Source: Lacipirellulaceae bacterium (lineage in GTDB: Bacteria > Planctomycetota > Planctomycetia > Pirellulales > Lacipirellulaceae). From it: a DNA stretch of 64,000 nt. The notes beneath the pieces are model-generated. The model was not told where the DNA came from. It did no database searches and saw only the letters and a program-made list of their open reading frames with translations. The position numbers and the translations under genes are program-made. Numbering within the stretch: the stretch's first letter is position 1; each line of letters begins with the position of its first letter. Positions 1 to 64,000 of the stretch are shown here, in pieces. The stretch covers positions 372,001-436,000 of the forward strand of contig JAVJRG010000012.1 of assembly GCA_040218535.1 (NCBI GenBank), written 5' to 3'.

Positions 1-91
1 TTTGTGCGCCCACGGACGTTCTGTCCAAATTGGCTAACAATCGCGAAACTAGCGTGAAAGTCACGCAGTTTGCGAATTCTTGCGGGCGAGT

Positions 92-235
92 TTTCAGTTG
101 GCAGTGTTCAGTTTTCAGTTCTTGTTGCCCACCTGACCTCGACCGCATGAGCGGTAGGAACCAAGAGAATCGATGGCTATTCTGAAAAGGCCAAGAGCAG
201 GCAGACTGAACACTGAAAACTGAACACTGAAAACT
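92..235. repeat. Inverted pair of 4x7-bp repeat arms
   Basis: The left arm (92-119) is exactly four heptamers of the form TTTCAGT/TGGCAGT/GTTCAGT. The right arm (205-235) is the reverse-complement type, ACTGAAC/ACTGAAA alternating four times plus ACT. The arms could fold into a hairpin over about 85 bp of unrelated sequence. The right arm ends 2 bp before the GTG start of the methyltransferase, so the element may form its 5' leader. Confidence 0.85.
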
Positions 236-236
236 C

Positions 237-1049
237 GTGCGTTTGCCCCACGAAGAGAAAAACGCTGCAGCCTGGGACGAGCTTGCACGCAAACAGGCGA
301 AACTCGCCCAACCCGCACGCGACGAAGACTTTCGCGATCCGCTGGCGACGGTTGATCCGCTGGGCTGGCTGGGTGGCGACATTCGTGGCAAGCGTGTGCT
401 CTGCCTGGCGGCGGGCGGGGGTCGCCAGAGTGCCCTATATGCAGCGGCTGGAGCTGTCGTCACGGTTGTTGATCTGAGCGGCGAGATGCTTTCGCTTGAC
501 CGTACGGTTGCCTCCGAGCGAGGCCTCGAAGTGCGAACTGTTGAGACTTCGATGGACCAACTCGGCATGTTTGCCACGGGTGAGTTCGACCTCGTCATTC
601 AGCCGGTCAGCACGTGCTATGTTGCTGATGTGGCTCCCGTGTTTGCCGAGGTCGCGCGTGTGATCCGCCCCGGCGGGCTCTACGTGAGCCAACACAAGTC
701 GCCAGTTAGTTTGCAGACCGCGCTGAAGCCCGACGGACAGCATTACCCAATTGCCGAGCCCTATTACCGCGACGGCAACGGACAAAACACTCCCCTACCC
801 TCCCTCAATCAGCCAAGCCGCCTACGTGAAGCGGGCACGGTTGAGTTCCTGCACCGTTGGGAACAGATCCTCGGCGGGATGTGCCGTGCCGGGTTTGTGA
901 TCGAAGACCTCATTGAGCCAGTTCATGCCGATGCAGAGGCAGCCGTCGGGACGTTCGGGCATCGAGGGCAGTTTGTGGCACCATATTTTCGCGTGAAAGC
1001 GCGACGGATGAGAGACTTTAATTCTGATCGTAAACTCCTGAAGATCTGA
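237..1049 (+). CDS. SAM-dependent methyltransferase, class I
   Basis: Predicted Rossmann-fold methyltransferase of 270 residues; the substrate cannot be read from sequence. The SAM-binding glycine motif is seen at about residues 55-62 (LCLAAGGGRQ), followed by the acidic end of strand 2 (VVDLS). A post-motif segment FDLVIQPVS and the RPGGLYV turn are typical of ubiE/bioC-like enzymes. The start is GTG at 237; it has no clear ribosome-binding site and lies directly against a repeat arm. It is the only plus-strand gene before the divergent small membrane protein, so there is no operon evidence. The methyltransferase call is firm and any specific role is unknown. Confidence 0.8.
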   Translation: MRLPHEEKNAAAWDELARKQAKLAQPARDEDFRDPLATVDPLGWLGGDIRGKRVLCLAAGGGRQSALYAAAGAVVTVVDLSGEMLSLDRTVASERGLEVRTVETSMDQLGMFATGEFDLVIQPVSTCYVADVAPVFAEVARVIRPGGLYVSQHKSPVSLQTALKPDGQHYPIAEPYYRDGNGQNTPLPSLNQPSRLREAGTVEFLHRWEQILGGMCRAGFVIEDLIEPVHADAEAAVGTFGHRGQFVAPYFRVKARRMRDFNSDRKLLKI

Positions 1050-1054
1050 TCTCT

Positions 1055-1792
1055 CTAGGTGTTTTCAGCGTTCGGAGATTCTGTCTCTACGCTGCTTGTG
1101 GTCCCGATTCTGTCGCCAGGTTGATCAATCAATAACGCTATTTGAGATACTCCAGCGATCACGAAGCCGCACGCCAATGACAATAATTCCCAGCTATCGC
1201 TAGTGAGAAAGAATGGCAGTAGGAGCGCAGAATAGAATACGATCCCACAACCTCCATTCGCCGCTAAGAGCGTGCCTGAAACGAACGATCCAAGCAGCCA
1301 ATAAAGGCCGTCGCTGTGATTAAATAAATGTAAGAACTGGGCCTTGTTAGCCAGCCAACTTGCTATTGCAACAATGAGTGTCAGAACCATGACTTCTGCT
1401 ATCGAGATTCTCCAAGAATTCTTCTTGCTTGGATCGAGATAACCTCGTCGTCGGACACTAGTAACCAGTGCAACACCAAAGCATGTTGCCAAGACTAATA
1501 GGCAACACGCGCCAGAAATTCGCCCCCAAGACTCAAGATCATATTTCAAGTCCTGCCAACAAATGATCAAAACGGCCGTCCAAGGCACCAAGAGCACGGC
1601 CATCGCTACCCTCCATAGCCAGTGGTACTTGCCAACTACTACCCACTTGGAGACCAGAAACATCTGGCCAAACACGACACCGCCGCCGAAAACCCAGCCC
1701 TCGTAAAAAACTCCTGCTAGAAGCATAAGATTTAATAGAGCCCACAGACCGACAAGCAACCAAGTCAGCGGTCGTTGATAGAAGGTGGGCAT
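1055..1792 (-). CDS. Multi-pass membrane protein of unknown function
   Basis: I do not recognise a family. The protein (about 245 residues from the ATG at 1792) has roughly seven hydrophobic segments, beginning at WLLVGLWALLNLMLLAG, and a basic loop near the middle (VRRRGYLDPSKKN). The frame stays open upstream to 1888, but that extension is polar and lacks membrane character, so the internal ATG is preferred. The C-terminus is soluble and Ser/Thr/Glu-rich. It converges with the methyltransferase gene, with 5 bp between stop codons. It resembles the lineage-restricted integral membrane proteins common in planctomycetes. Confidence 0.6.
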   Translation of the reverse strand: MPTFYQRPLTWLLVGLWALLNLMLLAGVFYEGWVFGGGVVFGQMFLVSKWVVVGKYHWLWRVAMAVLLVPWTAVLIICWQDLKYDLESWGRISGACCLLVLATCFGVALVTSVRRRGYLDPSKKNSWRISIAEVMVLTLIVAIASWLANKAQFLHLFNHSDGLYWLLGSFVSGTLLAANGGCGIVFYSALLLPFFLTSDSWELLSLACGFVIAGVSQIALLIDQPGDRIGTTSSVETESPNAENT

Positions 1793-1933
1793 AGTCGTGC
1801 TAGCGTTCTGATGGAGCGAGTTTCTCTTCTTCAAGTTTACACCACGAACTCTCAAGCAAGCCAACCGTTGAAAAGGGGCTGTATTCAAGCGAGAATGACA
1901 ACTCCGCGAGACGTAGCTCGCGGGCTAGACATT

Positions 1934-1961
1934 ACTGCCCACTGCCTACCGCCGACTACCC
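1934..1961 (+). repeat. Single 4x7-bp repeat arm (ACTGCCN)
   Basis: Four consecutive heptamers ACTGCCC, ACTGCCT, ACCGCCG, ACTACCC end 7 bp before the ATG of the shikimate dehydrogenase-like gene. The same heptamer occurs inside ino1 at 11722-11749. No inverted partner is seen nearby. Confidence 0.75.
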
Positions 1962-1968
1962 ACTTTTG

Positions 1969-2826
1969 ATGTCCAGCCAGCCCCAACAAGACATTTGTTG
2001 CCTCATGGGCCAGCCCGTGGCGGGTAACCCGCGGCATTATATGCTGGAGGCGGCCTTTGCCGTGGCGGACCTGGATTGGCGGTTTCTCACGTTTGAAGTC
2101 GTCGAAGAAGACTTTGAGCGTGCCTTAGACGGCGTTCGAGTGCTTGGTTTTCGCGGCGTCATGCTCGCACCGCCCCACCGAGCGGCAGCACCCGCCTTAT
2201 TAGACGAGCTCACCGAATCGGCACGCGTGAGTGGTTCGGTGAATTGCGTTCAACTGACTGAACAAGGTCTGCTCGGCCACAATACTGAGGGGGCCTCGCT
2301 GAAGAAACTCGTTGAACAAACGGCATACCTCGAAGATGCCTCAGTAGTCATTCTTGGCGGCGGATTGCGGGCGCGATCGACCGCAGCTGAAATGGCGCTC
2401 GCTGGCGTCGGAGAACTGACTTTTGTCTGCCACGAACCCGAACCGTTGCAGCAGTTCGTCAACGGGCTTGTCGAACAGACGCCACTTGCGAACTGCTTTG
2501 TGGAACCGTGGCCCGCGGGTGAACCGCTCGCCGTTGCTGAAGAGTGCAACTTACTGGTGAACGCAACCCAAGTGGGTCGACTATCGCCTGATGAGCCGTT
2601 GCCGATTGTGGTGGAAAGTCTCACCCCCAGCGTTACGGTAGCAGATGTCGTCTCGAACCCTCCGGAGACTTGGCTACTTCGCCAAGCAGCCGACCAAGGC
2701 TGTCCGACGGTCGACGGACTGACGTTGCTCGTCGAGCAAGCGGCCGCGGCGTTTGAAATCTGGACCGGCGAGCAAGCGGACCGCACTGCGATGCGCGAGG
2801 CGGTTGAGGAGTTTTTGGCGCTGTAG
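1969..2826 (+). CDS. Shikimate dehydrogenase-like protein, atypical active site
   Basis: The two-domain AroE-like fold is visible. The N-terminal substrate half carries GQPVAGNPRH in place of the usual GxPIxHSxSPxxHN signature. The NADP half has the glycine-rich VVILGGGLRARST at about 125-137 and the terminal GxxMLxxQ-like region (DGLTLLVEQAA). Two residues normally essential in AroE are changed. The catalytic lysine of NVTxPxK is arginine (MLAPPHR), and the aspartate of GxNTDG is glutamate (GHNTEG). It may therefore be a paralogue that binds a different substrate or has lost shikimate activity. ATG at 1969 is chosen over the TTG one codon upstream. Confidence 0.75.
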   Translation: MSSQPQQDICCLMGQPVAGNPRHYMLEAAFAVADLDWRFLTFEVVEEDFERALDGVRVLGFRGVMLAPPHRAAAPALLDELTESARVSGSVNCVQLTEQGLLGHNTEGASLKKLVEQTAYLEDASVVILGGGLRARSTAAEMALAGVGELTFVCHEPEPLQQFVNGLVEQTPLANCFVEPWPAGEPLAVAEECNLLVNATQVGRLSPDEPLPIVVESLTPSVTVADVVSNPPETWLLRQAADQGCPTVDGLTLLVEQAAAAFEIWTGEQADRTAMREAVEEFLAL

Positions 2827-2843
2827 GGTCCGCAATGCGGACC
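2827..2843. repeat. Short palindrome between aroE-like gene and bioD
   Basis: GGTCCGCAATGCGGACC is a 7-bp inverted repeat with a 3-base loop, directly after the TAG stop of the aroE-like gene. A further GGTCCGCA fragment lies about 30 bp downstream. Confidence 0.6.
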
Positions 2844-2892
2844 ATAAAGTTCGTTTCCATGAAGTTGGTCCGCACAACGGGCCCTAAGCACT

Positions 2893-3576
2893 ATGCCCAC
2901 GCTCTTCATCACCGGCACCAGCACCGAAGTTGGCAAGACGCACATCGGAGCGATGATCGCACGATCGCTTGTCGCCAGTGGCGAAAGCGTGGGGGTTTAC
3001 AAACCGGTTGCCAGCGGCTGTCGACTTGAGGGCGCAGAACTGATCGCCGACGATGCCCTTGCTCTCTGGGAAGCTGCTGGGGAACCTCGCTCGCTGGACG
3101 AGGTGTGCCCCCAGAAGTTCCTCGCTGCGCTCTCCCCGCCGACAGCGGCAGCACAAGAAGGAAAGACCGTCGATACGAGGCTCTTACGTACCGGAATCGA
3201 AATCTGGCGGCAAAACTACGATCGCGTACTCGTTGAAGGAGCGGGCGGTTTGATGTCACCGCTGTCGGACTCCGACTTCAACGCCGACATGGCTCGCGAC
3301 TTAGGTGCCGCCCTACTGATCGTGGCGGCCAATCGACTCGGTGTGATCAACGATACGCTACAAACGGTCATCACGGCGAAAGCACGGACTCCGGAATGCC
3401 CTCTCGTTGGCGTCGTGCTCAATCAAGTCGAACCACGAACGGACGACGCAAGTTTGGCGACGAACGCAGTAGAGCTGTCTCGCAGACTTCGTGAATTCGA
3501 GGTGCCGTTGCTGGCGAGTGCTGGGTTTGGCGAAGAGAGTATTCCAGGTGTTGTCGATTGGCGGAGTGTGTTTTGA
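2893..3576 (+). CDS. bioD: Dethiobiotin synthetase
   Basis: ATP-dependent closure of the ureido ring of biotin: 7,8-diaminopelargonic acid plus CO2 gives dethiobiotin. The protein is 227 residues, normal for BioD. The N-terminal ITGTSTEVGKTH P-loop variant (residues 6-17) is diagnostic, followed by the KPVASGC motif (about 37-43) and VEGAGGLMSPL (about 114-124), which contacts substrate and nucleotide. Late motifs ANRLGVIN and GVVLNQ are also typical. No other bio genes are adjacent. The upstream gap of 66 bp contains a small palindrome. Confidence 0.95.
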   Translation: MPTLFITGTSTEVGKTHIGAMIARSLVASGESVGVYKPVASGCRLEGAELIADDALALWEAAGEPRSLDEVCPQKFLAALSPPTAAAQEGKTVDTRLLRTGIEIWRQNYDRVLVEGAGGLMSPLSDSDFNADMARDLGAALLIVAANRLGVINDTLQTVITAKARTPECPLVGVVLNQVEPRTDDASLATNAVELSRRLREFEVPLLASAGFGEESIPGVVDWRSVF

Positions 3577-3648
3577 ACAGTTGATGGGCGAAGGCTTTGA
3601 GATGGACTTCGTGCAACCGCAGCGTTGATAAAGATTCGTCCTTTGTGA

Positions 3649-3964
3649 TACGCCGAAGGCGTTACACCCCATAGCCCAGGGTTCACCCATCACGAGCCCC
3701 AGCGAGTGTGGGTGTACCCTGGGGAAGTATTGCGAACCACATAGCGACCGAGCAAAAAGGTGTGATTACCGGCGGCACATGTACGAGGTCGCAAAGGGCC
3801 GAGCCAAACCTTTCCCATTTCGACCTCGGTTGCGGTCTTCCGGTACACACACCTTGCTGCTCGGTCGATTCTGGTTGTTACACCTTTACTCAGGGTACGA
3901 TCACACTCGCTGGGGCTCGTGATGATCGAACCCTGGGCTATGTTGCTTATCGCCTTCGGCGTAA
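3649..3964. repeat. 316-bp near-full-length inverted repeat (foldback element)
   Basis: The whole stretch pairs with its own reverse complement. The outer arms share TACGCCGAAGGCG, then CATAGCCCAGGGTTC, then ATCACGAGCCCCAGCGAGTG. Inner arms share CGACCGAGCA..AAGGTGTG, TACCGG and a GAGGTCG/CGACCTC region near the centre (about 3806). Mismatches are scattered rather than clustered. It fills the gap between the convergent genes bioD and GH57, ending 14 bp past the GH57 stop. The small open frame across it has no coding character. It could be a compound terminator or a MITE-like foldback. Confidence 0.85.
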
Positions 3965-3977
3965 GAGCGAGCTTCCG

Positions 3978-6164
3978 CTAGGTCGGTACGGCTTGCACCT
4001 CAGCCGACTCCCCCATGCGGCTCTCAGCCTCGCTGGTGTCGATTTCTAGACGCATGGTGACGCTCCAGCGACCATCGGCGTCGGGGATCACCACCCAGTG
4101 CGGAACGACCGCCACTGATTGGTGAACGAGTTCGAAGCCGCCTTCGCTTTGGCTCACCGTTTCTACAGGATAGGCCCAGACGGGCGTCGGACGCTCGAAG
4201 GTGAGGCCCAGGCGAATGCCCAGCCAGCGGTCGACAAGCCCCAGTCCGGATGTCGCTTCGAGATTGAGCTGTGTTCCAAGTTGTCCAATGCCATTGCCGT
4301 CCTGGTCGGTAAAGTATCGATCGTCCGCTCCGGCAGGAAGTCCCGAGAAATTGAACTCAGGAGCCAAATGAAGACCGATATCGCTAGGCAAGTTCTCCAG
4401 TAGATAAGCGATCTCTAAAGTTGAACCGTTGCTATTGAGCGTAATTCCCTTCGTCAGCTTGATCTCGCGGCCGTTCACGTTTCCTTGACGTGACATCTGC
4501 AACTGAACGCGACCTTCCCCGCGGCGGAGCTTCGATTCGAAGCTGCCATGGACAAAGTCTCCGCGTTCTTCAGCGGTGCCGGAGACGACTTGCTCAAACG
4601 GGACATCATCAGCGTAAAAGTGATCGACTAACGAATTTCGACGATACGCGTCGTACTGCAGTCGCTCGTCGAGGCCTTCCTGCTTGAACACGACGCGATC
4701 ATGGATGCTGGCCGCACCGTCATCGCCGTGATTCTCACCCTGGAGGACTTTGCGATGGTATGCTTCCGCTCGACGAGTAAGCGTAGCCCCTAAGTTATGG
4801 CAGATGCTGTTGACGTCGAGCTCGTAGATTTGGCCACCCTGAGCAGGAGCAACCAGGGCCATCAACCGGTTATTGACCAAGCGTACTTCCTGCCGCCCGT
4901 CGAAGTTGTAATCTGCTGCCGTGACCTCGACAAAGTTCCCTTCGTTTCGCCAGCCGCGACCCTCAGCTTGGTCCAAAAGATTGTCCGCGGCGATGAGTTT
5001 CTCGAACACCGCATTACGAAGGTGTGGCAAATAGATGCCGCCGAAGGCACCATGCCAGTAACTGCAGTTGCACTGTCCGCGGTAGAGTTCACGGCGGGCC
5101 TGTTCGATGAATTCCCCTTCGATTCCTCGGTCAATCGCGTCCTGCAAACGACGGCTCACCATCTGCATGCGTGAGTACATCACGTTCGTTTCAGGGTACT
5201 TCACCTTGAAGTTTCGCCAGTAGCCACCACGTACGAAAGGCTGAATCGCGTCCCAATGGCCTGCGTCCTGCAGATCGTGCTGAGCATCCTCGTATTGATT
5301 GATCCGAGCCGCGGGCAACGACCACTCGGTCATCTCGCGGTAACTCCCCTCAGGAATATAAACCTTGCCCAACGGCGGCACGTTCTCCAGAGCTTCGGTC
5401 GGCGTGGTAACCTTTAACCAATCACTATTCTCCAGGAGTGCTTGGAAGAAACGATCGAGCCAGCCATGTTCGTAGACATGCTCCTTCGTTCCCGGCCACG
5501 TGCCGAACTTCTCGCCATCGTCGCCGAATACCATCACGGCACCAGGGCGACGTTCGGCAACGCTCCGCAGATAGTCAATCGTCTCATGCGGTTCTTGGAA
5601 GGGAAGAAGATAGCGAAGCCGTTCACTGCCGGGGAAGACGCGCAACAGATGGCAATCGTCTTCGGTGACGTAGTACCCGTCGAGTTGCTCGTCCGCGAGG
5701 CCCGCATTCTTAAAGTGGAAGTCATCGAGTACCGTGTACTCGATTCCTGCTTTGACGACATCACTGGTGAGCGATTGCTCCCAAACACGCTCGGGCATCC
5801 ACATGCCGCGGACTTTCGCTCCGAGGCGATTCTCGAGCCAATCGCGGTACGCTTCGATCTGGCCAATCCGATCACGCGAAGGAATCATCGGGAGGATCGG
5901 TTCCATCAACGGCCCGCCGACGATTTCTACACGCCCCGTAGCGACGAGCCCGGCGAGCCGATCCACGTATTCGGGGTGGTGCTGGTCAAGCCATTCCATC
6001 AGCGAACCGCTCGTGTGCAGCGCGATCCGCAAGCCCTCGTACCGCTCGAAGACATCCAGAAACGGCAGGTAACTATCGCGGTACGCCTGCTCGAACACGC
6101 CATCGAAGTTGCCGATGGGCTGATGATTATGCAGGACGAGAACTAGGCGGAGAGGTTGATTCAT
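3978..6164 (-). CDS. Glycoside hydrolase family 57 alpha-amylase / 4-alpha-glucanotransferase
   Basis: Acts on alpha-1,4-glucans, by hydrolysis or transfer of maltodextrin units; no signal peptide, so cytoplasmic. All five GH57 conserved regions are present: HNHQP (12-16), GGPLMEPI (83-90), MWMPERVWE (121-129, with the catalytic nucleophile Glu125), FGDDGEKFG (213-221, with the acid Asp) and REMTEWSLP near 280. A C-terminal beta-rich half (about 400-728) matches the extra domains found in 4-alpha-glucanotransferases of this family. Length 728 fits that subtype better than the shorter amylases. It sits near galT and glgA on the same strand, suggesting glycogen or storage-glucan turnover. Confidence 0.88.
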   Translation of the reverse strand: MNQPLRLVLVLHNHQPIGNFDGVFEQAYRDSYLPFLDVFERYEGLRIALHTSGSLMEWLDQHHPEYVDRLAGLVATGRVEIVGGPLMEPILPMIPSRDRIGQIEAYRDWLENRLGAKVRGMWMPERVWEQSLTSDVVKAGIEYTVLDDFHFKNAGLADEQLDGYYVTEDDCHLLRVFPGSERLRYLLPFQEPHETIDYLRSVAERRPGAVMVFGDDGEKFGTWPGTKEHVYEHGWLDRFFQALLENSDWLKVTTPTEALENVPPLGKVYIPEGSYREMTEWSLPAARINQYEDAQHDLQDAGHWDAIQPFVRGGYWRNFKVKYPETNVMYSRMQMVSRRLQDAIDRGIEGEFIEQARRELYRGQCNCSYWHGAFGGIYLPHLRNAVFEKLIAADNLLDQAEGRGWRNEGNFVEVTAADYNFDGRQEVRLVNNRLMALVAPAQGGQIYELDVNSICHNLGATLTRRAEAYHRKVLQGENHGDDGAASIHDRVVFKQEGLDERLQYDAYRRNSLVDHFYADDVPFEQVVSGTAEERGDFVHGSFESKLRRGEGRVQLQMSRQGNVNGREIKLTKGITLNSNGSTLEIAYLLENLPSDIGLHLAPEFNFSGLPAGADDRYFTDQDGNGIGQLGTQLNLEATSGLGLVDRWLGIRLGLTFERPTPVWAYPVETVSQSEGGFELVHQSVAVVPHWVVIPDADGRWSVTMRLEIDTSEAESRMGESAEVQAVPT

Positions 6165-6426
6165 AGCGATCGCGTAATACTCAGCGGCAAGGCCGGTAGG
6201 AAAACTTTGCGGACAATCGTCGCTGCACCGATGATGTGCGACGCGACAATTCTAATAGCATTGCGTTTTTGCCTGATTATCGCCAGTCGTCGCGGCCCCG
6301 AATCGGTGAAACGGCGGTGATTCGCAGAGATTTCTCACCGCAAGATCGGTAGGAAGCGTGTGGGCGACGGAGAGTACCCAAGTTACGGGACCGGCAAAAA
6401 CTAGCCCGCGAGCGACGGAGAGCTTT

Positions 6427-7380
6427 TTAATGAATCGTTGACCGCAGGCGCTCCGCGGCGAGTTCTGGAGCGACGGAATTGATCATCACCCCGCTGCCCA
6501 ACTCCAACCCGGCCAGCCTAGATGTGCGAGGAAGCAGTTTCCAGTGCCAACGATAAGATTCGTCAAAGTCGTCGACTGCCGGAGCTGTGTGCAGCATCAA
6601 GTTGTAAGCCGCATCAGGCAAGAAGCTGCCCAGGGCCTTCAGCAGTGTCAGAAGCACCTCAGCCAAACCAGCGATCACCTGGTCACGAACTTGTTCGAAA
6701 CGCGGCTGATGTTCGTTTGGCAAAATCCAAGTCTCGTAGGGGAGGCGTGCTGGGTAGGGACAGAGCAGCGTGAAATTCTTATCCGCTAAGACAAGCCGGT
6801 CCCCGCTACTTTGAGCTTCGGTAACCGCTGCACTGAAATAGCAATCCCCCCGTTCTCTTCGATACGCATCGGCTCGTCTCAGTTCGTGGGCGAATCCCTG
6901 CGGAAGAAACTGAAAGGCCGTAAGCTGGCTATGCACATGCGCAAGCGAAGCACCTGCAGCAGGGCCAGCGTTCTTGAAAAGGGCCACGGACTGATACCGC
7001 TTGTCAGCGAGCCAATACCGCAAACGATCACGCTGGACGGTTAGAATCCGCGTCCATTGCTGGACATCCAAATCTGCAGGATCGGTGACATGCTCCGGCG
7101 ACTCGATAATCACTTCATGCATCCCAAGCTCTCCGGTGACTGCCGGATACTTGTTGGGAACCACTCGCACTTGCCAATTGCCTTGCTCATCGCAACTCTC
7201 TGCGACCGTGGGAGGCGTTTCTTGCTCGTGACCGGCGCAAAAAGGGCAACCGCGTTTACTAGCCGGCGAGCTACGCTCGGTGAGGGAATCGTCAACGACG
7301 AAGTCCTGCGGTCGCAAGCTTCGATCCGCGGCGATTAGTACCTGCTGGCCGGTGAGTGGATCGATGCGGAGCTGGTTCAT
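6427..7380 (-). CDS. galT: Galactose-1-phosphate uridylyltransferase family protein
   Basis: Transfers a nucleotidyl group between sugar phosphates through a uridylyl-histidine intermediate (Leloir pathway for GalT proper). Seen: zinc-site CPFC near residue 45, NKYPAV, HEVIIESPEH, and the active-site AGASLAHVHSQL, where the second histidine of HxHxQ is the nucleophile. A length of 317 is slightly short for GalT. Its start overlaps the stop of a small membrane protein gene by 4 bp, so the two are probably translationally coupled, with glgA 34 bp further upstream. A sugar-1-phosphate adenylyl or other nucleotidyltransferase role is possible; position beside glgA and GH57 points to glucan metabolism. 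Confidence 0.85.
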   Translation of the reverse strand: MNQLRIDPLTGQQVLIAADRSLRPQDFVVDDSLTERSSPASKRGCPFCAGHEQETPPTVAESCDEQGNWQVRVVPNKYPAVTGELGMHEVIIESPEHVTDPADLDVQQWTRILTVQRDRLRYWLADKRYQSVALFKNAGPAAGASLAHVHSQLTAFQFLPQGFAHELRRADAYRRERGDCYFSAAVTEAQSSGDRLVLADKNFTLLCPYPARLPYETWILPNEHQPRFEQVRDQVIAGLAEVLLTLLKALGSFLPDAAYNLMLHTAPAVDDFDESYRWHWKLLPRTSRLAGLELGSGVMINSVAPELAAERLRSTIH

Positions 7381-7664
7381 TGCCTGCTTTCCTCGTTCCC
7401 ACGCTCACAACGCATAAAAAACATCCAAAACAGACCTAGGCTGACCACCCCAACCAATGCGCCCAACCAAGTGCGCCCGAATAGTGCAGCAACGGCCAGA
7501 AAAGGAGCAAGCATCATCACGTGAGTCAGTGGAACTTCGTAAGGTGAAGACACCCTGACGCGATGAAGCCTGGTAATCGTCACGTAACAAGAGACACAAA
7601 CAGCCAACCAAAAAGTTGCCAATAGAAGTCCACGTACTCTAAACTGAGGCCGAGGGACCTTCAT
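7377..7664 (-). CDS. Small membrane protein between glgA and galT
   Basis: A 95-residue protein from the ATG at 7664, with a basic N-terminus (KVPRPQFRVRG) followed by about three hydrophobic helices. The motif FRVRGLLLATFWLAV is of the type F-x-[LV]-R-x-LLL-x-T seen in many short planctomycete membrane proteins. The upstream open frame to 7850 overlaps the glgA end and looks non-coding. It begins 34 bp after the glgA stop and its own TGA overlaps the ATG of galT, so it is the middle gene of a three-gene unit. Function unknown. Confidence 0.6.
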   Translation of the reverse strand: MKVPRPQFRVRGLLLATFWLAVCVSCYVTITRLHRVRVSSPYEVPLTHVMMLAPFLAVAALFGRTWLGALVGVVSLGLFWMFFMRCERGNEESRQ

Positions 7665-7698
7665 GGCGATCTGTCGATTCCGCTGCAAGATAGTCGAC

Positions 7699-9204
7699 TC
7701 AACCCGCGACCGCTTCCATTTTCTTTGCCAGCGTCCGTTCATACAACTCGCGATACTCACCCGCGCTGCGACCCCAGGACCAGTCTTGCCGCATTCCTGT
7801 GGACACGATCTGAGCCCACGTGTCGGGGCTGTTATAAATGCCGCAAGCACGGTGCAGGGTTTCGCTTAAAGCATACGCAGAATAGTCATAAAACGTGAAA
7901 CCGGTCGCGGTGCCGTTCTCGATCGTTTCTTTGTGGGCGTTGACGACCGTATCGTTCAAGCCGCCCGTTTCGCGTACCACAGGTACGGTGCCGTATTGCA
8001 AACTGTAGAGTTGATTCAGCCCACACGGTTCGTACTGGCTGGGCATCAGGAACATGTCGGCCCCCGCCTCGATGACGTGCGCCAGTTCATTGGAGAACTC
8101 TAAACGAACGGCTATCCGATCAGGAAACTCCAAGGCAAGGTCGGCCAACATTGAGTGATACTTGGGAGCACCCGTCCCCAGAATCACCCACTGGGCAATC
8201 GGGTCTCCGGCGTTGCCTTGCTCCGCCCAGTCACGCATCACGCGAGCAATCAGGTCAAAGCCCTTCTGATCTGCCAGTCGCCCCACCGCGGCTAGAAGTG
8301 GGACCTCTGGTTGCTGGGGCAACTCCATTCTTCGCTGAAGCTCGGCTTTGCACTTGGGCTTTACCTCTCGCCATGTGTCAGCGTTAAAAGTGTTCTCGCC
8401 AAGGAACTCATCGGCCACAGGGCTCCAAGCAGAGTAGTCAACGCCGTTGATGATTCCCGAAAGGTCGTCACGGCGATGTTGCAGGATGCCCTCAAACCCG
8501 CAACTGAGCGGCGGCTCGAGAATCTCTCGGGCGTAGGTGGGGCTAACCGTGGTGACCGCGTCGGCAAAGGCAATGCCCGTTTTGAGGAAGCTCAACTGGC
8601 CGTAGTATTCCATCTCATGATGGTTGAAGTGCTTCCAGTCGATCCCAGTGAGGGCCATGTCCCAGTGCCAGAAGTTGCCTTGATAGGCGAGGTTATGGAT
8701 CGTCAAGATCGAGGGCAGTCGGCCCAATTGCGGATGATCGTTGTAGACGGTCTTCAAATACGCTGGTGCCAGCCCGGCGGTCCAATCGTGACAATGGACC
8801 AGATCGATGTCGAGGCCCAGCTTAGGAATCGCTTCGAGAGCCGCTCGGTTATAGAAAATAAAGCGTTCGCTGTTGTCGTCGTAATCCTCGCCCGCCTCGT
8901 TGTAAAGTTCGGGGCGGTCGAAGTAGTCCTGGTTCTGGACGAAGTAGACGGTGACGTCAGACTCTGGGAGACGCCCCCTCAAGTAGTGCCCTTCGACCAG
9001 CTTCTTGCCGACGGGGATTTCGAAGTGGATGTCAGTCGGTTCAATCTCCAACCCCGCTTCGTAAATCGAGCGAAACGCAGGCATGACGAGCGTCGTCCGC
9101 ACGCCCTGCTCGACCAACGCTTGCGGAAGGCTGCCACAGACGTCGCCCAAGCCGCCGGTCTTGGCGTAGGGCGTGGCTTCGCTGGTTACGAAGAGTACGT
9201 TCAC
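7699..9204 (-). CDS. glgA: Glycogen synthase (ADP-glucose, GT5)
   Basis: Elongates alpha-1,4-glucan from ADP-glucose. The N-terminal KTGGLGDV motif (residues 15-22) binds ADP-glucose and is diagnostic for GT5. The C-terminal GT-B half has AVGRLADQKGFD (about 308), the substrate loop PSQYEPCGLNQLYSLQYGTVP (split by the E-x7-E pair) and a closing VRETGGLNDTV. Length 501 is typical. First gene of the apparent unit glgA - small membrane protein - galT, with GH57 a little further along, implying a local storage-polysaccharide module. Confidence 0.95.
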   Translation of the reverse strand: MNVLFVTSEATPYAKTGGLGDVCGSLPQALVEQGVRTTLVMPAFRSIYEAGLEIEPTDIHFEIPVGKKLVEGHYLRGRLPESDVTVYFVQNQDYFDRPELYNEAGEDYDDNSERFIFYNRAALEAIPKLGLDIDLVHCHDWTAGLAPAYLKTVYNDHPQLGRLPSILTIHNLAYQGNFWHWDMALTGIDWKHFNHHEMEYYGQLSFLKTGIAFADAVTTVSPTYAREILEPPLSCGFEGILQHRRDDLSGIINGVDYSAWSPVADEFLGENTFNADTWREVKPKCKAELQRRMELPQQPEVPLLAAVGRLADQKGFDLIARVMRDWAEQGNAGDPIAQWVILGTGAPKYHSMLADLALEFPDRIAVRLEFSNELAHVIEAGADMFLMPSQYEPCGLNQLYSLQYGTVPVVRETGGLNDTVVNAHKETIENGTATGFTFYDYSAYALSETLHRACGIYNSPDTWAQIVSTGMRQDWSWGRSAGEYRELYERTLAKKMEAVAG

Positions 9205-9248
9205 AGGATTGCTCTTATGTTTGAGATTACTCAGCTTTTTATTTGAAC

Positions 9249-9631
9249 CACAGAGTGCACGGAGAACACGGAGATAAACTGAATTAATCAGACATTCTCA
9301 AGGAACGAAACTTATAGTGAATCTAGTGCACACTTGCTTCTTCGATACAAATACAATCCATAGGACAACACTCTTTTGCAGATCGTATTTGATCATGATG
9401 GCTTATGTAGTAGCTCTCGGCGTCCGTTTTTATAGACGCTGTCGTATCTCCTTCGTTGATCTGAAATACCTCGGGGCACTCCGCCACACACATAGCGTGT
9501 GCCATGCAATCCTGCTTCACAATCCAAAGTCTAATTATCTTGCCCATCGAATCTCTGATGAGGGCTGGTTGGTGCCTACCTACTTATGGATCCTCAACAA
9601 TCTTCCTCCGTGTTCTCCGTGCCCTCTGTGG
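9249..9631. repeat. Inverted pair of 3x9-bp arms enclosing the ferredoxin gene
   Basis: Left arm 9249-9275 is CACAGAGTG, CACGGAGAA, CACGGAGAT. Right arm 9605-9631 is the inverse (CCTCCGTGT, TCTCCGTGC, CCTCTGTGG). The ferredoxin gene is the only gene between them, so the unit resembles a gene cassette framed by inverted repeats. Confidence 0.85.
9323..9547 (-). CDS. Small ferredoxin, 4Fe-4S or 3Fe-4S single cluster
   Basis: Electron carrier of 74 residues. Cysteines follow the single-cluster pattern: Cys14 (QDCMAHAMC, spacing x5), Cys20, Cys24-Pro (VAECPEVF), and the C-terminal ECCPMDCICIEE. The CxxxxxCxxxCP layout with a late CP is typical of the Fer4-type proteins that feed cytochromes P450 or other oxidases, with an expected acidic body. 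The gene stands alone, inside an inverted repeat pair, between glgA and the aminotransferase gene. Its redox partner is not evident in the window; the flavin monooxygenase at 13 kb would not need it. Confidence 0.85.
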   Translation of the reverse strand: MGKIIRLWIVKQDCMAHAMCVAECPEVFQINEGDTTASIKTDAESYYISHHDQIRSAKECCPMDCICIEEASVH

Positions 9632-9652
9632 TTCAATCAGTCTTGGTATCGA

Positions 9653-10858
9653 TTACGAAACAGTTTGCCCCACGACTGAGCCGATTGCCTCTGCCACATA
9701 CTTCAAATTCGACGGAGTCAGCCCAGCGACGTTGATTCGCCCCGAGCCAACAATATAAATTGCATGTTCGTCACGCAGGGCGTCCACTTGTTCTTTGGTT
9801 AGTCCGCTGAACGAAAACATCCCGCGTTGCTGGGTGATGAACGAATAATCGCCGGGGACGCCCGCTTCCTCCAAAGCATCGACGAAGCCTTGTCGCATAT
9901 TGTTGATGCGGCTCCGCATGTCCGCCACGTCTTGCACCCACTGGGCTCGCAACGTGCTGCTGCGAAGAACTGTGTTCACAAGCTCCGCACCGTGGGCGGG
10001 CGGGTTGGAGTAGAGCTTGCGAATCACCGCGTTGACTTGCGTCTGCAATGCACTTGCCGATTCGACATTCGCGCCAACCACAGCCAACGCACCGACACGT
10101 TCGCGGTAAAGGCTGAAATTCTTGCTGAAGGAACTGCAAATCAGTAGTTCGGCGCCCTCGCTAAGAAAAGCTCGAAGTCCGGCGGCGTCTTCCTCGATGC
10201 CGTCGGCGAAGCCTTGGTAGGCGAAGTCTAACAGTGGCAGTACGCCCCGTTCGCGCAAGACACTGGCGATTTCTTCCCACTGCGCAACCGTCGGATCCAC
10301 GCCGGTTGGGTTGTGGCAGCAACCGTGAAGCAAGACTACATCACCAGCAGGAATCTGCTTCAGCGCTGCAAGCATCCCCTCGAAGTCGAGTCGGTTCTGC
10401 TCCGCGTCAAAGTAGGGGTACTTCTTCAGCTCAAGCCCGCAGGCGGCAAACACATTCGGATGATTCGGCCAAGTCGGGTCGCTGTGCCAGAGGGTCGCTC
10501 CGGGAAGGTTCGCCTTGATGAACTCACCCACCACGCGCAACGCCCCCGTGCCTCCCGGGGTCTGGGCGGTCGCCACGCGCTCCGTTTCGATGACTTCGTG
10601 ACCCGCGCCGAAGAGTAACTCGCAGACTGCTTCGCGATACTCGGGCAGTCCTGGAATTGGCAGGTACGATTTGGTGGCCGCCTCTTCAGCTAGTTGCTTT
10701 GCCGCGGTGCTGACACACTCCAAGATGGGCGTTTTCCCTTGTTCGTCTTTGTAGACGCCTACACTCAGGTTCACCTTTTCCGAACGAGGGTCGCTATTGT
10801 AGGCAGCGGTAAGGCCGAGGATGGCATCGGCTGGGGCGGGTTGGATTTTCTCTAACAT
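9653..10858 (-). CDS. Aspartate / aromatic aminotransferase (class Ia)
   Basis: PLP enzyme moving amino groups between aspartate or aromatic amino acids and 2-oxoacids. Seen: NLSVGVYKDEQGKTP near residue 30, typical of AspC/TyrB; the PLP lysine in SSFSKNFSLYRERVGA (about 245-260); the arginine clamp in the C-terminal GRINVAGL. Length 401 is standard. Aspartate versus aromatic preference cannot be settled by eye. Start ATG at 10858; the upstream gap holds a strong hairpin. No neighbouring biosynthetic partner. Confidence 0.9.
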   Translation of the reverse strand: MLEKIQPAPADAILGLTAAYNSDPRSEKVNLSVGVYKDEQGKTPILECVSTAAKQLAEEAATKSYLPIPGLPEYREAVCELLFGAGHEVIETERVATAQTPGGTGALRVVGEFIKANLPGATLWHSDPTWPNHPNVFAACGLELKKYPYFDAEQNRLDFEGMLAALKQIPAGDVVLLHGCCHNPTGVDPTVAQWEEIASVLRERGVLPLLDFAYQGFADGIEEDAAGLRAFLSEGAELLICSSFSKNFSLYRERVGALAVVGANVESASALQTQVNAVIRKLYSNPPAHGAELVNTVLRSSTLRAQWVQDVADMRSRINNMRQGFVDALEEAGVPGDYSFITQQRGMFSFSGLTKEQVDALRDEHAIYIVGSGRINVAGLTPSNLKYVAEAIGSVVGQTVS

Positions 10859-10901
10859 CGCTTCATTGTCAAAATAAAGTTTTGAGCAGGTTCGCTTCTG
10901 T

Positions 10902-10967
10902 CAACGAATTGCGCGAATCTCACGAATGATCCCTCGAAAACAATTCGTGAGATTCGTGCAATTCGTT
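10902..10967. repeat. Hairpin of two 3x9-bp arms (CACGAATNN)
   Basis: Left arm 10902-10928 and right arm 10941-10967 are almost perfect inverse copies, each of three nonamers around CGAAT, with a loop of about 12 bp. It lies between the divergent aminotransferase and ino1 genes, in a 264-bp gap that may also hold both promoters. Confidence 0.9.
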
Positions 10968-11122
10968 GATAAAACAAAGTCGGCTGATAAATGAACTAAG
11001 AAATCAAGTCGTTGACCGGCAGCAATATGCCGTGCGAGAATAATATCATAGAACGTCCTTGGGCTAGTTCCTAGTCCGCCATCTCCTTCCCCCTTCCGCC
11101 CTCCACGTTCCCCCCTTTGAAC

Positions 11123-12379
11123 ATGTCGCCGACCCAAGCCTCTGAGGAAAACTCCCAGCTCAAAGTTGGTCTGTGGCTGATCGGCGCGCGTGGCGGAGTA
11201 GCCGTGACAACGATGGCCGGGCTGATTGCTCAACAACGGGGTCTTTCGAGTAACAGTGGGCTAGTGAGTTCGCTCCCCCCTTTCGCACCGCTGCCTTTGG
11301 CCCGATGGAACGATTTCGTTGTCGGCGGTCACGATATTCGTGAGGCTCCACTCATTGAGGAACTAGAGCGATTGCACACCACCAGCCGAGTACTTTCGCC
11401 GACGCTTGTGGAAGCGTGCCGTAGTGAATTCGAGGAAATTGAAAAGCGGATTCGCCCCGGAACTTTGTGGAACGTTGGCGAACGAATTCGTTCCCTGGCC
11501 GGCCCTGCTTCAGCAGGCCGGAGCAGCGGAGAGGACCGGGGTGCTAAAGCCCCCACGGCCAAGACTGGTGAAGAAGTAGTAGCGGCGGTCCGGGCAGACC
11601 TGGCGGAGTTTAAAGAAGCGAATTCGCTCGATCAGGTCGTAGTTATCAATCTCGCTTCAACCGAAGTGAGCCCGAGCGAATCAAACTCTTGGCCCACCAA
11701 GTGGGAAGCGTTTAAAGAGTTACTGCCCACTGCCGACTGCCGACTGCCCGCTAGTTCTCTCTACGCCATTGCCGCGCTCAACGGGAGAATGCCTTACGTC
11801 AACTTCACCCCGTCGCTGGGCTCAGCTTTGCCGGCTCTCGACGACTTGGCTCGCCAGCGAGAAACTTGCCATGCGGGACGTGACGGTAAGACCGGAGAGA
11901 CGCTGCTCAAGAGCGTCCTCGCTCCGATGTTTGCCGCTCGTCACTTGGAAGTGATGAGCTGGGTCGGGCACAACATCTTCGGCAATCTCGATGGCAAAGT
12001 GCTAGACGACCCGGCGAACAAGCAGGCCAAGCTTTCCAGTAAAGGCAACCTGCTCGGCGACATCTTGGGGTACGATCCCCAATCGCATATTTCGATCGAA
12101 CACATCGAAAGTCTGGGCGATTGGAAAACGGCCTGGGATCACATCCACTTCCGAGGCTTTCTCGATACGCCCATGACCTTGCAATTCACGTGGCAAGGCT
12201 GCGACTCGCTGTTGGCCGCCCCACTGGTGCTCGACCTCGCGCGTTTTACCTTGCTCGCTCAGCAGCGTTGTGAGGTTGGTGCGTTGGAATTCCTCGCGAG
12301 CTTCTTCAAGAGCCCGCTCGGCGAGGGCGATCAATCGTTTGCCGCGCAGTATGAGCGACTACTGGCTTGGGCAACATAG
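11123..12379 (+). CDS. ino1: Inositol-3-phosphate synthase family
   Basis: NAD-dependent conversion of glucose-6-phosphate to inositol-3-phosphate, first step of inositol synthesis. Seen: N-terminal nucleotide motif LIGARGGVAVTTMAG (about 21-35), NLASTEVS, NGRMPYVNFTPS, SWVGHNIFGNLDG, and the KGNLLGDILGYD segment, matching the bacterial/archaeal MIPS type. Two stretches look foreign to the family. Residues about 127-150 (Gly/Ala/Ser-rich) are encoded by a palindromic repeat, and LLPTADCRLPA (about 200-210) is encoded by four tandem ACTGCCN heptamers. Both keep the frame open. ATG at 11123 is chosen over the TTG at 11117. The TAG stop abuts a palindrome. Confidence 0.88.
   Translation: MSPTQASEENSQLKVGLWLIGARGGVAVTTMAGLIAQQRGLSSNSGLVSSLPPFAPLPLARWNDFVVGGHDIREAPLIEELERLHTTSRVLSPTLVEACRSEFEEIEKRIRPGTLWNVGERIRSLAGPASAGRSSGEDRGAKAPTAKTGEEVVAAVRADLAEFKEANSLDQVVVINLASTEVSPSESNSWPTKWEAFKELLPTADCRLPASSLYAIAALNGRMPYVNFTPSLGSALPALDDLARQRETCHAGRDGKTGETLLKSVLAPMFAARHLEVMSWVGHNIFGNLDGKVLDDPANKQAKLSSKGNLLGDILGYDPQSHISIEHIESLGDWKTAWDHIHFRGFLDTPMTLQFTWQGCDSLLAAPLVLDLARFTLLAQQRCEVGALEFLASFFKSPLGEGDQSFAAQYERLLAWAT
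11500..11558. repeat. Palindromic repeats inside ino1
   Basis: CGGCCCTGCTTCAGCAGGCCG is an imperfect palindrome at 11500-11520 (one bulge). It is followed at 11538-11557 by GGGGTGCTAAAGCCCC. Both are in frame and encode the low-complexity loop of inositol-3-phosphate synthase. Confidence 0.65.
11722..11749 (+). repeat. 4x7-bp repeat arm inside ino1
   Basis: Exactly four heptamers ACTGCCC, ACTGCCG, ACTGCCG, ACTGCCC. Same word and length as the arm at 1934-1961, here within coding sequence. Confidence 0.85.
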
Positions 12380-12493
12380 TAGCCATATCGCTCCGCGATA
12401 TGAACTGCGACGCCGCCAACACGCGTTTTACATCACAAAAGTGCGCAATGTCTTTCGATACGCCGCTTTCATCCCGCGGAGCGAGATGGCTAC
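12379..12493. repeat. Inverted pair of palindromes between convergent ino1 and FMO genes
   Basis: GTAGCCATATCGCTCCGCG (from 12379) and the inverse copy ending GGAGCGAGATGGCTAC (12493). Each is itself a stem with a TCC/GGA loop. The left copy starts at the last base of the ino1 stop codon. The right copy contains the TAG stop of the monooxygenase gene, so the pair fills the gap between the two convergent genes. Confidence 0.75.
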
Positions 12494-13809
12494 AGTGACT
12501 TAATCAACTTTTTGAGCCGCTTCCGATAGCCATAATGCTCGACCTCAAGCCGGTGACGGGGTGAATTCTTGAACTTCACTCCGTAGTCCTGCGGCTGCGA
12601 CACTTTCTTCAACTCCTGAAAACGTGCGTATCGCGTTGATTCTTGCTGCCTCGCCTGTATGTACTTTGCCACTAACTGCGACTGATAGTCGACAAGCCCC
12701 CACTGTCCGCTATCGGGTTGGATGAGTCCGATACAAAACAGATCGTCGCGCTGGGGGTGAAAGATGTTTAGAAACAGTTCGGGGGCGCCGTTGCTCCAAT
12801 TCAAATGCTGCTCATCAACAAAGGGAAAACTCACGCGAAAACCGGTCGCGTAGATGATGAGGTCGATCTCTTCGATGGTGCCGTCGGCGAATTCCACCTG
12901 CTGCCCCTCGAAGCCGCGAATGTCGGGCTTCAACTGCAAGTCGCCGTGGCCCACATGGTGATGGATTTGTGAATTGATCACAGGGTGCGTTTCGAAGAGC
13001 CGGTGATCGGGCGTAGGAACACCTGTTCTTGTCGAGGGTCCCAGCGTCAGGTGCATCACGCCGCGGGCGGCTAGGCGACGTGCCCACAACGGAAACCGCA
13101 ACCAATGCAACAGTTCATGACACTGGTCAATCGGCTTGCCTCGGAAAAATTTCGGTAACACCGGATATCGTCGTCTCGTGCTTAACAACGCTCGATCAGC
13201 ATGGATGGCCGCTTCGACCGCTAACTCGCATCCCGAATTCCCACCCCCAACTACGAGCACCCGTTTACCCCGTATGACGTCGGGCGTCTTGTACTCGCTT
13301 GAGTGCAAGTGCTCGCCGGTAAACTCACTGCCGTACTGTTCGCGTTCATCGGGCCAACGCGGGTCCCAATTGTGGCCGTTAGCGATCACAACGCCACGGT
13401 ATCGTCGCGTTTCACCATTCTCCAACTCAACCTGCCAGTCACTTTCGCTAGAGGGAGCGATTCGTTTGACCGTCGTGTTGAACTGAATGTGTTCCCGCAA
13501 TCCAAAGTGTGCCGCATAGTCTTGAAAATACTTCCAAACCAGCTCGTGCCCCGGGTACTGCGGATACTCCTCAGGCATGGGGAAGTCGGTGAACTCGGTG
13601 AGCCGCTTCGAGGAGATGAGATGCGTCGAAGCGTAGATGCTGCTCGCCGGGCGACCGTAATACCAATTCCCCCCGAGGTCGTCCTCGCGTTCCAGGCAAT
13701 CAAACGGAATACCCGCTTGCAGGAAATTCTTCGCTGCCGCCAAGCCCGAGGAGCCGGCGCCGAGGATGCAATACTTTTCTTCAGTTGCTCTGTCGGTCTC
13801 TGAGGCCAT
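12490..13809 (-). CDS. Flavin-containing monooxygenase
   Basis: FAD/NADPH enzyme oxygenating soft nucleophiles (N or S) or acting as a Baeyer-Villiger-type oxidase. Seen: FAD motif ILGAGSSGLAAAK (about 14-26 from the ATG), the ERE-DLGGNWYYG segment typical of FMOs, the FMO fingerprint FTGEHLHSSEY (FxGxxxHxxxY), the NADP motif VVGGGNSGCELA, and the C-terminal ATGFR. About 439 residues from ATG 13809; a TTG 36 bp upstream is less likely. Substrate unknown. It is convergent with ino1 and divergent from the XRE regulator. Confidence 0.88.
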   Translation of the reverse strand: MASETDRATEEKYCILGAGSSGLAAAKNFLQAGIPFDCLEREDDLGGNWYYGRPASSIYASTHLISSKRLTEFTDFPMPEEYPQYPGHELVWKYFQDYAAHFGLREHIQFNTTVKRIAPSSESDWQVELENGETRRYRGVVIANGHNWDPRWPDEREQYGSEFTGEHLHSSEYKTPDVIRGKRVLVVGGGNSGCELAVEAAIHADRALLSTRRRYPVLPKFFRGKPIDQCHELLHWLRFPLWARRLAARGVMHLTLGPSTRTGVPTPDHRLFETHPVINSQIHHHVGHGDLQLKPDIRGFEGQQVEFADGTIEEIDLIIYATGFRVSFPFVDEQHLNWSNGAPELFLNIFHPQRDDLFCIGLIQPDSGQWGLVDYQSQLVAKYIQARQQESTRYARFQELKKVSQPQDYGVKFKNSPRHRLEVEHYGYRKRLKKLIKSL

Positions 13810-13858
13810 CCCCTCACTTCTAGTTGGAACTGCGAGCGAATCCAAGGGTTTGAAGTTC

Positions 13859-13923
13859 GTAGTTCCGCCTTTAGGCGGCAGATGTAGGGATGAGCGGGCG
13901 AGAGCCGCCTAAAGACGGAACTA
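13859..13923. repeat. Inverted repeat upstream of XRE regulator
   Basis: GTAGTTCCGCCTTTAGGCGG at 13859 pairs with CCGCCTAAAGACGGAACTAC at 13904-13923. Each arm is also a palindrome. It lies between the divergent FMO and XRE genes, 43 bp before the XRE start. Confidence 0.8.
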
Positions 13924-13966
13924 CAAGCCTTGACACCCGCGACTAATTAGTGTACACAAATTCACT

Positions 13967-14521
13967 ATGCCGATTTCCGCACCGCCCTCGCCTGCCGAAA
14001 TGCTTTTCGGGGCAAATATCCGCCGACTAATGGCTCGTTTTGACATGACGTTCGCCGACGTGGTTGAGGCCACTGGTCTGGATGAACGCACGCTACGGAG
14101 CCTGCTGCGCGACCAAACCCGCCCCCACGCGCGTACGATCCATAAACTGGCGACCGGGCTGGGAATAAGCACCGATGAGCTCTTCCGCGAGCCCTCCCGT
14201 GCCGCGGAGCAAGCCGCCTTCGACCGGGCGACCAACCCCACCGCGGCAGCCACGATCGAGAAACATCCCGAGATGTTCGCTGGCTGGACTGCTGAGCAGT
14301 TCGACGAACTTTACAGCCATCGGGGTGTCGGCGGGGAATTGACCGAAGAGGGGACCCTCGCCCTGGCCGAATCGATGAACCAGCGCCGCGAGCTACTCAA
14401 CCAAGCTGCCTTGCTTTTGGAAACCGACCAGGCCGACTTGCTGCGAGATTTTATTGGGATGTTGTATGAACGAGCGAGTGCGGTGGACGGCACGACGCCT
14501 CAAGTAAGAAAGACCGGATAA
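13967..14521 (+). CDS. XRE-family helix-turn-helix regulator
   Basis: DNA-binding protein of 184 residues. An N-terminal HTH (about 17-68) shows the XRE pattern FGANIRRLMARFDMTFADVVE...LDERTLRSLLRD...ARTIHKLATGLGISTDELF (read in three helices). The C-terminal 110 residues are helical and of unknown role, possibly oligomerisation or ligand binding. It converges on the capsid cassette and could be its regulator, but no operator is visible. The stop TAA and last codons (ThrGly) come from a 3x9-bp repeat arm that begins at 14513, so the native C-terminus may have been altered. Confidence 0.8.
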   Translation: MPISAPPSPAEMLFGANIRRLMARFDMTFADVVEATGLDERTLRSLLRDQTRPHARTIHKLATGLGISTDELFREPSRAAEQAAFDRATNPTAAATIEKHPEMFAGWTAEQFDELYSHRGVGGELTEEGTLALAESMNQRRELLNQAALLLETDQADLLRDFIGMLYERASAVDGTTPQVRKTG

Positions 14522-14655
14522 CAGGATAAGCCAGATCAACAAGAGAAGAATTAGACTGGATCAACAGGATTCTCAGGATCAAAACACAATCCTGTTCATC
14601 CTGTAAATCCCGTCTAAAAAGATCTCGTCAATCCGGCTCATCCAGTTATCCGGTC
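14513..14655. repeat. Nested double inverted repeat of 3x9-bp arms
   Basis: Outer arms 14513-14539 (ACCGGATAA type) and 14622-14655 (ATCCGGNNN type) enclose inner arms 14555-14581 (CAGGATNNN type) and 14589-14615 (ATCCTGNNN type). Each arm is three nonamers. The outer left arm supplies the stop codon of the XRE gene; the outer right arm reaches the stop of the last capsid-cassette gene. May act as a bidirectional terminator. Confidence 0.85.
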
Positions 14656-15298
14656 ATCCCTCCTCGCGCACCACGGTGACCACCGGCAGTACGTCAATCC
14701 GTTCTGCTTGATCCACGCGCTCGATCCAGAAGATCGTGCCATCCTCGCCAACTAGCCGATCTTCCGGCTCGAGCTCCAAGCTACCACCAAAGATGACTTC
14801 GAGCCGGGTTGTGCTCGTCGGTGGGGTCGCCGTACGGTCAACGATTGTCTCCACTGGCTGAATCCGTACGGGGATCGCGGTGGCGACGTAGTTCCAACTT
14901 TCGATCTCCAACTCGCCGCCATTATCAACCCATACGGCGCGCTCAACATCGACGCGATCGCTCAAGCCGTAGGCGACCCGCAACTCGCGGGTTTCGCATT
15001 CCCAGAGCCCGACGGTATCGAGTCGCTTGAGCGACAGAATCGTCCAACGGTGGCCGAGACCATCGACTAACGCATCGGCGCAAGCGGGGCTCGCCGCCGC
15101 TTCAGGCAAAACAAACTGCCAGCGTGCATCAGCTGCAGTGACCGCGCCGCCACTTGGCTGCGCTTCGCTTGTGACCTTGGAATATCGCCGCGCACTGACG
15201 ATTGCCGTCGGTTCTGTTGAGTTCGGGCGAACTAAGGTGACCGGCTCAAGATAATCAACGACTACCGCGAAATCCACTTCGAGATTCAAATCAATCAT
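14654..15298 (-). CDS. Putative head completion / joining protein
   Basis: A 214-residue, beta-rich soluble protein with no family that I recognise with certainty. Its place at the end of a head cassette, directly coupled to a 75-residue protein by an ATGA overlap (15295-15298), is where head-tail connector or stopper proteins are usually encoded. The sequence alternates hydrophobic and polar residues (FAVVVDYLEPVTLV, LEVIFGGSLELEPEDRLV) and ends in a strongly acidic/hydrophobic strand followed by VREEG. The stop is adjacent to a repeat arm. Assignment rests on position only. Confidence 0.5.
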   Translation of the reverse strand: MIDLNLEVDFAVVVDYLEPVTLVRPNSTEPTAIVSARRYSKVTSEAQPSGGAVTAADARWQFVLPEAAASPACADALVDGLGHRWTILSLKRLDTVGLWECETRELRVAYGLSDRVDVERAVWVDNGGELEIESWNYVATAIPVRIQPVETIVDRTATPPTSTTRLEVIFGGSLELEPEDRLVGEDGTIFWIERVDQAERIDVLPVVTVVREEG

Positions 15299-15522
15299 CC
15301 GGTCGTTCCTTCCGTGCGAACTTCAAACGGTTGGCACTCGGCAAGCTTGCGGTCGCACCAATCAACGGTTCGCTCTAAGGTTTCGATGTACTCGCTCCAC
15401 AAAACTCGCTGGCCATCGAGCCAGTAAGTCGGTTTGGGGTTGGCCCGAAGCTCGATCAGTTGAGCGAGCGCCCCGCTGCGAATGGTCGCGAGCTGTTCTT
15501 GAGTCGTCTGATTCTCTGACAT
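15295..15522 (-). CDS. Small cassette protein, helical
   Basis: A 75-residue protein starting at the ATG at 15522, which overlaps the previous stop by one base (TAATG). It is mostly helical and charged, with WLDGQRVLWSEYIETLERTVDWCDRKLA in the middle. That Trp/Tyr-rich amphipathic segment is reminiscent of small gpW-like or head-joining adaptor proteins of phages. No firm homology. The overlapping starts on both sides show it is translated as part of a tightly coupled gene string. Confidence 0.5.
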   Translation of the reverse strand: MSENQTTQEQLATIRSGALAQLIELRANPKPTYWLDGQRVLWSEYIETLERTVDWCDRKLAECQPFEVRTEGTTG

Positions 15523-15920
15523 TAGATGCACCACAGTTGAAAGCGAAAGACGATCGGCTGACCATCCACGGGGGTCAGCTCGTACCGAACTTGATAAACG
15601 GCACCCGCTTCGGCAAACGCCTGGTCAGTCGTGATGTCGATCTCGTGGCGGAAGTTGTAGCCGGTTGCATCAACATTCCAGGGCGGTCCGGTTTGCAGCG
15701 TGTCAAACAGCACTACGGAAATCGTCAGTGAGGCATTGTCGTGCCCAGGGACTACCGTTCGCTCATTCGGACTACGCGGATCAAGTTGAAAGATCGTGTA
15801 ACTCGCCGAGGCAAGTGAGATTTGTGTCACCGGCGAATCGTCAGCGTCGACAATCCGCGCCAGCAGCACTGCCGAGCCCTCGCGAAATACGACCCCCGGC
15901 ATATCTTTAGCGTTAGCCAT
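15522..15920 (-). CDS. Cassette structural protein, immunoglobulin-like beta fold suspected
   Basis: A 132-residue soluble protein of alternating beta strands (VVFREGSAVLLARIVD, ASYTIFQLD, LTISVVLFDTL, YQVRYELTPVDGQPIVFRFQLWCI). The arrangement suggests an Ig-like or jelly-roll domain such as those decorating virions, but this is inferred from pattern only. Its ATG shares a base with the stop of the LamG-domain gene, and its stop overlaps the next ATG, so it is strictly coupled with both neighbours. Confidence 0.5.
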   Translation of the reverse strand: MANAKDMPGVVFREGSAVLLARIVDADDSPVTQISLASASYTIFQLDPRSPNERTVVPGHDNASLTISVVLFDTLQTGPPWNVDATGYNFRHEIDITTDQAFAEAGAVYQVRYELTPVDGQPIVFRFQLWCI

Positions 15921-16696
15921 CAGGAAATCACCTCCGCTGCAAGTTGAGTTTGAGAAATGCTTGCCACGCCTGCGTGAGCGACTGAGCCGACCTCTGAAGA
16001 AAGCGTGTGAAACTCGCCAGCAGGTTTGAAGAAGGGACCTCGCTGGCGTGCAGGAGCGAGTGCGACGCCGCTAGATCCGGCCCGCAAAAGTTTCGGATGG
16101 TCGACAAACGTCGGCGTTCCACTGGTTGAGAGTTCGGGCCCCAGGCCTGGACGACGTGTTTCGCTGAGAAACTCGTAATAGGCCGTCAGATTTCGTGCCA
16201 CAGGTAGCGACCAAACCGGCAGTCCGGATGCCAGGGCAGCAACTTCTTCGTCGGAGAGGGCCGCATCGAAGATCATCGCCTCCGCCACGTCGGTCGCTCC
16301 GGCGTGAAAGTAGTTGCCGATCACCAGTTCCGTGGGGGCTGTGAAAGAATGCGAGGAAGAGTTCGTCCCTTTGTTTCCACCGTCAAGGTAGACTGCTCGC
16401 GAATTTGCCGACGCAAACACTCCAACGACATGATGCCATTGGTCCGGGTTCATCGCCGCACCAGCGATTGCTAGGCTGCTCCCGCCGCTACGCGTACGGG
16501 CTATGGGTCGATCCGAACTTTGTCCCGCATAAAAAATGTCGTAATACACGCCCGCCGTGGTGTTCTCCAAGCTCACCAGCGGCGTGATCACATTGTCCCC
16601 AGAGACTCGGAACCAACCAGCAATCGTGAACGGATAGTCGACAAGCGCCGTGAAACTGGCCGAAGCCCCCTGCCCTGATTTCGTTTCGATCCCCAC
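15920..16696 (-). CDS. LamG / concanavalin-like domain protein in capsid cassette
   Basis: About 258 residues from GTG 16696, chosen because a GAGGAGG Shine-Dalgarno sequence lies 6-12 bases upstream and the GTG falls just after the previous stop. Residues about 18-150 show the LamG-like jelly roll signature: FTIAGWFRVSG, PLVSL, QWHHVVGVFASANSRAVYLDG, LVIGN, and AEAMIFDAALSDEEVAAL. This fold binds carbohydrates or proteins. The C-terminal third (TAYYEFLSETRRPGLG...) is unknown. In phages such domains sit on fibres or capsid decorations; here it is the only candidate for surface recognition. Confidence 0.75.
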   Translation of the reverse strand: MGIETKSGQGASASFTALVDYPFTIAGWFRVSGDNVITPLVSLENTTAGVYYDIFYAGQSSDRPIARTRSGGSSLAIAGAAMNPDQWHHVVGVFASANSRAVYLDGGNKGTNSSSHSFTAPTELVIGNYFHAGATDVAEAMIFDAALSDEEVAALASGLPVWSLPVARNLTAYYEFLSETRRPGLGPELSTSGTPTFVDHPKLLRAGSSGVALAPARQRGPFFKPAGEFHTLSSEVGSVAHAGVASISQTQLAAEVIS

Positions 16697-16698
16697 GG

Positions 16699-17181
16699 CT
16701 ACGCCTCCTCTATCTGCAAGGTGACGAGCTTCCAATCGCCCGAGAGCGTGTCGTCTGCTTCGCCAGGTCGCCGAACGAGCGTCACTAGCAGAAGCTCTCC
16801 CGCGAGCAAACCGCTCACGGCAGCGGACGAACTGGTCGCACTGGCCAGTTCGCCCACAGTCGCGGGAGCCACGGCGACGAAATCAACCGTGGCGTCCGCC
16901 GCTGGTGGTGGATCAATCGCGTCGCCCGCAGAAAGTCGCGTTAGCTCGCACCGCAAACTTGCCTGGCCGGTATTGCTTGCGGCCAAGTACGTTGCTTTGG
17001 CGGTTAGCTCACCACCGCGATAGTGCCCAGGGACGACAACGAGAAAGCTAACGCTACGATCGGTGCCATCGTCGAACACGTTCACGGGAAACGCACCTTC
17101 GAGCGCAATCGTCGCCGCCCCCGAAGCGGGAGGACGATTCGTCAAAGCGTCGAACATGGCAATCGTATCTCCAGTCGCCAT
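16699..17181 (-). CDS. Cassette protein of unknown function, likely structural
   Basis: A 160-residue beta-rich, Ala/Thr/Ser-rich protein with no recognised family. It begins ATG 17181, 147 bp after the capsid gene across a repeat, and ends 2 bp before the GTG of the LamG gene. Pattern features: VSFLVVVPGHYRGGELTAKATYL and a terminal LLAGELLLVTLVRRPGEADDTLSGDW. The latter resembles the strand patterns of virion Ig-like or lectin-like proteins. Function inferred only from position between capsid and LamG genes. Confidence 0.5.
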   Translation of the reverse strand: MATGDTIAMFDALTNRPPASGAATIALEGAFPVNVFDDGTDRSVSFLVVVPGHYRGGELTAKATYLAASNTGQASLRCELTRLSAGDAIDPPPAADATVDFVAVAPATVGELASATSSSAAVSGLLAGELLLVTLVRRPGEADDTLSGDWKLVTLQIEEA

Positions 17182-17220
17182 TGGCTTTGCTCCTTTCTAT
17201 TCCATAAATACAAAGTTCAT

Positions 17221-17312
17221 GTCATTTCGACCGAGCTTCCAGCGACCGAGAAATCCAGATCGAACCCTAGGTTGACCGGATTCCTCAGTCGCCGAGGCTC
17301 CTTCGGAATGAC
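17221..17312. repeat. Inverted repeat between capsid gene and next cassette gene
   Basis: GTCATTTCGACCGAGC at 17221 pairs imperfectly with the inverse copy ending TTCGGAATGAC at 17312. Internal matching words are GAAATCC/GGATTCC. Same family as 26342-26450. Confidence 0.8.
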
Positions 17313-17328
17313 AAAATTGGCACGCGAG

Positions 17329-18486
17329 TTAGCCGGTGCACTTCACGACATAGCGCGGATTGATCACCGCCGCGGCACCGCGTTCGCTCGCCTTGAATCG
17401 CAACACGATGTCGTTGTTGAAGTCCGCTTCGCTTCCTAGCGGCGCCTGCGTCACCGTGATTGGCCAGTTCTCCATGTAGGCAAATGCCTTGCGGAAGTCG
17501 CCGACGAACCACCATTTCTTGGCATCTTCTGCCGCTTCACCCGTTGCGAGAATTCGTCGATAGGCCAGCCGACTTTCCTGCACGCGATAGTTGCCCAGTG
17601 GATTCGCTGCCGTCGTGGTAGTCTCCGCAGCAGCCGCGGCATAAGTGATTTCTGCCGCGTTAAACACGCGATGCGCCGCGTGACGATAGGCAGGCATCAC
17701 CAGGACGGTCGTCCCACGCACAAGCACGGGCTCACCCGTGTCTGGGTCGAGAATCTCCGCGAAGAGCTGCTCAGCGGCATCCACGTTGGTCCAGTCAACC
17801 AGCTCGTTGCTGGCAAGCTCATTGATCCAGCCTCCGGAGGTCTGATAAGTATCGAGTGCCACGCCATTTCGCTTGTAGTTGTTCGTCGCGCCGATGATCA
17901 CGTCGAGCAGACGTTTTTCCTTGTTCAAACCGAGCGCTTCGCCGACTTCAGCAGCACGGCGGAGGATCAGATTCGTGCGGTCAAAGAAGATCGCTTCCTT
18001 GGTGACCGGCACAATGAAGCCACGCTTCGCCGTCGAGGGCGTTTCAATGTAGTCCTCCCCGAATCCGAAGTTCGGATAGGGCATCCCTGGCGCAACCTCT
18101 TCAGCAACATCCGCCAGTCGCGATACACCAGGAATCTTTTCGCCATCCAGTCGCGTCGGAATCGTCTCGACCAGCTTGCTCGCGACGAACGCCTCCTGCG
18201 TGTAGGCATCAAGAATCTTCGAGTAGATCACCTGCCCCGCGACGTTCATGAAAGCCGTCACGTCGACGCCCTCGGATTCGGTTACGCTAACCGCACCTCC
18301 CGCGCGAGGATCCAACAAACGCACCCAATGTCGCCCGTCGGGGACCAGTGCTTCGGCCAGATCACGCAGGCTAAAGTCCTCGGGTTCCAAATCACCCGTC
18401 TGTAGAGCTTCACTCAAATGCTGCACGGTACGGTCGGCACCATCCAGCTCATAGCGTCGTTTTAATTCACGATAATTGAGAGACAT
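17329..18486 (-). CDS. Major capsid protein
   Basis: Main building block of the phage head; 385 residues. Evidence is its place directly after a decoration-like gene and prohead protease, its size, and its layout. There is a helical, charged N-terminus (about 1-55, possible scaffold or delta region), a long beta/alpha body, and the conserved stretch SEGVDVTAFMNVAGQVIY near 70-90. The C-terminal half carries GDFRKAFAYMENWPITVTQAPLGSEADFNNDIVLRFKASERGAAAVINPRYVVKCTG (read as consecutive strands). The last part, with ERGA and an uncharged finish, is typical of HK97-fold capsids. I cannot name the subfamily. Confidence 0.8.
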   Translation of the reverse strand: MSLNYRELKRRYELDGADRTVQHLSEALQTGDLEPEDFSLRDLAEALVPDGRHWVRLLDPRAGGAVSVTESEGVDVTAFMNVAGQVIYSKILDAYTQEAFVASKLVETIPTRLDGEKIPGVSRLADVAEEVAPGMPYPNFGFGEDYIETPSTAKRGFIVPVTKEAIFFDRTNLILRRAAEVGEALGLNKEKRLLDVIIGATNNYKRNGVALDTYQTSGGWINELASNELVDWTNVDAAEQLFAEILDPDTGEPVLVRGTTVLVMPAYRHAAHRVFNAAEITYAAAAAETTTTAANPLGNYRVQESRLAYRRILATGEAAEDAKKWWFVGDFRKAFAYMENWPITVTQAPLGSEADFNNDIVLRFKASERGAAAVINPRYVVKCTG

Positions 18487-18519
18487 GTTTATCCTTGGGT
18501 TGATGCTGTGTCTTGTCTT

Positions 18520-18547
18520 TCATCCTTCTTCCCTCTGCCTTCGTCCT
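18520..18547 (+). repeat. Single 4x7-bp repeat arm (TCNTCCN)
   Basis: Four heptamers TCATCCT, TCTTCCC, TCTGCCT, TCGTCCT lie between the stop of the decoration-like gene and the capsid gene start. They resemble the words of the pair at 27193-27277. Confidence 0.75.
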
Positions 18548-18551
18548 TGAA

Positions 18552-19025
18552 CTACGCTGCGGCTTGTGGACCGCCCTGCATCGTTGTGCTGACGATATCC
18601 ACCAGCACGCGCTCCGTAGCCGTGGCCGCTTGCCGTGCACATCGTCCGATGGCCAAGTTTTCTGTTGCGACCGGTTCGACCTCTTGCGGCAAGAGAATCG
18701 TCCCCAGCGGATCTTCAGCACAGCCAACCAGTTCTCCCAGCTCCACGGTCCCACTCACCATCTGGAATTCGAACACGCCGCTGGTAGCGATGCGGATGGG
18801 AGAGGTGTCCCCACTAGGCGAAGCCTGCATTGCCACGCCAACGAATTCATCGTGCAGTGCTTCTTGATTGGCCGCTTTTGTGCCCTGATCAGCCAGCGCT
18901 CCGGCAGTCGCGGCTTGACCGTTGCTGAGATAAACCAAATCGCCGATATCAATCACCTGAAACTCGGAGGCAGGGAGCAACACAGGATTGGTGTCACCGT
19001 AGCGCCAACGCATAACATTTGCCAT
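18552..19025 (-). CDS. Capsid decoration / cement-like protein
   Basis: A 157-residue, Ala/Gly-rich protein. It starts with a beta-hairpin region containing IDIGDLVYLSNG, followed by DEFVGVAMQASPSGDTSPIRIATSGVFEFQM. The order 'initial state, low-complexity, GVA...SG, then ...I.ATSGVFE' is that of the DUF2190-type capsid cement proteins. These are usually encoded between prohead protease and capsid genes, as here. The C-terminal end IGRCARQAATATERVLVDIV matches the strand that closes those proteins. Moderate confidence, from pattern and synteny. Confidence 0.6.
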   Translation of the reverse strand: MANVMRWRYGDTNPVLLPASEFQVIDIGDLVYLSNGQAATAGALADQGTKAANQEALHDEFVGVAMQASPSGDTSPIRIATSGVFEFQMVSGTVELGELVGCAEDPLGTILLPQEVEPVATENLAIGRCARQAATATERVLVDIVSTTMQGGPQAAA

Positions 19026-19062
19026 GAAAGGTCTCCTTGGAAATAGAATTAGGTTGCAAAGT

Positions 19063-19137
19063 GGGTGGCTGGGGACGAGTGGAGCGAGCCCCAGTACAAC
19101 AAGCTGGGGGCTCGCTCCACTCGTCCCCAGCCACCCT
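19063..19137. repeat. Perfect long hairpin between protease and decoration genes
   Basis: About 28 bp beginning GGGTGGCTGGGGACGAGTGG pairs perfectly with an inverse copy ending CACTCGTCCCCAGCCACCC, with a loop of about 15 bp. Strong enough to act as a transcript-stabilising or terminating structure. Confidence 0.9.
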
Positions 19138-19145
19138 AATAGTCA

Positions 19146-20159
19146 TTACCCGTTGCCTTTGATCGCTGTTGCAAATTCCGCGGCACTTGCGATAGGCGAA
19201 GACTCGGGATCGACAAGGCTCGACGGATCAACGCTCTGCGGACGACGCGACAACGCCGCACGCTCGGCTAGCAACGCGGGCACGTCCTCGTCGGAAGCGT
19301 TGAGCAAGATCGCGTAGAACTGCTCGCCAAGTGACTCCTCCAGAGACCCGGTTCGTCCGCTCGACAATCCGTACTGCTGGGCCAGTTGAACGAAGAGAAG
19401 CTCCCGCGCAACACGGTCTGCCTTATCCGTTACTTTGGTGAGTTGCTCCTGAATCACTTGCTCTGCTTCTTCAAGCAGATCGGGCCGGTGCAAGCGAAGC
19501 GTTTCAACAGTCAACGCGTCGTAGCACGGTTCGTGTAAACATTGGCACTGAGGACACTTGGTTTGACGACAGCTCGGCGACTTCGCCTCGAACAAGCCCT
19601 GCGTCGTCGCCGGGTCAGCGACCAAATCAACGCTTTGCACGTGGGTAATCTCTTCGACGACGGTCTCCTCGCCGTCGCGTGAGAGCCGAGCCAAAACGTT
19701 GTGCGAGAAGCCAACGTTTTTCGGATTGTGCTGAGCGTCCCAGACAAGCTGCTCAGCCAAGGCGTGCTTGGGGTTGAAGTGCAGGTCGGCAACGAGTCCT
19801 CCAGCCGCAGGGCCGCTCGAAGATTCTTCACTGCCGGTAAATTCAACGTTTCGTATCACTCCTAGTCGATCGCGATAATCTCGCGGAGTGAGCGGCCCAC
19901 CCGCCGGGTGATTGACGTTGACCTTCGCTCCCTCGTAGAGGGGAGCTGCTTCTCGCAATGTCGATTCGCGATACCGCCGACCATTTTTCGAGTGCAATCC
20001 GATCAGTTTCACGCCACGCAACACTCCCGAGGCGGCATCCACTCGGACGGTCACGCCACGCGAATCCGCATACTCGGTGAGCGGCTCGGTCGCTTCCGGC
20101 TGATTGGCCGAGACTGAATTGCCAGCGACCGAATCGCGTTGAGAAAGGGTTTGGCTCAT
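19146..20159 (-). CDS. Prohead protease / capsid maturation protein
   Basis: Expected to cut scaffold and capsid precursors during head maturation. Residues about 50-200 resemble the T4 gp21-like/S78-type protease fold. GVKLIGLHSKNGRRYRESTL is the opening strand plus loop; NVNHPAGGPLTPRDYRDRLGVI carries the probable catalytic His; HNPKNVGFSHNVLAR is followed by EEITHVQSVDLVADPAT, which carries the serine-like position and the typical DLVxxPAT finish. The C-terminal 120 residues are acidic/helical and may be the scaffold. A CxxC-rich stretch (CRQTKCPQCQCLHEPC) near 200-215 is unusual. ATG 20159 has AGGAG upstream. Confidence 0.7.
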   Translation of the reverse strand: MSQTLSQRDSVAGNSVSANQPEATEPLTEYADSRGVTVRVDAASGVLRGVKLIGLHSKNGRRYRESTLREAAPLYEGAKVNVNHPAGGPLTPRDYRDRLGVIRNVEFTGSEESSSGPAAGGLVADLHFNPKHALAEQLVWDAQHNPKNVGFSHNVLARLSRDGEETVVEEITHVQSVDLVADPATTQGLFEAKSPSCRQTKCPQCQCLHEPCYDALTVETLRLHRPDLLEEAEQVIQEQLTKVTDKADRVARELLFVQLAQQYGLSSGRTGSLEESLGEQFYAILLNASDEDVPALLAERAALSRRPQSVDPSSLVDPESSPIASAAEFATAIKGNG

Positions 20160-20197
20160 AGGCAGAGTTCTCCTAAGTGAGAGTTTTCCTCCGAAAC

Positions 20198-20245
20198 AAA
20201 AAAAGCCTCGCTGATCGACCTTCGAGGAAGGTTCTCAGCGAGGCT
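20198..20245 (-). terminator. Rho-independent terminator upstream of prohead protease
   Basis: GCCTCGCTGA pairs with TCAGCGAGGC, with an inner GACCTTC/GAAGGTT stem. On the minus strand it is followed by seven T. It lies only 38 bp before the protease ATG, so it either ends the portal transcript or attenuates the protease gene. A second hairpin (TCCGC/GCGGA) sits just upstream on the transcript. Confidence 0.85.
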
Positions 20246-20302
20246 CGTCGCGATATCCGCCTTAGAGCGGACTCGTCGTGATACCTGTCATATTGTTGAA
20301 AT

Positions 20303-20464
20303 CAGGCAGCCGCAGGCTAACAGCCTGCCGGATTTCGCCGTTCAATCTTCACTTGCCAAGACGTGCCCTGAACAGGTGAGCTTTCCTCCAAGGCTCCGGC
20401 AGCCAGGTTTGGCTGCGGCTGCCTGAGCTTACCTGTGGCTTTACCACGCGGAGCGTGGTGTTAC
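20303..20464. repeat. Mixed repeats between portal-side gene and protease
   Basis: CAGGCAGCCGCAG (20303-20315) is inverse to CTGCGGCTGCCTG (20413-20425), and GCAGGCTAACAGCCTGC forms a local hairpin. One copy of the CCACGCGGAGCGTGG palindrome lies at 20443-20464. Confidence 0.75.
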
Positions 20465-20472
20465 TCTGGTCG

Positions 20473-20667
20473 TCAAACTCGTATCATCCGCTCACTCGCC
20501 ACTCGAACGTGCTGCACATGGCCATCTTGCAAACTGACGGTCAACGTGGCCGTGCCATGAAAGCCTTTCTGACAGACGACTGCCAGCAAGCGTTGTAGCT
20601 CGGCGACAACGGCTTGGTTTCGGTCACACGACGGATCATTGCTCTTGGTGTTGGGCATGCATTTCAT
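20473..20667 (-). CDS. Small YezD-like protein
   Basis: About 64 residues from ATG 20667 (a later ATG at 20658 or the longer frame from 20712 are also possible). The body, VVAELQRLLAVVCQ, then GFHGTATLTVSLQDGHV, then QHVRVASERMIRV, has the form of short DUF2292/YezD-type proteins. These run: helix, then GxxxxxxxxGKVVQIExxEKxR. Their role is unknown; in phages and planctomycetes they occur as small DNA- or nucleotide-associated proteins. It starts 53 bp after the portal stop and lies before the repeat region. Confidence 0.55.
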   Translation of the reverse strand: MKCMPNTKSNDPSCDRNQAVVAELQRLLAVVCQKGFHGTATLTVSLQDGHVQHVRVASERMIRV

Positions 20668-20720
20668 TATCTGAATTTGGCGAACTCGTTCAGCAACTTT
20701 TTTTGGCCACAAGCGCAGAC

Positions 20721-22073
20721 TTAGCCCGCTACGGCAATATTTTTTTGCTCTTGCTCATAATCGAGGCCGAGGCGCTGGCTCCAGGTTTGTGCGGAGAGGA
20801 TTCCTTTCTCGAAAGCGATCTTCTCAACCTGGCACTCGCGTAGTTGGTCGCGCACGCGTAAGGTTGGCGGAGTGATTTGGATTTCAACAAGCTCGCGGAT
20901 CCCCCCTGGTAAACGGCCGGCCGCAACGGCATCTTCAATCACCCGCCACATCACGTCGCAATCGTCTTGCATCTGCGTTGCCTGTAACCGCTCGAACATC
21001 TTCACCGCCGGTCCTTCCGCGACCAGCGTTGACGCATAATTCGCATTCGAGGCGTCGGAAGTGAACATGAACTCCGGCATCACCAGGCGGGCAGCGATGG
21101 CACGCAACTCGGCTTGCAACACCGTTACAAAGCTTGCCGCGTCGATTCCTTGAGCGGGGAAGTCGTATTCCAAGCCGGCTGGAGCGTCGAGAATCGTTCC
21201 CGGGGCGTACTGCGTCACGCCCCGGCCTGAGGAGGTCGGCGTCGCAGTGGTTTGGTCCGCGATAAACTGCTCAACCCCACTGCGAGTGGCGCTGCGGTGC
21301 TTGCGAATCAGTGCGATCGCCGATTGGATTTCCGCCACGACGCTCATGTTGCGCAGTAGTTTCTCAACCCGCCTCAAATTACTGCGAACCGCGAAATACA
21401 ACGGCAGTCCCCGCTTCACGTTCCCATCGACATTCGCCTTGCGGTGCTGAATTTCACCCGCAGGAACCGGCTGACCATCGACGTAGTAGCCGAGGACTGA
21501 CTCGACATCAGCAAGTTCGGTCTGGATACCAAAACTGACGCCCGGCGTACGTTTAAGTTCGGGGGGCGTCGTGATCTGTTCCGGCTCGATGAAGCGAACC
21601 CGCGTGATGCCGTCTACGGCAGGAAAGTACCGTAGGAACGCCTCGCCATCGCGATCCATCCGGCGGACGATCTCTTGCTGGCGGCTTTGCCAACGGTTCT
21701 CGTGCGTGAACTCGTCGAGCACTTCTTGCACTCGCATCACCAAATCATCCGGTGCTTCGCGACCTTTGCGAACCGTTGCCAAGTAGTGATGCCCTGGCCC
21801 AACGAGATAACTGATGCGATTTTCAATGCCGTTGATCGCGAACTCGTTGCTAGCCGCCAGCAGACGGCATTGCCGTCGCACTTCGGCAAGCTGGGTTTCA
21901 TCTCTGACGAGGCTGGCCACGTGGGTTGGCGACTGGCCGTCAACGCTCACTTCCGACCACCACTGGCCATCGGCGTCAAGAAACGCTTCGCGAGGATCGA
22001 CTAGCGAATCCCACAGCGAGTCGCACGCTTCGACCACGCGTTGTTCAAGTTGTTGGATCGGTGATTTAGACAT
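20721..22073 (-). CDS. Phage portal protein
   Basis: Dodecameric channel at the capsid vertex through which terminase pumps DNA. The 450-residue protein follows TerL and has the lambda-type plan. An N-terminal charged segment leads to LAASNEFAINGIENRISYLVGPGHHY, then ENRWQSRQQEIVRRMDRDGEAFLRYFP (typical 'wing' helix and DGEAF motif), then VRFIEPEQITTP and an internal channel part. Near residue 350 is the conserved APPG-like section DASNANYASTLVAEGPAVKMFERLQ, matching SNYSSARxA-type portals. Start ATG 22073 follows an AGGAG-like sequence. Confidence 0.85.
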   Translation of the reverse strand: MSKSPIQQLEQRVVEACDSLWDSLVDPREAFLDADGQWWSEVSVDGQSPTHVASLVRDETQLAEVRRQCRLLAASNEFAINGIENRISYLVGPGHHYLATVRKGREAPDDLVMRVQEVLDEFTHENRWQSRQQEIVRRMDRDGEAFLRYFPAVDGITRVRFIEPEQITTPPELKRTPGVSFGIQTELADVESVLGYYVDGQPVPAGEIQHRKANVDGNVKRGLPLYFAVRSNLRRVEKLLRNMSVVAEIQSAIALIRKHRSATRSGVEQFIADQTTATPTSSGRGVTQYAPGTILDAPAGLEYDFPAQGIDAASFVTVLQAELRAIAARLVMPEFMFTSDASNANYASTLVAEGPAVKMFERLQATQMQDDCDVMWRVIEDAVAAGRLPGGIRELVEIQITPPTLRVRDQLRECQVEKIAFEKGILSAQTWSQRLGLDYEQEQKNIAVAG

Positions 22074-22095
22074 AGTTGCTCCTGAGTTGTTGACA

Positions 22096-22209
22096 GTAAC
22101 ACCAAGCTCCGCGTGGTGAAGCCAATAGGGAAACTGAAGGAAGTGTTCATTTCCGCCACGAACAAAGGCTATTGCTGGTAATTCATCACCACGCAGAGCG
22201 TGGTGTTAC
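22096..22209. repeat. Inverted pair of CCACGC-TCC-GCGTGG palindromes
   Basis: Copy 1 (22096-22118) is GTAACACC followed by AAGCTCCGCGTGG; copy 2 (22187-22209) reads CCACGCAGAGCGTGGTG. Copy 2 contains the TGA stop of the large terminase gene and codes its last seven residues. Confidence 0.85.
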
Positions 22210-23787
22210 TGTGGGTAGTCGATCTCCCAGGCCATCAGTGACACTCCCACCGTGATGTAGCTCCTCTGCTAGCCGCAGTGCCATCTCAAGTGCGTCCGGT
22301 CCATCGTCATAACTTCCCAGTGGAAAATCACGGAGTTGATCAATGAGTAACCGTGTCGAGGCGCTCCCCTTGTGAAAGCGCAGCCTGCGTTGCGAAAGGT
22401 AAGGACCGAGGCGACGAATGCGCATCTGCTTGTTCGTGTGGTTGGTGATCGAAATCGGCAGAGCACGTGGGAAACCCTGCCGTCGAAACTCCTCAGTGAA
22501 CTCTCCGGCCAGCAACTCTTGGAACTGATTCGTCTCAACGCCGAACACCGCTGGTTGAAATCGACGGTAGAGTCTCACACCGTCGGCAACCATCTGTGGC
22601 GTCGGCCGGCGGGCGAGATCGGCTTCGATGAAGACATGCCCGCGGCGATCCACCCCCAGCATCACGAAGGCGGAATAGTCGCCGTGCTTCGCGTCGGTTC
22701 CCTTACTAGGATCGAGGGCCATCGTTTTGAGTTGCAGATCGGCAGGCCATTCTGAGAACCAGATGCACTCCCCTTCTCGCTGCTCACTGAAATAGCTCTC
22801 CGGCCACTCACAGCGCTCGGGATCCACCGGCGAGCTTTGTTTTTCGCGCTCAAAAGCAGTGTGCCCCTCCTCGGTACGCATTCGCATAAGTCGATAGAGG
22901 TCTTCCTCTTCCGGCCACAGCAGTTCAGCACCTTCGTCCATGTCTACACGATGCTTTGAATAGAACTGCTCGGCTTCCTCCAGCGCGTTCGGCGAATCGA
23001 GATTGCAGTAAATCCGTTCCCACTCTTCCCAAAGGTCGGTCCGCGTTGGCCAGTTTTCGATCGCACGGAACAACCGCGAGGTCCAACCGGGCGTGCGATG
23101 TAGTTGCATGGCCAGCGCATCGCGATGCAGGGCCGTCGCCAGATTTACGAGGTTGGTCGTTCGCGAGCCCGCCTTCAGTAACGATCCGTGAAACCAATCG
23201 CGGCTTGAAGCACGCTGCGTTGCCGAAGCGATATGCTGATCGTTCTGCAGATCGTCGCACACGATCAACGTCGGACGGTTCGCTCCACGACGCCGCCCGC
23301 GTAACCTTTGCCCGGTTCCGTAGGCTTCGATGATCGACCCATTCCGCAGCTCAATCGCACTGGCCCGCCACCGCGGACCGATGCCGACCGCACGCGGATA
23401 GTCGGCTGCCAAGAGTTCGTTGGTCTCCAGTTCGTGCTTCACATTTTCCAGATGCGTTTGCGCCTGGTTTTTGGTGTCTGAAACGATCCAGATGTAAGGT
23501 TCATTGTCTTCGAGTGCGGCTTGCAGAACGAAGCTCAAACTGCCAATCGTGCTCTTGGCGGCACCGCGAGGACCGATGACGTTCAACTTGCCGCCGCGGC
23601 TAAGCCGCAAGCGGTCGAGTTGCTCGCCGAGCCACAGATGGAGCTTCGAGGGAGCTTGCCGAAAGTGCCTCGGCAGGTAGCGCTGTCCCCAGGTGTTCGT
23701 TCCCATGTCGCAGGAAGGCCGTTGGTGAGTGTGCTGACGCAGGCGTTGCGTAAGCGTGCTGAGGATTTTCAGTGTGCTTTCATTCAT
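22186..23787 (-). CDS. Terminase large subunit
   Basis: Packaging motor: ATPase plus nuclease that cuts and loads DNA into the head. The ATPase part shows Walker A GPRGAAKST (about 73-81), the adenine-binding Q region, and Walker B LIVCDDLQ (about 176-183). The RNase H-like nuclease part shows the first acidic strand MALDPSKG (about 367), the middle GVETNQFQ (about 424) and the final DDGPDAL near 505, so both activities look intact. 533 residues. The last seven residues (VTPRSAW) and the stop are encoded by a palindromic repeat, suggesting insertion at the 3' end. The start overlaps the TerS stop by 4 bp. Confidence 0.92.
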   Translation of the reverse strand: MNESTLKILSTLTQRLRQHTHQRPSCDMGTNTWGQRYLPRHFRQAPSKLHLWLGEQLDRLRLSRGGKLNVIGPRGAAKSTIGSLSFVLQAALEDNEPYIWIVSDTKNQAQTHLENVKHELETNELLAADYPRAVGIGPRWRASAIELRNGSIIEAYGTGQRLRGRRRGANRPTLIVCDDLQNDQHIASATQRASSRDWFHGSLLKAGSRTTNLVNLATALHRDALAMQLHRTPGWTSRLFRAIENWPTRTDLWEEWERIYCNLDSPNALEEAEQFYSKHRVDMDEGAELLWPEEEDLYRLMRMRTEEGHTAFEREKQSSPVDPERCEWPESYFSEQREGECIWFSEWPADLQLKTMALDPSKGTDAKHGDYSAFVMLGVDRRGHVFIEADLARRPTPQMVADGVRLYRRFQPAVFGVETNQFQELLAGEFTEEFRRQGFPRALPISITNHTNKQMRIRRLGPYLSQRRLRFHKGSASTRLLIDQLRDFPLGSYDDGPDALEMALRLAEELHHGGSVTDGLGDRLPTVTPRSAW

Positions 23788-24266
23788 TGAGCCACACCCC
23801 AGTCGTTTTCTTCTCCATAAAGTTCCGATGAATTATTCACGACGGTTTGCCGAGGTTTCTTAGCTACCCTGTTGATGCTCTCCAAACGCGCGAGCAATCG
23901 GCGGCGTTCGACAACGTCGTTGATTTCTTCAGCGATCAACGTTTCTAAGAGGTCGATCACTTCATTCAGCTCGTGCGGCGTAACCGTGGCCGCACGCCGG
24001 GCGAAGCGTTCCGGGCTGCGGCGTTCAAACCACCAGACCGATGCTCGCCAGTTCTTCTCATCCTTGGCGGCGTTGTGAATCGTTTTCATGTAGTTCACCT
24101 CGGCGGTCGCTTCTGCCTTTTTCATTCGCTTGCAAAACTGTTCGTTGGCCCATAACGCCTCGCGCAGCTCTGCCTGCGTGCAATCAACGTACTGGCAGGC
24201 GGTTTCGCGATCGCAGCCCAGCACGACCACTCGGCAAGCTTCTTCTTGTTGTGTCTGTGTCAGCAA
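23784..24266 (-). CDS. Terminase small subunit-like DNA-binding protein
   Basis: DNA-recognition partner of TerL, judged by position (ATGA overlap with terL) and by content. It has an N-terminal helix-turn-helix (QQEEACRVVVLGCDRETACQYVDCTQAELREALWANEQF) followed by AEATAEVNYMKTIHNAAKDEKNWRASVWWFERRSPERF, the pattern of TerS-like proteins of P22/HK97-type phages. Start: the open frame runs to GTG 24341, but that extension is encoded by a palindromic repeat pair. TTG 24266, with AAAGGAAA 6-8 bases upstream, is preferred (160 residues). C-terminus is polar and disordered. Confidence 0.75.
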   Translation of the reverse strand: MLTQTQQEEACRVVVLGCDRETACQYVDCTQAELREALWANEQFCKRMKKAEATAEVNYMKTIHNAAKDEKNWRASVWWFERRSPERFARRAATVTPHELNEVIDLLETLIAEEINDVVERRRLLARLESINRVAKKPRQTVVNNSSELYGEENDWGVAQ

Positions 24267-24296
24267 TCTTCTTTTCCTTTGGAACACCGAGTACCG

Positions 24297-24358
24297 TAAC
24301 ACCACGCTCCGCGTGGTGGATCTTTGAGAAGTCTCAACCACGCGGAGCGTGGTGTTAC
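24297..24358. repeat. Inverted pair of CCACGC-TCC-GCGTGG palindromes
   Basis: Two palindromes (24297-24319 and 24337-24358) in opposite orientation, 17 bp apart, between the ABC/GNAT gene and terS. The right copy contains the TAA stop of the ABC/GNAT gene. Confidence 0.9.
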
Positions 24359-25452
24359 AATCCTTGATATTCGAAGCTGACCACTGCTCTTCCTGCTGAG
24401 CTTTTGTAGCCCGCGTGCATCCGCGAGCCGTGACGGCTGCTGCCGGTTTTCTTCACGCAGACGGACTTCCACAGTGGCGAGTTCCGACAGTGGCGGATCA
24501 GTGCGGGGTGACTGCTGGTGATATTCATGCGATGTCCCTCCTGGCGATGCAGCGAAGCGACCTCGGCCAGCACACGCATCCCGATGCCCATGCCTTGAAA
24601 ATCAGGTAACGTCACCAGTCGCGAAATCCGGCGGTGGCCCTTCCTGCCAATCACGGGCAACGTCGCAACAAACGCGACCGGTACCCCATCCCAAGTCGCC
24701 AGATAACGTCGTGCGGAAGGAGCCAGTGAGCCGCTCAAATAGTGATGACGCGCAAACAGTCGCCACGTAGCCAGTCCGCAGCGGTGGATTTCCAGCTTGA
24801 TCTCTGGTCGCCTAAGACGCCTCCGTGTGAGCTTCCCCGTGGCCATGTCCAACACCCAATCAGCTTCCAGCCACTCGGCAACGTCATAATGACAGGTCAC
24901 CGCGACGAAGCGCGGCAAGCTGCCACGCCGCACGCCTTTCGCGATGGCCGTCGAGCAAGCCTTGGCGACGTTGCGATCAACGACGCTGGTGAATTCGTCG
25001 AAGACGACCAGTGAGCCGGGTCGTCCCCGCCCCCGTCCTGACTCGCCACTCCCCAACGCCCTCGCCAAATCACAGCGAAACTGTTCTCCATTGCTCAGCA
25101 CGGCGTAAGGCTTCACCCAGGAAGGAGGTGAGCTAAACCCGACGGCGGTAAACAGCTCAATCACCCGTTCCGTTGGCAACTCCCCAAAGCAATCAACCAC
25201 CGCTCGGTCCGCGGGCCACTCCGCTTTCGTGTAGAGTTGTTCGCCGAACGCCTGGCGAGCGATGGTGCTCTTGCCACTTCCTGAGGGGCCAACAATCAGG
25301 CTGACTTCCCAGTCCTCGCTCAAGTCGGGCACCTCAACCGAGAAGCTCTCCTCGACCTTCTCCTTCAAAGGGACATCGAACATGCCGGCGACTTGCTGGA
25401 CGCGGAACGAATCGTAGACCGGGCAACTTACGCTAACGTCAACACACGGCAT
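24355..25452 (-). CDS. ABC-type ATPase fused to GNAT acyltransferase
   Basis: Two-domain protein of 365 residues from ATG 25452 (GGAGGG 7 bases upstream; overlaps the ParB-like gene by 25 bp). Residues about 45-205 are a complete ABC ATPase: Walker A GPSGSGKST (55-63), signature LSNGEQ (119-124), Walker B LVVFDEF with catalytic Glu (148-154), D-loop VVDR, and switch His in TCHYD. There is no membrane domain. Residues about 225-350 are a GNAT fold: LFARHHYLSGSLAPSARRYLATWDGVPVAFVA, then RISRLVTLPDFQGMGIGMRVL with the acyl-CoA loop at 287-291. Phage Mu Mom, a DNA base modifier, is also GNAT-fold. Beside ParB and terminase, a role in DNA modification before packaging is possible but unproven. 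Confidence 0.85.
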   Translation of the reverse strand: MPCVDVSVSCPVYDSFRVQQVAGMFDVPLKEKVEESFSVEVPDLSEDWEVSLIVGPSGSGKSTIARQAFGEQLYTKAEWPADRAVVDCFGELPTERVIELFTAVGFSSPPSWVKPYAVLSNGEQFRCDLARALGSGESGRGRGRPGSLVVFDEFTSVVDRNVAKACSTAIAKGVRRGSLPRFVAVTCHYDVAEWLEADWVLDMATGKLTRRRLRRPEIKLEIHRCGLATWRLFARHHYLSGSLAPSARRYLATWDGVPVAFVATLPVIGRKGHRRISRLVTLPDFQGMGIGMRVLAEVASLHRQEGHRMNITSSHPALIRHCRNSPLWKSVCVKKTGSSRHGSRMHAGYKSSAGRAVVSFEYQGL

Positions 25453-25991
25453 CGGCGTCCCTCCTGTTTGAGTGATTCGTAGACTTCTCGCTGCTCCAGC
25501 TCGTCCTCGCACTCGACGACCACTTGATAGGATTCGGGAATCGTTGACTCCGGGACCTGTTCTGCCGCGGCCAAAGCGGCTGCAGCCGAATCGGTTTCGC
25601 TGGCAATCTCTGCGAGCATTGGTTCAATACCCGGCTCCGCGAACTCGGTCGATCCGAGTAACTCTCCAAGCTGTTCCTTGTCTGTTCCCGCCATCGCGGC
25701 AAGCGGATCGTGCGTGAGGAGGATCTTCTCCGCTTCTTCGCTGTTCACGTCCAACACCAATACGGGAACCATTGCCTCAGGCGTGGTCTCCGCGCGAAGG
25801 TGGCCATCGATCAGTTCCAGCGTGCCCTCCTCAAGTTCGCGGACAAGCAAAGCGCCTGCGTAGCCGATCTCAGCAAGAACGCCCCGCATGGCATTCTGCT
25901 GAGCCGTGGGATGCGTCCGCCAGTTCTTAGGATTCGCCCGAAGTGAACTGGCCGGCACGCGACGGAGCTCTTTGATACGATCTTGATACAT
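25428..25991 (-). CDS. ParB-like nuclease/NTPase domain protein
   Basis: 187 residues from ATG 25991, which has GGAGAAT just upstream. The N-terminal ParB domain shows VPASSLRANPKNWRTHPTAQ, then ALLVRELEEGTLELIDGHLRAET with the GHxR-type nucleotide motif, then VPVLVLDVNSEEAEKILLTHD. This matches the ParB/sulfiredoxin fold of phage 'ParB N-terminal domain' proteins commonly found next to DNA-modification or terminase genes. The C-terminal half is Glu-rich and helical, ending in YQVVVECEDELEQREVYESLKQEGRRCRVLTLA. It is not a chromosome partition ParB: no HTH follows and no ParA is nearby. Confidence 0.8.
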   Translation of the reverse strand: MYQDRIKELRRVPASSLRANPKNWRTHPTAQQNAMRGVLAEIGYAGALLVRELEEGTLELIDGHLRAETTPEAMVPVLVLDVNSEEAEKILLTHDPLAAMAGTDKEQLGELLGSTEFAEPGIEPMLAEIASETDSAAAALAAAEQVPESTIPESYQVVVECEDELEQREVYESLKQEGRRCRVLTLA

Positions 25992-26005
25992 GGATTCTCC
26001 TAGTT

Positions 26006-26314
26006 TCACTGCCGCGACTCGACGTGCGTTGAAGAACGCGTCTGAGCATGGATGCCATCGACCACGTCGTTGAGGACATAGCCCACGGCAGCTCCCAACA
26101 GGGCAACTAGCGTGATCCACGTGCGACGAAAGATGCTAATCCAACCCACCACGCCCAGGTCCCCGCCCGTGCCGCGGAGTGTGTCTTCGATATTTCGAAT
26201 CATTCGGTAGTTCTCCTGAACATGACGCGGCAGGTTGCCCTGGGATTCCGAGTCGTACCCCAACTCGCTCCGCAAGTAGGAAATGAGGTGAACAAGTTGG
26301 GGATCGGGTTCCAT
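26006..26314 (-). CDS. Small single-span membrane protein of the cassette
   Basis: 102 residues. A helical, polar N-terminal half (LVHLISYLRSELGYDSES, ENYRMIRNIEDTLRG) is followed by one transmembrane helix (WITLVALLGAAVGYVLNDVV) and a short polar tail. Size and topology could fit a spanin- or holin-like protein, but holins usually have several spans or a different charge pattern. The TGA is 14 bp before the ParB-like gene start, so the two are likely co-transcribed. Function unknown. Confidence 0.55.
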   Translation of the reverse strand: MEPDPQLVHLISYLRSELGYDSESQGNLPRHVQENYRMIRNIEDTLRGTGGDLGVVGWISIFRRTWITLVALLGAAVGYVLNDVVDGIHAQTRSSTHVESRQ

Positions 26315-26341
26315 AAGTTGTCACACGGGTTAAGAAGTTGT

Positions 26342-26450
26342 GTCATTCCGACGGGAGGCTAGCCGACTGAGGAATCCGCGTTGTCCTTGGGCTTATTCAG
26401 CCGTTGTTCATGCCAGATTCCTCGGTCGCTGTCGCTCGGTCGGAATGACA
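26342..26450. repeat. Inverted repeat (GTCATTCCGA family)
   Basis: GTCATTCCGACGGGAGGC at 26342 pairs with the inverse ending CGGTCGGAATGAC at 26449; GACTGAGGAATC pairs with GATTCCTCGGTC. Same family as 17221-17312. Confidence 0.85.
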
Positions 26451-26462
26451 GGTATTCCAAGA

Positions 26463-27137
26463 CTACCCACGCGTCGCCGTACCGTCCGCCGTTTCACTTC
26501 TCAAATTCGGCGAGTCCGTCGGACCCAGCGGCTCTTCGGTCGGACGAACACCGGCGGCCATGTCGACGCGGTTCGCGTCGCCGGCGAAGGCTTTCAGATA
26601 CTCGAGCGTCTGCACGTAGCTGCCGTACATGCGCATCGAGTCTTTCACATAGATAAACGTGCTACGGAAACGGCTTTCCAGTCGTGTCCAATTGACGATT
26701 GCCCGGTCGAGCGCTCCGAGCAGTATCAGCGCATTCTGGCTGCGGAAATTCAATTGGCTGGACAGCGGAATGTTCGGGTCGCTCCCATCCAGGGCCCATG
26801 GCAAAGCGATCAGACCGCCAGGGGCTTCTTGAACTTCCTCACCGCCGAAAGGTGTTGTCGAACCCAATAAGGTTTCCTGCGAACTGGTTGCCCGTTCAAT
26901 CAAATCGCCCAGGGAGGCACGCTCGGGGTTGTACGTCACCCGGCGACGCATCCGATCTGCCGCGAGCAGGTGCTCCACGTAATGCTCCTTAGTCGTCTCA
27001 TCCAGACCGCCCCGGACACCGAACTCGTCGTTCGAGACGATCTCCGAGCGAAAGTCGAACAGCGGACCGAGCGCTGCGACGATGTGTAAATTGCGTAATT
27101 CGGTAATCGCGCGACGGAATTGTTCTTGGCCAGGCAT
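26463..27137 (-). CDS. Cassette protein of unknown function
   Basis: 224 residues from ATG 27137, chosen over a TTG 21 bp upstream because CTGGAGAA precedes the ATG at proper spacing. Mostly helical and hydrophilic, with a central stretch LSSQLNFRSQNALILLGALDRAIVNWTRLESRFRSTFIYVKDSMRMYGSYVQTLEYL that looks like paired amphipathic helices. No recognised motif, signal peptide or membrane span. Because it lies on the terminase-proximal side with the ParB-like gene, it may be an early or morphogenetic protein. Confidence 0.5.
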   Translation of the reverse strand: MPGQEQFRRAITELRNLHIVAALGPLFDFRSEIVSNDEFGVRGGLDETTKEHYVEHLLAADRMRRRVTYNPERASLGDLIERATSSQETLLGSTTPFGGEEVQEAPGGLIALPWALDGSDPNIPLSSQLNFRSQNALILLGALDRAIVNWTRLESRFRSTFIYVKDSMRMYGSYVQTLEYLKAFAGDANRVDMAAGVRPTEEPLGPTDSPNLRSETADGTATRG

Positions 27138-27192
27138 GGGGTGGTTCTCCAGAGGCAAAAAGGGAGTGAGTTACTACAGTGTTTCCAAGTGC

Positions 27193-27277
27193 GAAGGATG
27201 AAGGTTGAGGGATAAAGGATGATTATCGTTTGTGTGTCTTCTCGACGCTTCATCCCTCATCCTTCCTCCCTCATCCC
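27193..27277. repeat. Inverted pair of 4x7-bp repeat arms
   Basis: Left arm 27193-27220 is GAAGGAT, GAAGGTT, GAGGGAT, AAAGGAT. Right arm 27250-27277 is TCATCCC, TCATCCT, TCCTCCC, TCATCCC. The right arm runs into the 3' end of the trypsin-like protease gene and contains its TGA stop. Confidence 0.9.
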
Positions 27278-28567
27278 TATCTCAAACTTCGTTGGCGCTA
27301 CATCGTTGAATCGCTCACGCAACTCGCGCCTCAAATCGTCTGCGAACGTTGCGTCAGCACCACGGCCCTCGGCAATCTCGTCGAGCCGGTCGAGTGCAAG
27401 GCGTCCTGCAAGCGCATCTTGTAACGGGTCACGTCCTTCCAATTGCGAAAGTCGTAGAAGTTGTCGAGCTTCACGATCGTCACGTTCGATCGGCGCGGCT
27501 GACTCGATTGCGACTTCGTCCGTTGATTCCGTCGTTGATTTTTCAGGAAACGACTCTTCCGCAGCGGCGGTCGCCTCCTGAGTGTTGGACTTCTTGCTTC
27601 GTTTATGCCAGCGTCTGTGCAACAACCAGCCACCGAAAGCGACTCCGACAAGGCCGCTAATCGAAGCCCAACGAGGATTTGTCAATTGCCGCCAGATGGA
27701 ACTCGACGGTTGACTCGGTGCATTGCTTGCCGATTTCGCCGCTTGCCGGGCTAACTCTTTTTCTAATGCGCTCAGACGCGATCGTGCTTCCTGTTGAAAT
27801 CGAGGATCGCACGGACACTCACTTTGGCTTGGCTTGAGTAGTCGAGGTGCCTGCAGAGGTCGCCTTGGAACCAAAGGACATCGCCCGTCGGGACAGTTCG
27901 CGTTGCGTGCCCAGCTACTATTCGCGTTACGCGTTGAAGGGGCGACGACACTTTCGTAACGGCGACCCAGGGTGCTTTGCAGGAACTTCTCCAGGGGCTT
28001 GCCGGAACTGGCGTAGGTCACCCCATCGGCAGTTCCCCAAATCACGCCAACCAGTCGGTCTCGCGAATCGAAAACGCCGCCCCCGGAATCTCCCGAACGG
28101 ACACTGCCACGGAGGCGAAGATTCATGCTTCCTGAGCTAGCCGTCACGCCCAAACCGAAACCAGAAACGCAAGCGAATTGCCCGTTCGGTCCAAAACCAC
28201 AAGCGGTGAATCGTTCCGTTGCCGATGTGCTTAGAGAAACCGAAGCGGGTTGCAAGCGAGGCTTCGTAATTTCCAACGCAGCAAGGTCCGCTTCTCGATT
28301 GACTCGCAGAACCGTCGCTGCGTGCGTCGTGCCACCAGCAAACCGAACTGTCACGCGGCCCGTTCCCTCGCTAAACAGATGCGCGCACGTGAGGATGAAT
28401 CCAAACTGAGCGTCATCGGTTATGTCGATCAACGTGCCGCTGCCGAGGTTGATGCTGCCGGTGAGTTGGTTTTCAATCCGACAGACTGATTCCTGGGACG
28501 CGTTTGCAATTGAGCTAACGGTAAGAACTAGAAACGTCCAGAACCACATTGTGTGTTGTATTTTCAC
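27257..28567 (-). CDS. Trypsin-like serine protease with membrane anchor
   Basis: 436 residues. Signal sequence at 1-24, then a chymotrypsin-fold protease with a visible triad: His in FILTCAHLFS (about 60), Asp in READLAALEI (about 92), Ser in SGDSGGGVF (about 165). After a proline-rich, Cys-containing linker (CPDGRCPLVPRR, CPCDP) comes one transmembrane helix (ISGLVGVAFGGWLLHRR, about 300) and a long acidic tail of about 115 residues. The GTG start overlaps the NlpC/P60 stop (GTGA), so the two are coupled. The last residues (MREEG) come from a repeat arm. Its place in a phage-like operon is unusual. Confidence 0.8.
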   Translation of the reverse strand: MKIQHTMWFWTFLVLTVSSIANASQESVCRIENQLTGSINLGSGTLIDITDDAQFGFILTCAHLFSEGTGRVTVRFAGGTTHAATVLRVNREADLAALEITKPRLQPASVSLSTSATERFTACGFGPNGQFACVSGFGLGVTASSGSMNLRLRGSVRSGDSGGGVFDSRDRLVGVIWGTADGVTYASSGKPLEKFLQSTLGRRYESVVAPSTRNANSSWARNANCPDGRCPLVPRRPLQAPRLLKPSQSECPCDPRFQQEARSRLSALEKELARQAAKSASNAPSQPSSSIWRQLTNPRWASISGLVGVAFGGWLLHRRWHKRSKKSNTQEATAAAEESFPEKSTTESTDEVAIESAAPIERDDREARQLLRLSQLEGRDPLQDALAGRLALDRLDEIAEGRGADATFADDLRRELRERFNDVAPTKFEIGMREEG

Positions 28568-29178
28568 GCGGCGCTCCCTTCGCTTGCGGTTTCGCCGTCA
28601 ACATCAGGCACCAACGTAAACCGATACCGATAGAAAGGGCTCCGCGCGAGATCGCCTGGCTCCGTGAGTCGGTCAGCCAAGTGCGGGACCGGATCAACGC
28701 CTCCTCCAATGCGATCCGCCATCGCACAAGCTTGGCTGCAGAACGGAGGCAGGTCGCCGCTGCGGCGGTCTTCCGTTTCTGCCCGCACTAAGAATCGCCA
28801 GAGCGGCAAGTGCCTGAGCGCTGCCAACAGGACGCCCCAGTAGCCGTAATCGCAACCCGCGAGACGACGCATAAAACGGACAGCACCACGGCGGTTGTAG
28901 AGTCGCCAACGACTCGCCGGATTGGTTTCGAAAACGTCAATCGCACCGGGGAACTTCGCAACCTGAGAAGCCAACGTCACTGCCCTGCCCCCTTTCAACT
29001 CGCGAACTTCGCAGCAGAACGCATCGGCGCCCCACCACACGACCCGAGCGGCATGTGTGTATTCGCTCCGTCCAGCGACACCAATCAGCCGCGAGACGAA
29101 ACCGCGACCGCGAAAGAGCAACAGATCGCCGTCACGAATCTCTTCTGACGCTTCGCTGAGAGGAACCAAACAACGCAT
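28564..29178 (-). CDS. Permuted NlpC/P60-type (YiiX-like) cysteine hydrolase
   Basis: 204 residues. Circularly permuted papain-like arrangement: near the N-terminus RDGDLLLFRGRGFVSRLIGVAGRSEYTHAARVVW, with the catalytic His in YTHAA (about 42), and near the C-terminus PPFCSQACAMA with the catalytic Cys (about 148). This order (GD...H...C) defines the YiiX/YebB-like branch, whose members cleave amide or thioester bonds and often act on peptidoglycan or lipids. It has no signal peptide. First gene of the cassette transcript, directly downstream of a terminator-like hairpin, and translationally coupled to the membrane protease. Possible exit or entry lysin, but not proven. Confidence 0.75.
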   Translation of the reverse strand: MRCLVPLSEASEEIRDGDLLLFRGRGFVSRLIGVAGRSEYTHAARVVWWGADAFCCEVRELKGGRAVTLASQVAKFPGAIDVFETNPASRWRLYNRRGAVRFMRRLAGCDYGYWGVLLAALRHLPLWRFLVRAETEDRRSGDLPPFCSQACAMADRIGGGVDPVPHLADRLTEPGDLARSPFYRYRFTLVPDVDGETASEGSAA

Positions 29179-29207
29179 TGAGTTATCTCACGTAAGAGTT
29201 GGGGCAC

Positions 29208-29248
29208 AAAAAAAGCCCGACGCCGGCAAAGGTTGCCGACATCGGGCT
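29208..29248 (-). terminator. Rho-independent terminator upstream of NlpC/P60 gene
   Basis: AGCCCGA pairs with TCGGGCT around an inner GCCGGCAA/TTGCCGAC stem; seven T follow on the minus strand. It is 30 bp before the ATG of the first cassette gene. Further upstream on the transcript a GGCAGA/TCTGCC stem precedes it, matching the layout at 20198-20245. Confidence 0.85.
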
Positions 29249-29337
29249 CATGGCAGATACCAAAGGCTCTGCCTGATGCCTTCATGTCACACGTGTGATT
29301 TTACAAAATCGCGTGGCCTAATTTCTACAAGAAAGTC

Positions 29338-29454
29338 GTAAAACCACACTCCGTGTGGTTGAAACCTACACCCGAGATACCACACGAAACAATGCAGTTA
29401 ACCAGAAGACTCGTCGCAAGTTTCAAAGACCCACCACGCGGAGCGTGGTGTTAC
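29338..29454. repeat. Inverted pair of CCACRC-TCC-GYGTGG palindromes
   Basis: Copy 1 at 29338-29361 has a changed stem (CCACACTCCGTGTGG); copy 2 at 29431-29454 has the usual CCACGCGGAGCGTGG. The stem change in copy 1 is compensated on both sides. Confidence 0.85.
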
Positions 29455-29462
29455 AGTAAGAA

Positions 29463-30659
29463 TCACCGACGCCACTGTGATTGTTGTCTTCGACTGGCGA
29501 TCTGCCCTGAGTAGTCGCGCTCGTACGCGCTGAACTCCGCCCAGACGGGGAAGTGGTCGCTGACCATCAGTGCTTGCTCTTGCGAAAGATTAAACACGCG
29601 GACCATGTCGAACACGCCACTGCGGCCCGTGTATTCGGTCGTTGAGGGTTGGTGGATCACGAGATTGTCGTAGAGTTTCGTCTGCCGCGTGTTGGTGAAG
29701 ACGCCAGTGATTAAAGGATAGATGCCGGGAATTTTCCCCAAGCGACCGAGGTTCCGATCATCGACGTTCAAGTCGCCGAGGATGATCACGTCGTCTTCGT
29801 TCCCGCCGGCCCGACGAACAACGCGGTAGACATCGGCCATCGCGTCGAGTTCTTCGTCCGTCTCATCAGGATCGGTGTGAATGTTCACAAGGGTAAATGA
29901 AAAGGCACTATCGGGATTCAGCCGCGTTTGAAAATGAGCGACCAATGGCTCACGATGCAGCAAATTGTCGGGATCGCTCAGCGTATAAACACTCGAAAAG
30001 TCCGCGGCAATCTTTTGGGTATCAAAGATGAACGCGTACTGTTCGGTTGAACGCGAGTTACCAATCCGCGGGCCGATGATGTGATCGTATTGCCTTCCCG
30101 TAGCGTTCACCAGCTTCACGAAGTTCGGCATGTGGTAGTCGTCGCTGGTGCGGATTTCTTGAATCGCAACGACGTCGAACTGCCGAATGATCTCCGCCAA
30201 GGTCCGAATCACGGCACCGTTCGCCTTTTCCCATTTCGACTTACCAAAGACTTGAATGTTGAACGAAGCAATCTTGATGGTCGGCCCCTCCTGCTGACGA
30301 GGAAGCGGTGCGACAGGTCCACCAGAAGAAGCGGGAAGATAAACGGGAGGCTGCGGGTTTCGAGCAGGTGGCTGCGTCGGTCGCTCAATCGGCTGCGCTG
30401 GTTGGAGAGGGGGGCGTTGTTCGTAGTTTGGTGGATAGTTGCCACCGATCACGGGCTGCGGAGAGCCTTGCGCACCGGGTTGCTGGGGACTGGGTTGTTG
30501 TTGGGTACCTGGGTATTGGCCACCCTGATACGGTCCTTGTCCGCCCGGTGCAGCGATATCGTCCAAGCCGCCACCGGTCAGGAACATCCAAACCAGTCCG
30601 CCTAAGACGCCAAGCGTTCCTAATGAAAGTAACCGTTGCACAGCCCTCTCCTTGGGCAA
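29463..30659 (-). CDS. Membrane-anchored endonuclease/exonuclease/phosphatase-family protein (DNase I-like)
   Basis: 398 residues from TTG 30659 (GAGG six bases upstream; no ATG in a sensible place). A transmembrane or signal-anchor helix (LGTLGVLGGLVWMFLTG) is followed by a Pro/Gln/Gly linker of about 95 residues and an EEP domain. That domain shows IASFNIQVFG, VVAIQEIR with the metal-binding Glu, VNIHTDPDE, ILGDLNVDDRN with the Asp/Asn pair, and SDHFPVWAEF with the catalytic His. It is probably a periplasmic or surface nuclease or phosphodiesterase. Located just outside the cassette, separated by a repeat pair and terminator. Confidence 0.85.
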   Translation of the reverse strand: MPKERAVQRLLSLGTLGVLGGLVWMFLTGGGLDDIAAPGGQGPYQGGQYPGTQQQPSPQQPGAQGSPQPVIGGNYPPNYEQRPPLQPAQPIERPTQPPARNPQPPVYLPASSGGPVAPLPRQQEGPTIKIASFNIQVFGKSKWEKANGAVIRTLAEIIRQFDVVAIQEIRTSDDYHMPNFVKLVNATGRQYDHIIGPRIGNSRSTEQYAFIFDTQKIAADFSSVYTLSDPDNLLHREPLVAHFQTRLNPDSAFSFTLVNIHTDPDETDEELDAMADVYRVVRRAGGNEDDVIILGDLNVDDRNLGRLGKIPGIYPLITGVFTNTRQTKLYDNLVIHQPSTTEYTGRSGVFDMVRVFNLSQEQALMVSDHFPVWAEFSAYERDYSGQIASRRQQSQWRR

Positions 30660-30789
30660 TTGTTTCCTCGGTCTGGAGAAGTTCTTTCCAGACCTTCCTC
30701 CGTGAACAGCGCAGCAGCCTGCGCTGAGAGTGGCGGAAGATAACGCGTGTGCGATTGGCGTGCCAGAGAGATTGGTGTGCTAGCAGTTC

Positions 30790-30936
30790 GTACCGCCACG
30801 CTCCGCGTGGCGAGATATCAAGACAAGGACTGCCTAACTTGTCGAGGAGAGTTCGAGTGCAATCCCCGCCAGCCATTTAAGGTCATTGATTGTAGAGTCT
30901 TGACGAAACTCCGAACCACGCGGAGCGTGGTTGTAC
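30790..30936. repeat. Inverted pair of CCACGC-TCC-GCGTGG palindromes
   Basis: Copy 1 (30790-30814) CGCCACGCTCCGCGTGGCG and copy 2 (30913-30936) CCACGCGGAGCGTGG in opposite orientation flank about 100 bp between the nuclease gene and moaB. Copy 2 ends 7 bp from the moaB stop. Confidence 0.85.
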
Positions 30937-30942
30937 TGTGCG

Positions 30943-31464
30943 CTACTTCGTCGCTTCGTGCACAAGATGCGCTAGCTCAGGCAAGATGAGCTTTTCCATC
31001 GCCAGACGCACGGCGGCGGTTGAGCCTGGCATCGTGAGTACGACGGTCTGCTCCACGAGCCCACCAAGGGCTCGGCTAAGCATCGCTGCGGCACCGATTT
31101 CCTCGTAGCTCAGAGCTCGCAACAGCTCGCCATAGCCGGGAAGTTCTTTCGTGAGCAAGCTAGCAACCGCCTCGGGAGTTTGATCCCGCGGGGAAATCCC
31201 GGTTCCGCCTGTCAGCAGGACCGCATGAATTTCTTCAGCCTCGACATACTGCCCAATCGCTGTGGTCAATTCCGCGGGGTCATCCGGCAGGATCGTGCGG
31301 GCGATGATTCTGTGGCCAGCGCCCTCGAGCATCTCGACAACCGTTGCCCCACCGCGATCGGTCGCCAGCGTACGGGTGTCGCTCACCGTAATGACGGCAC
31401 AGGAGACCGCATCGGGAGAGTCTTTACGGTGTTCTTCGGGGGTCTGACTCGCAAATTCAGACAT
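30943..31464 (-). CDS. moaB: Molybdenum cofactor biosynthesis protein B
   Basis: MoaB/Mog-family adenylyltransferase-like protein that binds molybdopterin; 173 residues, normal size. Diagnostic segments: SCAVITVSDTRTLATDRGG (about 21-39), TILPDDPAELTTAI, LLTGGTGISPRDQTPEAV with the conserved GGTG (about 84-88), and TMPGSTAAVRLAMEKLILPEL near the end. No other moa/moe gene is in the window. Free-standing, with palindromes downstream and divergent from the HEAT-repeat gene. Confidence 0.92.
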   Translation of the reverse strand: MSEFASQTPEEHRKDSPDAVSCAVITVSDTRTLATDRGGATVVEMLEGAGHRIIARTILPDDPAELTTAIGQYVEAEEIHAVLLTGGTGISPRDQTPEAVASLLTKELPGYGELLRALSYEEIGAAAMLSRALGGLVEQTVVLTMPGSTAAVRLAMEKLILPELAHLVHEATK

Positions 31465-31573
31465 GTTGGAGAGACCGGATCACAGGATTTGCGGGATGAA
31501 TAAGATGCTAGGCACGACTTCCAAGCCTATAATAGTGTAGTCGATCATCCCTACGAGGAAGAGAATCCCTGTC

Positions 31574-32782
31574 ATGTCTCGACTCTTGTTTTTCACGACT
31601 CTGGTTGTCGCTTTCGTAGCTACTGCGAGTCTCCGCGCCGATACTTACCAACTGAAAACCGGCGGGGAGGTTGTCGGGGCGCTCGTCGAGCGTGGGGAGA
31701 AGGGAAGCTACGTCGTGAAAACCGTCGAGGGCATCAAAGTCACGCTGCCTCGGTTCGACGTCATTAAGGTCATCCCGGAGAACCCAGCACTGGCTGAGTA
31801 CAAGAGTCGGGCACGTTCTCTTCCAGATACCATCGAAGCTCATAGGCGGCTCGCAGCTTGGTGTACGGAGAACAAGCTTACTGAGGAAGCGGACCATCAT
31901 CTGGAGCGCTTGCTGAAGCTCGACCCTGCTGATCAAGCAGCGCGTCAGAGCCTTGGTTACCAGCGTTATGGGAATCGCTGGATGACGCGGGAACAGATCA
32001 TGCAGGAGCGTGGCTTGGTTCTTTATCGTGGCAAGTACCGAACGCCACAAGACATCGCCCTGCGGGAGATGCAGGAGCAAGCCGAGAAAGCGGAAGCGGA
32101 CTGGTACGGTCGTCTAAAGAACTATCGCAACTGGTTGAATAACCCACGCCGTTCGCGTGGTCGTGAAGCCGAAGAGGAAATCGCCCAGATCACCGATCCT
32201 CATGCCGTCCCCGCATTACTAAAATGGCTCGATGACGAACCGGATGAATGGACCCGTCGTCTTTTGCTGGAAACGTTGCAGGCGATCAGACATCCCGATG
32301 CAGTACGAACGCTCGTGCGTCTCTCGATCGAATCTCCCGATCCCGATGAGCGACAGCAGTGTATCGATTACCTTCTTCAGCAAGACGAGCCTGTCAGTCT
32401 CACGCCCTATGTGCAAAAGCTGACCGGCAAGAAGAATGCGAACGTCATCGTGAACCGCGCTGCGTATGCACTGGGTCAACTTGGGAACCCCGAAGCGATT
32501 AGCCCGCTGATCGACGCACTGGTCACTGAACACAAGTACGTGACTCGACACGGAAGCGACCAGCAAATCGCTGTCGGGATGACTTCCGGCGGTGGCGGCG
32601 GGCTCAACGTGGGCGGCAAGGGCCGAAAAATCATCACTAAGCAGCACGAGAATCATCAAGTCCGGCGGGCCCTTGAAAAGCTCTCCAATGGCGAAAGCTA
32701 CGGTTTCAACGATGTCGCTTGGCGTCGCTGGTTCGTCAACGAGCAGCAATACAAGTACTACAGTTCGCGACGCGATCAATAA
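31574..32782 (+). CDS. Secreted HEAT-repeat protein
   Basis: 402 residues with a signal peptide (about 1-22, LLFFTTLVVAFVATASLRA). Next comes a small beta module (DTYQLKTGGEVVGALVE...KVTLPRFDVIKVIP) resembling the SH3-like YVTN-free start of many planctomycete secreted proteins. A TPR-like section (KLTEEADHHLERLLKLDPADQAARQSLGYQ) follows, and then HEAT repeats from about 195 (DPHAVPALLKWLDD, HPDAVRTLVRLSIES, NPEAISPLIDAL). A Gly-rich insert lies at about 337-350. Likely a periplasmic scaffold; no catalytic motif. Confidence 0.75.
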   Translation: MSRLLFFTTLVVAFVATASLRADTYQLKTGGEVVGALVERGEKGSYVVKTVEGIKVTLPRFDVIKVIPENPALAEYKSRARSLPDTIEAHRRLAAWCTENKLTEEADHHLERLLKLDPADQAARQSLGYQRYGNRWMTREQIMQERGLVLYRGKYRTPQDIALREMQEQAEKAEADWYGRLKNYRNWLNNPRRSRGREAEEEIAQITDPHAVPALLKWLDDEPDEWTRRLLLETLQAIRHPDAVRTLVRLSIESPDPDERQQCIDYLLQQDEPVSLTPYVQKLTGKKNANVIVNRAAYALGQLGNPEAISPLIDALVTEHKYVTRHGSDQQIAVGMTSGGGGGLNVGGKGRKIITKQHENHQVRRALEKLSNGESYGFNDVAWRRWFVNEQQYKYYSSRRDQ

Positions 32783-32788
32783 AGCAAG

Positions 32789-32874
32789 AATGTCCAATGA
32801 CCAAAGTCCAAATGACCAACATACGCTATCCCCACCACTTGCGGTTGGTCATTGGTCATTAAGGCTTGGTCATT
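32789..32874. repeat. Inverted pair of 4x7-bp repeat arms
   Basis: Left arm 32789-32817: AATGTCC, AATGACC, AAAGTCC, AAATGACC. Right arm 32847-32874: GGTCATT, GGTCATT, AAGGCTT, GGTCATT. It starts 6 bp after the HEAT-protein stop. Confidence 0.85.
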
Positions 32875-32932
32875 CGTCGTTTTGGCAGAGTCAAAGCTAG
32901 TCCCTTAGTTCCGAATCTCGATTGAGAATATC

Positions 32933-33310
32933 ATGCCCACCGTCGCCATTATCGGAGCCAGCTCTGATCGCTCGAAGTTTGGCAACAAGTCGGTTCGCGC
33001 TCACTTGAAGCAAGGATACGACGTCTACCCCGTGAATCCTAAGGGGGGCGAAATCGAAGGACTGACGGCCTACGCGTCGATTGGCGAAGTCCCTGTCGAA
33101 CATCTCGACCGGATCAGTCTGTACGTCCCCCCGACCGTTGGCGAAAAACTGCTGCCTGCCATTGCAGAAAAGGGCTGCGACGAACTGTGGCTTAACCCCG
33201 GCAGCGAAAGCGAAGCCTTGGTCGAAGCGGCAAGGCAAGCCGGGCTGGAACCGATCGTTGCTTGTAGCATTGTCGACCTCGGAGAAAGCCCTGGTCAGTA
33301 CGGTGAATGA
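32933..33310 (+). CDS. CoA-binding domain protein (YccU-like)
   Basis: 125 residues forming a single Rossmann-type CoA-binding domain. VAIIGASSDRSKFGNKSVRAHLKQGYDVYPVNPKGGEIEG is the classic start, followed by YASIGEVP, ISLYVPP and LWLNPGSESEALVEAARQAGLEPIVACSIVDLG. This matches the stand-alone CoA_binding_2 family, of unknown physiological role. Free-standing gene between repeats. Confidence 0.88.
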   Translation: MPTVAIIGASSDRSKFGNKSVRAHLKQGYDVYPVNPKGGEIEGLTAYASIGEVPVEHLDRISLYVPPTVGEKLLPAIAEKGCDELWLNPGSESEALVEAARQAGLEPIVACSIVDLGESPGQYGE

Positions 33311-33327
33311 CTCGCTTGTTGATTTAC

Positions 33328-33540
33328 CACGGAGAGCACAGAGAACACGGAGATTTACATAGAGCCATTAGCTCCTTCAGCAACGAAAAACATCCCTCTT
33401 ATGGGTCCAGGTAAGTATAGGTGACTCAAGCAACGGATATTCGCAAACCATAGTGAGTGTATCTGGTTCTTACTCTCAGTGTTTGTCATCTAAAGCGGAA
33501 GAATTGATCACAGACTCCGTGTTCTCCGTGATCTCTGTGG
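33328..33540. repeat. Inverted pair of 3x9-bp arms (CACGGAGNN)
   Basis: Left arm 33328-33354: CACGGAGAG, CACAGAGAA, CACGGAGAT. Right arm 33514-33540: ACTCCGTGT, TCTCCGTGA, TCTCTGTGG. They enclose about 160 bp without coding capacity and use the same words as the ferredoxin-flanking pair. Confidence 0.85.
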
Positions 33541-33567
33541 TAAAAAATGCGATTAGTAGGAAATCGC

Positions 33568-34980
33568 TTAACCAGTCGAAGCCACATTGTTCGCCTGTAA
33601 GCTTTGTCTTCGCAAACGTAGTTGCCACCAACCCTCGGAGACCATGCGTTCAGCCAGCGTGCTTTCCAGATTCGGCCTAAAGATCGCCAACAAGACCAGC
33701 GGCAAGAACCAGGCGATATAGATGCCACCTTTCAACGGATGCCAGAACTGGGCGCCGAGCATCAAGGCAGCAGAACAACAGATTAACGAACCTAGGTTTT
33801 TCTGGACCGGCCAGGCAGTAAAGCTAAAGGCAAGTGCCACGAAGGCAGCCAGCACTGGCATGCGGTACCAGAAACTCCAGAACCGCCAAATCCCATCTGC
33901 GTTTTCAACGGGCAGGCGAATGCCGAACATTAATCGCACATGCCAGAGAAACTGGCTCCAGCTTTCAGCGGTCGCGGCCTGAGTGATCAGAATCACGGCC
34001 AATCCAATGACGACACCCGTCGCGAATCGCTTCACACCACGCTTCCAGTAGTAGCTGCACCACAGCGGGACCAAGAAGACGGAGTAATAAATCGTTCCAG
34101 CCGCCAAGCCAATTAAGACGCCAGCCAGCGTAGGTCTCCGGTAGGAAACAATTGCCCAGACGAGAAGTGAAGCTGGTAGCGCGTGCGTCGGGTCCCCTGT
34201 GAAGAGTGCCGTATAGGGCAACATCAGATACATCGTGGCACAGGCAACCCCCGAGGCAAGGTTTTCAAAATGGCGTTGGCCGATCACGATTAACCCGATC
34301 ACGATGAATGAGTGGGAAAGAATCGCCATGACGCGCGTCGTTGCCTGAGCTACCCGTTGTGCTTCGGGCAGTTCCTCTTGCTCGGTTTCTCCTTGCTGGC
34401 CACGACGAATGACCGTCTGCGTGGTGATCCGTGGTAGTTGATACAGAAACGAGAATCCCGGGGCGGCTTGAGAAAGAGCCTCTGAGGTCTGTTCATCCGC
34501 TTCGTCAGGTTCGATCGTTGCCTGTTGTTCTGTTGGATCAGAAGCTTCAGAAGCCGCCACTGCCTGAGCGAGCGATTGGGGTGCCGGGCTTGGCTTTCCG
34601 AACAAAACGTTCGCCATCAGAAAGAACAGTAGCGATCCCCCTAGGAACATCAGCCCAGGAGTGTTCAGATTCGGATCAAGAAGTGGCCTGCGCACGAGCG
34701 CCGGGTCGAGCAACATCCGTATCATCAGGATCAGCTCGGCCACAAACAGCCAAAGAAAACCGAACATTTGGATACGCGCGGCGTTGTCAGCCGTGCCGTT
34801 CTCAAAACTGTATTGCACCAAGAGCAAGCCGGGGGCCAGCGCAATCAGCAGAAACAGGTCAACGTTTCGCAAACTCCAGAAGCGATTGAACTTGAAGAAC
34901 AAGGCCAACATCAAGAGCGACGAAAGATAAGCCCAACTGCTGGGATTAACTCGCTCATAGTGAAACAGGATGTCGGGCAT
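33568..34980 (-). CDS. Multi-pass membrane protein, glycosyltransferase-like topology
   Basis: 470 residues with around 11 hydrophobic segments and a cytoplasmic or periplasmic acidic/Gln-rich loop near 150-210 (DPTEQQATIEPDEADEQTSEAL). The late region (YLMLPYTALFTGDPTHALPASLLVWAIV, then FLVPLWCSYYWKRG) recalls the DolP-Man-type membrane glycosyltransferases (GT87/DUF2029 class) but no catalytic motif can be fixed. Similar proteins are common in planctomycetes. Alone between repeat-rich gaps. Confidence 0.6.
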   Translation of the reverse strand: MPDILFHYERVNPSSWAYLSSLLMLALFFKFNRFWSLRNVDLFLLIALAPGLLLVQYSFENGTADNAARIQMFGFLWLFVAELILMIRMLLDPALVRRPLLDPNLNTPGLMFLGGSLLFFLMANVLFGKPSPAPQSLAQAVAASEASDPTEQQATIEPDEADEQTSEALSQAAPGFSFLYQLPRITTQTVIRRGQQGETEQEELPEAQRVAQATTRVMAILSHSFIVIGLIVIGQRHFENLASGVACATMYLMLPYTALFTGDPTHALPASLLVWAIVSYRRPTLAGVLIGLAAGTIYYSVFLVPLWCSYYWKRGVKRFATGVVIGLAVILITQAATAESWSQFLWHVRLMFGIRLPVENADGIWRFWSFWYRMPVLAAFVALAFSFTAWPVQKNLGSLICCSAALMLGAQFWHPLKGGIYIAWFLPLVLLAIFRPNLESTLAERMVSEGWWQLRLRRQSLQANNVASTG

Positions 34981-35082
34981 TGGAAAACGCTATTTGTGTC
35001 CAGAGAAGTAGCTACTAGCATAATAACGCGAAAGCAACTGGCAAGGATTACCGTCGGCCCAGTGAGCTAAGAGCCCAGTAAG

Positions 35083-36072
35083 CTAAGTACGTAATGTACC
35101 TAACTGATCTCGAACTGCCGTCGCCCAAGGGCTTTCAGGGGCAATCCTCAGAAACTCCTGGCAATGGTATGCGGCGCGATCCTGTTCTCCCTGCCCGGAC
35201 AGCAGATTAGCCAAATGAAAATGGGCATCTGCATAGTCATGATGAATATCAAGCGCCCCTTCAAACGCCGCCTTTGCTAACTCTAGTTCTCCCTCGTGCG
35301 CGTAGAGACACCCAAGACTGAGGCGAGCTTCAATGAACTCCTGGTCGATTTCCAAGGCGACAAAATAACGCTCGCGTGCAGCAGAGAAGTCTTCTTGCTG
35401 GGCGAGAACCTCAGCCAGGGCAAAGTGGACTTCCGCTTGGCGTGAGCCGGCAAGCAACATCGCACGATAGGTCTCAGCCGCCTCTTGAAGAAAGCCGGCT
35501 TCTCGTTGCTCCTCAGCAGTCTGCAGCAACTCCTCCTCAACTGCGGTAACGTCCGAAAAGGTTTCTCCAGTGCGATGAACAAAATCATTAGCAAAACTTG
35601 AACTCGTCATGGGCAAGGAAACAACTTCTCCTTCGCATACGAGATCATCCCGACCCGGCCTGTCAGATTCGATGGGCTCTTCGAATCCAATGAGTAACTG
35701 CCCCCCGGGTTCGGTCAGTCGATCGCCCTCACGCCAGAGAAGTCGTTGGCCGACGACAACTAATCGCGGGTCTGCCAGAGGCCGCTGGTGATTCACTTGG
35801 CTGTTGACCAGCGAATCATACTCTCTTTCGATTTCCTGCAAGGTGCGACCGGCGTGCCACAAAGCCGCCAACTTTCTCGCAACCGTCGCTTCTTGGAAAT
35901 CGAAGTACGGCAGCTTCTTAATCGTACAGACCGCCAGCACGGCCCCTCGGCGATGCCATCGCCGGACCGCCTCGACGGGGACTCTCAGCACTTCGGCCAG
36001 AATCGCGGTGGTGTAGAGACCGCCGACCTCGGTCCGAGAGTCTTCAAAGAGCGTCGACTGATCTTGCGGCAT
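35083..36072 (-). CDS. MerR-type HTH fused to TPR repeats
   Basis: About 329 residues from ATG 36072; the frame also continues to 36150. The N-terminal part (YTTAILAEVLRVPVEAVRRWHRRGAVLAV, then LPYFDFQEATVARKLAALWHAGRTLQEIE) is a MerR/excisionase-like winged helix. The C-terminal 160 residues are four TPR units (EAAETYRAMLLAGSRQAEVHFALAEVLAQ, FSAARERYFVALEID, LELAKAAFEGALDIHHDYADAHFHLANLL, RAAYHCQEFLRIAPES). DNA-binding plus protein-docking architecture typical of planctomycete regulators; target unknown. Confidence 0.75.
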   Translation of the reverse strand: MPQDQSTLFEDSRTEVGGLYTTAILAEVLRVPVEAVRRWHRRGAVLAVCTIKKLPYFDFQEATVARKLAALWHAGRTLQEIEREYDSLVNSQVNHQRPLADPRLVVVGQRLLWREGDRLTEPGGQLLIGFEEPIESDRPGRDDLVCEGEVVSLPMTSSSFANDFVHRTGETFSDVTAVEEELLQTAEEQREAGFLQEAAETYRAMLLAGSRQAEVHFALAEVLAQQEDFSAARERYFVALEIDQEFIEARLSLGCLYAHEGELELAKAAFEGALDIHHDYADAHFHLANLLSGQGEQDRAAYHCQEFLRIAPESPWATAVRDQLGTLRT

Positions 36073-36177
36073 CGGACAGGAAAGGTTGTAGGAACGAAAA
36101 AACCCTCGCCATTGTAAACCAACAGCAAGGGTTTCGTCTGTAACTACCAAAGAGCGTTTTACTGTAGGGTGTGCAAC

Positions 36178-37428
36178 TCAGCCTTGTTCCTTCTCCTCGT
36201 CAAACCAAGCGGTGAGCTCAGCTAGAGAGAATGCGGCTTCCTCGCCATCACGGTCTTGCGAACCCGCATCAGCACATTGGTTGCAGGTTTCCTCAATTGG
36301 AACACGGAACCGAATCGTTCGTGGCACACGTACCTTGTAGGTGTATTCTTCACGACGGCACGTTTGGCGTGCGACTTGGACCGTTTCTTGCTTCTCAACC
36401 ATCCGGCAGACGCGGCGGGTGATTGGTTCGACGCGCTCCTCCTGGACGTAGCGGCAGGTCACGACGGGGACGCGACGGACACGCTCCTCGTTGACCATGC
36501 GGCAGACGCGGACCGGTACCTTCCGCTCGATGCGTTCGGTGACGGGACGGCAAACGGTGTAGGGGATTTTCTCGACGCGTTCTTCGCTGACCATGCGACA
36601 CGTCCGAACCGGGACTTTTCGCGTCATCTGCTGAGGCACGTAGCGGCAGACTTGCACAGGTACTTTCTGCACAACTTCCTGCGGACAGTTCTGAGTCACG
36701 GGAACACGAACCGCCACGATATTCGGCTTCCAGACACGCTGGACCTGTTGTTGCGGTGGTGCTTGGACATTCGCCCAAACGAGTCCTGGACGTTGCACCT
36801 GGGTGAAGCCAACATTCGGATTCACAACGGCTCGAGCGGGCATCCAGGTAAGTCCTCTACGTGCAGGGGCTGCTGCCACCGGCACGACTTGGTCTTGATA
36901 ACAGCCGGCATCCACATAACGTGTCACGTAGCGAGTGACGGGACGCATTACCGTGTAACGACGTTCACGCTCAATCGTTTCCGTCACGGGACGCATCACG
37001 GTGTAACATTCTTCGCGCTCTGCAGTTTCCCAGACAGGACGCTGGACCGTGTAGCGACGTTCGCGGACACGCGTCTCGCGTACCTGTCGTGTGACATTGT
37101 AGCTGCAGTCACGCATGTAGGTTTCCCAGACCGGTCGCTGAACAACATACCGTTGATCGCGATAGTTGGTCTCACGCACCGGGCGAGAGACCGTATAGCG
37201 ACGTTCGCGAGTTTCGGTTTCCCAGACGGGAACTCGACGAGTTACTTGCCGCTCTTCGTAAACCGTTTCCGGCACCAAGCGGTAGGCGGTAACTTCGCGC
37301 TCTTCGTAAACCGTTTGACACTGCACACGATAAGCCGGTGCTGCACAAGCATCGCATTCTTGTGCGCGAGCTGATGACGTGAATAGCCCCGCGATCGCGA
37401 CGCCGCAAAGCATTAGTACTTGTTTCAT
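36178..37428 (-). CDS. YTV-repeat cell-wall protein (planctomycete type)
   Basis: 416 residues with a signal peptide (MKQVLMLCGVAIAGLFTSSARA). The mature part consists of about a dozen imperfect repeats of the form RERRYTVxRPVWET, including YTVMRPVTE and YNVTRQVRE variants, then a central Trp/Pro-rich linker with a second Arg/Val repeat type (VRVCRMVNEERV, CRYVPQQ). Cysteines recur in the second half at regular spacing. YTV-repeat, cysteine-containing secreted proteins are a known, highly abundant group of planctomycete cell-wall proteins; sequence and composition fit that group. Long intergenic region upstream (428 bp) may hold a strong promoter. Confidence 0.88.
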   Translation of the reverse strand: MKQVLMLCGVAIAGLFTSSARAQECDACAAPAYRVQCQTVYEEREVTAYRLVPETVYEERQVTRRVPVWETETRERRYTVSRPVRETNYRDQRYVVQRPVWETYMRDCSYNVTRQVRETRVRERRYTVQRPVWETAEREECYTVMRPVTETIERERRYTVMRPVTRYVTRYVDAGCYQDQVVPVAAAPARRGLTWMPARAVVNPNVGFTQVQRPGLVWANVQAPPQQQVQRVWKPNIVAVRVPVTQNCPQEVVQKVPVQVCRYVPQQMTRKVPVRTCRMVSEERVEKIPYTVCRPVTERIERKVPVRVCRMVNEERVRRVPVVTCRYVQEERVEPITRRVCRMVEKQETVQVARQTCRREEYTYKVRVPRTIRFRVPIEETCNQCADAGSQDRDGEEAAFSLAELTAWFDEEKEQG

Positions 37429-37857
37429 AGTGAATCACCAATCTCAGTAGATAAGTTGTGCATGAGCCCGCTCGGTCCTTGCTTGGACCGACCGCGCGAC
37501 AACACCTGCAAGATGAGCATCCCCCTCATCGCATTTCTAGTCTTGTCTCAAGTGTTGCGGACAAACCGGTGCGGGGCAAATCACTCCTCAAGGAATTCTT
37601 GATGCTAGCTTGGTACTTCTCGAGCCGACGGCCATAAATTGGCCAACGGCACGAAGAAACTACTATTTCTATGGGACTCGACACCCGAAATGCGCTCAAG
37701 AGAAAAGCGTGAAATCTCGCTCAACCATGTTGAGAAAAAGCAACACCTGGTCGCTACGGTCGGCACAGACGGCAAGGTTTAACGCGCAAGCGTGGCTTCG
37801 GCCTCAAGCCGCAGCGAGAACGGCTCAGAGCTGGGACTAGAAGCACCACCCACGGAG
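37429..37857. other. Intergenic region, no gene seen
   Basis: 429 bp between the YTV gene start and the stop of the HEAT membrane protein. No convincing open frame or long repeat; only short A/T-rich and mixed stretches. Presumed to contain the promoter of the highly expressed YTV gene, but no consensus could be fixed. Confidence 0.4.
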
Positions 37858-38946
37858 CTATCCGGCCAACTTCGTCCTCAACTTTTTCGCCCGCTTGATC
37901 AGCGATTCGGGGACTTGCTCGGCCTCTTCTAATTTTGCTGCCTCATTGAGCAGTTTCTCAATCGCGACTTCCAACTCCTGCAGGTCCTTCGGCTCTTGTT
38001 TCTCCAGCAACAGCTCGACACCTCGCAGTCCGTTCTTAATCAGCACGTTGCGCTTCTGGGTTTTGAGGCGGGCTAGCAACTGCTCGTAATTGGAGCTATT
38101 CGGATCGCCCACACCCTTCTCGCTGTCAACACTTGCGACCAGTGCGTTCAGGTCGAGCATCTCTTGCAAGACAGGTACCGCTCGCAGGTCGCCACAGCGA
38201 GCCAAGCCAACCCCGGCGTTGTAGCGAGCATCCGGATAAAAGTCTTCGGCCAGAAGAGCCAACAGATCACGGTAATCGGTACTGGCCGACGGACTCTCTG
38301 CTAGAACTCCCAGAGCGAAGGCCGCTTCGCTGCGGAAAAGTTCATCGTCGCTATCAGCTAAATCTCGCATGAGTTCGACTAACTCCGGACGATCGAGATC
38401 CGGGACGTTCGTCGCCAACACGGCGATCGCGTTAATCGCATCGCGACGCACCCCTCGTTGTTGATCACGCTCAGCCGTGGCGATCAAGGCGGGCAAACCG
38501 TCATCGACGTGGAATTCGCCGAGCGAGCGGGTAAGAAAAGTGCGCATCGTCACGTCTCCCTCCCCTTCACGTTTCTCATCAACTTGTTGTAGGAGCAGTT
38601 CGGCAAGCTTCTTGACCAGTTCGCGATTCGTCTTGAGCTCAGGGTAGCGACCTTCCGCCTGGAGCATGTGGCTCAGCTCAGCCGCTTGCTGAAATCGCGC
38701 TTGGTTGCTGCTTCGCAGGGCGGCAACGATCTTGTCAGGATCCGTGTCGCCTGAGTTCGCGAGCCACTGCAGCAGCAGCCAGATCCCCACGACCGACGCG
38801 ACAATCACCATCGGCGTGACGAAGAGCTGAATAATAAACTTCGCATTAGGCGGTTCGACCGGCGGCAGGAGATCATCCGCCGCGATCGGGCCCTCAGGGT
38901 TCGTGCGGTCGCCTTGAGAAGGCTCGGAGGGTAAGTTAGTAGACAT
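37858..38946 (-). CDS. Membrane-anchored HEAT-repeat protein
   Basis: 362 residues. An N-terminal polar, proline-rich cytoplasmic stretch (about 1-35) is followed by one transmembrane helix (IIQLFVTPMVIVASVVGIWLLLQWL) and then HEAT/ARM-type helical repeats from about 70 (PDKIVAALRSSNQARFQQAAELSHML, RRDAINAIAVLATNVPDL, DELFRSEAAFALGVLAESP, YPDARYNAGVGLARCGDLRAVPVLQEML). The C-terminal 80 residues form a long charged helix with coiled-coil character. Probably scaffolds a membrane complex; no enzyme motif. Confidence 0.75.
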   Translation of the reverse strand: MSTNLPSEPSQGDRTNPEGPIAADDLLPPVEPPNAKFIIQLFVTPMVIVASVVGIWLLLQWLANSGDTDPDKIVAALRSSNQARFQQAAELSHMLQAEGRYPELKTNRELVKKLAELLLQQVDEKREGEGDVTMRTFLTRSLGEFHVDDGLPALIATAERDQQRGVRRDAINAIAVLATNVPDLDRPELVELMRDLADSDDELFRSEAAFALGVLAESPSASTDYRDLLALLAEDFYPDARYNAGVGLARCGDLRAVPVLQEMLDLNALVASVDSEKGVGDPNSSNYEQLLARLKTQKRNVLIKNGLRGVELLLEKQEPKDLQELEVAIEKLLNEAAKLEEAEQVPESLIKRAKKLRTKLAG

Positions 38947-39092
38947 CGGAAGTACCTAGCGACGGAAATGCAATCAAGCCAATCTTTGAGTTTAGGCCCG
39001 CGAAACTACCCTCTCAACCGTGGCACGCAGAATTCCGCAACCCGTCTTGCCACCCATTGTCACCTGCCCCCTATGGAAGCCTTCATTTAGGG

Positions 39093-39250
39093 CACGGATT
39101 GCACTGATGACGCGGATTTGATTCCGATCAAGATTACTAACACTCAGCGCCAGCAAATGAATCAGAAGTACATTTCATCGTGTTCACTTGATGGCAGTGC
39201 GTTTTAGGTAGCACTTCCTCTTGAATCCGTGAAATCAGTGCAATCCGTGG
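39093..39250. repeat. Inverted pair of 3x9-bp arms (CACGGATNN)
   Basis: Left arm 39093-39119: CACGGATTG, CACTGATGA, CGCGGATTT. Right arm 39224-39250: AATCCGTGA, AATCAGTGC, AATCCGTGG. The CACTGAT/AATCAGTG change is compensated in both arms. Ends 36 bp before the lipoate ligase start. Confidence 0.9.
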
Positions 39251-39286
39251 CCAAGTCGATTAAGACGTCCCTCATCCGCTAAAGCA

Positions 39287-40021
39287 ATGAAGCTGCTCAA
39301 CCTCACTCTCGAGACGCCCGCTGAGAATCTGGCGTTGGATGAAGCCCTACTTGAGGAAGCTGAGTCCACGGAAGGCGGCGAGGAAGTCCTTCGCCTGTGG
39401 GAATCGCCAAGCGACTTTGCGGTTCTGGGGCGGTCCTCGGACCTAGAGCAGGAGGTCCATGTCGAGCGTTGCCGGGAGGAGCGGGTGCCCATCTTTCGCC
39501 GCAGGAGCGGTGGGGGCGTCGTGACGGTGGGCCCCGGTAGTTTGATGTACGCCGTCGTCTTGCGCCTCGACCGGCTACCTGCTGCCCGTGGCGAGGGCCT
39601 TGTCAGTATCGACCAAGCTCATGAGTACGTTCTTTCCTGTGTCGCCTCGACGGTGAGCAGCTTGCTGCCCGATGAAACGATTTCACGCGACGGGACCAGC
39701 GACCTGATCATCCAACTTTCCGCTGGCCAACGGAAAAAATTTTCGGGCAACAGCCTCCGCATCCGCCGTCGGCATTTTCTCTACCATGGGACGCTGCTCT
39801 ACGACTACGACCTCGCGAAAATCACTCGCTGGCTCGCGCGTCCCAAACACATGCCTGAGTATCGCCAAGAACGCTCACACGCTGACTTTGTCGCGAATCT
39901 CCAAGTGACTCGCACGGAACTCGAATCCTCGCTGATCAGTACCTGGAACGCGGAAACGCCTTTAAGTGACTGGCCCCGTGAGCGAACGCAACAATTGGCC
40001 AGTTCCTACGAAGCTCTCTAA
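39287..40021 (+). CDS. Lipoate-protein ligase A family
   Basis: 244 residues of the biotin/lipoate ligase fold (LplA/LipM-like). Conserved elements are LALDEALLEEAE (about 16-27), FAVLGRSSDLEQEV, the lipoate-binding RRRSGGGVVTVGPGSLMYAVVLR (about 71-93), and KFSGNSLRIRRRHFLYHGTLLYD, where the KxSGxxxR Lys activates the substrate. The C-terminal accessory domain is short or absent. It could transfer octanoate (LipM) or ligate free lipoate; sequence alone does not decide. Upstream 3x9-bp pair may be part of the leader. Confidence 0.85.
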   Translation: MKLLNLTLETPAENLALDEALLEEAESTEGGEEVLRLWESPSDFAVLGRSSDLEQEVHVERCREERVPIFRRRSGGGVVTVGPGSLMYAVVLRLDRLPAARGEGLVSIDQAHEYVLSCVASTVSSLLPDETISRDGTSDLIIQLSAGQRKKFSGNSLRIRRRHFLYHGTLLYDYDLAKITRWLARPKHMPEYRQERSHADFVANLQVTRTELESSLISTWNAETPLSDWPRERTQQLASSYEAL

Positions 40022-40028
40022 TCCCCTA

Positions 40029-40095
40029 GCCGAGAAGCGTCAGCTCTCGGGTGATGCTTGGAACAACTTCAACCCGAGAGCTGACGCTTCTCGGC
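40029..40095. repeat. Perfect 24-bp inverted repeat after lipoate ligase
   Basis: GCCGAGAAGCGTCAGCTCTC (start of the left arm, 40029-40052) pairs perfectly with the right arm 40072-40095, loop about 19 bp. Lies between convergent genes, suited to a two-way terminator. Confidence 0.9.
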
Positions 40096-40114
40096 TCGGG
40101 TTGACTTTGAATCG

Positions 40115-40687
40115 CTATTTCAGAACCGCATCACTCTTCGCGCGTTTCTTGTAGCTAATCTCCATCGCTTTCCACCACTTGCCCTCTTCGCCTTCGACGG
40201 CATGGTGGATTTCAAAATGCTTGGTGTTCTCGTCGATGTATTTGCTGACCATTTTGGACTTTTGTTCTTTACCAGTCATCATGTTGATGCCTGTGGAGAC
40301 CATCGTGAGCGTATGGGTCTCGACATCGTAATCCCCTTCCATTGTGGAAAGGTAAGGGCTCATGTTATCGACCCAAGTCCCTACATATTTTTTCTTTTTG
40401 GGGTCGTAACCATACTGGCCACGGCCTTTGTATTTCATCCCACCCATGTCCATCTCAAAGTCGCTGAGCATCCAAAAGTCGCCCAGCATGGTGTTTGTTT
40501 CGATGCCTTTGCTCGGCATGGGCGGCGCGTCGGGAGACATCCACATTTTTACTTCTGCATCCCAAACGCCCGCCTCGCGGGCCATGTTCACATGCTGTTC
40601 GCCCGGTTGAGGCATTTGAGCCCAGACTGAAGACGTAGCCACAAGACCAACCAAAGCCATCACCATCGATTTTGCTGCAAATCTCAT
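40115..40687 (-). CDS. DUF1579 family secreted protein
   Basis: 190 residues from ATG 40687, preceded by AGGAGAAGC. Signal peptide (about 1-23, ends in SSVWA-QM). The mature protein has the DUF1579 pattern: EHVNMAREAGVWDAEVKMWMSPDAPP, then an alternating Met-rich, Gly-rich beta region (GIETNTMLGDFWMLSDFEMDMGGMKYKGRGQYGYDPKKKKYVGTWVDNMSPYL, read as strands) and TLTMVSTGINMMTGKE. Unknown function, probably periplasmic. Confidence 0.8.
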   Translation of the reverse strand: MRFAAKSMVMALVGLVATSSVWAQMPQPGEQHVNMAREAGVWDAEVKMWMSPDAPPMPSKGIETNTMLGDFWMLSDFEMDMGGMKYKGRGQYGYDPKKKKYVGTWVDNMSPYLSTMEGDYDVETHTLTMVSTGINMMTGKEQKSKMVSKYIDENTKHFEIHHAVEGEEGKWWKAMEISYKKRAKSDAVLK

Positions 40688-40843
40688 TTTGCTTCTCCTG
40701 TTTTCGGCGTGTTTTCTCCCCAGAGCAAGCCGGTCGAGACGCGACTTGCCCATGACGACCCCTGATTATCTCGCATCCGAATCGCCATTCAAGTGAATTC
40801 GCAAAAGTCCTGCAAGAACCAGACGGATTCCGCTACTGCTTGC

Positions 40844-41000
40844 ACCGCAAGGTACACGAAGGGCACAAAGAAGATGCTTCTTGAACCACGAATAGCACGA
40901 ATCCAACGAATAACTCTTAAGGATGCTCTTTTGTGAAGTTGACCGTTTTCACAGAGAACGCTTTCTGCGTTTCTCTTCGTGTTATTGGTGCTATTCGTGG
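40844..41000. repeat. Cluster of 3x9-bp arms (ACGAANNN, CGCAAGG)
   Basis: 40844-40870 (ACCGCAAGG, TACACGAAG, GGCACAAAG), 40887-40913 (CACGAATAG, CACGAATCC, AACGAATAA) and the inverse 40972-41000 (TCTCTTCGT, GTTATTGGT, GCTATTCGT). Two overlapping elements of different words, upstream of the lipoprotein gene at 41128. Confidence 0.8.
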
Positions 41001-41127
41001 TTTAAGAGAACACCCAGCGCGGACTGTACAAACATACGAGGTCGTCGCTTGATGCCTAGCGTTATCTCTGCTCTGCTAGAAGCTGAAGGCAGCAACTTCA
41101 TTCATTCTTGATCCTCGGTACTCCATT

Positions 41128-41949
41128 ATGTCGATTCGTCTATTCTTCCTAGTAGCAATTCTCTCAGTGGCCGTACAAGGTTGCCAGCAAGAATCCGAAG
41201 AGAAGGTCTCTGCCGAGACAACCACGGCAGAGAAGGAAAGTGCAGAAGAAATGTCTGAGGATTCAAAAGAGGACCAGCCCGAGATCGTTGACTTTGAGTT
41301 GCCCTCACTCAGTGACAAGTTGGCCGCGCGGAAAGCAGAATTCGCCAAGCAAGCTCCTGAGGAGTTACGCAACCTATTTGCCAACGGCGTGAAACAGGTT
41401 GCCGAAACAGGCATCGTTGAACAAGCCAAGCAGGTGGGCGATATAGCTCCCAGTGGCACGTTGCAAACTGCTGCTGAAGAAACGGTCGAGCTCGATTCAC
41501 TCTGGTCGGATGGCCCGGTGGTTCTCGTCTGGTATCGCGGAGGCTGGTGCCCCTACTGCAACTTGCAACTTGAAGCGATGCAAGGGGCGACCAGCACTCT
41601 TGAACGACTCGGCGCTAAGGTTGTCGCACTCACGCCCGAGTTGCCCCCGAAAGCGGCTGCCACTCAAGAAAAACTCCGCGTCGGTTTTCAGATCCTCAGC
41701 GATCCGGGCAACGAATTGGCTCGAAAGTTCGGCCTGGTCTTCAAGCTGCCCCCGGAAGTCGCCAAGGTCTACAAAGATCGCATCAAGCTCAAAGAATACA
41801 ACGGGGACGACTCCTACGAATTACCACTCTCGGCTGTCTATGTGATCGACACACAGGGCATCATTCGCTACGCCTTTCTCGACGCAGACTACACGAAACG
41901 TGCCGAACCGGCAGACATCGTCGCAGCAGTGAAGTCGCTGAGCCTCTAG
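41128..41949 (+). CDS. Lipoprotein with peroxiredoxin (AhpC/TSA) domain
   Basis: 273 residues. A signal peptide ending in the lipobox VAVQGC (Cys19) anchors it to the membrane; a Glu/Lys/Ser-rich linker (about 20-58) leads to a helical segment. The thioredoxin-fold domain from about 95 carries PVVLVWYRGGWCPYCNLQL, the CxxC near the N-terminus of helix 1, plus GAKVVALTPE, FQILSDPGNELARKFGLVF and YVIDTQGIIRYAFLDADY. The GGWCPYC motif groups it with PRX-like2/thiol-peroxidase-like proteins. Probable periplasmic peroxide or thiol handling. Confidence 0.85.
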   Translation: MSIRLFFLVAILSVAVQGCQQESEEKVSAETTTAEKESAEEMSEDSKEDQPEIVDFELPSLSDKLAARKAEFAKQAPEELRNLFANGVKQVAETGIVEQAKQVGDIAPSGTLQTAAEETVELDSLWSDGPVVLVWYRGGWCPYCNLQLEAMQGATSTLERLGAKVVALTPELPPKAAATQEKLRVGFQILSDPGNELARKFGLVFKLPPEVAKVYKDRIKLKEYNGDDSYELPLSAVYVIDTQGIIRYAFLDADYTKRAEPADIVAAVKSLSL

Positions 41950-41954
41950 TTTTA

Positions 41955-42070
41955 ACGCAAAGGCGAAAAGAACGCGAAGCACCGCAAACACTTGTTTGGC
42001 AAGTCAGTACGCTCCCAAACAATGGCCATGCTAGCGTTTCGTACCTCTTTGCGTTTCTCTGCGTCTTTGC
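41955..42070. repeat. Inverted pair of 9-bp repeat arms (ACGCAAAGG)
   Basis: Left arm 41955-41990 has four nonamers (ACGCAAAGG, CGAAAAGAA, CGCGAAGCA, CCGCAAACA). Right arm 42044-42070: CCTCTTTGC, GTTTCTCTG, CGTCTTTGC. Begins 5 bp after the stop of the peroxiredoxin-like gene. Confidence 0.8.
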
Positions 42071-42182
42071 GTTGAAATAACTCGCGTTGACCCTGCTGCG
42101 GCGAGTTTCTAATCTCCGCAACGAATCGCTCCGCAATCGGACCTTGGGGCGACCCACCGGACCCAAGAAGACCCGTGCGAAT

Positions 42183-43352
42183 ATGAGTACTCCTAAAGAC
42201 GCCACTTTCCCTGTTCCTATGCTTGATGTGAATCGCCAAAACCAGCCCCTCCGCAGTGAAGTCGACGCGGTGCTCAGCGAGGTCTGTTCGTCAGGCGCTT
42301 TTGTACATGGCCCTGCTTGCCGCGAACTGGAAACCGCGATTGCCGACTACTGCGGCACGGAACACGCCATCGGCTGCGCCTCAGGCAGCGACGCCCTCCT
42401 GCTGGCGCTCATGGCGATCGGCATCGGCCCCGGTGACGAAGTCATCCTCCCGAGTTTTACTTTTTTCGCGACGGCCGGTTCCGTTTGGCGGCTGGGTGCC
42501 ACCCCGGTTTTCGCCGATATTCATCCCGAAACGTTTAACCTCGACGCATCAGCGGTAGCCGAAAAGATCACACCCGCTACCAAGGCGGTTCTGCCGGTCC
42601 ACCTGTTTGGTCAGTGCGCCGATATGGACGCGCTCGCCGAGGTCTGTGGTTCTATTCCGATCATCGAAGACGCGGCTCAAGCCATTGGGGCCCAATTCCA
42701 AGGTCGTCGAGCTGGCAGTCTCGGGCTGATGGGCTGCTTTTCGTTTTATCCCACCAAGAATCTTGGTGGATTCGGCGATGGGGGAATGATGACCACGAAT
42801 GATACCCATCTCGCTGAAAAGCTGCGTGTTCTTCGCGACCACGGACAACGGCCCCGGTACCACCACGAGCTGGTCGGCCTCAACAGTCGGCTCGACACGT
42901 TGCAAGCGGCAGTCTTGGGAGTGAAGCTTCCGCGGCTAGACGACTGGGCCGCCAGTCGACAACGTCACGCTGACCATTATGTCAACGAATTCGACCGGCT
43001 TGGTCTGGACAATGACTTCACCCTTCCTGCGGAAGCCTCTGGCTGCCCCAGCGTCTGGAACCAATTTACGATTCGCGTTCTAGGTGGCCGTCGTGATGCC
43101 TTGCAAAAGTTCTTGCAAGAGAAGCAAATCGGATCGGCAATCTATTATCCAGTACCCTTGCACTTACAGAAGTGCTTCTTGAACCTCGGGTACACCCCCG
43201 GCAGCTTGCCATTGACCGAGCAGGCTTGTGAAGAAGTTCTCAGCCTGCCAGTGTTCCCCGAGCTAACGCGACGGGAACAAGACCGTGTGATTCAATCGCT
43301 CGCCGAGTTCGCCAACGTCGCCTACGAACCGCTGGAACGCCACGCGGCCTAG
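42183..43352 (+). CDS. DegT/DnrJ/EryC1 family sugar aminotransferase
   Basis: PLP-dependent enzyme, 389 residues, adding an amino group to a keto-sugar nucleotide. Diagnostic: VPMLDVNRQNQPL, EHAIGCASGSDALLLALMA (about 53-71), DEVILPSFTFFATAGSV, EDAAQAIGAQFQGRRAGSLG, and the lysine motif FSFYPTKNLGGFGDGG (about 187-202), where Lys forms the PLP Schiff base. NSRLDTLQAAVLGVKL is the usual dimer segment. No neighbouring NDP-sugar gene, so the substrate is unknown. ATG 42183 chosen; the upstream open extension lies in a repeat. Confidence 0.92.
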   Translation: MSTPKDATFPVPMLDVNRQNQPLRSEVDAVLSEVCSSGAFVHGPACRELETAIADYCGTEHAIGCASGSDALLLALMAIGIGPGDEVILPSFTFFATAGSVWRLGATPVFADIHPETFNLDASAVAEKITPATKAVLPVHLFGQCADMDALAEVCGSIPIIEDAAQAIGAQFQGRRAGSLGLMGCFSFYPTKNLGGFGDGGMMTTNDTHLAEKLRVLRDHGQRPRYHHELVGLNSRLDTLQAAVLGVKLPRLDDWAASRQRHADHYVNEFDRLGLDNDFTLPAEASGCPSVWNQFTIRVLGGRRDALQKFLQEKQIGSAIYYPVPLHLQKCFLNLGYTPGSLPLTEQACEEVLSLPVFPELTRREQDRVIQSLAEFANVAYEPLERHAA

Positions 43353-43374
43353 GATTACGGTAGTGGGCGTGAGA

Positions 43375-43476
43375 CTAATCGTTGGCCGGTCGCTCGAAGT
43401 CTCGTTTCCGACCGCTAGGACGGTAGGCAGCCAAGGCCCCTAAGATGGTGCAGAGTAAAAGAATTGCCCAGGCCAT
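43375..43476 (-). CDS. 33-residue membrane microprotein
   Basis: A short open frame from ATG 43476 to TAG 43375, too short for standard gene callers. It reads as one hydrophobic helix (MAWAILLLCTILGALAAY) followed by a basic/polar tail (RPSGRKRDFERPAND). Coding is supported by the sharp membrane-helix plus positive-inside pattern and by compact position between a convergent gene and a repeat cluster. Similar tiny one-helix proteins with an RPSGRK-like tail are familiar in planctomycetes. Ribosome-binding site is weak (GCGAG). Function unknown. Confidence 0.5.
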   Translation of the reverse strand: MAWAILLLCTILGALAAYRPSGRKRDFERPAND

Positions 43477-43556
43477 GTCTTGCTCGCTTTTTTGGTGAGT
43501 TCCAGATAGAGCTTAGCTTAATTGGCGATGTTACCGTTGCCAAGCTCGTCTGACCC

Positions 43557-43766
43557 CACGCAGAGGCGCAGAGGACGCAGAGATTCGTAGAAGTGGTTTC
43601 AATAATCGTAACCCGAAGCGTAAGCGCGGGAAAAACCCTGTGAGCATAGCCCCTCGCTCACGCTTCGGGTTACGAAACTGATTTCTGAAACAGCTTCTAT
43701 AGGATATATCAATGAATCTGACGAGTATCAGAAAATGCCCGATTCGTGAGATTCGTGCAATTCGCT
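43557..43766. repeat. Cluster of three repeat elements
   Basis: 43557-43583 is a 3x9-bp arm (CACGCAGAG, GCGCAGAGG, ACGCAGAGA). 43607-43626 and 43655-43674 form a hairpin (CGTAACCCGAAGCG against CGCTTCGGGTTACG). 43740-43766 is a 3x9-bp arm (CGATTCGTG, AGATTCGTG, CAATTCGCT) inside the 3' end of the next gene. Confidence 0.8.
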
Positions 43767-44285
43767 GACTGAAACAGAACCGCCGATCCACTGCTCAAAC
43801 GGCACCGCCGCGGCCCGAAAATCGGCCACCGGCATTGAGACGGTTTGCCACTTCTGGGAGAGCGGCTTCATTCGCTGGATATAATCGGCAACCCGAACCG
43901 CCAGAAAAGCGTACCACTGGCCGCGGAATTCATAGAGTTGTTCGCGAGCGACTGGCGAGCGCTCGCCGACGAGATGATAGGCGAAGGTAAACAGAGCAAT
44001 TGCGCCGGCTCCAATCCGCTCCTGCCAACTCGCGAGGCTGCGGAGGTCGTCCCACGTCGACCAGTTTCGCCAATACTGGTGATGCTTCTGCCCACTAGGA
44101 AATCGCCGCCCCTTCACATCCACCAGCAACGTCGCGCCTTGCGAGGGTGTCACCAAGAAGTCCGCATTCTTGAGCGATCCGCCCAACACCTGACTCCGCC
44201 GCTGCTCATCCACCGCCACGTAAGCCACCTGCCGCGACTGCAAGTAGGCCTCGAACGCCGCTTCGTAATGATTGTCGCGCTTCAT
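43728..44285 (-). CDS. PD-(D/E)XK-like nuclease-fold protein
   Basis: 185 residues from ATG 44285. Features of a PD-(D/E)XK fold: KRDNHYEAAFEAYLQSR at the start, KNADFLVTPSQGATLLVDVKGRRFPSG with the D-x15-D-V-K motif (about 49-70), a typical nuclease core, and then mixed helices (WDDLRSLASWQERIGAGAIALFTFAYHLVG). The HYE opening resembles phage/host endonuclease-like proteins of unknown target. Its last residues (LHESHESGIF) are encoded by a repeat arm, so the original end may have been replaced. Isolated gene. Confidence 0.7.
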   Translation of the reverse strand: MKRDNHYEAAFEAYLQSRQVAYVAVDEQRRSQVLGGSLKNADFLVTPSQGATLLVDVKGRRFPSGQKHHQYWRNWSTWDDLRSLASWQERIGAGAIALFTFAYHLVGERSPVAREQLYEFRGQWYAFLAVRVADYIQRMKPLSQKWQTVSMPVADFRAAAVPFEQWIGGSVSVSELHESHESGIF

Positions 44286-44309
44286 CGGGAACGCCAACTC
44301 ACAGGGCAA

Positions 44310-44663
44310 TTTTTGAACAAGAGGAAACGGAGGGAGCAGAGTTTATTGGATGACTCGTAGTCGAAGCTAGATCTCTCACTATTGTTCATTCAAAAAACCA
44401 TTCAGTTATGGCTTGCTACTGAGTCTTGGCATCCTGCCAGAAGTAGCTTTAACGAACAACAACGTTGCAGAAAAAAATGCAAAGAACTTACAGAACCGGA
44501 CGAATCGACACCACGATAAATGTCAGTTTTCTGCCGTAAGATACGAATCGAGGAGAGTGAGATGGAAGGATATCTCTGCTACCTCCGTTCCCTCCTGTTC
44601 AACACAAATCCGTGCCATCCGTGTGATCCGTGGCCAAAACCGAACGATTCCTCGCCAGAAAGG
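44310..44663. repeat. Intergenic region with 3x9-bp arm 44607-44633
   Basis: AATCCGTGC, CATCCGTGT, GATCCGTGG at 44607-44633. It is preceded by a stretch with CTCTGCTACCTCCGTTC that recurs almost unchanged before the arm at 45396. The rest of the 354-bp gap shows no gene. Confidence 0.75.
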
Positions 44664-45104
44664 TTAAAGCACCGGCAACAATTCTGGCTTACGACTCCGG
44701 ATGCTCTGACCCTTCTTCTGGATCACCGCTTCGGTGTACTCCCAGACTTGGTCCGGCGTTTCGAGATAGAAGTCGTAGGTCCACTCATCGTCGTACTCGC
44801 AATTGTCGGTCGTATAGTCGCGACAAATCTGCGGACGCGTCTCGTAGATGCCGCAGCGGTTATCATCCTGCAAGTGACGACACACGGTGTGGACGAGCAA
44901 GTACCAGTCGTCATCTTCTTTGAAGACGGTTGCACGCTCGTGAAGTAAGAACCAGCGGAGGTACTCAAGTTCCTTAAACGTATCAGGAGTTTCGATCGGC
45001 ATCGCAAAGTAACGGCAACACTTCGCTGTGCAGTACTCACAAAGCGACTCCCCTTCAGGCAAATCCGCCCGATCGATCTTCACCGCTCCAAAACCCTTAG
45101 CCAT
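44664..45104 (-). CDS. YkgJ-type cysteine cluster protein (UPF0153)
   Basis: 146 residues from ATG 45104 (GGAGGG upstream). The cysteine pattern CEYCTAKCCRYF (about 22-33), HTVCRHLQDDNRCGIYETRPQICRDY (about 72-97) and a later NCEYD fits the YkgJ/UPF0153 family, thought to bind an Fe-S or zinc centre. The C-terminal half, with YDFYLETPDQVWEYTEAVIQ, resembles bacterial members fused to a small extra domain. Function unknown; often linked to metal handling. Confidence 0.85.
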   Translation of the reverse strand: MAKGFGAVKIDRADLPEGESLCEYCTAKCCRYFAMPIETPDTFKELEYLRWFLLHERATVFKEDDDWYLLVHTVCRHLQDDNRCGIYETRPQICRDYTTDNCEYDDEWTYDFYLETPDQVWEYTEAVIQKKGQSIRSRKPELLPVL

Positions 45105-45216
45105 ATGAATTCCCTCCGCAAGCACACAATTGACAAGCCCCGATTGTAGTTGCTCGCACTTTCAAGTTGAAGCAGCAAAGTGAGCCATAAGCAAGTTGGC
45201 GACCGAAGGTTTTGGC

Positions 45217-45422
45217 CACGGATCGCACGGATTGCACGGATATTTGGGAACACTAATCAACGCTAATCTGCGCTAATTGTTTTGGCGAAGACTAAGGATT
45301 TGTGGTGTTCCCAACGCTACCTTATTCAAAAAAAACAAGCTGATAAAAAGATAGATATCGTGCTCTGCTACCTCCGTTCTCTCCTGTTCAAAACAAATCC
45401 GTGAGATCTGTGAAATCCGTGT
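45217..45422. repeat. Inverted pair of 3x9-bp arms with inner repeat
   Basis: Left arm 45217-45243: CACGGATCG, CACGGATTG, CACGGATAT. Right arm 45396-45422: AATCCGTGA, GATCTGTGA, AATCCGTGT. Between them a 10-bp-period stretch CACTAATCAACGCTAATC (45251 on) and the shared segment CTCTGCTACCTCCGTTC also seen at 44575. Confidence 0.85.
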
Positions 45423-45451
45423 TCAATACTTCGGCAACCATACTCACAAGT

Positions 45452-46006
45452 TCAACCCCGCGCTTTCCGCCACAGCCTTAAGACGCTCTCTTCATCCGTT
45501 ACTTCTAACAACTCTCGCTCCGTGAACCACCGCACGTCGTGCGACTCGTCACTGACCACCGGCTCCTCTTCATCCGCGGCGAGAATGAGGAACCGCACGT
45601 CGTGGTGTTCGTGGGCGTCTTCAATCAGGTTGCCGTCGGCATCTCGGCGTTCGGGGATCACGTGGACGTCCAAGTCCAAGGGCGACGGGCTGGCAAACAT
45701 CAACGAACGAAGCCCGGTCTCCTCGAGCGCTTCTTTCATGGCCACGCGAGCGACATTCGCGTCCCCATCGGCGTGCCCCCCCGGCTGCAACCACTTTCCC
45801 AACTTCCGATGATGCACCAACAGACACCGCGACCGATCTGCGTTCATAACCCAAGCCGAACCAGTGATATGCCCAGGGCGACACGTCCGCTCGAAGCAGT
45901 CAGCGGAAGCAGTCACTAGCGAGCGAATCCGCTCCGTCACCACGGATTCGTCGGCGTATTGCCTTTGGTATTCGTCTAAGAGTTTTAGTAGCGGTTGGCG
46001 ATGCAT
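45452..46006 (-). CDS. Nudix hydrolase
   Basis: 184 residues from ATG 46006. The Nudix box is GGHADGDANVARVAMKEALEETGL in two parts (about 76-99), with the KEALEE metal-binding core and a Gly-rich start. The strand before it, CLLVHHRKLGKWLQPGG, is the usual loop. The C-terminal part shows HHDVRFLILAAD and SDESHDVRWFTEREL, typical for this family of nucleoside or NDP-sugar hydrolases. Substrate unknown. Flanked by nested repeats. Confidence 0.88.
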   Translation of the reverse strand: MHRQPLLKLLDEYQRQYADESVVTERIRSLVTASADCFERTCRPGHITGSAWVMNADRSRCLLVHHRKLGKWLQPGGHADGDANVARVAMKEALEETGLRSLMFASPSPLDLDVHVIPERRDADGNLIEDAHEHHDVRFLILAADEEEPVVSDESHDVRWFTERELLEVTDEESVLRLWRKARG

Positions 46007-46013
46007 TTTTGGA

Positions 46014-46147
46014 CTACGGAGGCACAGAGTATACGGCGAAGAAATCTGACGGGATTTACATGATTGACGGGATGAACGATTCAGCTGCAATCCTGTCCAT
46101 CCTGTAAATCCTGTCAAAAACCTCCGTGTCCTCCGCGTCTCCGTGGT
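46014..46147. repeat. Nested double inverted repeat of 3x9-bp arms
   Basis: Outer arms 46014-46040 (CTACGGAGG, CACAGAGTA, TACGGCGAA) and 46121-46147 (CCTCCGTGT, CCTCCGCGT, CTCCGTGGT). Inner arms 46049-46075 (ACGGGATTT, ACATGATTG, ACGGGATGA) and 46089-46115 (AATCCTGTC, CATCCTGTA, AATCCTGTC). Same architecture as 14513-14655 with different outer words. Confidence 0.85.
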
Positions 46148-46154
46148 TATTCCT

Positions 46155-46820
46155 TCACTTCAACGGTAAGAGGCCCACATCGTCGCTGTTCTCATCAATC
46201 AATTCCCGCATCGCTGCCTCCTGATTCTCCAGTGTTTTCGCAGCAGAGGCTTTCACGCGGCGGTCGGCGATGGAGTGTGCCCACCAAGGAGCCTCGGTTT
46301 TGATTTTCTGAGTAAGTTTTAAAGTGACTTTTGTTTGCTGCTCATCCCGCTGAAGGTTCGTGGTCATCTGATAATCGAGGAGTTTCTCTCCCGGTTTCTT
46401 GAGCCGTACCTGGGAATCGATTTCATCCGGATCGATCTTCACGACCTGTTGAAGCTTGATCTCGTTCTTGCCGATGTACTCGTCGGTGGTGCGAACTTGT
46501 AGCTCGCCAGTGAGATCAATCTGCCAGCCTCCTCCGCCGGCGATCATGTCGAGAATCTTCCCTTCCCCTACTTTCTTCTCGCCAAGATCAACGTCGCCTC
46601 CCTCCCACTTCTGATCCACGAACTCGCTGTCTCCGCCCATCGTCACAATTTCCTTGGCGGCATTCGTGCGGACCATAATCTTGCGCACTTTGGTGAAGTC
46701 CTCAGCTATTGTGAATGGGCGTTCAACCGTTTGCTCGGTGACATACTCCCCGCGAATGAAGAAACCCGCGACAACTCCCACGACAAGGAGGACGGCAAGG
46801 ATGACTAATATTTTTTTCAT
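46155..46820 (-). CDS. Membrane-anchored SRPBCC (polyketide cyclase-like) protein
   Basis: 221 residues from ATG 46820. One N-terminal transmembrane helix (KKILVILAVLLVVGVVAGFFI), then a soluble START/SRPBCC-type beta-alpha fold: ERPFTIAEDFTKVRKIMVRTNAAKEIV, FVDQKWEGGDVDLGEKKVGEGKI, NEIKLQQVVKIDPDEID, LLDYQMTTNLQRDEQQTKVTLKLTQKIK. Such domains bind hydrophobic ligands. The gene ends 8 bp beyond a 3x9-bp outer repeat arm. Confidence 0.7.
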   Translation of the reverse strand: MKKILVILAVLLVVGVVAGFFIRGEYVTEQTVERPFTIAEDFTKVRKIMVRTNAAKEIVTMGGDSEFVDQKWEGGDVDLGEKKVGEGKILDMIAGGGGWQIDLTGELQVRTTDEYIGKNEIKLQQVVKIDPDEIDSQVRLKKPGEKLLDYQMTTNLQRDEQQTKVTLKLTQKIKTEAPWWAHSIADRRVKASAAKTLENQEAAMRELIDENSDDVGLLPLK

Positions 46821-46911
46821 CGTGCAATACTCAATGAGACAATAGATGACAGCCACTCATTGTAACGTGAAATTGATGGACGACGAGTCGAGCAGGAACC
46901 GTAGTTTCGGC

Positions 46912-47058
46912 CACGGATTGCACGGATGACACGGATAGAATAGTAGGAAGCAACGAAGGAAACGAAGGAAACGAAGTACCTATTCCGATACCTCCGACCA
47001 ACTCTGTTCTCTTTCTTTCCTTCTGTTAGAAAATCCGTGTCATCCGTGCAATCCGTGG
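46912..47058. repeat. Inverted pair of 3x9-bp arms with inner 3x9 arm
   Basis: Left arm 46912-46938: CACGGATTG, CACGGATGA, CACGGATAG. Inner arm 46951-46977: CAACGAAGG, AAACGAAGG, AAACGAAGT. Right arm 47032-47058: AATCCGTGT, CATCCGTGC, AATCCGTGG. About 90 bp before the transporter gene. Confidence 0.85.
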
Positions 47059-47147
47059 CCAAAGTAGAGCATGAACTTTCGAACAGCCTTCAACACTCGT
47101 CTACAGCTGTCTATGCTGGTTCATCCCTCCTAACCAACCTGCCGATA

Positions 47148-48095
47148 ATGCTGCCCACCCAGTTTCGCCTTTCCCTGCTGAAGCTCTTTGCGGCGATTCT
47201 CATTTTCGGCACGGTCCCCGCTTCAATTAGCTCGGTCAGTGCCGACGCGTTTTCTCTGGGATTATTGAGGCTCTGTGCAGCTACCCTAGCGTTCTCGGTG
47301 ATCCTCCTTGCGAGCGGCAAGTTCCGTGAGCTTCGTCGCCTCAGCGGCAAAGAATGGCAAACGCTGCTTCTCATTGGCTTCTTGTTCGGCCTGCATTGGC
47401 TCACCTACATCTTGAGCATTAAAAAAGGAGGCCCCGCCATCGGAGCCATCGGGTTCACAACCTACGGCGTTCAGATCCCGCTACTCGGTTGGTTGTTTGG
47501 CTTTGGAAGACCCTCACTGCGTACCTTCCTCGCTTTCGCGCTGGCGATCTCCGGCGCATCGCTTTGCCTGATTGAAAACAATAAGGAAAGGCCTCAAATA
47601 GAAAGTGCCGTTGCCGAGACAGACGCTGCCATACCTCCAGAAACAAGTTCGACAGCGAGCGGCGGTTTGGCAGTTTGGCTAGTCGTTGCTTTGCTCAGTG
47701 GCACGTTCTACGCCGGTCTCCCGCTGCTTCACCAACGGAACGCGCACCTTTCCAACTCCGTCAGAACTTGGGCGCAGTTTACCTTTGCCTTACCTGTGTT
47801 TCTACTTACTCTTCCGATGGCGGAGGGGAACTTTCCACGAGAAGAGATCTGGTTGCTCGCGCACCTGGCCCTCATTGTGACCGTCGTTGGTCACTTTCTC
47901 TGGGTGCAAGGCGCTACCGAACTTCCCATTGCGCTGACCGGCGTCCTCGCCTACTTGCAGTTGCCCTCCTCCTTGTTCTGTGCTTGGCTGTTTGTCGATG
48001 AGCCGTTGACCGCAGCCATGCTCGTTGGTGCGATGCTGGTGATCGTGGGGAACTTGATCGCCATCAGCGACCGTCGGAAGCAGAGCGCGGCCTAG
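47148..48095 (+). CDS. EamA/DMT family transporter
   Basis: 315 residues, ten predicted transmembrane helices in two EamA halves (about 5-140 and 170-305). Half 1 includes SSVSADAFSLGLLRLCAATLAFS and FGLHWLTYILSIKKGGPAIGAIGFTTYG; half 2 includes AVWLVVALLSGTFYAGLPLL, VTVVGHFLWVQGATELPIALTGVLAYLQLPSSLFCAWLFVDEPL (typical second-half signature) and AMLVGAMLVIVGNLIA. Drug/metabolite exporter class; substrate unknown. An acidic linker joins the halves. ATG 47148 chosen, as the upstream extension falls in repeat sequence. Confidence 0.88.
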   Translation: MLPTQFRLSLLKLFAAILIFGTVPASISSVSADAFSLGLLRLCAATLAFSVILLASGKFRELRRLSGKEWQTLLLIGFLFGLHWLTYILSIKKGGPAIGAIGFTTYGVQIPLLGWLFGFGRPSLRTFLAFALAISGASLCLIENNKERPQIESAVAETDAAIPPETSSTASGGLAVWLVVALLSGTFYAGLPLLHQRNAHLSNSVRTWAQFTFALPVFLLTLPMAEGNFPREEIWLLAHLALIVTVVGHFLWVQGATELPIALTGVLAYLQLPSSLFCAWLFVDEPLTAAMLVGAMLVIVGNLIAISDRRKQSAA

Positions 48096-48242
48096 CAGGA
48101 GCCCGATTGTAAGGCTTGTACCGTCTGCAGGTCTCGCGACGGCTTGAATTCTGCCCCCATCGGCACCAGGAAACCGCGTCTCGCCGCTTGGCGACCGATA
48201 CTTCTTCTAGAGACTTCTTTCTCATTACTTAAGCAGCTTGAC

Positions 48243-48446
48243 GTGAACTCGATCGACCCCGCTATCAGTGCCGTTCTCGCTGCCAAACAAGCGAGCCAGC
48301 AGCAGTCAATTGGCTACGCGCTGTTGGCGAAGAGCCTGGAAGCGACCGAGTTCCAAGGCCAAGCCGCCGTTGAGCTTCTCAATTCCGCTGCCTCCAGCTT
48401 GAGCAAAGCCCACGGCAAGGGCTCTCAATTCGACGCTCAAGGTTGA
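48243..48446 (+). CDS. YjfB-like putative motility protein
   Basis: 68 residues from GTG 48243 (no strong ribosome-binding site; longer in-frame extension exists). The sequence VNSIDPAISAVLAAKQASQQQSIGYALLAKSLEATEFQGQAAVELLNSAASS (two Ala/Gln-rich amphipathic helices) matches the short YjfB family, whose members are found near flagellar and motility genes. A flagellin-type gene begins at the other end of the window (63201). Low complexity makes the call moderate. Confidence 0.55.
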   Translation: MNSIDPAISAVLAAKQASQQQSIGYALLAKSLEATEFQGQAAVELLNSAASSLSKAHGKGSQFDAQG

Positions 48447-48485
48447 ACGATATCGTTGAACGCAGTCTCGGAAACGACCGCTTCT

Positions 48486-49799
48486 TCAAATAGCCAGGTC
48501 GTCGCGATCCGGCGTCTCGACTTCGCCTGAGAATAGCGCGAGCCCGAAGGTAATTGGCCCCAGCCTGCCAATAAACATCAGTGCGATGATGAACATCTTC
48601 CCCAGCGGCGTTAGCTCCGCGGTCAAGCCACGCGAGAGGCCAACGGTGCCCAGGGCCGACGCGGTCTCGAATAACACCTCTTCAAAGCTTTGATCTTGCA
48701 CCAGCAACATCAGTAAGCCACCAACGAAGAAGATCGTGATATAGAAAATGACCGACGCAAACGCGAGCGTCAGCCGATGCCGCGGAACCTCGCAACCCCA
48801 AAAGGTTACCTTCTCTCGCCCTTTGAGCGTACTCATCACGGTAGCAAAGGCGGCTGATACCGAAGTCGACTTCAGCCCACCACCTGTGCCCGACGGTGAT
48901 GCTCCTAAAATCATTAGGAGCAACACCAAAAAAGTCGGCGCCATTGCCAAGCTGCCAACCTCCGTCGTGTTAAAGCCTACTGTCGTGAGTGACGTCATCG
49001 CTTGGAAGCCCGACACCATCAACCGTTGCTCGCCGGGTAGTTCCCGATAAGCCGGCTCGATCAAGAAGAGCATCACCCAGCCAAACAGCAGTGCCCAAAA
49101 AGTAGCATGCAGAATGATACGCGTTGTTAATGTGCGGCATTCGCGTTTGCCTGTCGCGGACCAGAAGACATCGCTCAAGGCGAGGAAACCTATAGCCCCT
49201 GAAAGACTCAAACAACCGATCGTGACATTCACCCAAAAGTTATCCGCAAAACCCATTAAACTATCGGGGAACAAACTAAAGCCCGCAGTGCAAAAAGCAC
49301 TGACCGCGTGAAAGATGGCCTGCCAAAGACAGTCTTCAACGCCTGCACTGCGAAACTCAAAATACAACGACACGGCCCCCAGCGATTCGATAATCAGCGT
49401 GAACAGCACAACGTTTCGCAAAAAGCCACGCAACTGAAACCCCTCGGGCAAGGCAAACGTCAGCTTGGCGATTTCCGCCCGCTCGGGGGTAAGCTTCCGC
49501 TTCCGCGCAAGCAGAATAAACGACCCGAGTGTCATGTAACCAATCCCCCCGAGTTGGATCAGCACCAGAATGACGAGTTCGCCATAAAAGGAGTAGGTCG
49601 CCGGCGTGCTGACCGTCGCCAAGCCAGTCGTACTTACCGCCGAGATCGCGGTAAACAAATGATCGATCGCAGGAACGTCCTCCGCTTCGTGGCATAGCGG
49701 CAGACAGAGCGCGATCCAACCGATCGCCATGTACGAGGCATAGCCCAACAGTAGGACTTTCAGCGGGTTCCAGTTCCGGAATGGATGAGACATCGGCAT
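48486..49799 (-). CDS. trkH: TrkH/KtrB potassium uptake channel subunit
   Basis: 437 residues. Four pore loops of the Trk/Ktr superfamily are visible: STTGLATVSTPATY (about 54), FCTAGFSLFPDSL (about 170), TTVGFNTTEVGSL (about 275) and GTVGLSRGLTAEL (about 390), each providing a selectivity filter glycine. The middle GASPSGTGGGLK is also conserved. Works with a TrkA/KtrA regulatory subunit, but no such gene is present nearby. ATG 49799 (or 49793); no clear Shine-Dalgarno. Confidence 0.88.
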   Translation of the reverse strand: MPMSHPFRNWNPLKVLLLGYASYMAIGWIALCLPLCHEAEDVPAIDHLFTAISAVSTTGLATVSTPATYSFYGELVILVLIQLGGIGYMTLGSFILLARKRKLTPERAEIAKLTFALPEGFQLRGFLRNVVLFTLIIESLGAVSLYFEFRSAGVEDCLWQAIFHAVSAFCTAGFSLFPDSLMGFADNFWVNVTIGCLSLSGAIGFLALSDVFWSATGKRECRTLTTRIILHATFWALLFGWVMLFLIEPAYRELPGEQRLMVSGFQAMTSLTTVGFNTTEVGSLAMAPTFLVLLLMILGASPSGTGGGLKSTSVSAAFATVMSTLKGREKVTFWGCEVPRHRLTLAFASVIFYITIFFVGGLLMLLVQDQSFEEVLFETASALGTVGLSRGLTAELTPLGKMFIIALMFIGRLGPITFGLALFSGEVETPDRDDLAI

Positions 49800-49992
49800 C
49801 AGGCTCAAAGAAGGAGAATCGCCAGCAGTGACACGCGAGCCAATCGCACCAGACCCGTCCCTCTAGGGCTCGGTTCTTCTCGCTGCACTGGGCTGCTATG
49901 ATCAACAAGTGTGCCGAGGTCGTTGATCCTCATGGGTGGCTTATTTTAGTCTCGGCCACCCCGCCCCACCACCCTACCTATTTAGGCATACG

Positions 49993-50577
49993 ATGCTCGC
50001 CTATCCAGAAGATACCGCGGCCCTGCTGTTCGATTGCGACGGCACGCTCGCCGACACGATGCCGTTCCATGTCCTCGCTTGGCAGGAGCAGTTTGCTGAG
50101 CATGGCATCGAGCTGCCGCAATCGTTCATCGACGAGCGCGCCGGGATGCCGACCGTACAGATTGTCCTCGATGCCAATCAGCACTATGGCGTCGACTTCG
50201 ACCCCGAGAAATTTACCGCCGAAAAGGAAGCTCGTTTCGAAACTCGGCTCAGCGAAGTCCTCCCGATTGAGCCCGTCCTTGAGATCGCCCGTGAAACCCA
50301 CGGCAAACTCCCGATGGCGGTGGTTTCCGGTGGCGTCGCGCCGATCGTGAATAAAACGCTTAAACACATCAAAGCCGATCACCTTTTTCCCGTGGTGGTG
50401 ACCGCGACCGATCCAGTTGCCCCAAAGCCGTCGCCGGAGATCTTCCTCGAAGCGGCCCGCCGCCTCGAAGTCGATCCCGCGAAGTGTCACGTTTACGAAG
50501 ATGGCGACTCCGGCATCACTGCCGCCAAAGCCGCTGGAATGACTTGGACAGACGTTCGTCTCGCACTAAGCTGTTAG
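49993..50577 (+). CDS. HAD-superfamily hydrolase, beta-phosphoglucomutase-like
   Basis: 194 residues. HAD motif I LLFDCDGTLADTMP (nucleophile Asp, about 12), motif II VVSGG (about 98), motif III/IV KPSPEIFLEAAR ... YEDGDSGITAAKAAGM. The small helical cap between motif I and II (FHVLAWQEQFAEHG...) defines the beta-PGM/phosphatase subfamily; probable sugar-phosphate phosphatase or mutase. ATG 49993, upstream extension rejected. Monocistronic. Confidence 0.9.
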   Translation: MLAYPEDTAALLFDCDGTLADTMPFHVLAWQEQFAEHGIELPQSFIDERAGMPTVQIVLDANQHYGVDFDPEKFTAEKEARFETRLSEVLPIEPVLEIARETHGKLPMAVVSGGVAPIVNKTLKHIKADHLFPVVVTATDPVAPKPSPEIFLEAARRLEVDPAKCHVYEDGDSGITAAKAAGMTWTDVRLALSC

Positions 50578-50617
50578 TGTCTCGCCCGAATTGCCCAGCC
50601 GCAAAGTGAACTCGGCC

Positions 50618-52351
50618 ATGGCGAAAATCAGAACCAATGCCGGCCCCGGTTGCCTGACACTTTTCTCACTTCCTTTCACGCTCGTCGGCCTCTTTATGCT
50701 GGGCTGGACGATCTGGAATGTTCTTGGCTGGCAGCAAGCGCAAAGTTGGGTCGAGACGCCCGCAACGCTTCTCGAGACCAAGCTCAAGACAAGTAACAGC
50801 AGCGACTCGACCACTTATCAAGCAACAGCCCGCTACCGTTATGAGTACGCCGGCAAGCCGTACGAATCGGAGCGCGTCTCTCTCCACTCGGGCAGCGACA
50901 ACATTGGCTCGTTCCAACAAGACCTCGCGAAACGACTGAAGCAGCGGTTCAAAGAAAAACAACCCTGGACTGCCTTTGTCAATCCGCGCAATCCGTCGGA
51001 AGCTGTTCTCGATCGCTCGCTAAGGCCTTGGTTCACGTTATTTAAGCTGGGTTTCGGATTGATCTTCGCCTGCGTTGGCATTGGCATGATCGTCGGTTCG
51101 CGGATCATGGCTCGTCGAGAGCGCGAGAAGAATCAACTGTCCGCCCTGTATCCTGACGAGCCTTGGTTGCGTCAAAAGGACTGGGCCGCCGGGCGTGTCG
51201 AAAGCGACCAACACTATGCCGTTTGGCTGTCCTGGGGATTTGCTTTCTTTTGGAACCTCATCAGTTGGGCCATTTCGATCAGTGCGTTTGCCTCCGACGA
51301 AGCACCACCACTATGGACCTACACAATCCTCTTGGGCTTTCCGCTCATGGGATTGTTCCTCCTTGGCTGGGCAATCTACGTCACCTGGCAGCGGATTCGC
51401 TGGGGAAGATCGATCTTTGAAATGGCAAGCGTCCCGGGGGTCGTTGGTGGGCAGTTGGCCGGCGTGATTCACGTCCCGGGACAACTCCGTCCCGACGACG
51501 GGATTCTGCTTTCGCTCACTCGCTACGTGCAACGCACCAGGCAGACCAGCGAGGGGGAAGAAACTTACGAGGATCCTCAGTGGCAGCGGGACAAACTCAT
51601 CACTCGCACCATGCCTGGCACCCAGGGTGGCACGGCCATTCCCGTAGCATTTCACATTCCCTTCGAGCAACATCCCACCGACGAAGAGGAAGGCCAACTC
51701 TGGAAACTCGAAGCGGAAAGTCATACCCCCGGCGTGAACTACAAAGCGGAGTTTGAGGTCCCTGTGTTTCGCACCGCAGTAAGCAGTGCGGACACGCCCG
51801 CGGAAAGCGACCTGCTGGCGGACTACGAAGAAACGCCGCCACTAAAGTCAGTACTCAACCGCATCGGCGGACGCCTGCGGCGTGAAACGGAGACCAGCCT
51901 CGAACTATGCTTCCCCACGGGCCATCGCTGGAAACTCGGGACCGTGGTCACTTTCTTCGGTCTCTTATTCGGCGGCGCTGGTGCCGGGATGATCGTCGAG
52001 CGTTTCTGGTGGTTGGCTGTCCCGTTTACGCTCATCGGCGGAGGGATCTTTCTCACGGGACTTTACTACTTGCTGGAACGCGTCGACCTCCGCGTCAGCG
52101 GCGACGCCCTCACCCACAGCCGCGGCCCCTTCGGCCTCGGTCGCCAACGACGTTTCACGCCCGAGCAAATCCAAGCGATCAACGTCAGCGCCTCAGGCAC
52201 TCGCTCCGGCAGTACTGTCTACCAACAAATCACGGTCAAACCGAAAGAGGGCAAACGGGTAAAACTCCTGACCAACCTCACCCGCCGTGCGGATGCCGAT
52301 CGACTCGCAGAAAGGTTTCGTGAGGTTCTGGGGCTTGATTGCCTAGAATGA
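50618..52351 (+). CDS. DUF3592-domain membrane protein
   Basis: 577 residues from ATG 50618. An N-terminal helix (LTLFSLPFTLVGLFMLGWTIWNVL) is followed by a DUF3592-type beta module (WVETPATLLETKLKTSNSSDSTTYQATARYRYEYAGKPYESERVSL..NPRNPSEAVLD). A second TM pair and two central helices (FAFFWNLISWAISISAFA, YTILLGFPLMGLFLLGWAIYVTW), a soluble linker, and a C-terminal TM pair plus PH-like tail (LRVSGDALTHSRGPFGLGRQRRFTPEQIQAIN) follow. Likely membrane-associated scaffold. Confidence 0.8.
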   Translation: MAKIRTNAGPGCLTLFSLPFTLVGLFMLGWTIWNVLGWQQAQSWVETPATLLETKLKTSNSSDSTTYQATARYRYEYAGKPYESERVSLHSGSDNIGSFQQDLAKRLKQRFKEKQPWTAFVNPRNPSEAVLDRSLRPWFTLFKLGFGLIFACVGIGMIVGSRIMARREREKNQLSALYPDEPWLRQKDWAAGRVESDQHYAVWLSWGFAFFWNLISWAISISAFASDEAPPLWTYTILLGFPLMGLFLLGWAIYVTWQRIRWGRSIFEMASVPGVVGGQLAGVIHVPGQLRPDDGILLSLTRYVQRTRQTSEGEETYEDPQWQRDKLITRTMPGTQGGTAIPVAFHIPFEQHPTDEEEGQLWKLEAESHTPGVNYKAEFEVPVFRTAVSSADTPAESDLLADYEETPPLKSVLNRIGGRLRRETETSLELCFPTGHRWKLGTVVTFFGLLFGGAGAGMIVERFWWLAVPFTLIGGGIFLTGLYYLLERVDLRVSGDALTHSRGPFGLGRQRRFTPEQIQAINVSASGTRSGSTVYQQITVKPKEGKRVKLLTNLTRRADADRLAERFREVLGLDCLE

Positions 52352-52560
52352 AGAGTTGCAGAGCTCCTCGATAATGGTCCTGCAGGACTTACATCTTCCA
52401 AACCTGCTTTCGCCGCTGAAGCCTGAACGCTAGACTATTGACAGCGGTTTGACTAACTCCCCTTACTGCAAATCCGTGGTCAGGCACCGATTTCGCATAA
52501 CGTCATTTTGCATTTGTGCATTACGCCGTTATTGCTCATCCTCTAGCCGAAAGCCTCATC

Positions 52561-53721
52561 ATGGATCGCCTTACGACAGAAAATCTCACGTCACTCGCCA
52601 ACGCTTCCGGCGAGCCGCTGCTCTCGCTTTATATGCCAACCGAACGTGCCGGGCGTGAAGTTCAGCAGAATCGGATTCGCTTCAAGAATCTCATCGACGA
52701 CGCTCGTAAAACGCTCGAAGGGAAGTCGGCCGAGGCCCTCGGCAACCAGCTCGACGAGTTAGCAAAGCTGGAAGAGGACGACCCCTTCTGGCAACACCAG
52801 AGCGACGGGCTTTGCTTCTTTCTGGATGGCAAGCAAGTGCAAAGATGGCGTCTGCCAGCGGACTTTCAATTACTAGCCGTTTGCTCCGATCGCTATCACA
52901 TTCGTCCTCTGTGCCGGTACTTGCAAGATGATGGCCGCTTCTACATTCTGGCGGTCAGCCAGAATGATGTCCGGTTATTCCTTGGCACGAAAGATAGCAT
53001 TGCTGAGCTGGAGGAAGCAGACTTGCCCTCCGACTTGCGTTCCGCATTGAACATCGACGAATACGTTAGCAGCCTGCAACATCATTCCACCGCCAGCGAT
53101 GGTGGCGAAGCAATGTTCCACGGCCACGGCGGCAGCGACCCTGACGTCCAGAAGCAGGACGAGATCAAGCAGTACTTCCACCACATTGATGCAGCGCTGA
53201 GCAGTTTCTTTGGAACGGAGCGCACGCCGCTGGTGTTTGCGGGCGTGGAATACCTGTTCCCACTCTTTCGGGAAACATGTAGCTACAACCGTCTGATTGA
53301 AGAGCCCGTCAAGGGAAATCCCGATGACCTCACCGGCGAAGAGCTCCACGAAAAAGCCTGGCCGCTCGTAGGGAAGCTCTTTGACAAGCAACGCGGCGAA
53401 ATCCTAGAGCAGTATGGCACGGCTCAGGCCAACCAACTTGGCAGCGACGACATCCAGATTGTATTGCCAGCCGCCAAGCAAGGGCAGGTGCAGACATTAA
53501 TCACTGCCGAAGGCGAGCACCTCTGGATGGGTTCCGACGAAGGCAAACTGCCGCAGGAAGGAGCTGCGGAAGATCTCGTCAATGCTGCAGTCGTCGCAAC
53601 GCTGACCAACGGTGGCGAAGTTCTCTCAGCCCACAAGGAGCAACTCGGCGAGAAACCTCTGGCTGCCATCATGCGGTTTCCTCTTAATGCATCGCAACTT
53701 GAAGAAGCGGAGACCAACTGA
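52561..53721 (+). CDS. Bacterial eRF1-like protein (baeRF family)
   Basis: 386 residues from ATG 52561. Pattern of the bacterial archaeo-eukaryotic release-factor-like group: LLSLYMPTERAGREVQQNRIRFKNLIDDARKTLE (opening), LCFFLDGKQVQRWRLPADFQLLAVCSDRYHIRPL, FYILAVSQNDVRLFLG, then an internal His/Gly-rich insert (SSLQHHSTASDGGEAMFHGHGG), a Pelota-like central part and C-terminal AVVATLTNGGEVLSAHKEQLGEKPLAAIMRF. No catalytic GGQ motif. Thought to act on stalled ribosomes or stress response; its TGA overlaps the next ATG. Confidence 0.75.
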   Translation: MDRLTTENLTSLANASGEPLLSLYMPTERAGREVQQNRIRFKNLIDDARKTLEGKSAEALGNQLDELAKLEEDDPFWQHQSDGLCFFLDGKQVQRWRLPADFQLLAVCSDRYHIRPLCRYLQDDGRFYILAVSQNDVRLFLGTKDSIAELEEADLPSDLRSALNIDEYVSSLQHHSTASDGGEAMFHGHGGSDPDVQKQDEIKQYFHHIDAALSSFFGTERTPLVFAGVEYLFPLFRETCSYNRLIEEPVKGNPDDLTGEELHEKAWPLVGKLFDKQRGEILEQYGTAQANQLGSDDIQIVLPAAKQGQVQTLITAEGEHLWMGSDEGKLPQEGAAEDLVNAAVVATLTNGGEVLSAHKEQLGEKPLAAIMRFPLNASQLEEAETN

Positions 53722-53978
53722 TGTTCTGGTTACTGGGATGGATGATCTTCGGCCTGATCGTCGGCGCGTTGGCTCGCTTCTTAAAGCCCGGCCCCGACCC
53801 AATGGGCCTCGTGGCAACCATGTTCCTGGGCATCGCCGGATCGGTTGTCGGCGGCATCGCGGTGAGCTTCCTCACCGGTGACGGCATCGGTGATTCTGAA
53901 CCGGCCGGCTCTATCGGAGCTACGATCACGGCTATCCTGCTACTTTTCGCGGCTCGCAAATATGGCGGACGGAGCTAG
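53721..53978 (+). CDS. GlsB/YeaQ/YmgE-type membrane stress protein
   Basis: 85 residues, two to three transmembrane helices: MFWLLGWMIFGLIVGALARFLKPGPDPMGLVATMFLGIAGSVVGGIAVSFLT (glycine-zipper type) and a final ATITAILLLFAARK helix. The GARLKPGxDPMG-x-GxxGSxxGG pattern is the family hallmark. Coupled to the baeRF gene by a one-base TGATG overlap, so both are likely stress-response partners. Confidence 0.9.
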   Translation: MFWLLGWMIFGLIVGALARFLKPGPDPMGLVATMFLGIAGSVVGGIAVSFLTGDGIGDSEPAGSIGATITAILLLFAARKYGGRS

Positions 53979-53988
53979 GCGGGAAAAC

Positions 53989-54546
53989 TCAACCACCACG
54001 AGCTTCCACCAACCCAGTACGCGGCGTGCGATCAGGAAACGGCACACTCGGCAGTCCTGCCGCCCGGCGCCAAATGCTGATTTGCCCGATGTGAATGTTC
54101 TCGTGCATCAGCAGCAAGTCGGGGAGCATAAACTCGACCGTGGGATACATCTCCGCCCAACGGGGCAAGCTCGGACGACGATTCAACTGATCTTCGCTCG
54201 CAGTCAGCAACGCCTGGGCGACTTGCTCGTGCCCAGTACTCAGCCGTTCGAGTTGCGACTCCTTCGTGCCATATAGCGAAACATCATCCTGCGGCCCACG
54301 CCCGCGAAAGCCGAACAGATCGTGATCCGCAGGATCGTCGAACGCCTCGCCAGCCAACAGCGCCGGCACGATCGGGTAATACAGCGACATATGCCCGAGA
54401 ATCCAAGCCGGGTGGTTCATACGATGAGGATTATCAGGTTCCCCGGGCCTGAGCACCATCTGCTCGTCAGTCACGTCCTCAAGCAGCGCTTCGGCGTAGC
54501 GACCGCCATTGTCCCAAGCGTAAACCAGCGATTCCCTAGAGAACAT
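53989..54546 (-). CDS. DinB superfamily protein
   Basis: 185 residues from ATG 54546 (AGGAAA upstream). Four-helix DinB fold: ALLEDVTDEQMVLRP, NHPAWILGHMSLYYPIVPALLAG (metal His), ESQLERLSTGHEQVAQALLT and LLLMHENIHIGQISIWRRAAGL (HxxxH, second metal site). DinB-like proteins are damage-induced thiol-transferase or unknown metal enzymes. Convergent with the YeaQ gene; the upstream region holds a 3x9-bp pair. Confidence 0.82.
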   Translation of the reverse strand: MFSRESLVYAWDNGGRYAEALLEDVTDEQMVLRPGEPDNPHRMNHPAWILGHMSLYYPIVPALLAGEAFDDPADHDLFGFRGRGPQDDVSLYGTKESQLERLSTGHEQVAQALLTASEDQLNRRPSLPRWAEMYPTVEFMLPDLLLMHENIHIGQISIWRRAAGLPSVPFPDRTPRTGLVEARGG

Positions 54547-54648
54547 GTGTTTTCCTTTCCGATTAGACCGTACTCTTCCAGGAGCGAGACACGCGAGTTT
54601 GTTGAGAGGTTCGCGACGGTGACAAGTTGGTTTACGATTGCTTTTTAC

Positions 54649-54798
54649 CACGAATTGAACGAATTACACGAATAAGTCTGTTCACTGCTTAGTACTGTGA
54701 AGCTTCTCGTTTTTGGGCATTAACTTAACGAGGCATCGCAAGCCAAAAATCTCTGTCGACTTACCACAAGAAATTCGTGCTATTCGTTCAATTCGTGG
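54649..54798. repeat. Inverted pair of 3x9-bp arms (CACGAATNN)
   Basis: Left arm 54649-54675: CACGAATTG, AACGAATTA, CACGAATAA. Right arm 54772-54798: AATTCGTGC, TATTCGTTC, AATTCGTGG. Between the DinB gene and the small basic protein gene. Confidence 0.9.
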
Positions 54799-54863
54799 TT
54801 CAAAAAAACTTGGCTCCAAACCCTAGCAGTTCGAAGCCGTGATCGAGCGGCGCGTTGACAAAG

Positions 54864-55079
54864 CTAATCGTCATCCCATTCGTCGTCGTCATCACTTTGA
54901 CGTTGCAAACCGTACAACCCCAGCACACGCAGCTCGTGCTTATTGAGCCGGATCCCCTTGTCTTTCCTGAGCGCCTTGCGAATCCGCTTCTGCACCGCCT
55001 CGACGGTCGCCTCCTCCTCGTCGGAAAGGCGAATCCCACGCAGTATGCGCCGGCGAATAGTTTCAAAGAGCCGCTTCAT
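54864..55079 (-). CDS. Small basic helical protein
   Basis: 71 residues from ATG 55079; highly charged, RLFETIRRRILRGIRLSDEEEATVEAVQKRIRKALRKDKGIRLNKHELRVLGLYGLQ followed by an acidic Asp tail. Looks like two amphipathic helices plus a short winged segment, DNA- or RNA-binding in character. No family recognised; the frame is open upstream to 55142. It lies 26 bp downstream of the nucleotidyltransferase stop, on the same strand, and may belong to that operon. Confidence 0.5.
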   Translation of the reverse strand: MKRLFETIRRRILRGIRLSDEEEATVEAVQKRIRKALRKDKGIRLNKHELRVLGLYGLQRQSDDDDEWDDD

Positions 55080-55105
55080 GGGTGGCAGTTTAGCGGAAGC
55101 AGAAA

Positions 55106-55717
55106 TCAATAGACAGGATTCGCGTCGGATAATTCTTGCCAACGCGTCGTGCGAGGATCGCGCTTGCCGAACAGGTTCTCAACTTGCTCGCCAATCCACG
55201 TGCGATCGAGTTGCTTGCCTTGTTCGCGGAGAATTGCTTCGATGTCTGCCAAATCCTTGAGGCGGAAAAACATCAGTTTGAAAACACAGAGCGTAGCCGC
55301 ATCCCAAACATAGACCTCACGACCCGCCATGCTGACTCTCTGTCTACGCTCTTCGGCCGCCATGTAAAAATCATTCAGCGGCAAGAAGATATCGACCCGA
55401 ATCCCTTGATACTGTACTTGAGCGAAACCATGCTCAGAAAAGCCTTGCAAGAGATCGCTGGTACGAAAATCGCACGGACAGGCTTCGAGAACCTCCACAG
55501 CCTGTTGCTTCTCGTCTTGCGAAATGAAAAGCGTGACATCAATATCAAGCGTGGCGCGCGGCTGACTACTGTAAGCGAGTGCCAACGCGCCACCAATCGC
55601 GTAACGACAACCCAACTCTTCCAGTCGAGCTCCCAACTCCGCCGCAACGGTAGCCGCATCTTTAGGGACCTCTTGCCGGGGATCAGGACCATCAGCGGAC
55701 GAATCATCAGGAGACAT
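55106..55717 (-). CDS. MNT/AbiEii-type nucleotidyltransferase
   Basis: 203 residues from ATG 55717. Nucleotidyltransferase core: ELGCRYAIGGALALAYSSQPRATLDIDVTLFISQD (GG..S-x-R-xT-x-D-x-D signature), GIRVDIFLPLNDF (third acidic strand), and an AbiEii-like helical tail with REVYVWDAATLCVFKLMFFRLKDLADIEAIL. Such enzymes act as tRNA-targeting toxins or resistance-type transferases. Its start overlaps by 11 bp the end of a 73-residue gene (55707-55928), a layout typical of toxin-antitoxin pairs; function not proven. Confidence 0.8.
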   Translation of the reverse strand: MSPDDSSADGPDPRQEVPKDAATVAAELGARLEELGCRYAIGGALALAYSSQPRATLDIDVTLFISQDEKQQAVEVLEACPCDFRTSDLLQGFSEHGFAQVQYQGIRVDIFLPLNDFYMAAEERRQRVSMAGREVYVWDAATLCVFKLMFFRLKDLADIEAILREQGKQLDRTWIGEQVENLFGKRDPRTTRWQELSDANPVY

Positions 55718-55928
55718 GGCCGACCTGACTTTTGAGGTAGTCCCATGTCGATTGGGGCCACGGCGCGGGCTCTGGGTCAGGCATCCCCGACGCCCGGCGA
55801 TCCGCAAGCTGCTGAGCCGCGGTTCGACAAACCTGCACAAGCCGTCGTGAGCGCTGGGCGACGGTGAGTGTTTCCTGACTCACCTCAGCCTGTTTCGCGG
55901 CATCGATTTGTTGGTTGAGACCAGACAT
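55707..55928 (-). CDS. Small partner protein of nucleotidyltransferase
   Basis: 73 residues, first gene of the pair, overlapping the nucleotidyltransferase by 11 bp. Acidic and helical (LNQQIDAAKQAEVSQETLTVAQRSRRLVQVCRTAAQQLADRR), no membrane segment or obvious HTH. By place and size it could be an antitoxin or accessory subunit, but no family match is seen. Confidence 0.55.
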   Translation of the reverse strand: MSGLNQQIDAAKQAEVSQETLTVAQRSRRLVQVCRTAAQQLADRRASGMPDPEPAPWPQSTWDYLKSQVGHVS

Positions 55929-56240
55929 AGTTCCCCAATCAAGCGGCCAGGGCTAGTGAGTAGATCCTTGCGGGAGAATTTATTGCACGCGCATCAATTA
56001 TACCACACGCCAGATTCTCAAGAAAACGCCCCGCAAAGTGTGCCACTGCTGGCTTGTCGCGTACCGCCGACCGAAGTCGGTTTGGTCGAGAGTACCAGCC
56101 TCCCCGCAATCGCCTGCAGAAACGCTGACCAGCAGTGCGCGAGGATGCCGGCAACGCAAGAGGGGGCCAAAACTCTTGGTAACGCTCAACCGGCGGCTTC
56201 TTAGATGGCACTGGAAGGAAAAAACCTGAGTGGGGTGCCA
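55929..56240. other. Intergenic region, no gene seen
   Basis: 312 bp between the small partner gene and the WYL gene. Its open frames look like shadows; no repeat of the families above was recognised. Confidence 0.35.
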
Positions 56241-56915
56241 TCAATTTGTGACGTTGGAAATCCGATCTATTCGAAAATTCTTAACCTCGTCATTCTCAGT
56301 CTCTCGGCAACGCAATGACCTCCCCAAAACTGAGAGAGGAATAACGCGCCGCCTCTTACAACTTCCGTCTGACTTCGTGTAATCAAACTCAATTTCTCTG
56401 TAGCAAGAGTTGGTCTGAAATAGTTTCTCAATTTCCTCTATTGGCAATTTGCCATTAATCGCTTTGATGAGGGCGGCAGGAGGAATTCTGTGTCTGCTAG
56501 CAAAGCCTTGCCTTGGAAATTGCAGGCCGTCGCTATGCGCTTTTCGCATAATAATCCTTCGCAATGCAGAGTTGTCGCGTGCCAATTCCCTCTCGATTAA
56601 TTCCTTAAGCTGCGATCGAGAGAATATCTTTGACGACAGCCAGGCCTCACCTGTGTGTTTGGATGCAACATTCATCCTGAAATCGGTGCCGACTAAACAT
56701 ACGCCTTTCCTTGAGTGGTTCACGTCAATTACTGAGATTTCATCTGCTTCTAAAGCACATGAAACATCAACGCACACTTGAAGGACCGTGACCCGACTTC
56801 CACCCGGCGTACGAATCGGCTCTGAGAGCCTTATGGTTTCGTCCGGCATGTACGATTCGACGGAATATTGCTTGCCACTTCTCCAAGGCCAGATTTGCTT
56901 TAGATATTTGAGCAC
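56241..56915 (-). CDS. WYL-like domain protein
   Basis: 224 residues. The C-terminal 60 residues resemble a WYL ligand-sensing module: REIEFDYTKSDGSCKRRRVIPLSVL ... LRCRETENDEVKNFRIDRISNV has the conserved IxYxxxDGxxxxRxxxPxxL then RxFRIDRIxxV. The N-terminal part shows beta strands (TVLQVCVDVSCAL) and a helical segment (QLKELIERELARD). No N-terminal HTH, unusual for WYL regulators. Base composition is lower in GC than the neighbours, suggesting recent transfer. Possibly a defence-linked regulator. Confidence 0.65.
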   Translation of the reverse strand: MLKYLKQIWPWRSGKQYSVESYMPDETIRLSEPIRTPGGSRVTVLQVCVDVSCALEADEISVIDVNHSRKGVCLVGTDFRMNVASKHTGEAWLSSKIFSRSQLKELIERELARDNSALRRIIMRKAHSDGLQFPRQGFASRHRIPPAALIKAINGKLPIEEIEKLFQTNSCYREIEFDYTKSDGSCKRRRVIPLSVLGRSLRCRETENDEVKNFRIDRISNVTN

Positions 56916-57124
56916 CTGGATTATGCCTAACGCTGTGGTATTACTCGCTGCATTTATTCTGGCTAGGAATCAAGCGTTCGCTCAGAATGGTCGCCAAGCG
57001 TGCCGCACAGAAAACACCGCCACCGGTATCGGGAGCGATGCTCCGATGGTTGGTCCTGAGTCCTTTTCCAGGTCGTGAATGTGTTGCTTGCAGAGTGCCA
57101 TTGTTTACGCTGACTGTTCTACAA

Positions 57125-57412
57125 TCATTCCTTCAATTCATTGAACAACCCAAGTTGTAGGACAGTATGAGCAGCTTGCGGACTCATATCATCCGCGTGC
57201 AAATTGTGTTCTGCATAAAGAACATCTTTGACTAGTTCTGCAGGAAATCTTTTGTGCTGGGCCTTCACTCGTGCTATTCCTATCCATACCTTTTTTTGCA
57301 GTCTGAAAACGTATTGTAGATTTCCTTCACGGTCCTTCCACATTAAAGCACCGTGTTCGATTCCGACGGTATTTGGATTGCGAAACCATTCCGATCCCTC
57401 AGGATGATCCAC
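57125..57412 (-). CDS. Small protein of unknown function
   Basis: 95 residues from ATG 57412; mixed alpha/beta, with EHGALMWKDREGNLQYVFRLQKKVWIGIARV and a helical end (SPQAAHTVLQLGLFNEL). No recognised family. It lies in the same low-GC stretch as the WYL gene, about 200 bp from it, on the same strand. Could be a foreign ORF; translation is uncertain. Confidence 0.4.
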   Translation of the reverse strand: MDHPEGSEWFRNPNTVGIEHGALMWKDREGNLQYVFRLQKKVWIGIARVKAQHKRFPAELVKDVLYAEHNLHADDMSPQAAHTVLQLGLFNELKE

Positions 57413-57513
57413 ACACTTTTATACAATCGAATTGCACAAACACCTACGCTCGTAACTTCTCTCACCTCGTCGCATGTTGTATTCCTTATATTGTCTAGTT
57501 GCCATTGAACAGA

Positions 57514-57551
57514 AACGAGGGGCGAACCGCTCACACGATTCGCCCCTCGTT
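57514..57551. terminator. Strong hairpin downstream of nrdJ
   Basis: AACGAGGGGCGAA pairs with TTCGCCCCTCGTT, 13 bp perfect, 12-base loop. It lies 50 bp beyond the nrdJ stop codon on the minus strand. No clear T tract follows, so termination may be rho-dependent. Confidence 0.7.
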
Positions 57552-57600
57552 CAAACTTTCCGATTTCTAACGAGCGCTTAGCGCCCAACAACTACCAACC

Positions 57601-60600
57601 TCAACTACACCCCATCGAGTTCCCACAGTTGTGGCATAGGTAGCAGTTTCCGTTTCGCACCGTGATGCTGCCGCAGTTGTCGCAACTGGGGGCGTCGGTT
57701 TGGAAGCCGGCAAATTGTTCGCTGCGGGCACCCATCGCACCCTTCGCCTCAGGCTTGTCGTCTTTGACGAGCACGCCGGCGCGTTCGAGCAGGCGTTGGC
57801 TGTAGCCGCCCGCCAACGAACCGTTTCCGTTCCCGTTAGAACTGCCGTTGGTCGAACCGTTGGCGTGGCCATTGGTGCCGTTGGCGGAACCGTTCTTCGC
57901 GGGGGATGATCCCACGCCAGAGGCGTGGGCTACAGTTGCGGTAGCGTCGGTCGAATCCTGACCACTCTTAGGCCCGCCTTCCTTCTTGGCGACGGGCCGG
58001 CTCTCGGTTTCGCTGTCGTCCTTGGTGTTGGAGGACGAACCGGAAGGCGATCCCCCGGCAGAGCCGGAGGCTACGGGGTCGGCAGGAAGCCCTAAACTCG
58101 CTTCGCGATACCCGGGCAGGAATGTGATGCCCAGCCAACGGAAGATATAATCAATGAGGCTCTTGGCGATCCGGATGTCCGGGTTCTTCGTGTGGCCTTG
58201 CGGCTCGAACCGCATGTGGCTGAACTTGCGGACGTAATCTTCCAGCGGCACGCCGTACTGCAGGCTCATCGAAACGGCCGTGCCGAAGGCGTCCATCAGG
58301 CCGCCGATGGTGCTTCCTTCCTTAGCCATTGTGATGAACAACTCACCCGGGCGGCCATCGGCGAACATGCCGACGGTGATGTAGCCCTCGTGGCCAGCGA
58401 CGCTAAACTTGTGCGTCTTGCTGTCGCGGGTGTCAGGCAGGCGTTCGCGACGAGGCTTCGCAGCGAGTGCCGCTTCCTTCTCCTTCGCTTTGTCAGCCTC
58501 AGTGCCGGTGTTCAGCGGCTGGCTATCCTTCGAGCCGTCGCGGTAGATGGCCAAGGCCTTGAGGCCGAGCTTCCAACCATCGACATACGCTTGGCCGATT
58601 TCCTCGGGCGTTGTGTCACGCGGCATGTTGACCGTCTTCGAGATCGCCCCGGAGAGGAACGGCTGAGCGGCGGCCATCATCGTGACGTGTGCTTGCCAAG
58701 GAATGCTGCGAACGCCGTTGCGCGGGGTGAACGCACAATCGAACACGGGAAGATGCTCCGCGTGCAAGTCGCTGGCCCCTTCGATCGTGTCTTCCTTCTC
58801 GATGTAGTCGAGAATCGATTCGATCTCCGGCTGATCGTAGCCGAGGGTTTCCAGCGCCTTGGGCACCGTCTGGTTGACGATCTTCAGCATGCCGCCACCG
58901 GCGAGCTGCTTGTACTTCACCAGCGCGATGTCCGGCTCGATGCCGGTGGTGTCGCAATCCATCATGAAGCTGATCGTGCCGGTCGGGGCGAGAACCGTCG
59001 CCTGAGCGTTGCGGTAACCGTGTGCCCGACCTGCGGCGAGGACTTGCTCCCACGTGTTGCGAGCTTCGTCGACCAAGTAGTCGGGGCACTCCTCGTTGAT
59101 CTTCTCGACCGCGTCGCGATGCATGTGCATGACGCGAAGCATCGGGTCGCGGTTTTCTTCGAATGCCTCGAATGGACCAACCGCTTCGGCCAGTTCCGCA
59201 CTGGTGAGGTTCGCTTGCCCGTGCAGCAGCGAAGTGATCGCTCCGCACACGCCTCGACCGGCGTCCGAATCGTAAGCCAGCCCGTTGCTCATCAGCACGC
59301 TGCCCAGGTTGGAGTAACCCAAGCCGAGCGGACGGAACAAGTGGCTGTTGCGGGCGATGTCTTCAGTTGGATAGCTGGCGTGATCGACCAGAATTTCCTG
59401 AGCGATGAAGAACAACCGGCAAGCCTTCTTGAAGCCGGCGGCGTCGAAGGTGCCATCCTCATGGCGGAACTTCATCAGGTTGATGCTCGCCAGGTTGCAA
59501 GCCGTGTCGTCGAGGAACATGTACTCGCTGCACGGGTTGCTGGCGTTGATCCGCCCGCTGTTGGGGCAGGTGTGCCAGTTGTTGATCGTCGTGTCGTACT
59601 GCACGCCGGGGTCGCCACAGTGCCAAGCACAGTCGGCCATGCGATCGACGATGTCTTGAGCCTGATAGGTCGGGCCTTCCTTGCTGTTGTCGGTGACCCA
59701 ACGCGTGGTCCAGGATTCACCCTTCTCAACGGCTTGCATGAAGTCGTCGGTGAGGCGGACCGAAAGGTTCGCGTTTTGGAACATGATCGAGCTGTAGGCT
59801 TCGCCATTGAAGTTACTCTCGTACCCACCTTTTTGGATCAGCACGTGAGCCTTCTGCTCTTCCTTCCACTTGCACTCGATGAACTCCATCACGTCTGGGT
59901 GCCAGACCTTGATCGACTGCATCTTGGCCGCACGACGGGTTTTGCCACCGCTCTTCACGACGGCAGCGATTTGATCGTAAACCCGCATGAAGGAAAGCGG
60001 CCCGGAAGGATTCCCGCCGCCGGCGAGCTTCTCACGATGCGAACGAAGCGTCGAAAGGTCCGTGCCTGTGCCGGAACCGAACTTGAACAACATGGCCTCG
60101 CTGCGGGCGAGCTCCATAATGTCTTCCATGTTGTCGTCGACATGCTGAATGAAGCAGGCGGAACCTTGCGGATACTCGTACGGGTTCTCGGGCTGCACGA
60201 CTTGTTCGGTCTGTGGATCCCAACGCCAGTTGCACTTCGCACCCTTCACGCCGTACTGATGGAACAGACCGACGTTGAACCACACGGGCGAATTGAACGC
60301 CCCGTGCTGGTGGAGGCACAACCAGGAGAGGTCGCGGTAGAAACGCTCAGCATCCTCATTGCTGGCGAAGTAACCGTCCTCAAGGCCCCAGTCGGTGATC
60401 GTGCGCGTGACGCGATGCACGAGTTGGCGAACGCTGTACTCGCGCTCGTCGCTGCCGACTTCACCGTAAAAGTACTTGCTGCAGATAACATTGGTCGCGA
60501 GCTGCGACCAGAAGTCGGGAACTTCGCAGTTGGTTTGCTCAAACAGCACGCCGCCGTTTTCGTCTTTGATCGCGGCTGAGCGGACTTCCCACTTCACCGT

Positions 60601-60732
60601 GTCAAACGGATCGCTGACCCCTTCAGGACAAAAGTCGCGGTCGATCTTCAAGCGTCCATGAAATTGCTTCGGCCCGCGGTCATCTTGCGAGCTAGAAGTT
60701 GGGGTGGACGTACCGAGAGTTGTGGTCGCCAT
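57601..60732 (-). CDS. nrdJ: Vitamin B12-dependent ribonucleotide reductase (class II)
   Basis: Makes deoxyribonucleotides from ribonucleotides with adenosylcobalamin as radical source. 1043 residues. Seen: opening FHGRLKIDRDFCPEGVSDPFDTVKWEVR; PVWFNVGLFHQYG; FKFGSGTGTDLSTLRS; NPCSEYMFLDDTACNLASINL with an active-site Cys; and the C-terminal zinc ribbon CDNCGSITVRNGNCYLCHNCG. Between domain and ribbon is a Ser/Gly/Asn linker of about 100 residues that includes two palindrome-encoded stretches. ATG 60732 with AGGAGG seven bases upstream. Confidence 0.95.
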   Translation of the reverse strand: MATTTLGTSTPTSSSQDDRGPKQFHGRLKIDRDFCPEGVSDPFDTVKWEVRSAAIKDENGGVLFEQTNCEVPDFWSQLATNVICSKYFYGEVGSDEREYSVRQLVHRVTRTITDWGLEDGYFASNEDAERFYRDLSWLCLHQHGAFNSPVWFNVGLFHQYGVKGAKCNWRWDPQTEQVVQPENPYEYPQGSACFIQHVDDNMEDIMELARSEAMLFKFGSGTGTDLSTLRSHREKLAGGGNPSGPLSFMRVYDQIAAVVKSGGKTRRAAKMQSIKVWHPDVMEFIECKWKEEQKAHVLIQKGGYESNFNGEAYSSIMFQNANLSVRLTDDFMQAVEKGESWTTRWVTDNSKEGPTYQAQDIVDRMADCAWHCGDPGVQYDTTINNWHTCPNSGRINASNPCSEYMFLDDTACNLASINLMKFRHEDGTFDAAGFKKACRLFFIAQEILVDHASYPTEDIARNSHLFRPLGLGYSNLGSVLMSNGLAYDSDAGRGVCGAITSLLHGQANLTSAELAEAVGPFEAFEENRDPMLRVMHMHRDAVEKINEECPDYLVDEARNTWEQVLAAGRAHGYRNAQATVLAPTGTISFMMDCDTTGIEPDIALVKYKQLAGGGMLKIVNQTVPKALETLGYDQPEIESILDYIEKEDTIEGASDLHAEHLPVFDCAFTPRNGVRSIPWQAHVTMMAAAQPFLSGAISKTVNMPRDTTPEEIGQAYVDGWKLGLKALAIYRDGSKDSQPLNTGTEADKAKEKEAALAAKPRRERLPDTRDSKTHKFSVAGHEGYITVGMFADGRPGELFITMAKEGSTIGGLMDAFGTAVSMSLQYGVPLEDYVRKFSHMRFEPQGHTKNPDIRIAKSLIDYIFRWLGITFLPGYREASLGLPADPVASGSAGGSPSGSSSNTKDDSETESRPVAKKEGGPKSGQDSTDATATVAHASGVGSSPAKNGSANGTNGHANGSTNGSSNGNGNGSLAGGYSQRLLERAGVLVKDDKPEAKGAMGARSEQFAGFQTDAPSCDNCGSITVRNGNCYLCHNCGNSMGCS
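57908..58074. repeat. Two palindromes in the nrdJ linker
   Basis: GATCCCACGCCAGAGGCGTG (57908-57933 in full) and GATCCCCCGGCAGAGCCGG (58049-58074 in full). Each has the frame GAT, stem, AGA loop, stem, GCTAC. Stem sequences differ but pairing is kept in both. Both lie in frame within the disordered linker of the reductase. Confidence 0.8.
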
Positions 60733-61365
60733 GACGATCCTCCTGAGGAAATGAGATTGAGAGGGGCATCCTTACCTGCGTTTGCACGCCTCATCCAAAA
60801 GGTATTCAAAATACCACGTGTGAACAAATGTGCATATCACTCTATGGTGTCTCATCGACATCCTCTGTCGATCACCTGAGCCTCCCATCAGTGGGCGACT
60901 ACAAGATTTAGAGTGTGTATCGTAAAACTACCGCAAAAAGCGACAATGAATCCCGATATTTCCACAACATGTAGTATTCGATGCCATTTTTAATACTAGA
61001 TGAAGTGATTAGCGAGGAGTGATTCTATCCCTTTGGCTCAACTCGTCAAATAGAATCTTGTGTTTTCTCTAAGTAGCTATCATACCACGGGTTGTGTCTA
61101 ACGTGAAGTGCTAGCGTAGTGGCGATTAACGAATTGTTAAGACACTTAAGTCGCTACGAGGTAATGATTTGTGGAAATAGTCGACAAACCGGCTCTGTCG
61201 ATCCGGAAAACGGGCAGTTCTCAAGGAAATCTTGGCGGCTTGATCCGGGCCATTTCCCCACTTTGCGCGAGCCTCCCAAAGTGCCATTTCGAGGATAGGA
61301 CTCGCTGCCCTACCTCAGGATTTCGTACAGTTCGCCACACCCGTCTCTAATTGATAGGCAAGCGA
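60733..61365. other. Long intergenic region between nrdJ and lipoprotein genes
   Basis: 633 bp, divergent promoters expected. No open frame with coding character, no strong repeat and no recognisable cobalamin riboswitch or NrdR box. The nrdJ leader may hold an unusual regulatory element. Confidence 0.4.
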
Positions 61366-62199
61366 GTGCGAAACGTTTTTCTATTTCTAACGCTACTCGG
61401 GCAAGCGGGCTGTCTCTCCCCGTGCGGACTGCGCTTGGTACCGCCGGAAGACTTACTCATCTACCAACCGGCCGGTCCGCACTCCGAAGAATGGCAGCCA
61501 CCCGATTTGGAGTACGAAGACGTTCATTTCACAACACCCGATGGTATGCAACTGCACGGTTGGTATTGCCCCGTGGAAAACCCACGAGCCACGCTACTGT
61601 TCTGCCACGGGAACGCCGGAAATATCGCCTACCGGTACCCCGACTTGCTGATGCTCACCAAAGAAATGAAAGTGAACGTCTTCGCGTTTGACTATCGCGG
61701 CTATGGTCGCAGTGAAGGGATACCCAACGAGAAAGGATTGCTAACGGATGCTCGCGCTGCGCGGCAATGGGTCGCACAGCGTGAACAGATCGACGAAACC
61801 GAGATCGTACTCTTCGGTCGTTCCCTGGGAGGCGGCGTGGCCGTTGATCTTGCTGCCAAGGATGGGGCGCGGGCGTTGATTCTCGAAAGCACTTTCACTT
61901 CGCTGCCAGAAGTTGCGAACGATCTCTTGCCACTCTCACCCGGCTTACTGATGCTCAGCCGCTTCGACTCGATCAACAAGATCGCCGATTATCAAGAGCC
62001 CTTGCTGATCGCCCACGGAACGCAAGATAAGCTGATTCCTTTCGCACATGGCAAGCGGCTTTTTGACGCAGCGAACGAGCCGAAGCAGCTCGTCCCGATC
62101 ACGGGCGCAGATCACAACTGGACACCTCCACCAGGCTATTTGCAAACGCTTGATGCTTTTCTCGACAAGGTCCCCGCGAAAAGAGAAAGGTCTCAATAG
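61366..62199 (+). CDS. Alpha/beta hydrolase, putative lipoprotein
   Basis: 277 residues from GTG 61366 (TTG 15 bp upstream also open). N-terminal hydrophobic segment ending in GQAGC (weak lipobox). The hydrolase core shows LLFCHGNAGNIAYRY (oxyanion), FDYRGYGRSEG, IVLFGRSLGGGVAVDLA with nucleophile Ser (GRSLGG), LLIAHGTQDKLIPF with the acid, and ITGADHNWTPP with His. Family of BAAT/UPF0227-like bacterial hydrolases; substrate unknown. Its TAG lies 13 bp before the next lipoprotein gene, probable operon. Confidence 0.85.
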   Translation: MRNVFLFLTLLGQAGCLSPCGLRLVPPEDLLIYQPAGPHSEEWQPPDLEYEDVHFTTPDGMQLHGWYCPVENPRATLLFCHGNAGNIAYRYPDLLMLTKEMKVNVFAFDYRGYGRSEGIPNEKGLLTDARAARQWVAQREQIDETEIVLFGRSLGGGVAVDLAAKDGARALILESTFTSLPEVANDLLPLSPGLLMLSRFDSINKIADYQEPLLIAHGTQDKLIPFAHGKRLFDAANEPKQLVPITGADHNWTPPPGYLQTLDAFLDKVPAKRERSQ

Positions 62200-62212
62200 C
62201 GATCCAGCAATG

Positions 62213-63013
62213 ATGCGAATACCCTTTGTACTTCTAACTTGCTTGATTGTTACCGGCTGCACCGGCTCGCGCTGGGCGCGAAGCGACCCCGACTACGCGG
62301 CCAAGTATCCGCATCACACGGGCAACCTAGCGCGGATGACTAAGCAAGCGATTGATGCCCGGCATGTACGAGGGAAGAGTGGAGGCTATGCGGCGATGGG
62401 ATTCCGAGGCGACCCGCACGCCTTGGCCGCGGAGGTGGGAGGGTTCGACTATACCGCTTCTTGGCTCGAGATGCGTGGCGGGCTCACGGGTTTGCTCTAC
62501 GAAGGGAATGTGCCGGTTTCCGGTGGGCTGCTAGGCGCGGCAAGAGTCCAAAGCCCATCACGTTTGGCCCCGTATGCCGGCTTCGGTGCTTATGCGGGCA
62601 TCTCGCCGGAGACCTCACTTCGCAACGATGGCATCGACAACGACCGCGACGGGTTTGTCGATAACGACGGCGAAAGTGAAAGAGATTTTGTCGCAGCTCT
62701 AATCCCTGAAGCGGGCGTGCATCTTTGGCTAACTCCAAAGTGGCGCCTAACGGGATCAGCCAACTACTATGTCACGACTGCGGGCCGCGACAATGATTTT
62801 CTGATGTTCACCGTCGGACTATCGCGTATGTCCGATACCAACGAAGCAACTACGCAACGTGGCAGAGCCTTGGAAGCAGATCGTCTCGACTGGGAAGTCG
62901 GCTGTGTAGAAAGCGAGGACGAGTTGCGAAGCCGAGAGTACTCCAACGACCAACCGCTGTCGACTCAACCGATCTTTGAAGCACCGCTCCAGAAGCTGCC
63001 GCCGGTTGAGTAG
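62213..63013 (+). CDS. Lipoprotein with calcium-loop repeat
   Basis: 266 residues. Signal peptide with lipobox LIVTGC (Cys16-17). The body is beta-rich, with Gly/Ala-rich strands (YTASWLEMRGGLTGLLYEGNVPVSGGLLGAARVQSP, LAPYAGFGAYAGISPE) of outer-membrane type. In the middle comes DGIDNDRDGFVDNDGE, an EF-hand/thrombospondin-3 type DxDxDG calcium loop. The C-terminus is polar. Downstream of the alpha/beta hydrolase gene; function unknown. Confidence 0.75.
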   Translation: MRIPFVLLTCLIVTGCTGSRWARSDPDYAAKYPHHTGNLARMTKQAIDARHVRGKSGGYAAMGFRGDPHALAAEVGGFDYTASWLEMRGGLTGLLYEGNVPVSGGLLGAARVQSPSRLAPYAGFGAYAGISPETSLRNDGIDNDRDGFVDNDGESERDFVAALIPEAGVHLWLTPKWRLTGSANYYVTTAGRDNDFLMFTVGLSRMSDTNEATTQRGRALEADRLDWEVGCVESEDELRSREYSNDQPLSTQPIFEAPLQKLPPVE

Positions 63014-63200
63014 CTCCAACGCTGGTTCTAACGGTCATGCCAGTTATTCGGCAGAGTCAGCGAGGCACGCTGTGCTCTCGTTTGACCCTCTCATGACCTA
63101 GACTTTAGTTCCTACATCACAGCGAGCGCACATCTGCTCTCTCCTCCCGCTGTGACTCAGGCTTAAGGCCAGAAAGATGGGCGCTGCTGCGCGAAGGGCT

Positions 63201-64000
63201 ATGTCACGAATCAATCTGAATCTCTCCTCGCTGGTGCGTGGTCTGAACTCGCTGGAAAGAGACCTAGCGCAAGTCGGCGAAGTGGGTAAGCTCTTCGGCA
63301 GCGCTGCTCAGCCCAACAAAATCGGCAGCTTGCTGGGGCAAGTCGGAGCGACTAACGATGTCTCGGTGAACAACTCAGCTACGGACCAGTCGGGCAGTTT
63401 GCTCTCCTCAGCCGCCGCGAACGCACAGTCCGATCTCAGCGAACAACTCAACCAATTGCGAGGGCTTCGCGAGCAACTTGCCAGTGCATTAAGTCAGTCG
63501 AGTGTCGACGATCAAGAGTTCGAATCGTTGCTACGCCGCTTCAGCGATGTCTCCGGCAGTCTGCCGAACAGGGCGATTGAGAACTCAAGCGAAACGAGCA
63601 GCACGACCGTTACTGGCCAGAACGTCGACCAAGTGACCGACGTCGAAGTCGTACGTATCGACGCAAACACCAGCACCACAATTGAAGGCGAAGTCACCCG
63701 CAGTGCCGAGGCCGCCACCATTAGCGTCACCGGAGCCGCTAGCGGCTTAGCCACCGCGACGGGCACGTTCCAAGTCACCGGTAACCGTGGCTCGCAAAGT
63801 TTCTCGATTGAAGCGGGTGAGTCACTCAGCGATGTCGCTAGTCGCATCAACGATGCTCGCTTCGCCACCGGCGTGCAAGCCGAAGCCGATGGTGACGAAC
63901 TGCGACTCACGACCACGGACCTTGGCTCGAATGCCACAGTGGCCTTCAACGTGATCGAGCTGGAAGCCACGCAATCCATCAGTGGTGTGAACTCGGGCCA
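63201..64000 (+). CDS. Flagellin / hook-associated protein, cut by the window edge
   Basis: Open from ATG 63201 to the window end (266 codons, no stop). N-terminus MSRINLNLSSLVRGLNSLERDLAQVG recalls flagellin (MxRINTNVSSL). A coiled region (QLNQLRGLREQLASALSQ) follows. Residues about 165-225 (TATGTFQVTGNRGSQSFSIEAGESLSDVASRINDARFATGV) match the flagellin hook-IN motif, then a strand-rich stretch. Belongs to the flagellin/hook family; partial. Confidence 0.75.
   Translation, partial: MSRINLNLSSLVRGLNSLERDLAQVGEVGKLFGSAAQPNKIGSLLGQVGATNDVSVNNSATDQSGSLLSSAAANAQSDLSEQLNQLRGLREQLASALSQSSVDDQEFESLLRRFSDVSGSLPNRAIENSSETSSTTVTGQNVDQVTDVEVVRIDANTSTTIEGEVTRSAEAATISVTGAASGLATATGTFQVTGNRGSQSFSIEAGESLSDVASRINDARFATGVQAEADGDELRLTTTDLGSNATVAFNVIELEATQSISGVNSG

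Follow-up and report, generated by a model that had tools for sequence, protein, structure and literature searches.

We analyzed a 64,000-nucleotide window of a Lacipirellulaceae bacterium genome (assembly GCA_040218535.1, contig JAVJRG010000012.1, positions 372,001 to 436,000 of the forward strand), in which positions 14654-29178 on the minus strand encode a cassette of phage-type head and packaging genes. The features of this cassette and its adjoining regulator, numbered by position in the window, are as follows.

28564..29178 (-), YX, a cysteine peptidase of predicted YiiX/permuted NlpC-P60 fold, possibly an exit (lysis-like) enzyme
27257..28567 (-), TRY, a trypsin-like serine protease with an apparent signal peptide and a C-terminal hydrophobic segment
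26463..27158 (-), g3, a protein of unknown function, the most conserved of the cassette
26006..26314 (-), g4, a small protein with one hydrophobic segment, holin-like by position only
25428..26120 (-), a ParB-like protein
24355..25512 (-), an ABC-type ATPase fused to a GNAT acetyltransferase, possibly a DNA-modification (Mom-like) enzyme
23784..24341 (-), the small terminase (TerS)
22186..23787 (-), the large terminase (TerL), with ATPase and nuclease residues intact
20721..22073 (-), the portal protein, lambda family
20473..20712 (-), g10, a small conserved protein of unknown function
19146..20159 (-), the prohead protease
19063..19136 (-), a perfect 30-bp hairpin between the protease and cement genes
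18552..19025 (-), the head decoration/cement protein
17329..18486 (-), the major capsid protein (HK97-type)
16699..17181 (-), g14, of unknown function, in a variable slot after the capsid gene
15920..16735 (-), a LamG/concanavalin-like protein, possibly a head fibre or decoration
15522..15920 (-), g16, of unknown function
15295..15534 (-), g17, a small conserved protein beside the head-completion gene
14654..15298 (-), g18, a head-completion-like protein
13967..14521 (+), an XRE-type regulator, convergent with the cassette at its 3′ end

A sequence-only reading had described this region as a capsid-and-packaging cassette without tail, lysis or integration genes and with host genes on both sides, and that observation is confirmed, with one reservation and one addition. 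All of the genes it named are present and open at the stated coordinates, and several starts overlap as it claimed (YX/TRY, TerS/TerL, LamG/g16, g16/g17 and g17/g18). The reservation is that the absence of lysis genes is uncertain, since the 5′ end of the cassette holds the YiiX-fold cysteine peptidase, the membrane-anchored trypsin (signal and membrane segments read from sequence) and the small one-helix membrane protein g4, similar small proteins being found at this place in other loci. The addition is that the XRE gene beside the cassette (PF13443, E 4e-7) is conserved with it in 16 loci of several families. The cassette has no tail, integrase or replication genes, the window has no tRNA gene, and the neighbors on both flanks are host metabolic genes (inositol-phosphate synthase, FMO, aminotransferase, GH57, MoaB-like and HEAT protein).

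We employed profile searches to assign the head and packaging genes. TerL matched phrog_38 (E 3e-75) and PF17289 (E 1e-7), TerS matched phrog_4102 (E 4e-15), the portal matched PF05136 (E 1e-17) and phrog_21 (E 3e-36), the cement protein matched PF09956 (E 1e-6) and phrog_122 (E 4e-7), and the capsid protein matched PF25209 (E 7e-14). A search with the portal profile PF04860 was negative because this portal belongs to PF05136. The annotated start of TerS lies in a dispersed repeat, so the true start may be further in. The prohead protease had no Pfam match and only a phrog of unknown function (phrog_29592, E 7e-10), but it carries an invariant His84/Ser152/Asp178 in 45 of 45 relatives, and its position also supports the assignment. 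The match of g18 to PF05521 is weak (E 0.05), and its assignment also rests on synteny, as where tail genes exist in relatives they follow directly after it. The LamG-like protein matched PF13385 (E 3e-15). Among the small proteins, g10 is conserved in 26 loci, g16 in 15 and g17 in 40.

The remaining genes were assigned by profile and by structure prediction. The AlphaFold model of YX (pLDDT 85) matches 3kw0 (E 7e-8) and YiiX 2if6 (E 4e-5), and His42 and Cys147 are invariant in 25 relatives. TRY matched PF13365 (E 3e-16) and its His/Asp/Ser triad is conserved. The ParB-like protein matched phrog_620 (E 1e-9) and phrog_498 (E 7e-11), while the ABC-GNAT fusion matched phrog_11143 (E 2e-101) and PF00583 (E 2e-6) and has nearly invariant ATPase motifs. 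The g3 protein shows 82-95% identity in 6 near relatives and is replaced at the same place by an unrelated-looking protein (c14) in other genera; its AlphaFold model was too poor to use (pLDDT 41). The hairpin between the protease and cement genes has a folding energy of -77 kcal/mol (z -11). We considered whether the palindromic repeats inside the cassette are packaging sites, but they are dispersed through the genome and lacking in the sister species, and the idea was dropped.

To determine whether the cassette is retained beyond this genome, we searched 198 genomes of the order Pirellulales and found the capsid gene in 113. No internal stop was found in any capsid match, although one capsid gene is split by an insertion (genome G028, a family member) and a few are cut by contig ends or split. 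In the family of the window, 28 of 29 genomes of at least 90% completeness (the window's own included) carry the capsid gene, nearly always as one copy; the exception (G036) lacks both capsid and TerL, and thus, together with the insertion in G028, indicates that the system is dispensable. Many family members share the same flanks (EEP/MoaB/HEAT protein on one side, XRE/FMO on the other). Other families of the order have the capsid gene too, and in two of them, f12 (locus L064) and f3 (locus L053), the EEP side is also shared.

The capsid tree follows the RpoB tree (patristic r = 0.79, Mantel p = 1e-4), with the same well-supported pairs and a capsid rate only about 1.6 times that of RpoB. Purifying selection is strong, with dN/dS of 0.03-0.08 for the capsid in 6 of 7 pairs and 0.03 for g3, whereas TerS evolves fast (dN/dS 0.2-0.6) and g18 is among the fastest evolving genes. 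Catalytic residues are near-invariant; in TerL, K78, D359, D494 and D498 are present in 41 of 42 relatives, the other being a gap.

We next asked whether tail genes ever accompany the cassette, since its occurrence inside complete tailed prophages of close relatives, or frameshifts in capsid or TerL in most relatives, had been set beforehand as grounds for refutation. Complete tailed relatives were found only at 45-56% capsid identity or below (a likely ancestor group), not among close relatives. Tailed phages with 45-56% identical capsid protein carry a tape measure of 530-750 residues; those in IMG/VR (L181, L187 and L190) and the prophage-like G039:C10 share a homologous protease-cement-capsid-g17 core in the same order (portal too in several) and have a 530-715-residue tape measure between tail tube and tip. 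The tape measure is absent from all 38 rows of the main cassette clade. Relatives in Pirellulaceae and Planctomycetaceae (L060, L214-L218; L204-L208, L211), which have homologous capsid, protease and (mostly) portal in a host-chromosome setting, keep tail tube and tip genes and a 170-300-residue tape measure, and thus probably a very short tail. Cassette copies in other Pirellulales families keep a tail tube and tip gene but no tape measure, and the window's family has lost the tube and tip as well. A single clade for tape-measure loss is not rejected (p-AU 0.45), but the simplest count is 3 changes because genomes G041 and G046 lie outside the main clade. In the window's genome, profile searches found no tail tube, tip, terminator or PhageMin_Tail tape measure.

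Taken together, these comparisons are best explained by a domesticated phage head-and-packaging module (a viriform), inherited vertically in the order, whose tail eroded while the head was kept. The sequence-only interpretation is partly supported: a distinct, retained system is strongly supported, its gene transfer agent (GTA)-like or packaging-device reading remains possible and is the likeliest, and its capsid-forming satellite reading is not supported. What the comparisons themselves show is the common position, single copy, agreement with RpoB, purifying selection, intact catalytic residues and the stepwise loss of first the tape measure and then the rest of the tail. Everything concerning particles, namely assembly, packaging, release, delivery and DNA transfer, is inferred from sequence alone. 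In this model, the cassette assembles HK97-type heads (protease-matured and cement-decorated), and TerS/TerL fills them with DNA through the portal by a headful-type motor. Because no self-mobilising gene is present, the packaged DNA would be host chromosome. The ParB/ABC-GNAT pair may mark or select DNA, and the YiiX-type peptidase, trypsin-like protease and small membrane protein may let particles out of the cell. With no tail, delivery cannot be by siphophage-style injection, and DNA-filled heads would act as protected DNA for uptake by other means. We hold the overall explanation to be more likely than not; domestication itself is very likely and active DNA packaging is likely, whereas a role in gene transfer, though the likeliest of the roles considered, is only tentatively proposed.

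Some observations sit less easily with a GTA. Known GTA particles have tails, and TerS still matches a phage TerS family, unlike the altered TerS described for RcGTA. A shift toward low-carbon amino acids, reportedly a feature of GTA proteins (Kogay et al.), was not seen consistently, the capsid being slightly higher and the portal and TerL slightly lower in small samples.

Of the alternatives, two are equally unlikely. The first is an ordinary tailed GTA whose tail genes lie unrecognised at unlinked loci, as GTAs are often split over several loci (PMC11841831) and the cassette itself is split in some relatives (G041, G044 and G024). However, profiles of the clade's own tail tube (A2) and tip (A1), together with PF10145, PF18906 and PF11367, found nothing in the window's genome; across the whole family sample, A2 and PF18906 found nothing, PF11367 one genome, A1 two weak partial hits and PF10145 only sporadic hits. 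The second is a device that kills the cell or destroys DNA, or another host use of capsids (e.g., altruistic death, or DNA or phosphate storage), in which packaging matters but transfer does not. The packaging motor and head are kept while the injection apparatus is lost, and peptidase genes are present, but there is no direct evidence for this view, and a capsid kept under dN/dS near 0.05 suggests that particle integrity matters. Somewhat less likely is a domesticated form of tail borrowing, in which heads take tails from co-resident phages as reported for capsid-forming PICI satellites (cf-PICIs). The gene g18, which could dock a tail, is kept in many copies, and some family members have tape measures elsewhere. 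However, the window's genome has no PhageMin_Tail tape measure and tape measures are sporadic in the family, so the partner is not co-inherited, and g18 evolves rapidly. A decaying prophage remnant is very unlikely: although tail genes are lost, one copy is disrupted and one genome lacks it, there are no stops in any capsid match, and dN/dS is low and motifs are intact over a whole order. A mobile capsid-forming satellite, despite its similar tail-less gene set, is the least likely, given the absence of integrase, replication or attachment-site genes, the conserved chromosomal place and the vertical tree.

Comparison with known systems places the cassette nearest to the GTAs (RcGTA of Rhodobacterales, Caulobacter GTA, BaGTA, Dd1, VSH-1 and VTA), with which it shares a phage-derived structural and packaging cluster that is vertically inherited, fixed in a clade and without integrase or replication genes. 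It differs in having no tail genes and probably descends from a different phage group; we found no convincing sequence match of its capsid, TerL or portal to any solved structure. The cf-PICIs also encode terminase, portal, protease, capsid and connector but no tail, yet they are mobile and use a helper phage, whereas this cassette shows no mobility and is inherited with the host genome. The locus also lacks the full set of tail, lysis, integration and replication modules of an active temperate tailed prophage. Among reference phages, the closest named relatives of TerL are the Pseudomonas transposable phages D3112/DMS3 (about 35% identity), which are complete tailed transposable phages, while the capsid protein has no match. 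Literature searches for a planctomycete GTA or domesticated capsid found nothing on this cassette, although they covered only open-licence papers and absence is thus weak evidence.

A broader possibility, which we regard as unlikely, is that domesticated siphophage elements across the class Planctomycetia have evolved ever shorter tails (tape measures of about 530-850 residues in phages, 170-300 in Pirellulaceae and Planctomycetaceae, and none in Lacipirellulaceae and related families), ending in a functional tail-less DNA-packaging viriform that moves or shares host DNA without an injection machine. This would be a new category of domesticated capsid.

IMG/VR lists pieces of this host cassette as viral genomes, a source of error in planctomycete virus surveys. 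The cassette also occurs in a cultured species (Adhaeretor mobilis HG15A2), which brings it within reach of the bench. Known GTAs are described as head plus tail; here, an order of environmental bacteria has kept the genes for a DNA-packaging head, in single copy, mostly in working order and under strong selection, while the tail eroded. This suggests that the bacteria use captured phage heads for something of their own, perhaps a tail-less GTA, and it separates the benefit of packaging DNA from the benefit of injecting it, making the long-standing question of what GTAs are selected for testable.

We first asked whether the genes named in the sequence-only reading, a set of capsid and packaging genes, could be confirmed by comparison, and the observation held: the ORFs exist where that reading had placed them. 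Profile searches identified TerS, TerL, a lambda-family portal, a cement protein and an HK97-type capsid protein with good scores. The prohead protease is not in Pfam but carries an invariant His/Ser/Asp triad in 45 relatives. Upstream of the terminase lie a ParB-like protein, an ABC-ATPase/GNAT fusion (phrog_11143, E 2e-101), a small protein with one hydrophobic segment, an unknown protein termed g3, a membrane-anchored trypsin-like protease (TRY) and a cysteine peptidase, whose predicted fold (pLDDT 85) matches YiiX and Bacillus cereus 3kw0. Both flanks consist of host metabolic genes, and the GC content of the cassette does not differ from that of its surroundings. Three further sequence features were also identified in or beside the cassette:

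20443-30936, palindromic repeat CCACGCGGAGCGTGG, present in this interval as 9 near-copies (0 expected), one overlapping the 3' end of TerL and one the annotated TerS start
19063-19136, perfect 30-bp inverted repeat with a 14-nt loop between the protease and cement genes (-77 kcal/mol, z -11)
29213-29249, minus strand, strong terminator-like hairpin just upstream of the first cassette gene, separating it from the EEP gene

The palindromic repeat has 38 exact copies in the genome but none in the sister species (genome G001), whereas a cassette locus from another genus (L044) contains 9 copies. The inverted repeat is perhaps an mRNA processing or attenuation element that raises capsid expression.

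To determine how widely the cassette is conserved, we searched for the capsid gene in related genomes, most of them drafts and with mechanical gene calls, and found it in 49 of 60 relatives and in 113 of 198 near-complete genomes of the order. In the window's family (f1, which includes Adhaeretor mobilis, and which we call Lacipirellulaceae because A. mobilis lies in the same genus), 28 of 29 near-complete genomes, including the window's own, have the gene, nearly always as a single copy. No capsid match has an internal stop, although in one complete-looking genome (G028, locus L074) the capsid gene is split by an insertion of about 12 kb, which constitutes a natural knock-out. A gene-by-gene comparison of about 55 loci shows the same order of genes and, in many members of the family, the same chromosomal place, between an EEP/MoaB/HEAT-protein group and an XRE/FMO group. 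Members of two other families (loci L064 and L053) have the cassette at the same EEP side. In other genomes the cassette is split, partly inverted or has host genes inserted while its genes stay open (loci L042, L040, L057 and L059), which fits long residence in a chromosome. The interval between the portal gene and the small conserved gene g10 is an insertion hot spot, with 5-kb groups of apparently unrelated host-like genes inserted behind the portal gene in several genomes (e.g., loci L038 and L040).

Trees of the capsid protein and of RpoB for the same genomes agree. Patristic distances correlate with r 0.79 (Mantel p 1e-4) when genomes G039 and G050 are left out, with r 0.69 when G039 is included, and with r 0.64 inside the family alone (p 1e-4), and most well-supported pairs are the same in both trees. 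The capsid evolves only about 1.6 times faster than RpoB. The dN/dS ratio is 0.03-0.08 for the capsid in six of seven pairs and about 0.03 for g3, while TerS, TRY and g18, the head-completion-like gene, are the least constrained; these ratios are approximate, since many dS values are near saturation. The ATPase and nuclease residues of TerL are near-invariant in 42 relatives.

We next compared the cassette with viral collections. IMG/VR holds at least 160 stretches encoding this capsid protein. Those with 60% identity or more (loci L124-L203) look like pieces of the host cassette, several having host flanks (xre, FMO, EEP) or being identical to genome loci, and are thus probably misfiled as viral genomes. 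A search of reference phages returned no match to the capsid protein, whereas TerL is nearest to D3112/DMS3-type phages at 35%, apart from one faecal phage record at 40%.

To trace the fate of the tail, we examined the genes that follow g18 in relatives of the cassette. In other Pirellulales families, genes continue after g18 with a tail-completion gene (PF11367), a tube-like protein and a tip-like protein. In real phages with 45-56% identical capsid protein, a chaperone-like gene and a 540-715-residue tape measure lie between tube and tip (loci L181 and L190; also contig C10 of genome G039, with 527 residues). In the cassette clade the same gap is 28-290 bp or holds only chaperone-like frames. 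A second tail type (PF18906) shows the same loss: genome G048 carries both a phage-like copy with a 753-residue candidate tape measure and a cassette copy without it. In a tree of 61 capsid proteins the main clade has 38 rows, all without a tape measure. Apparent full tailed prophages related to the cassette were found at L062+L092 (G048, contig C1), L065+L088 (G039, contig C10), L219 (genome G109, contig C5) and L210 (genome G376), some of them in genomes that also carry a reduced copy. Profile searches of the window's genome and family for the tube, tip and terminator were likewise negative, apart from isolated hits elsewhere in the family, though distant tail proteins could be missed by the profiles used. 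Distant relatives in Pirellulaceae and Planctomycetaceae hold a shortened tape measure of 170-300 residues; the Pirellulaceae form is homologous to 708- and 850-residue proteins of apparent full prophages, while the Planctomycetaceae form matches tape-measure profiles. The Planctomycetaceae loci (L204-L208, L211 and L213) are head and short-tail cassettes with a 220-250-residue tape-measure-like gene, mostly without TerL nearby, and represent a possible further domesticated lineage. Thus, the tail appears to have been shortened repeatedly and, in the window's family, lost.

The cassette works like a GTA in being a domesticated, vertically inherited packaging cluster, but it lacks the head-plus-tail feature and any transfer of DNA by it is hypothetical; hence, we do not classify it as a GTA (GTA features taken from PMC11841831 and PMC7947584). 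It resembles cf-PICIs in gene content but not in mobility.

The gene content, position, inheritance and selection described here were established by sequence comparison, whereas head assembly and DNA packaging are inferred from intact, selected genes, without expression or particle data. Host DNA is the default expectation for the packaged material, because the cassette has no means of moving itself. The peptidases and the membrane protein are candidates for particle release, by analogy only. Without a tail, delivery of DNA to other cells would need another route, or the benefit may lie in packaging itself.
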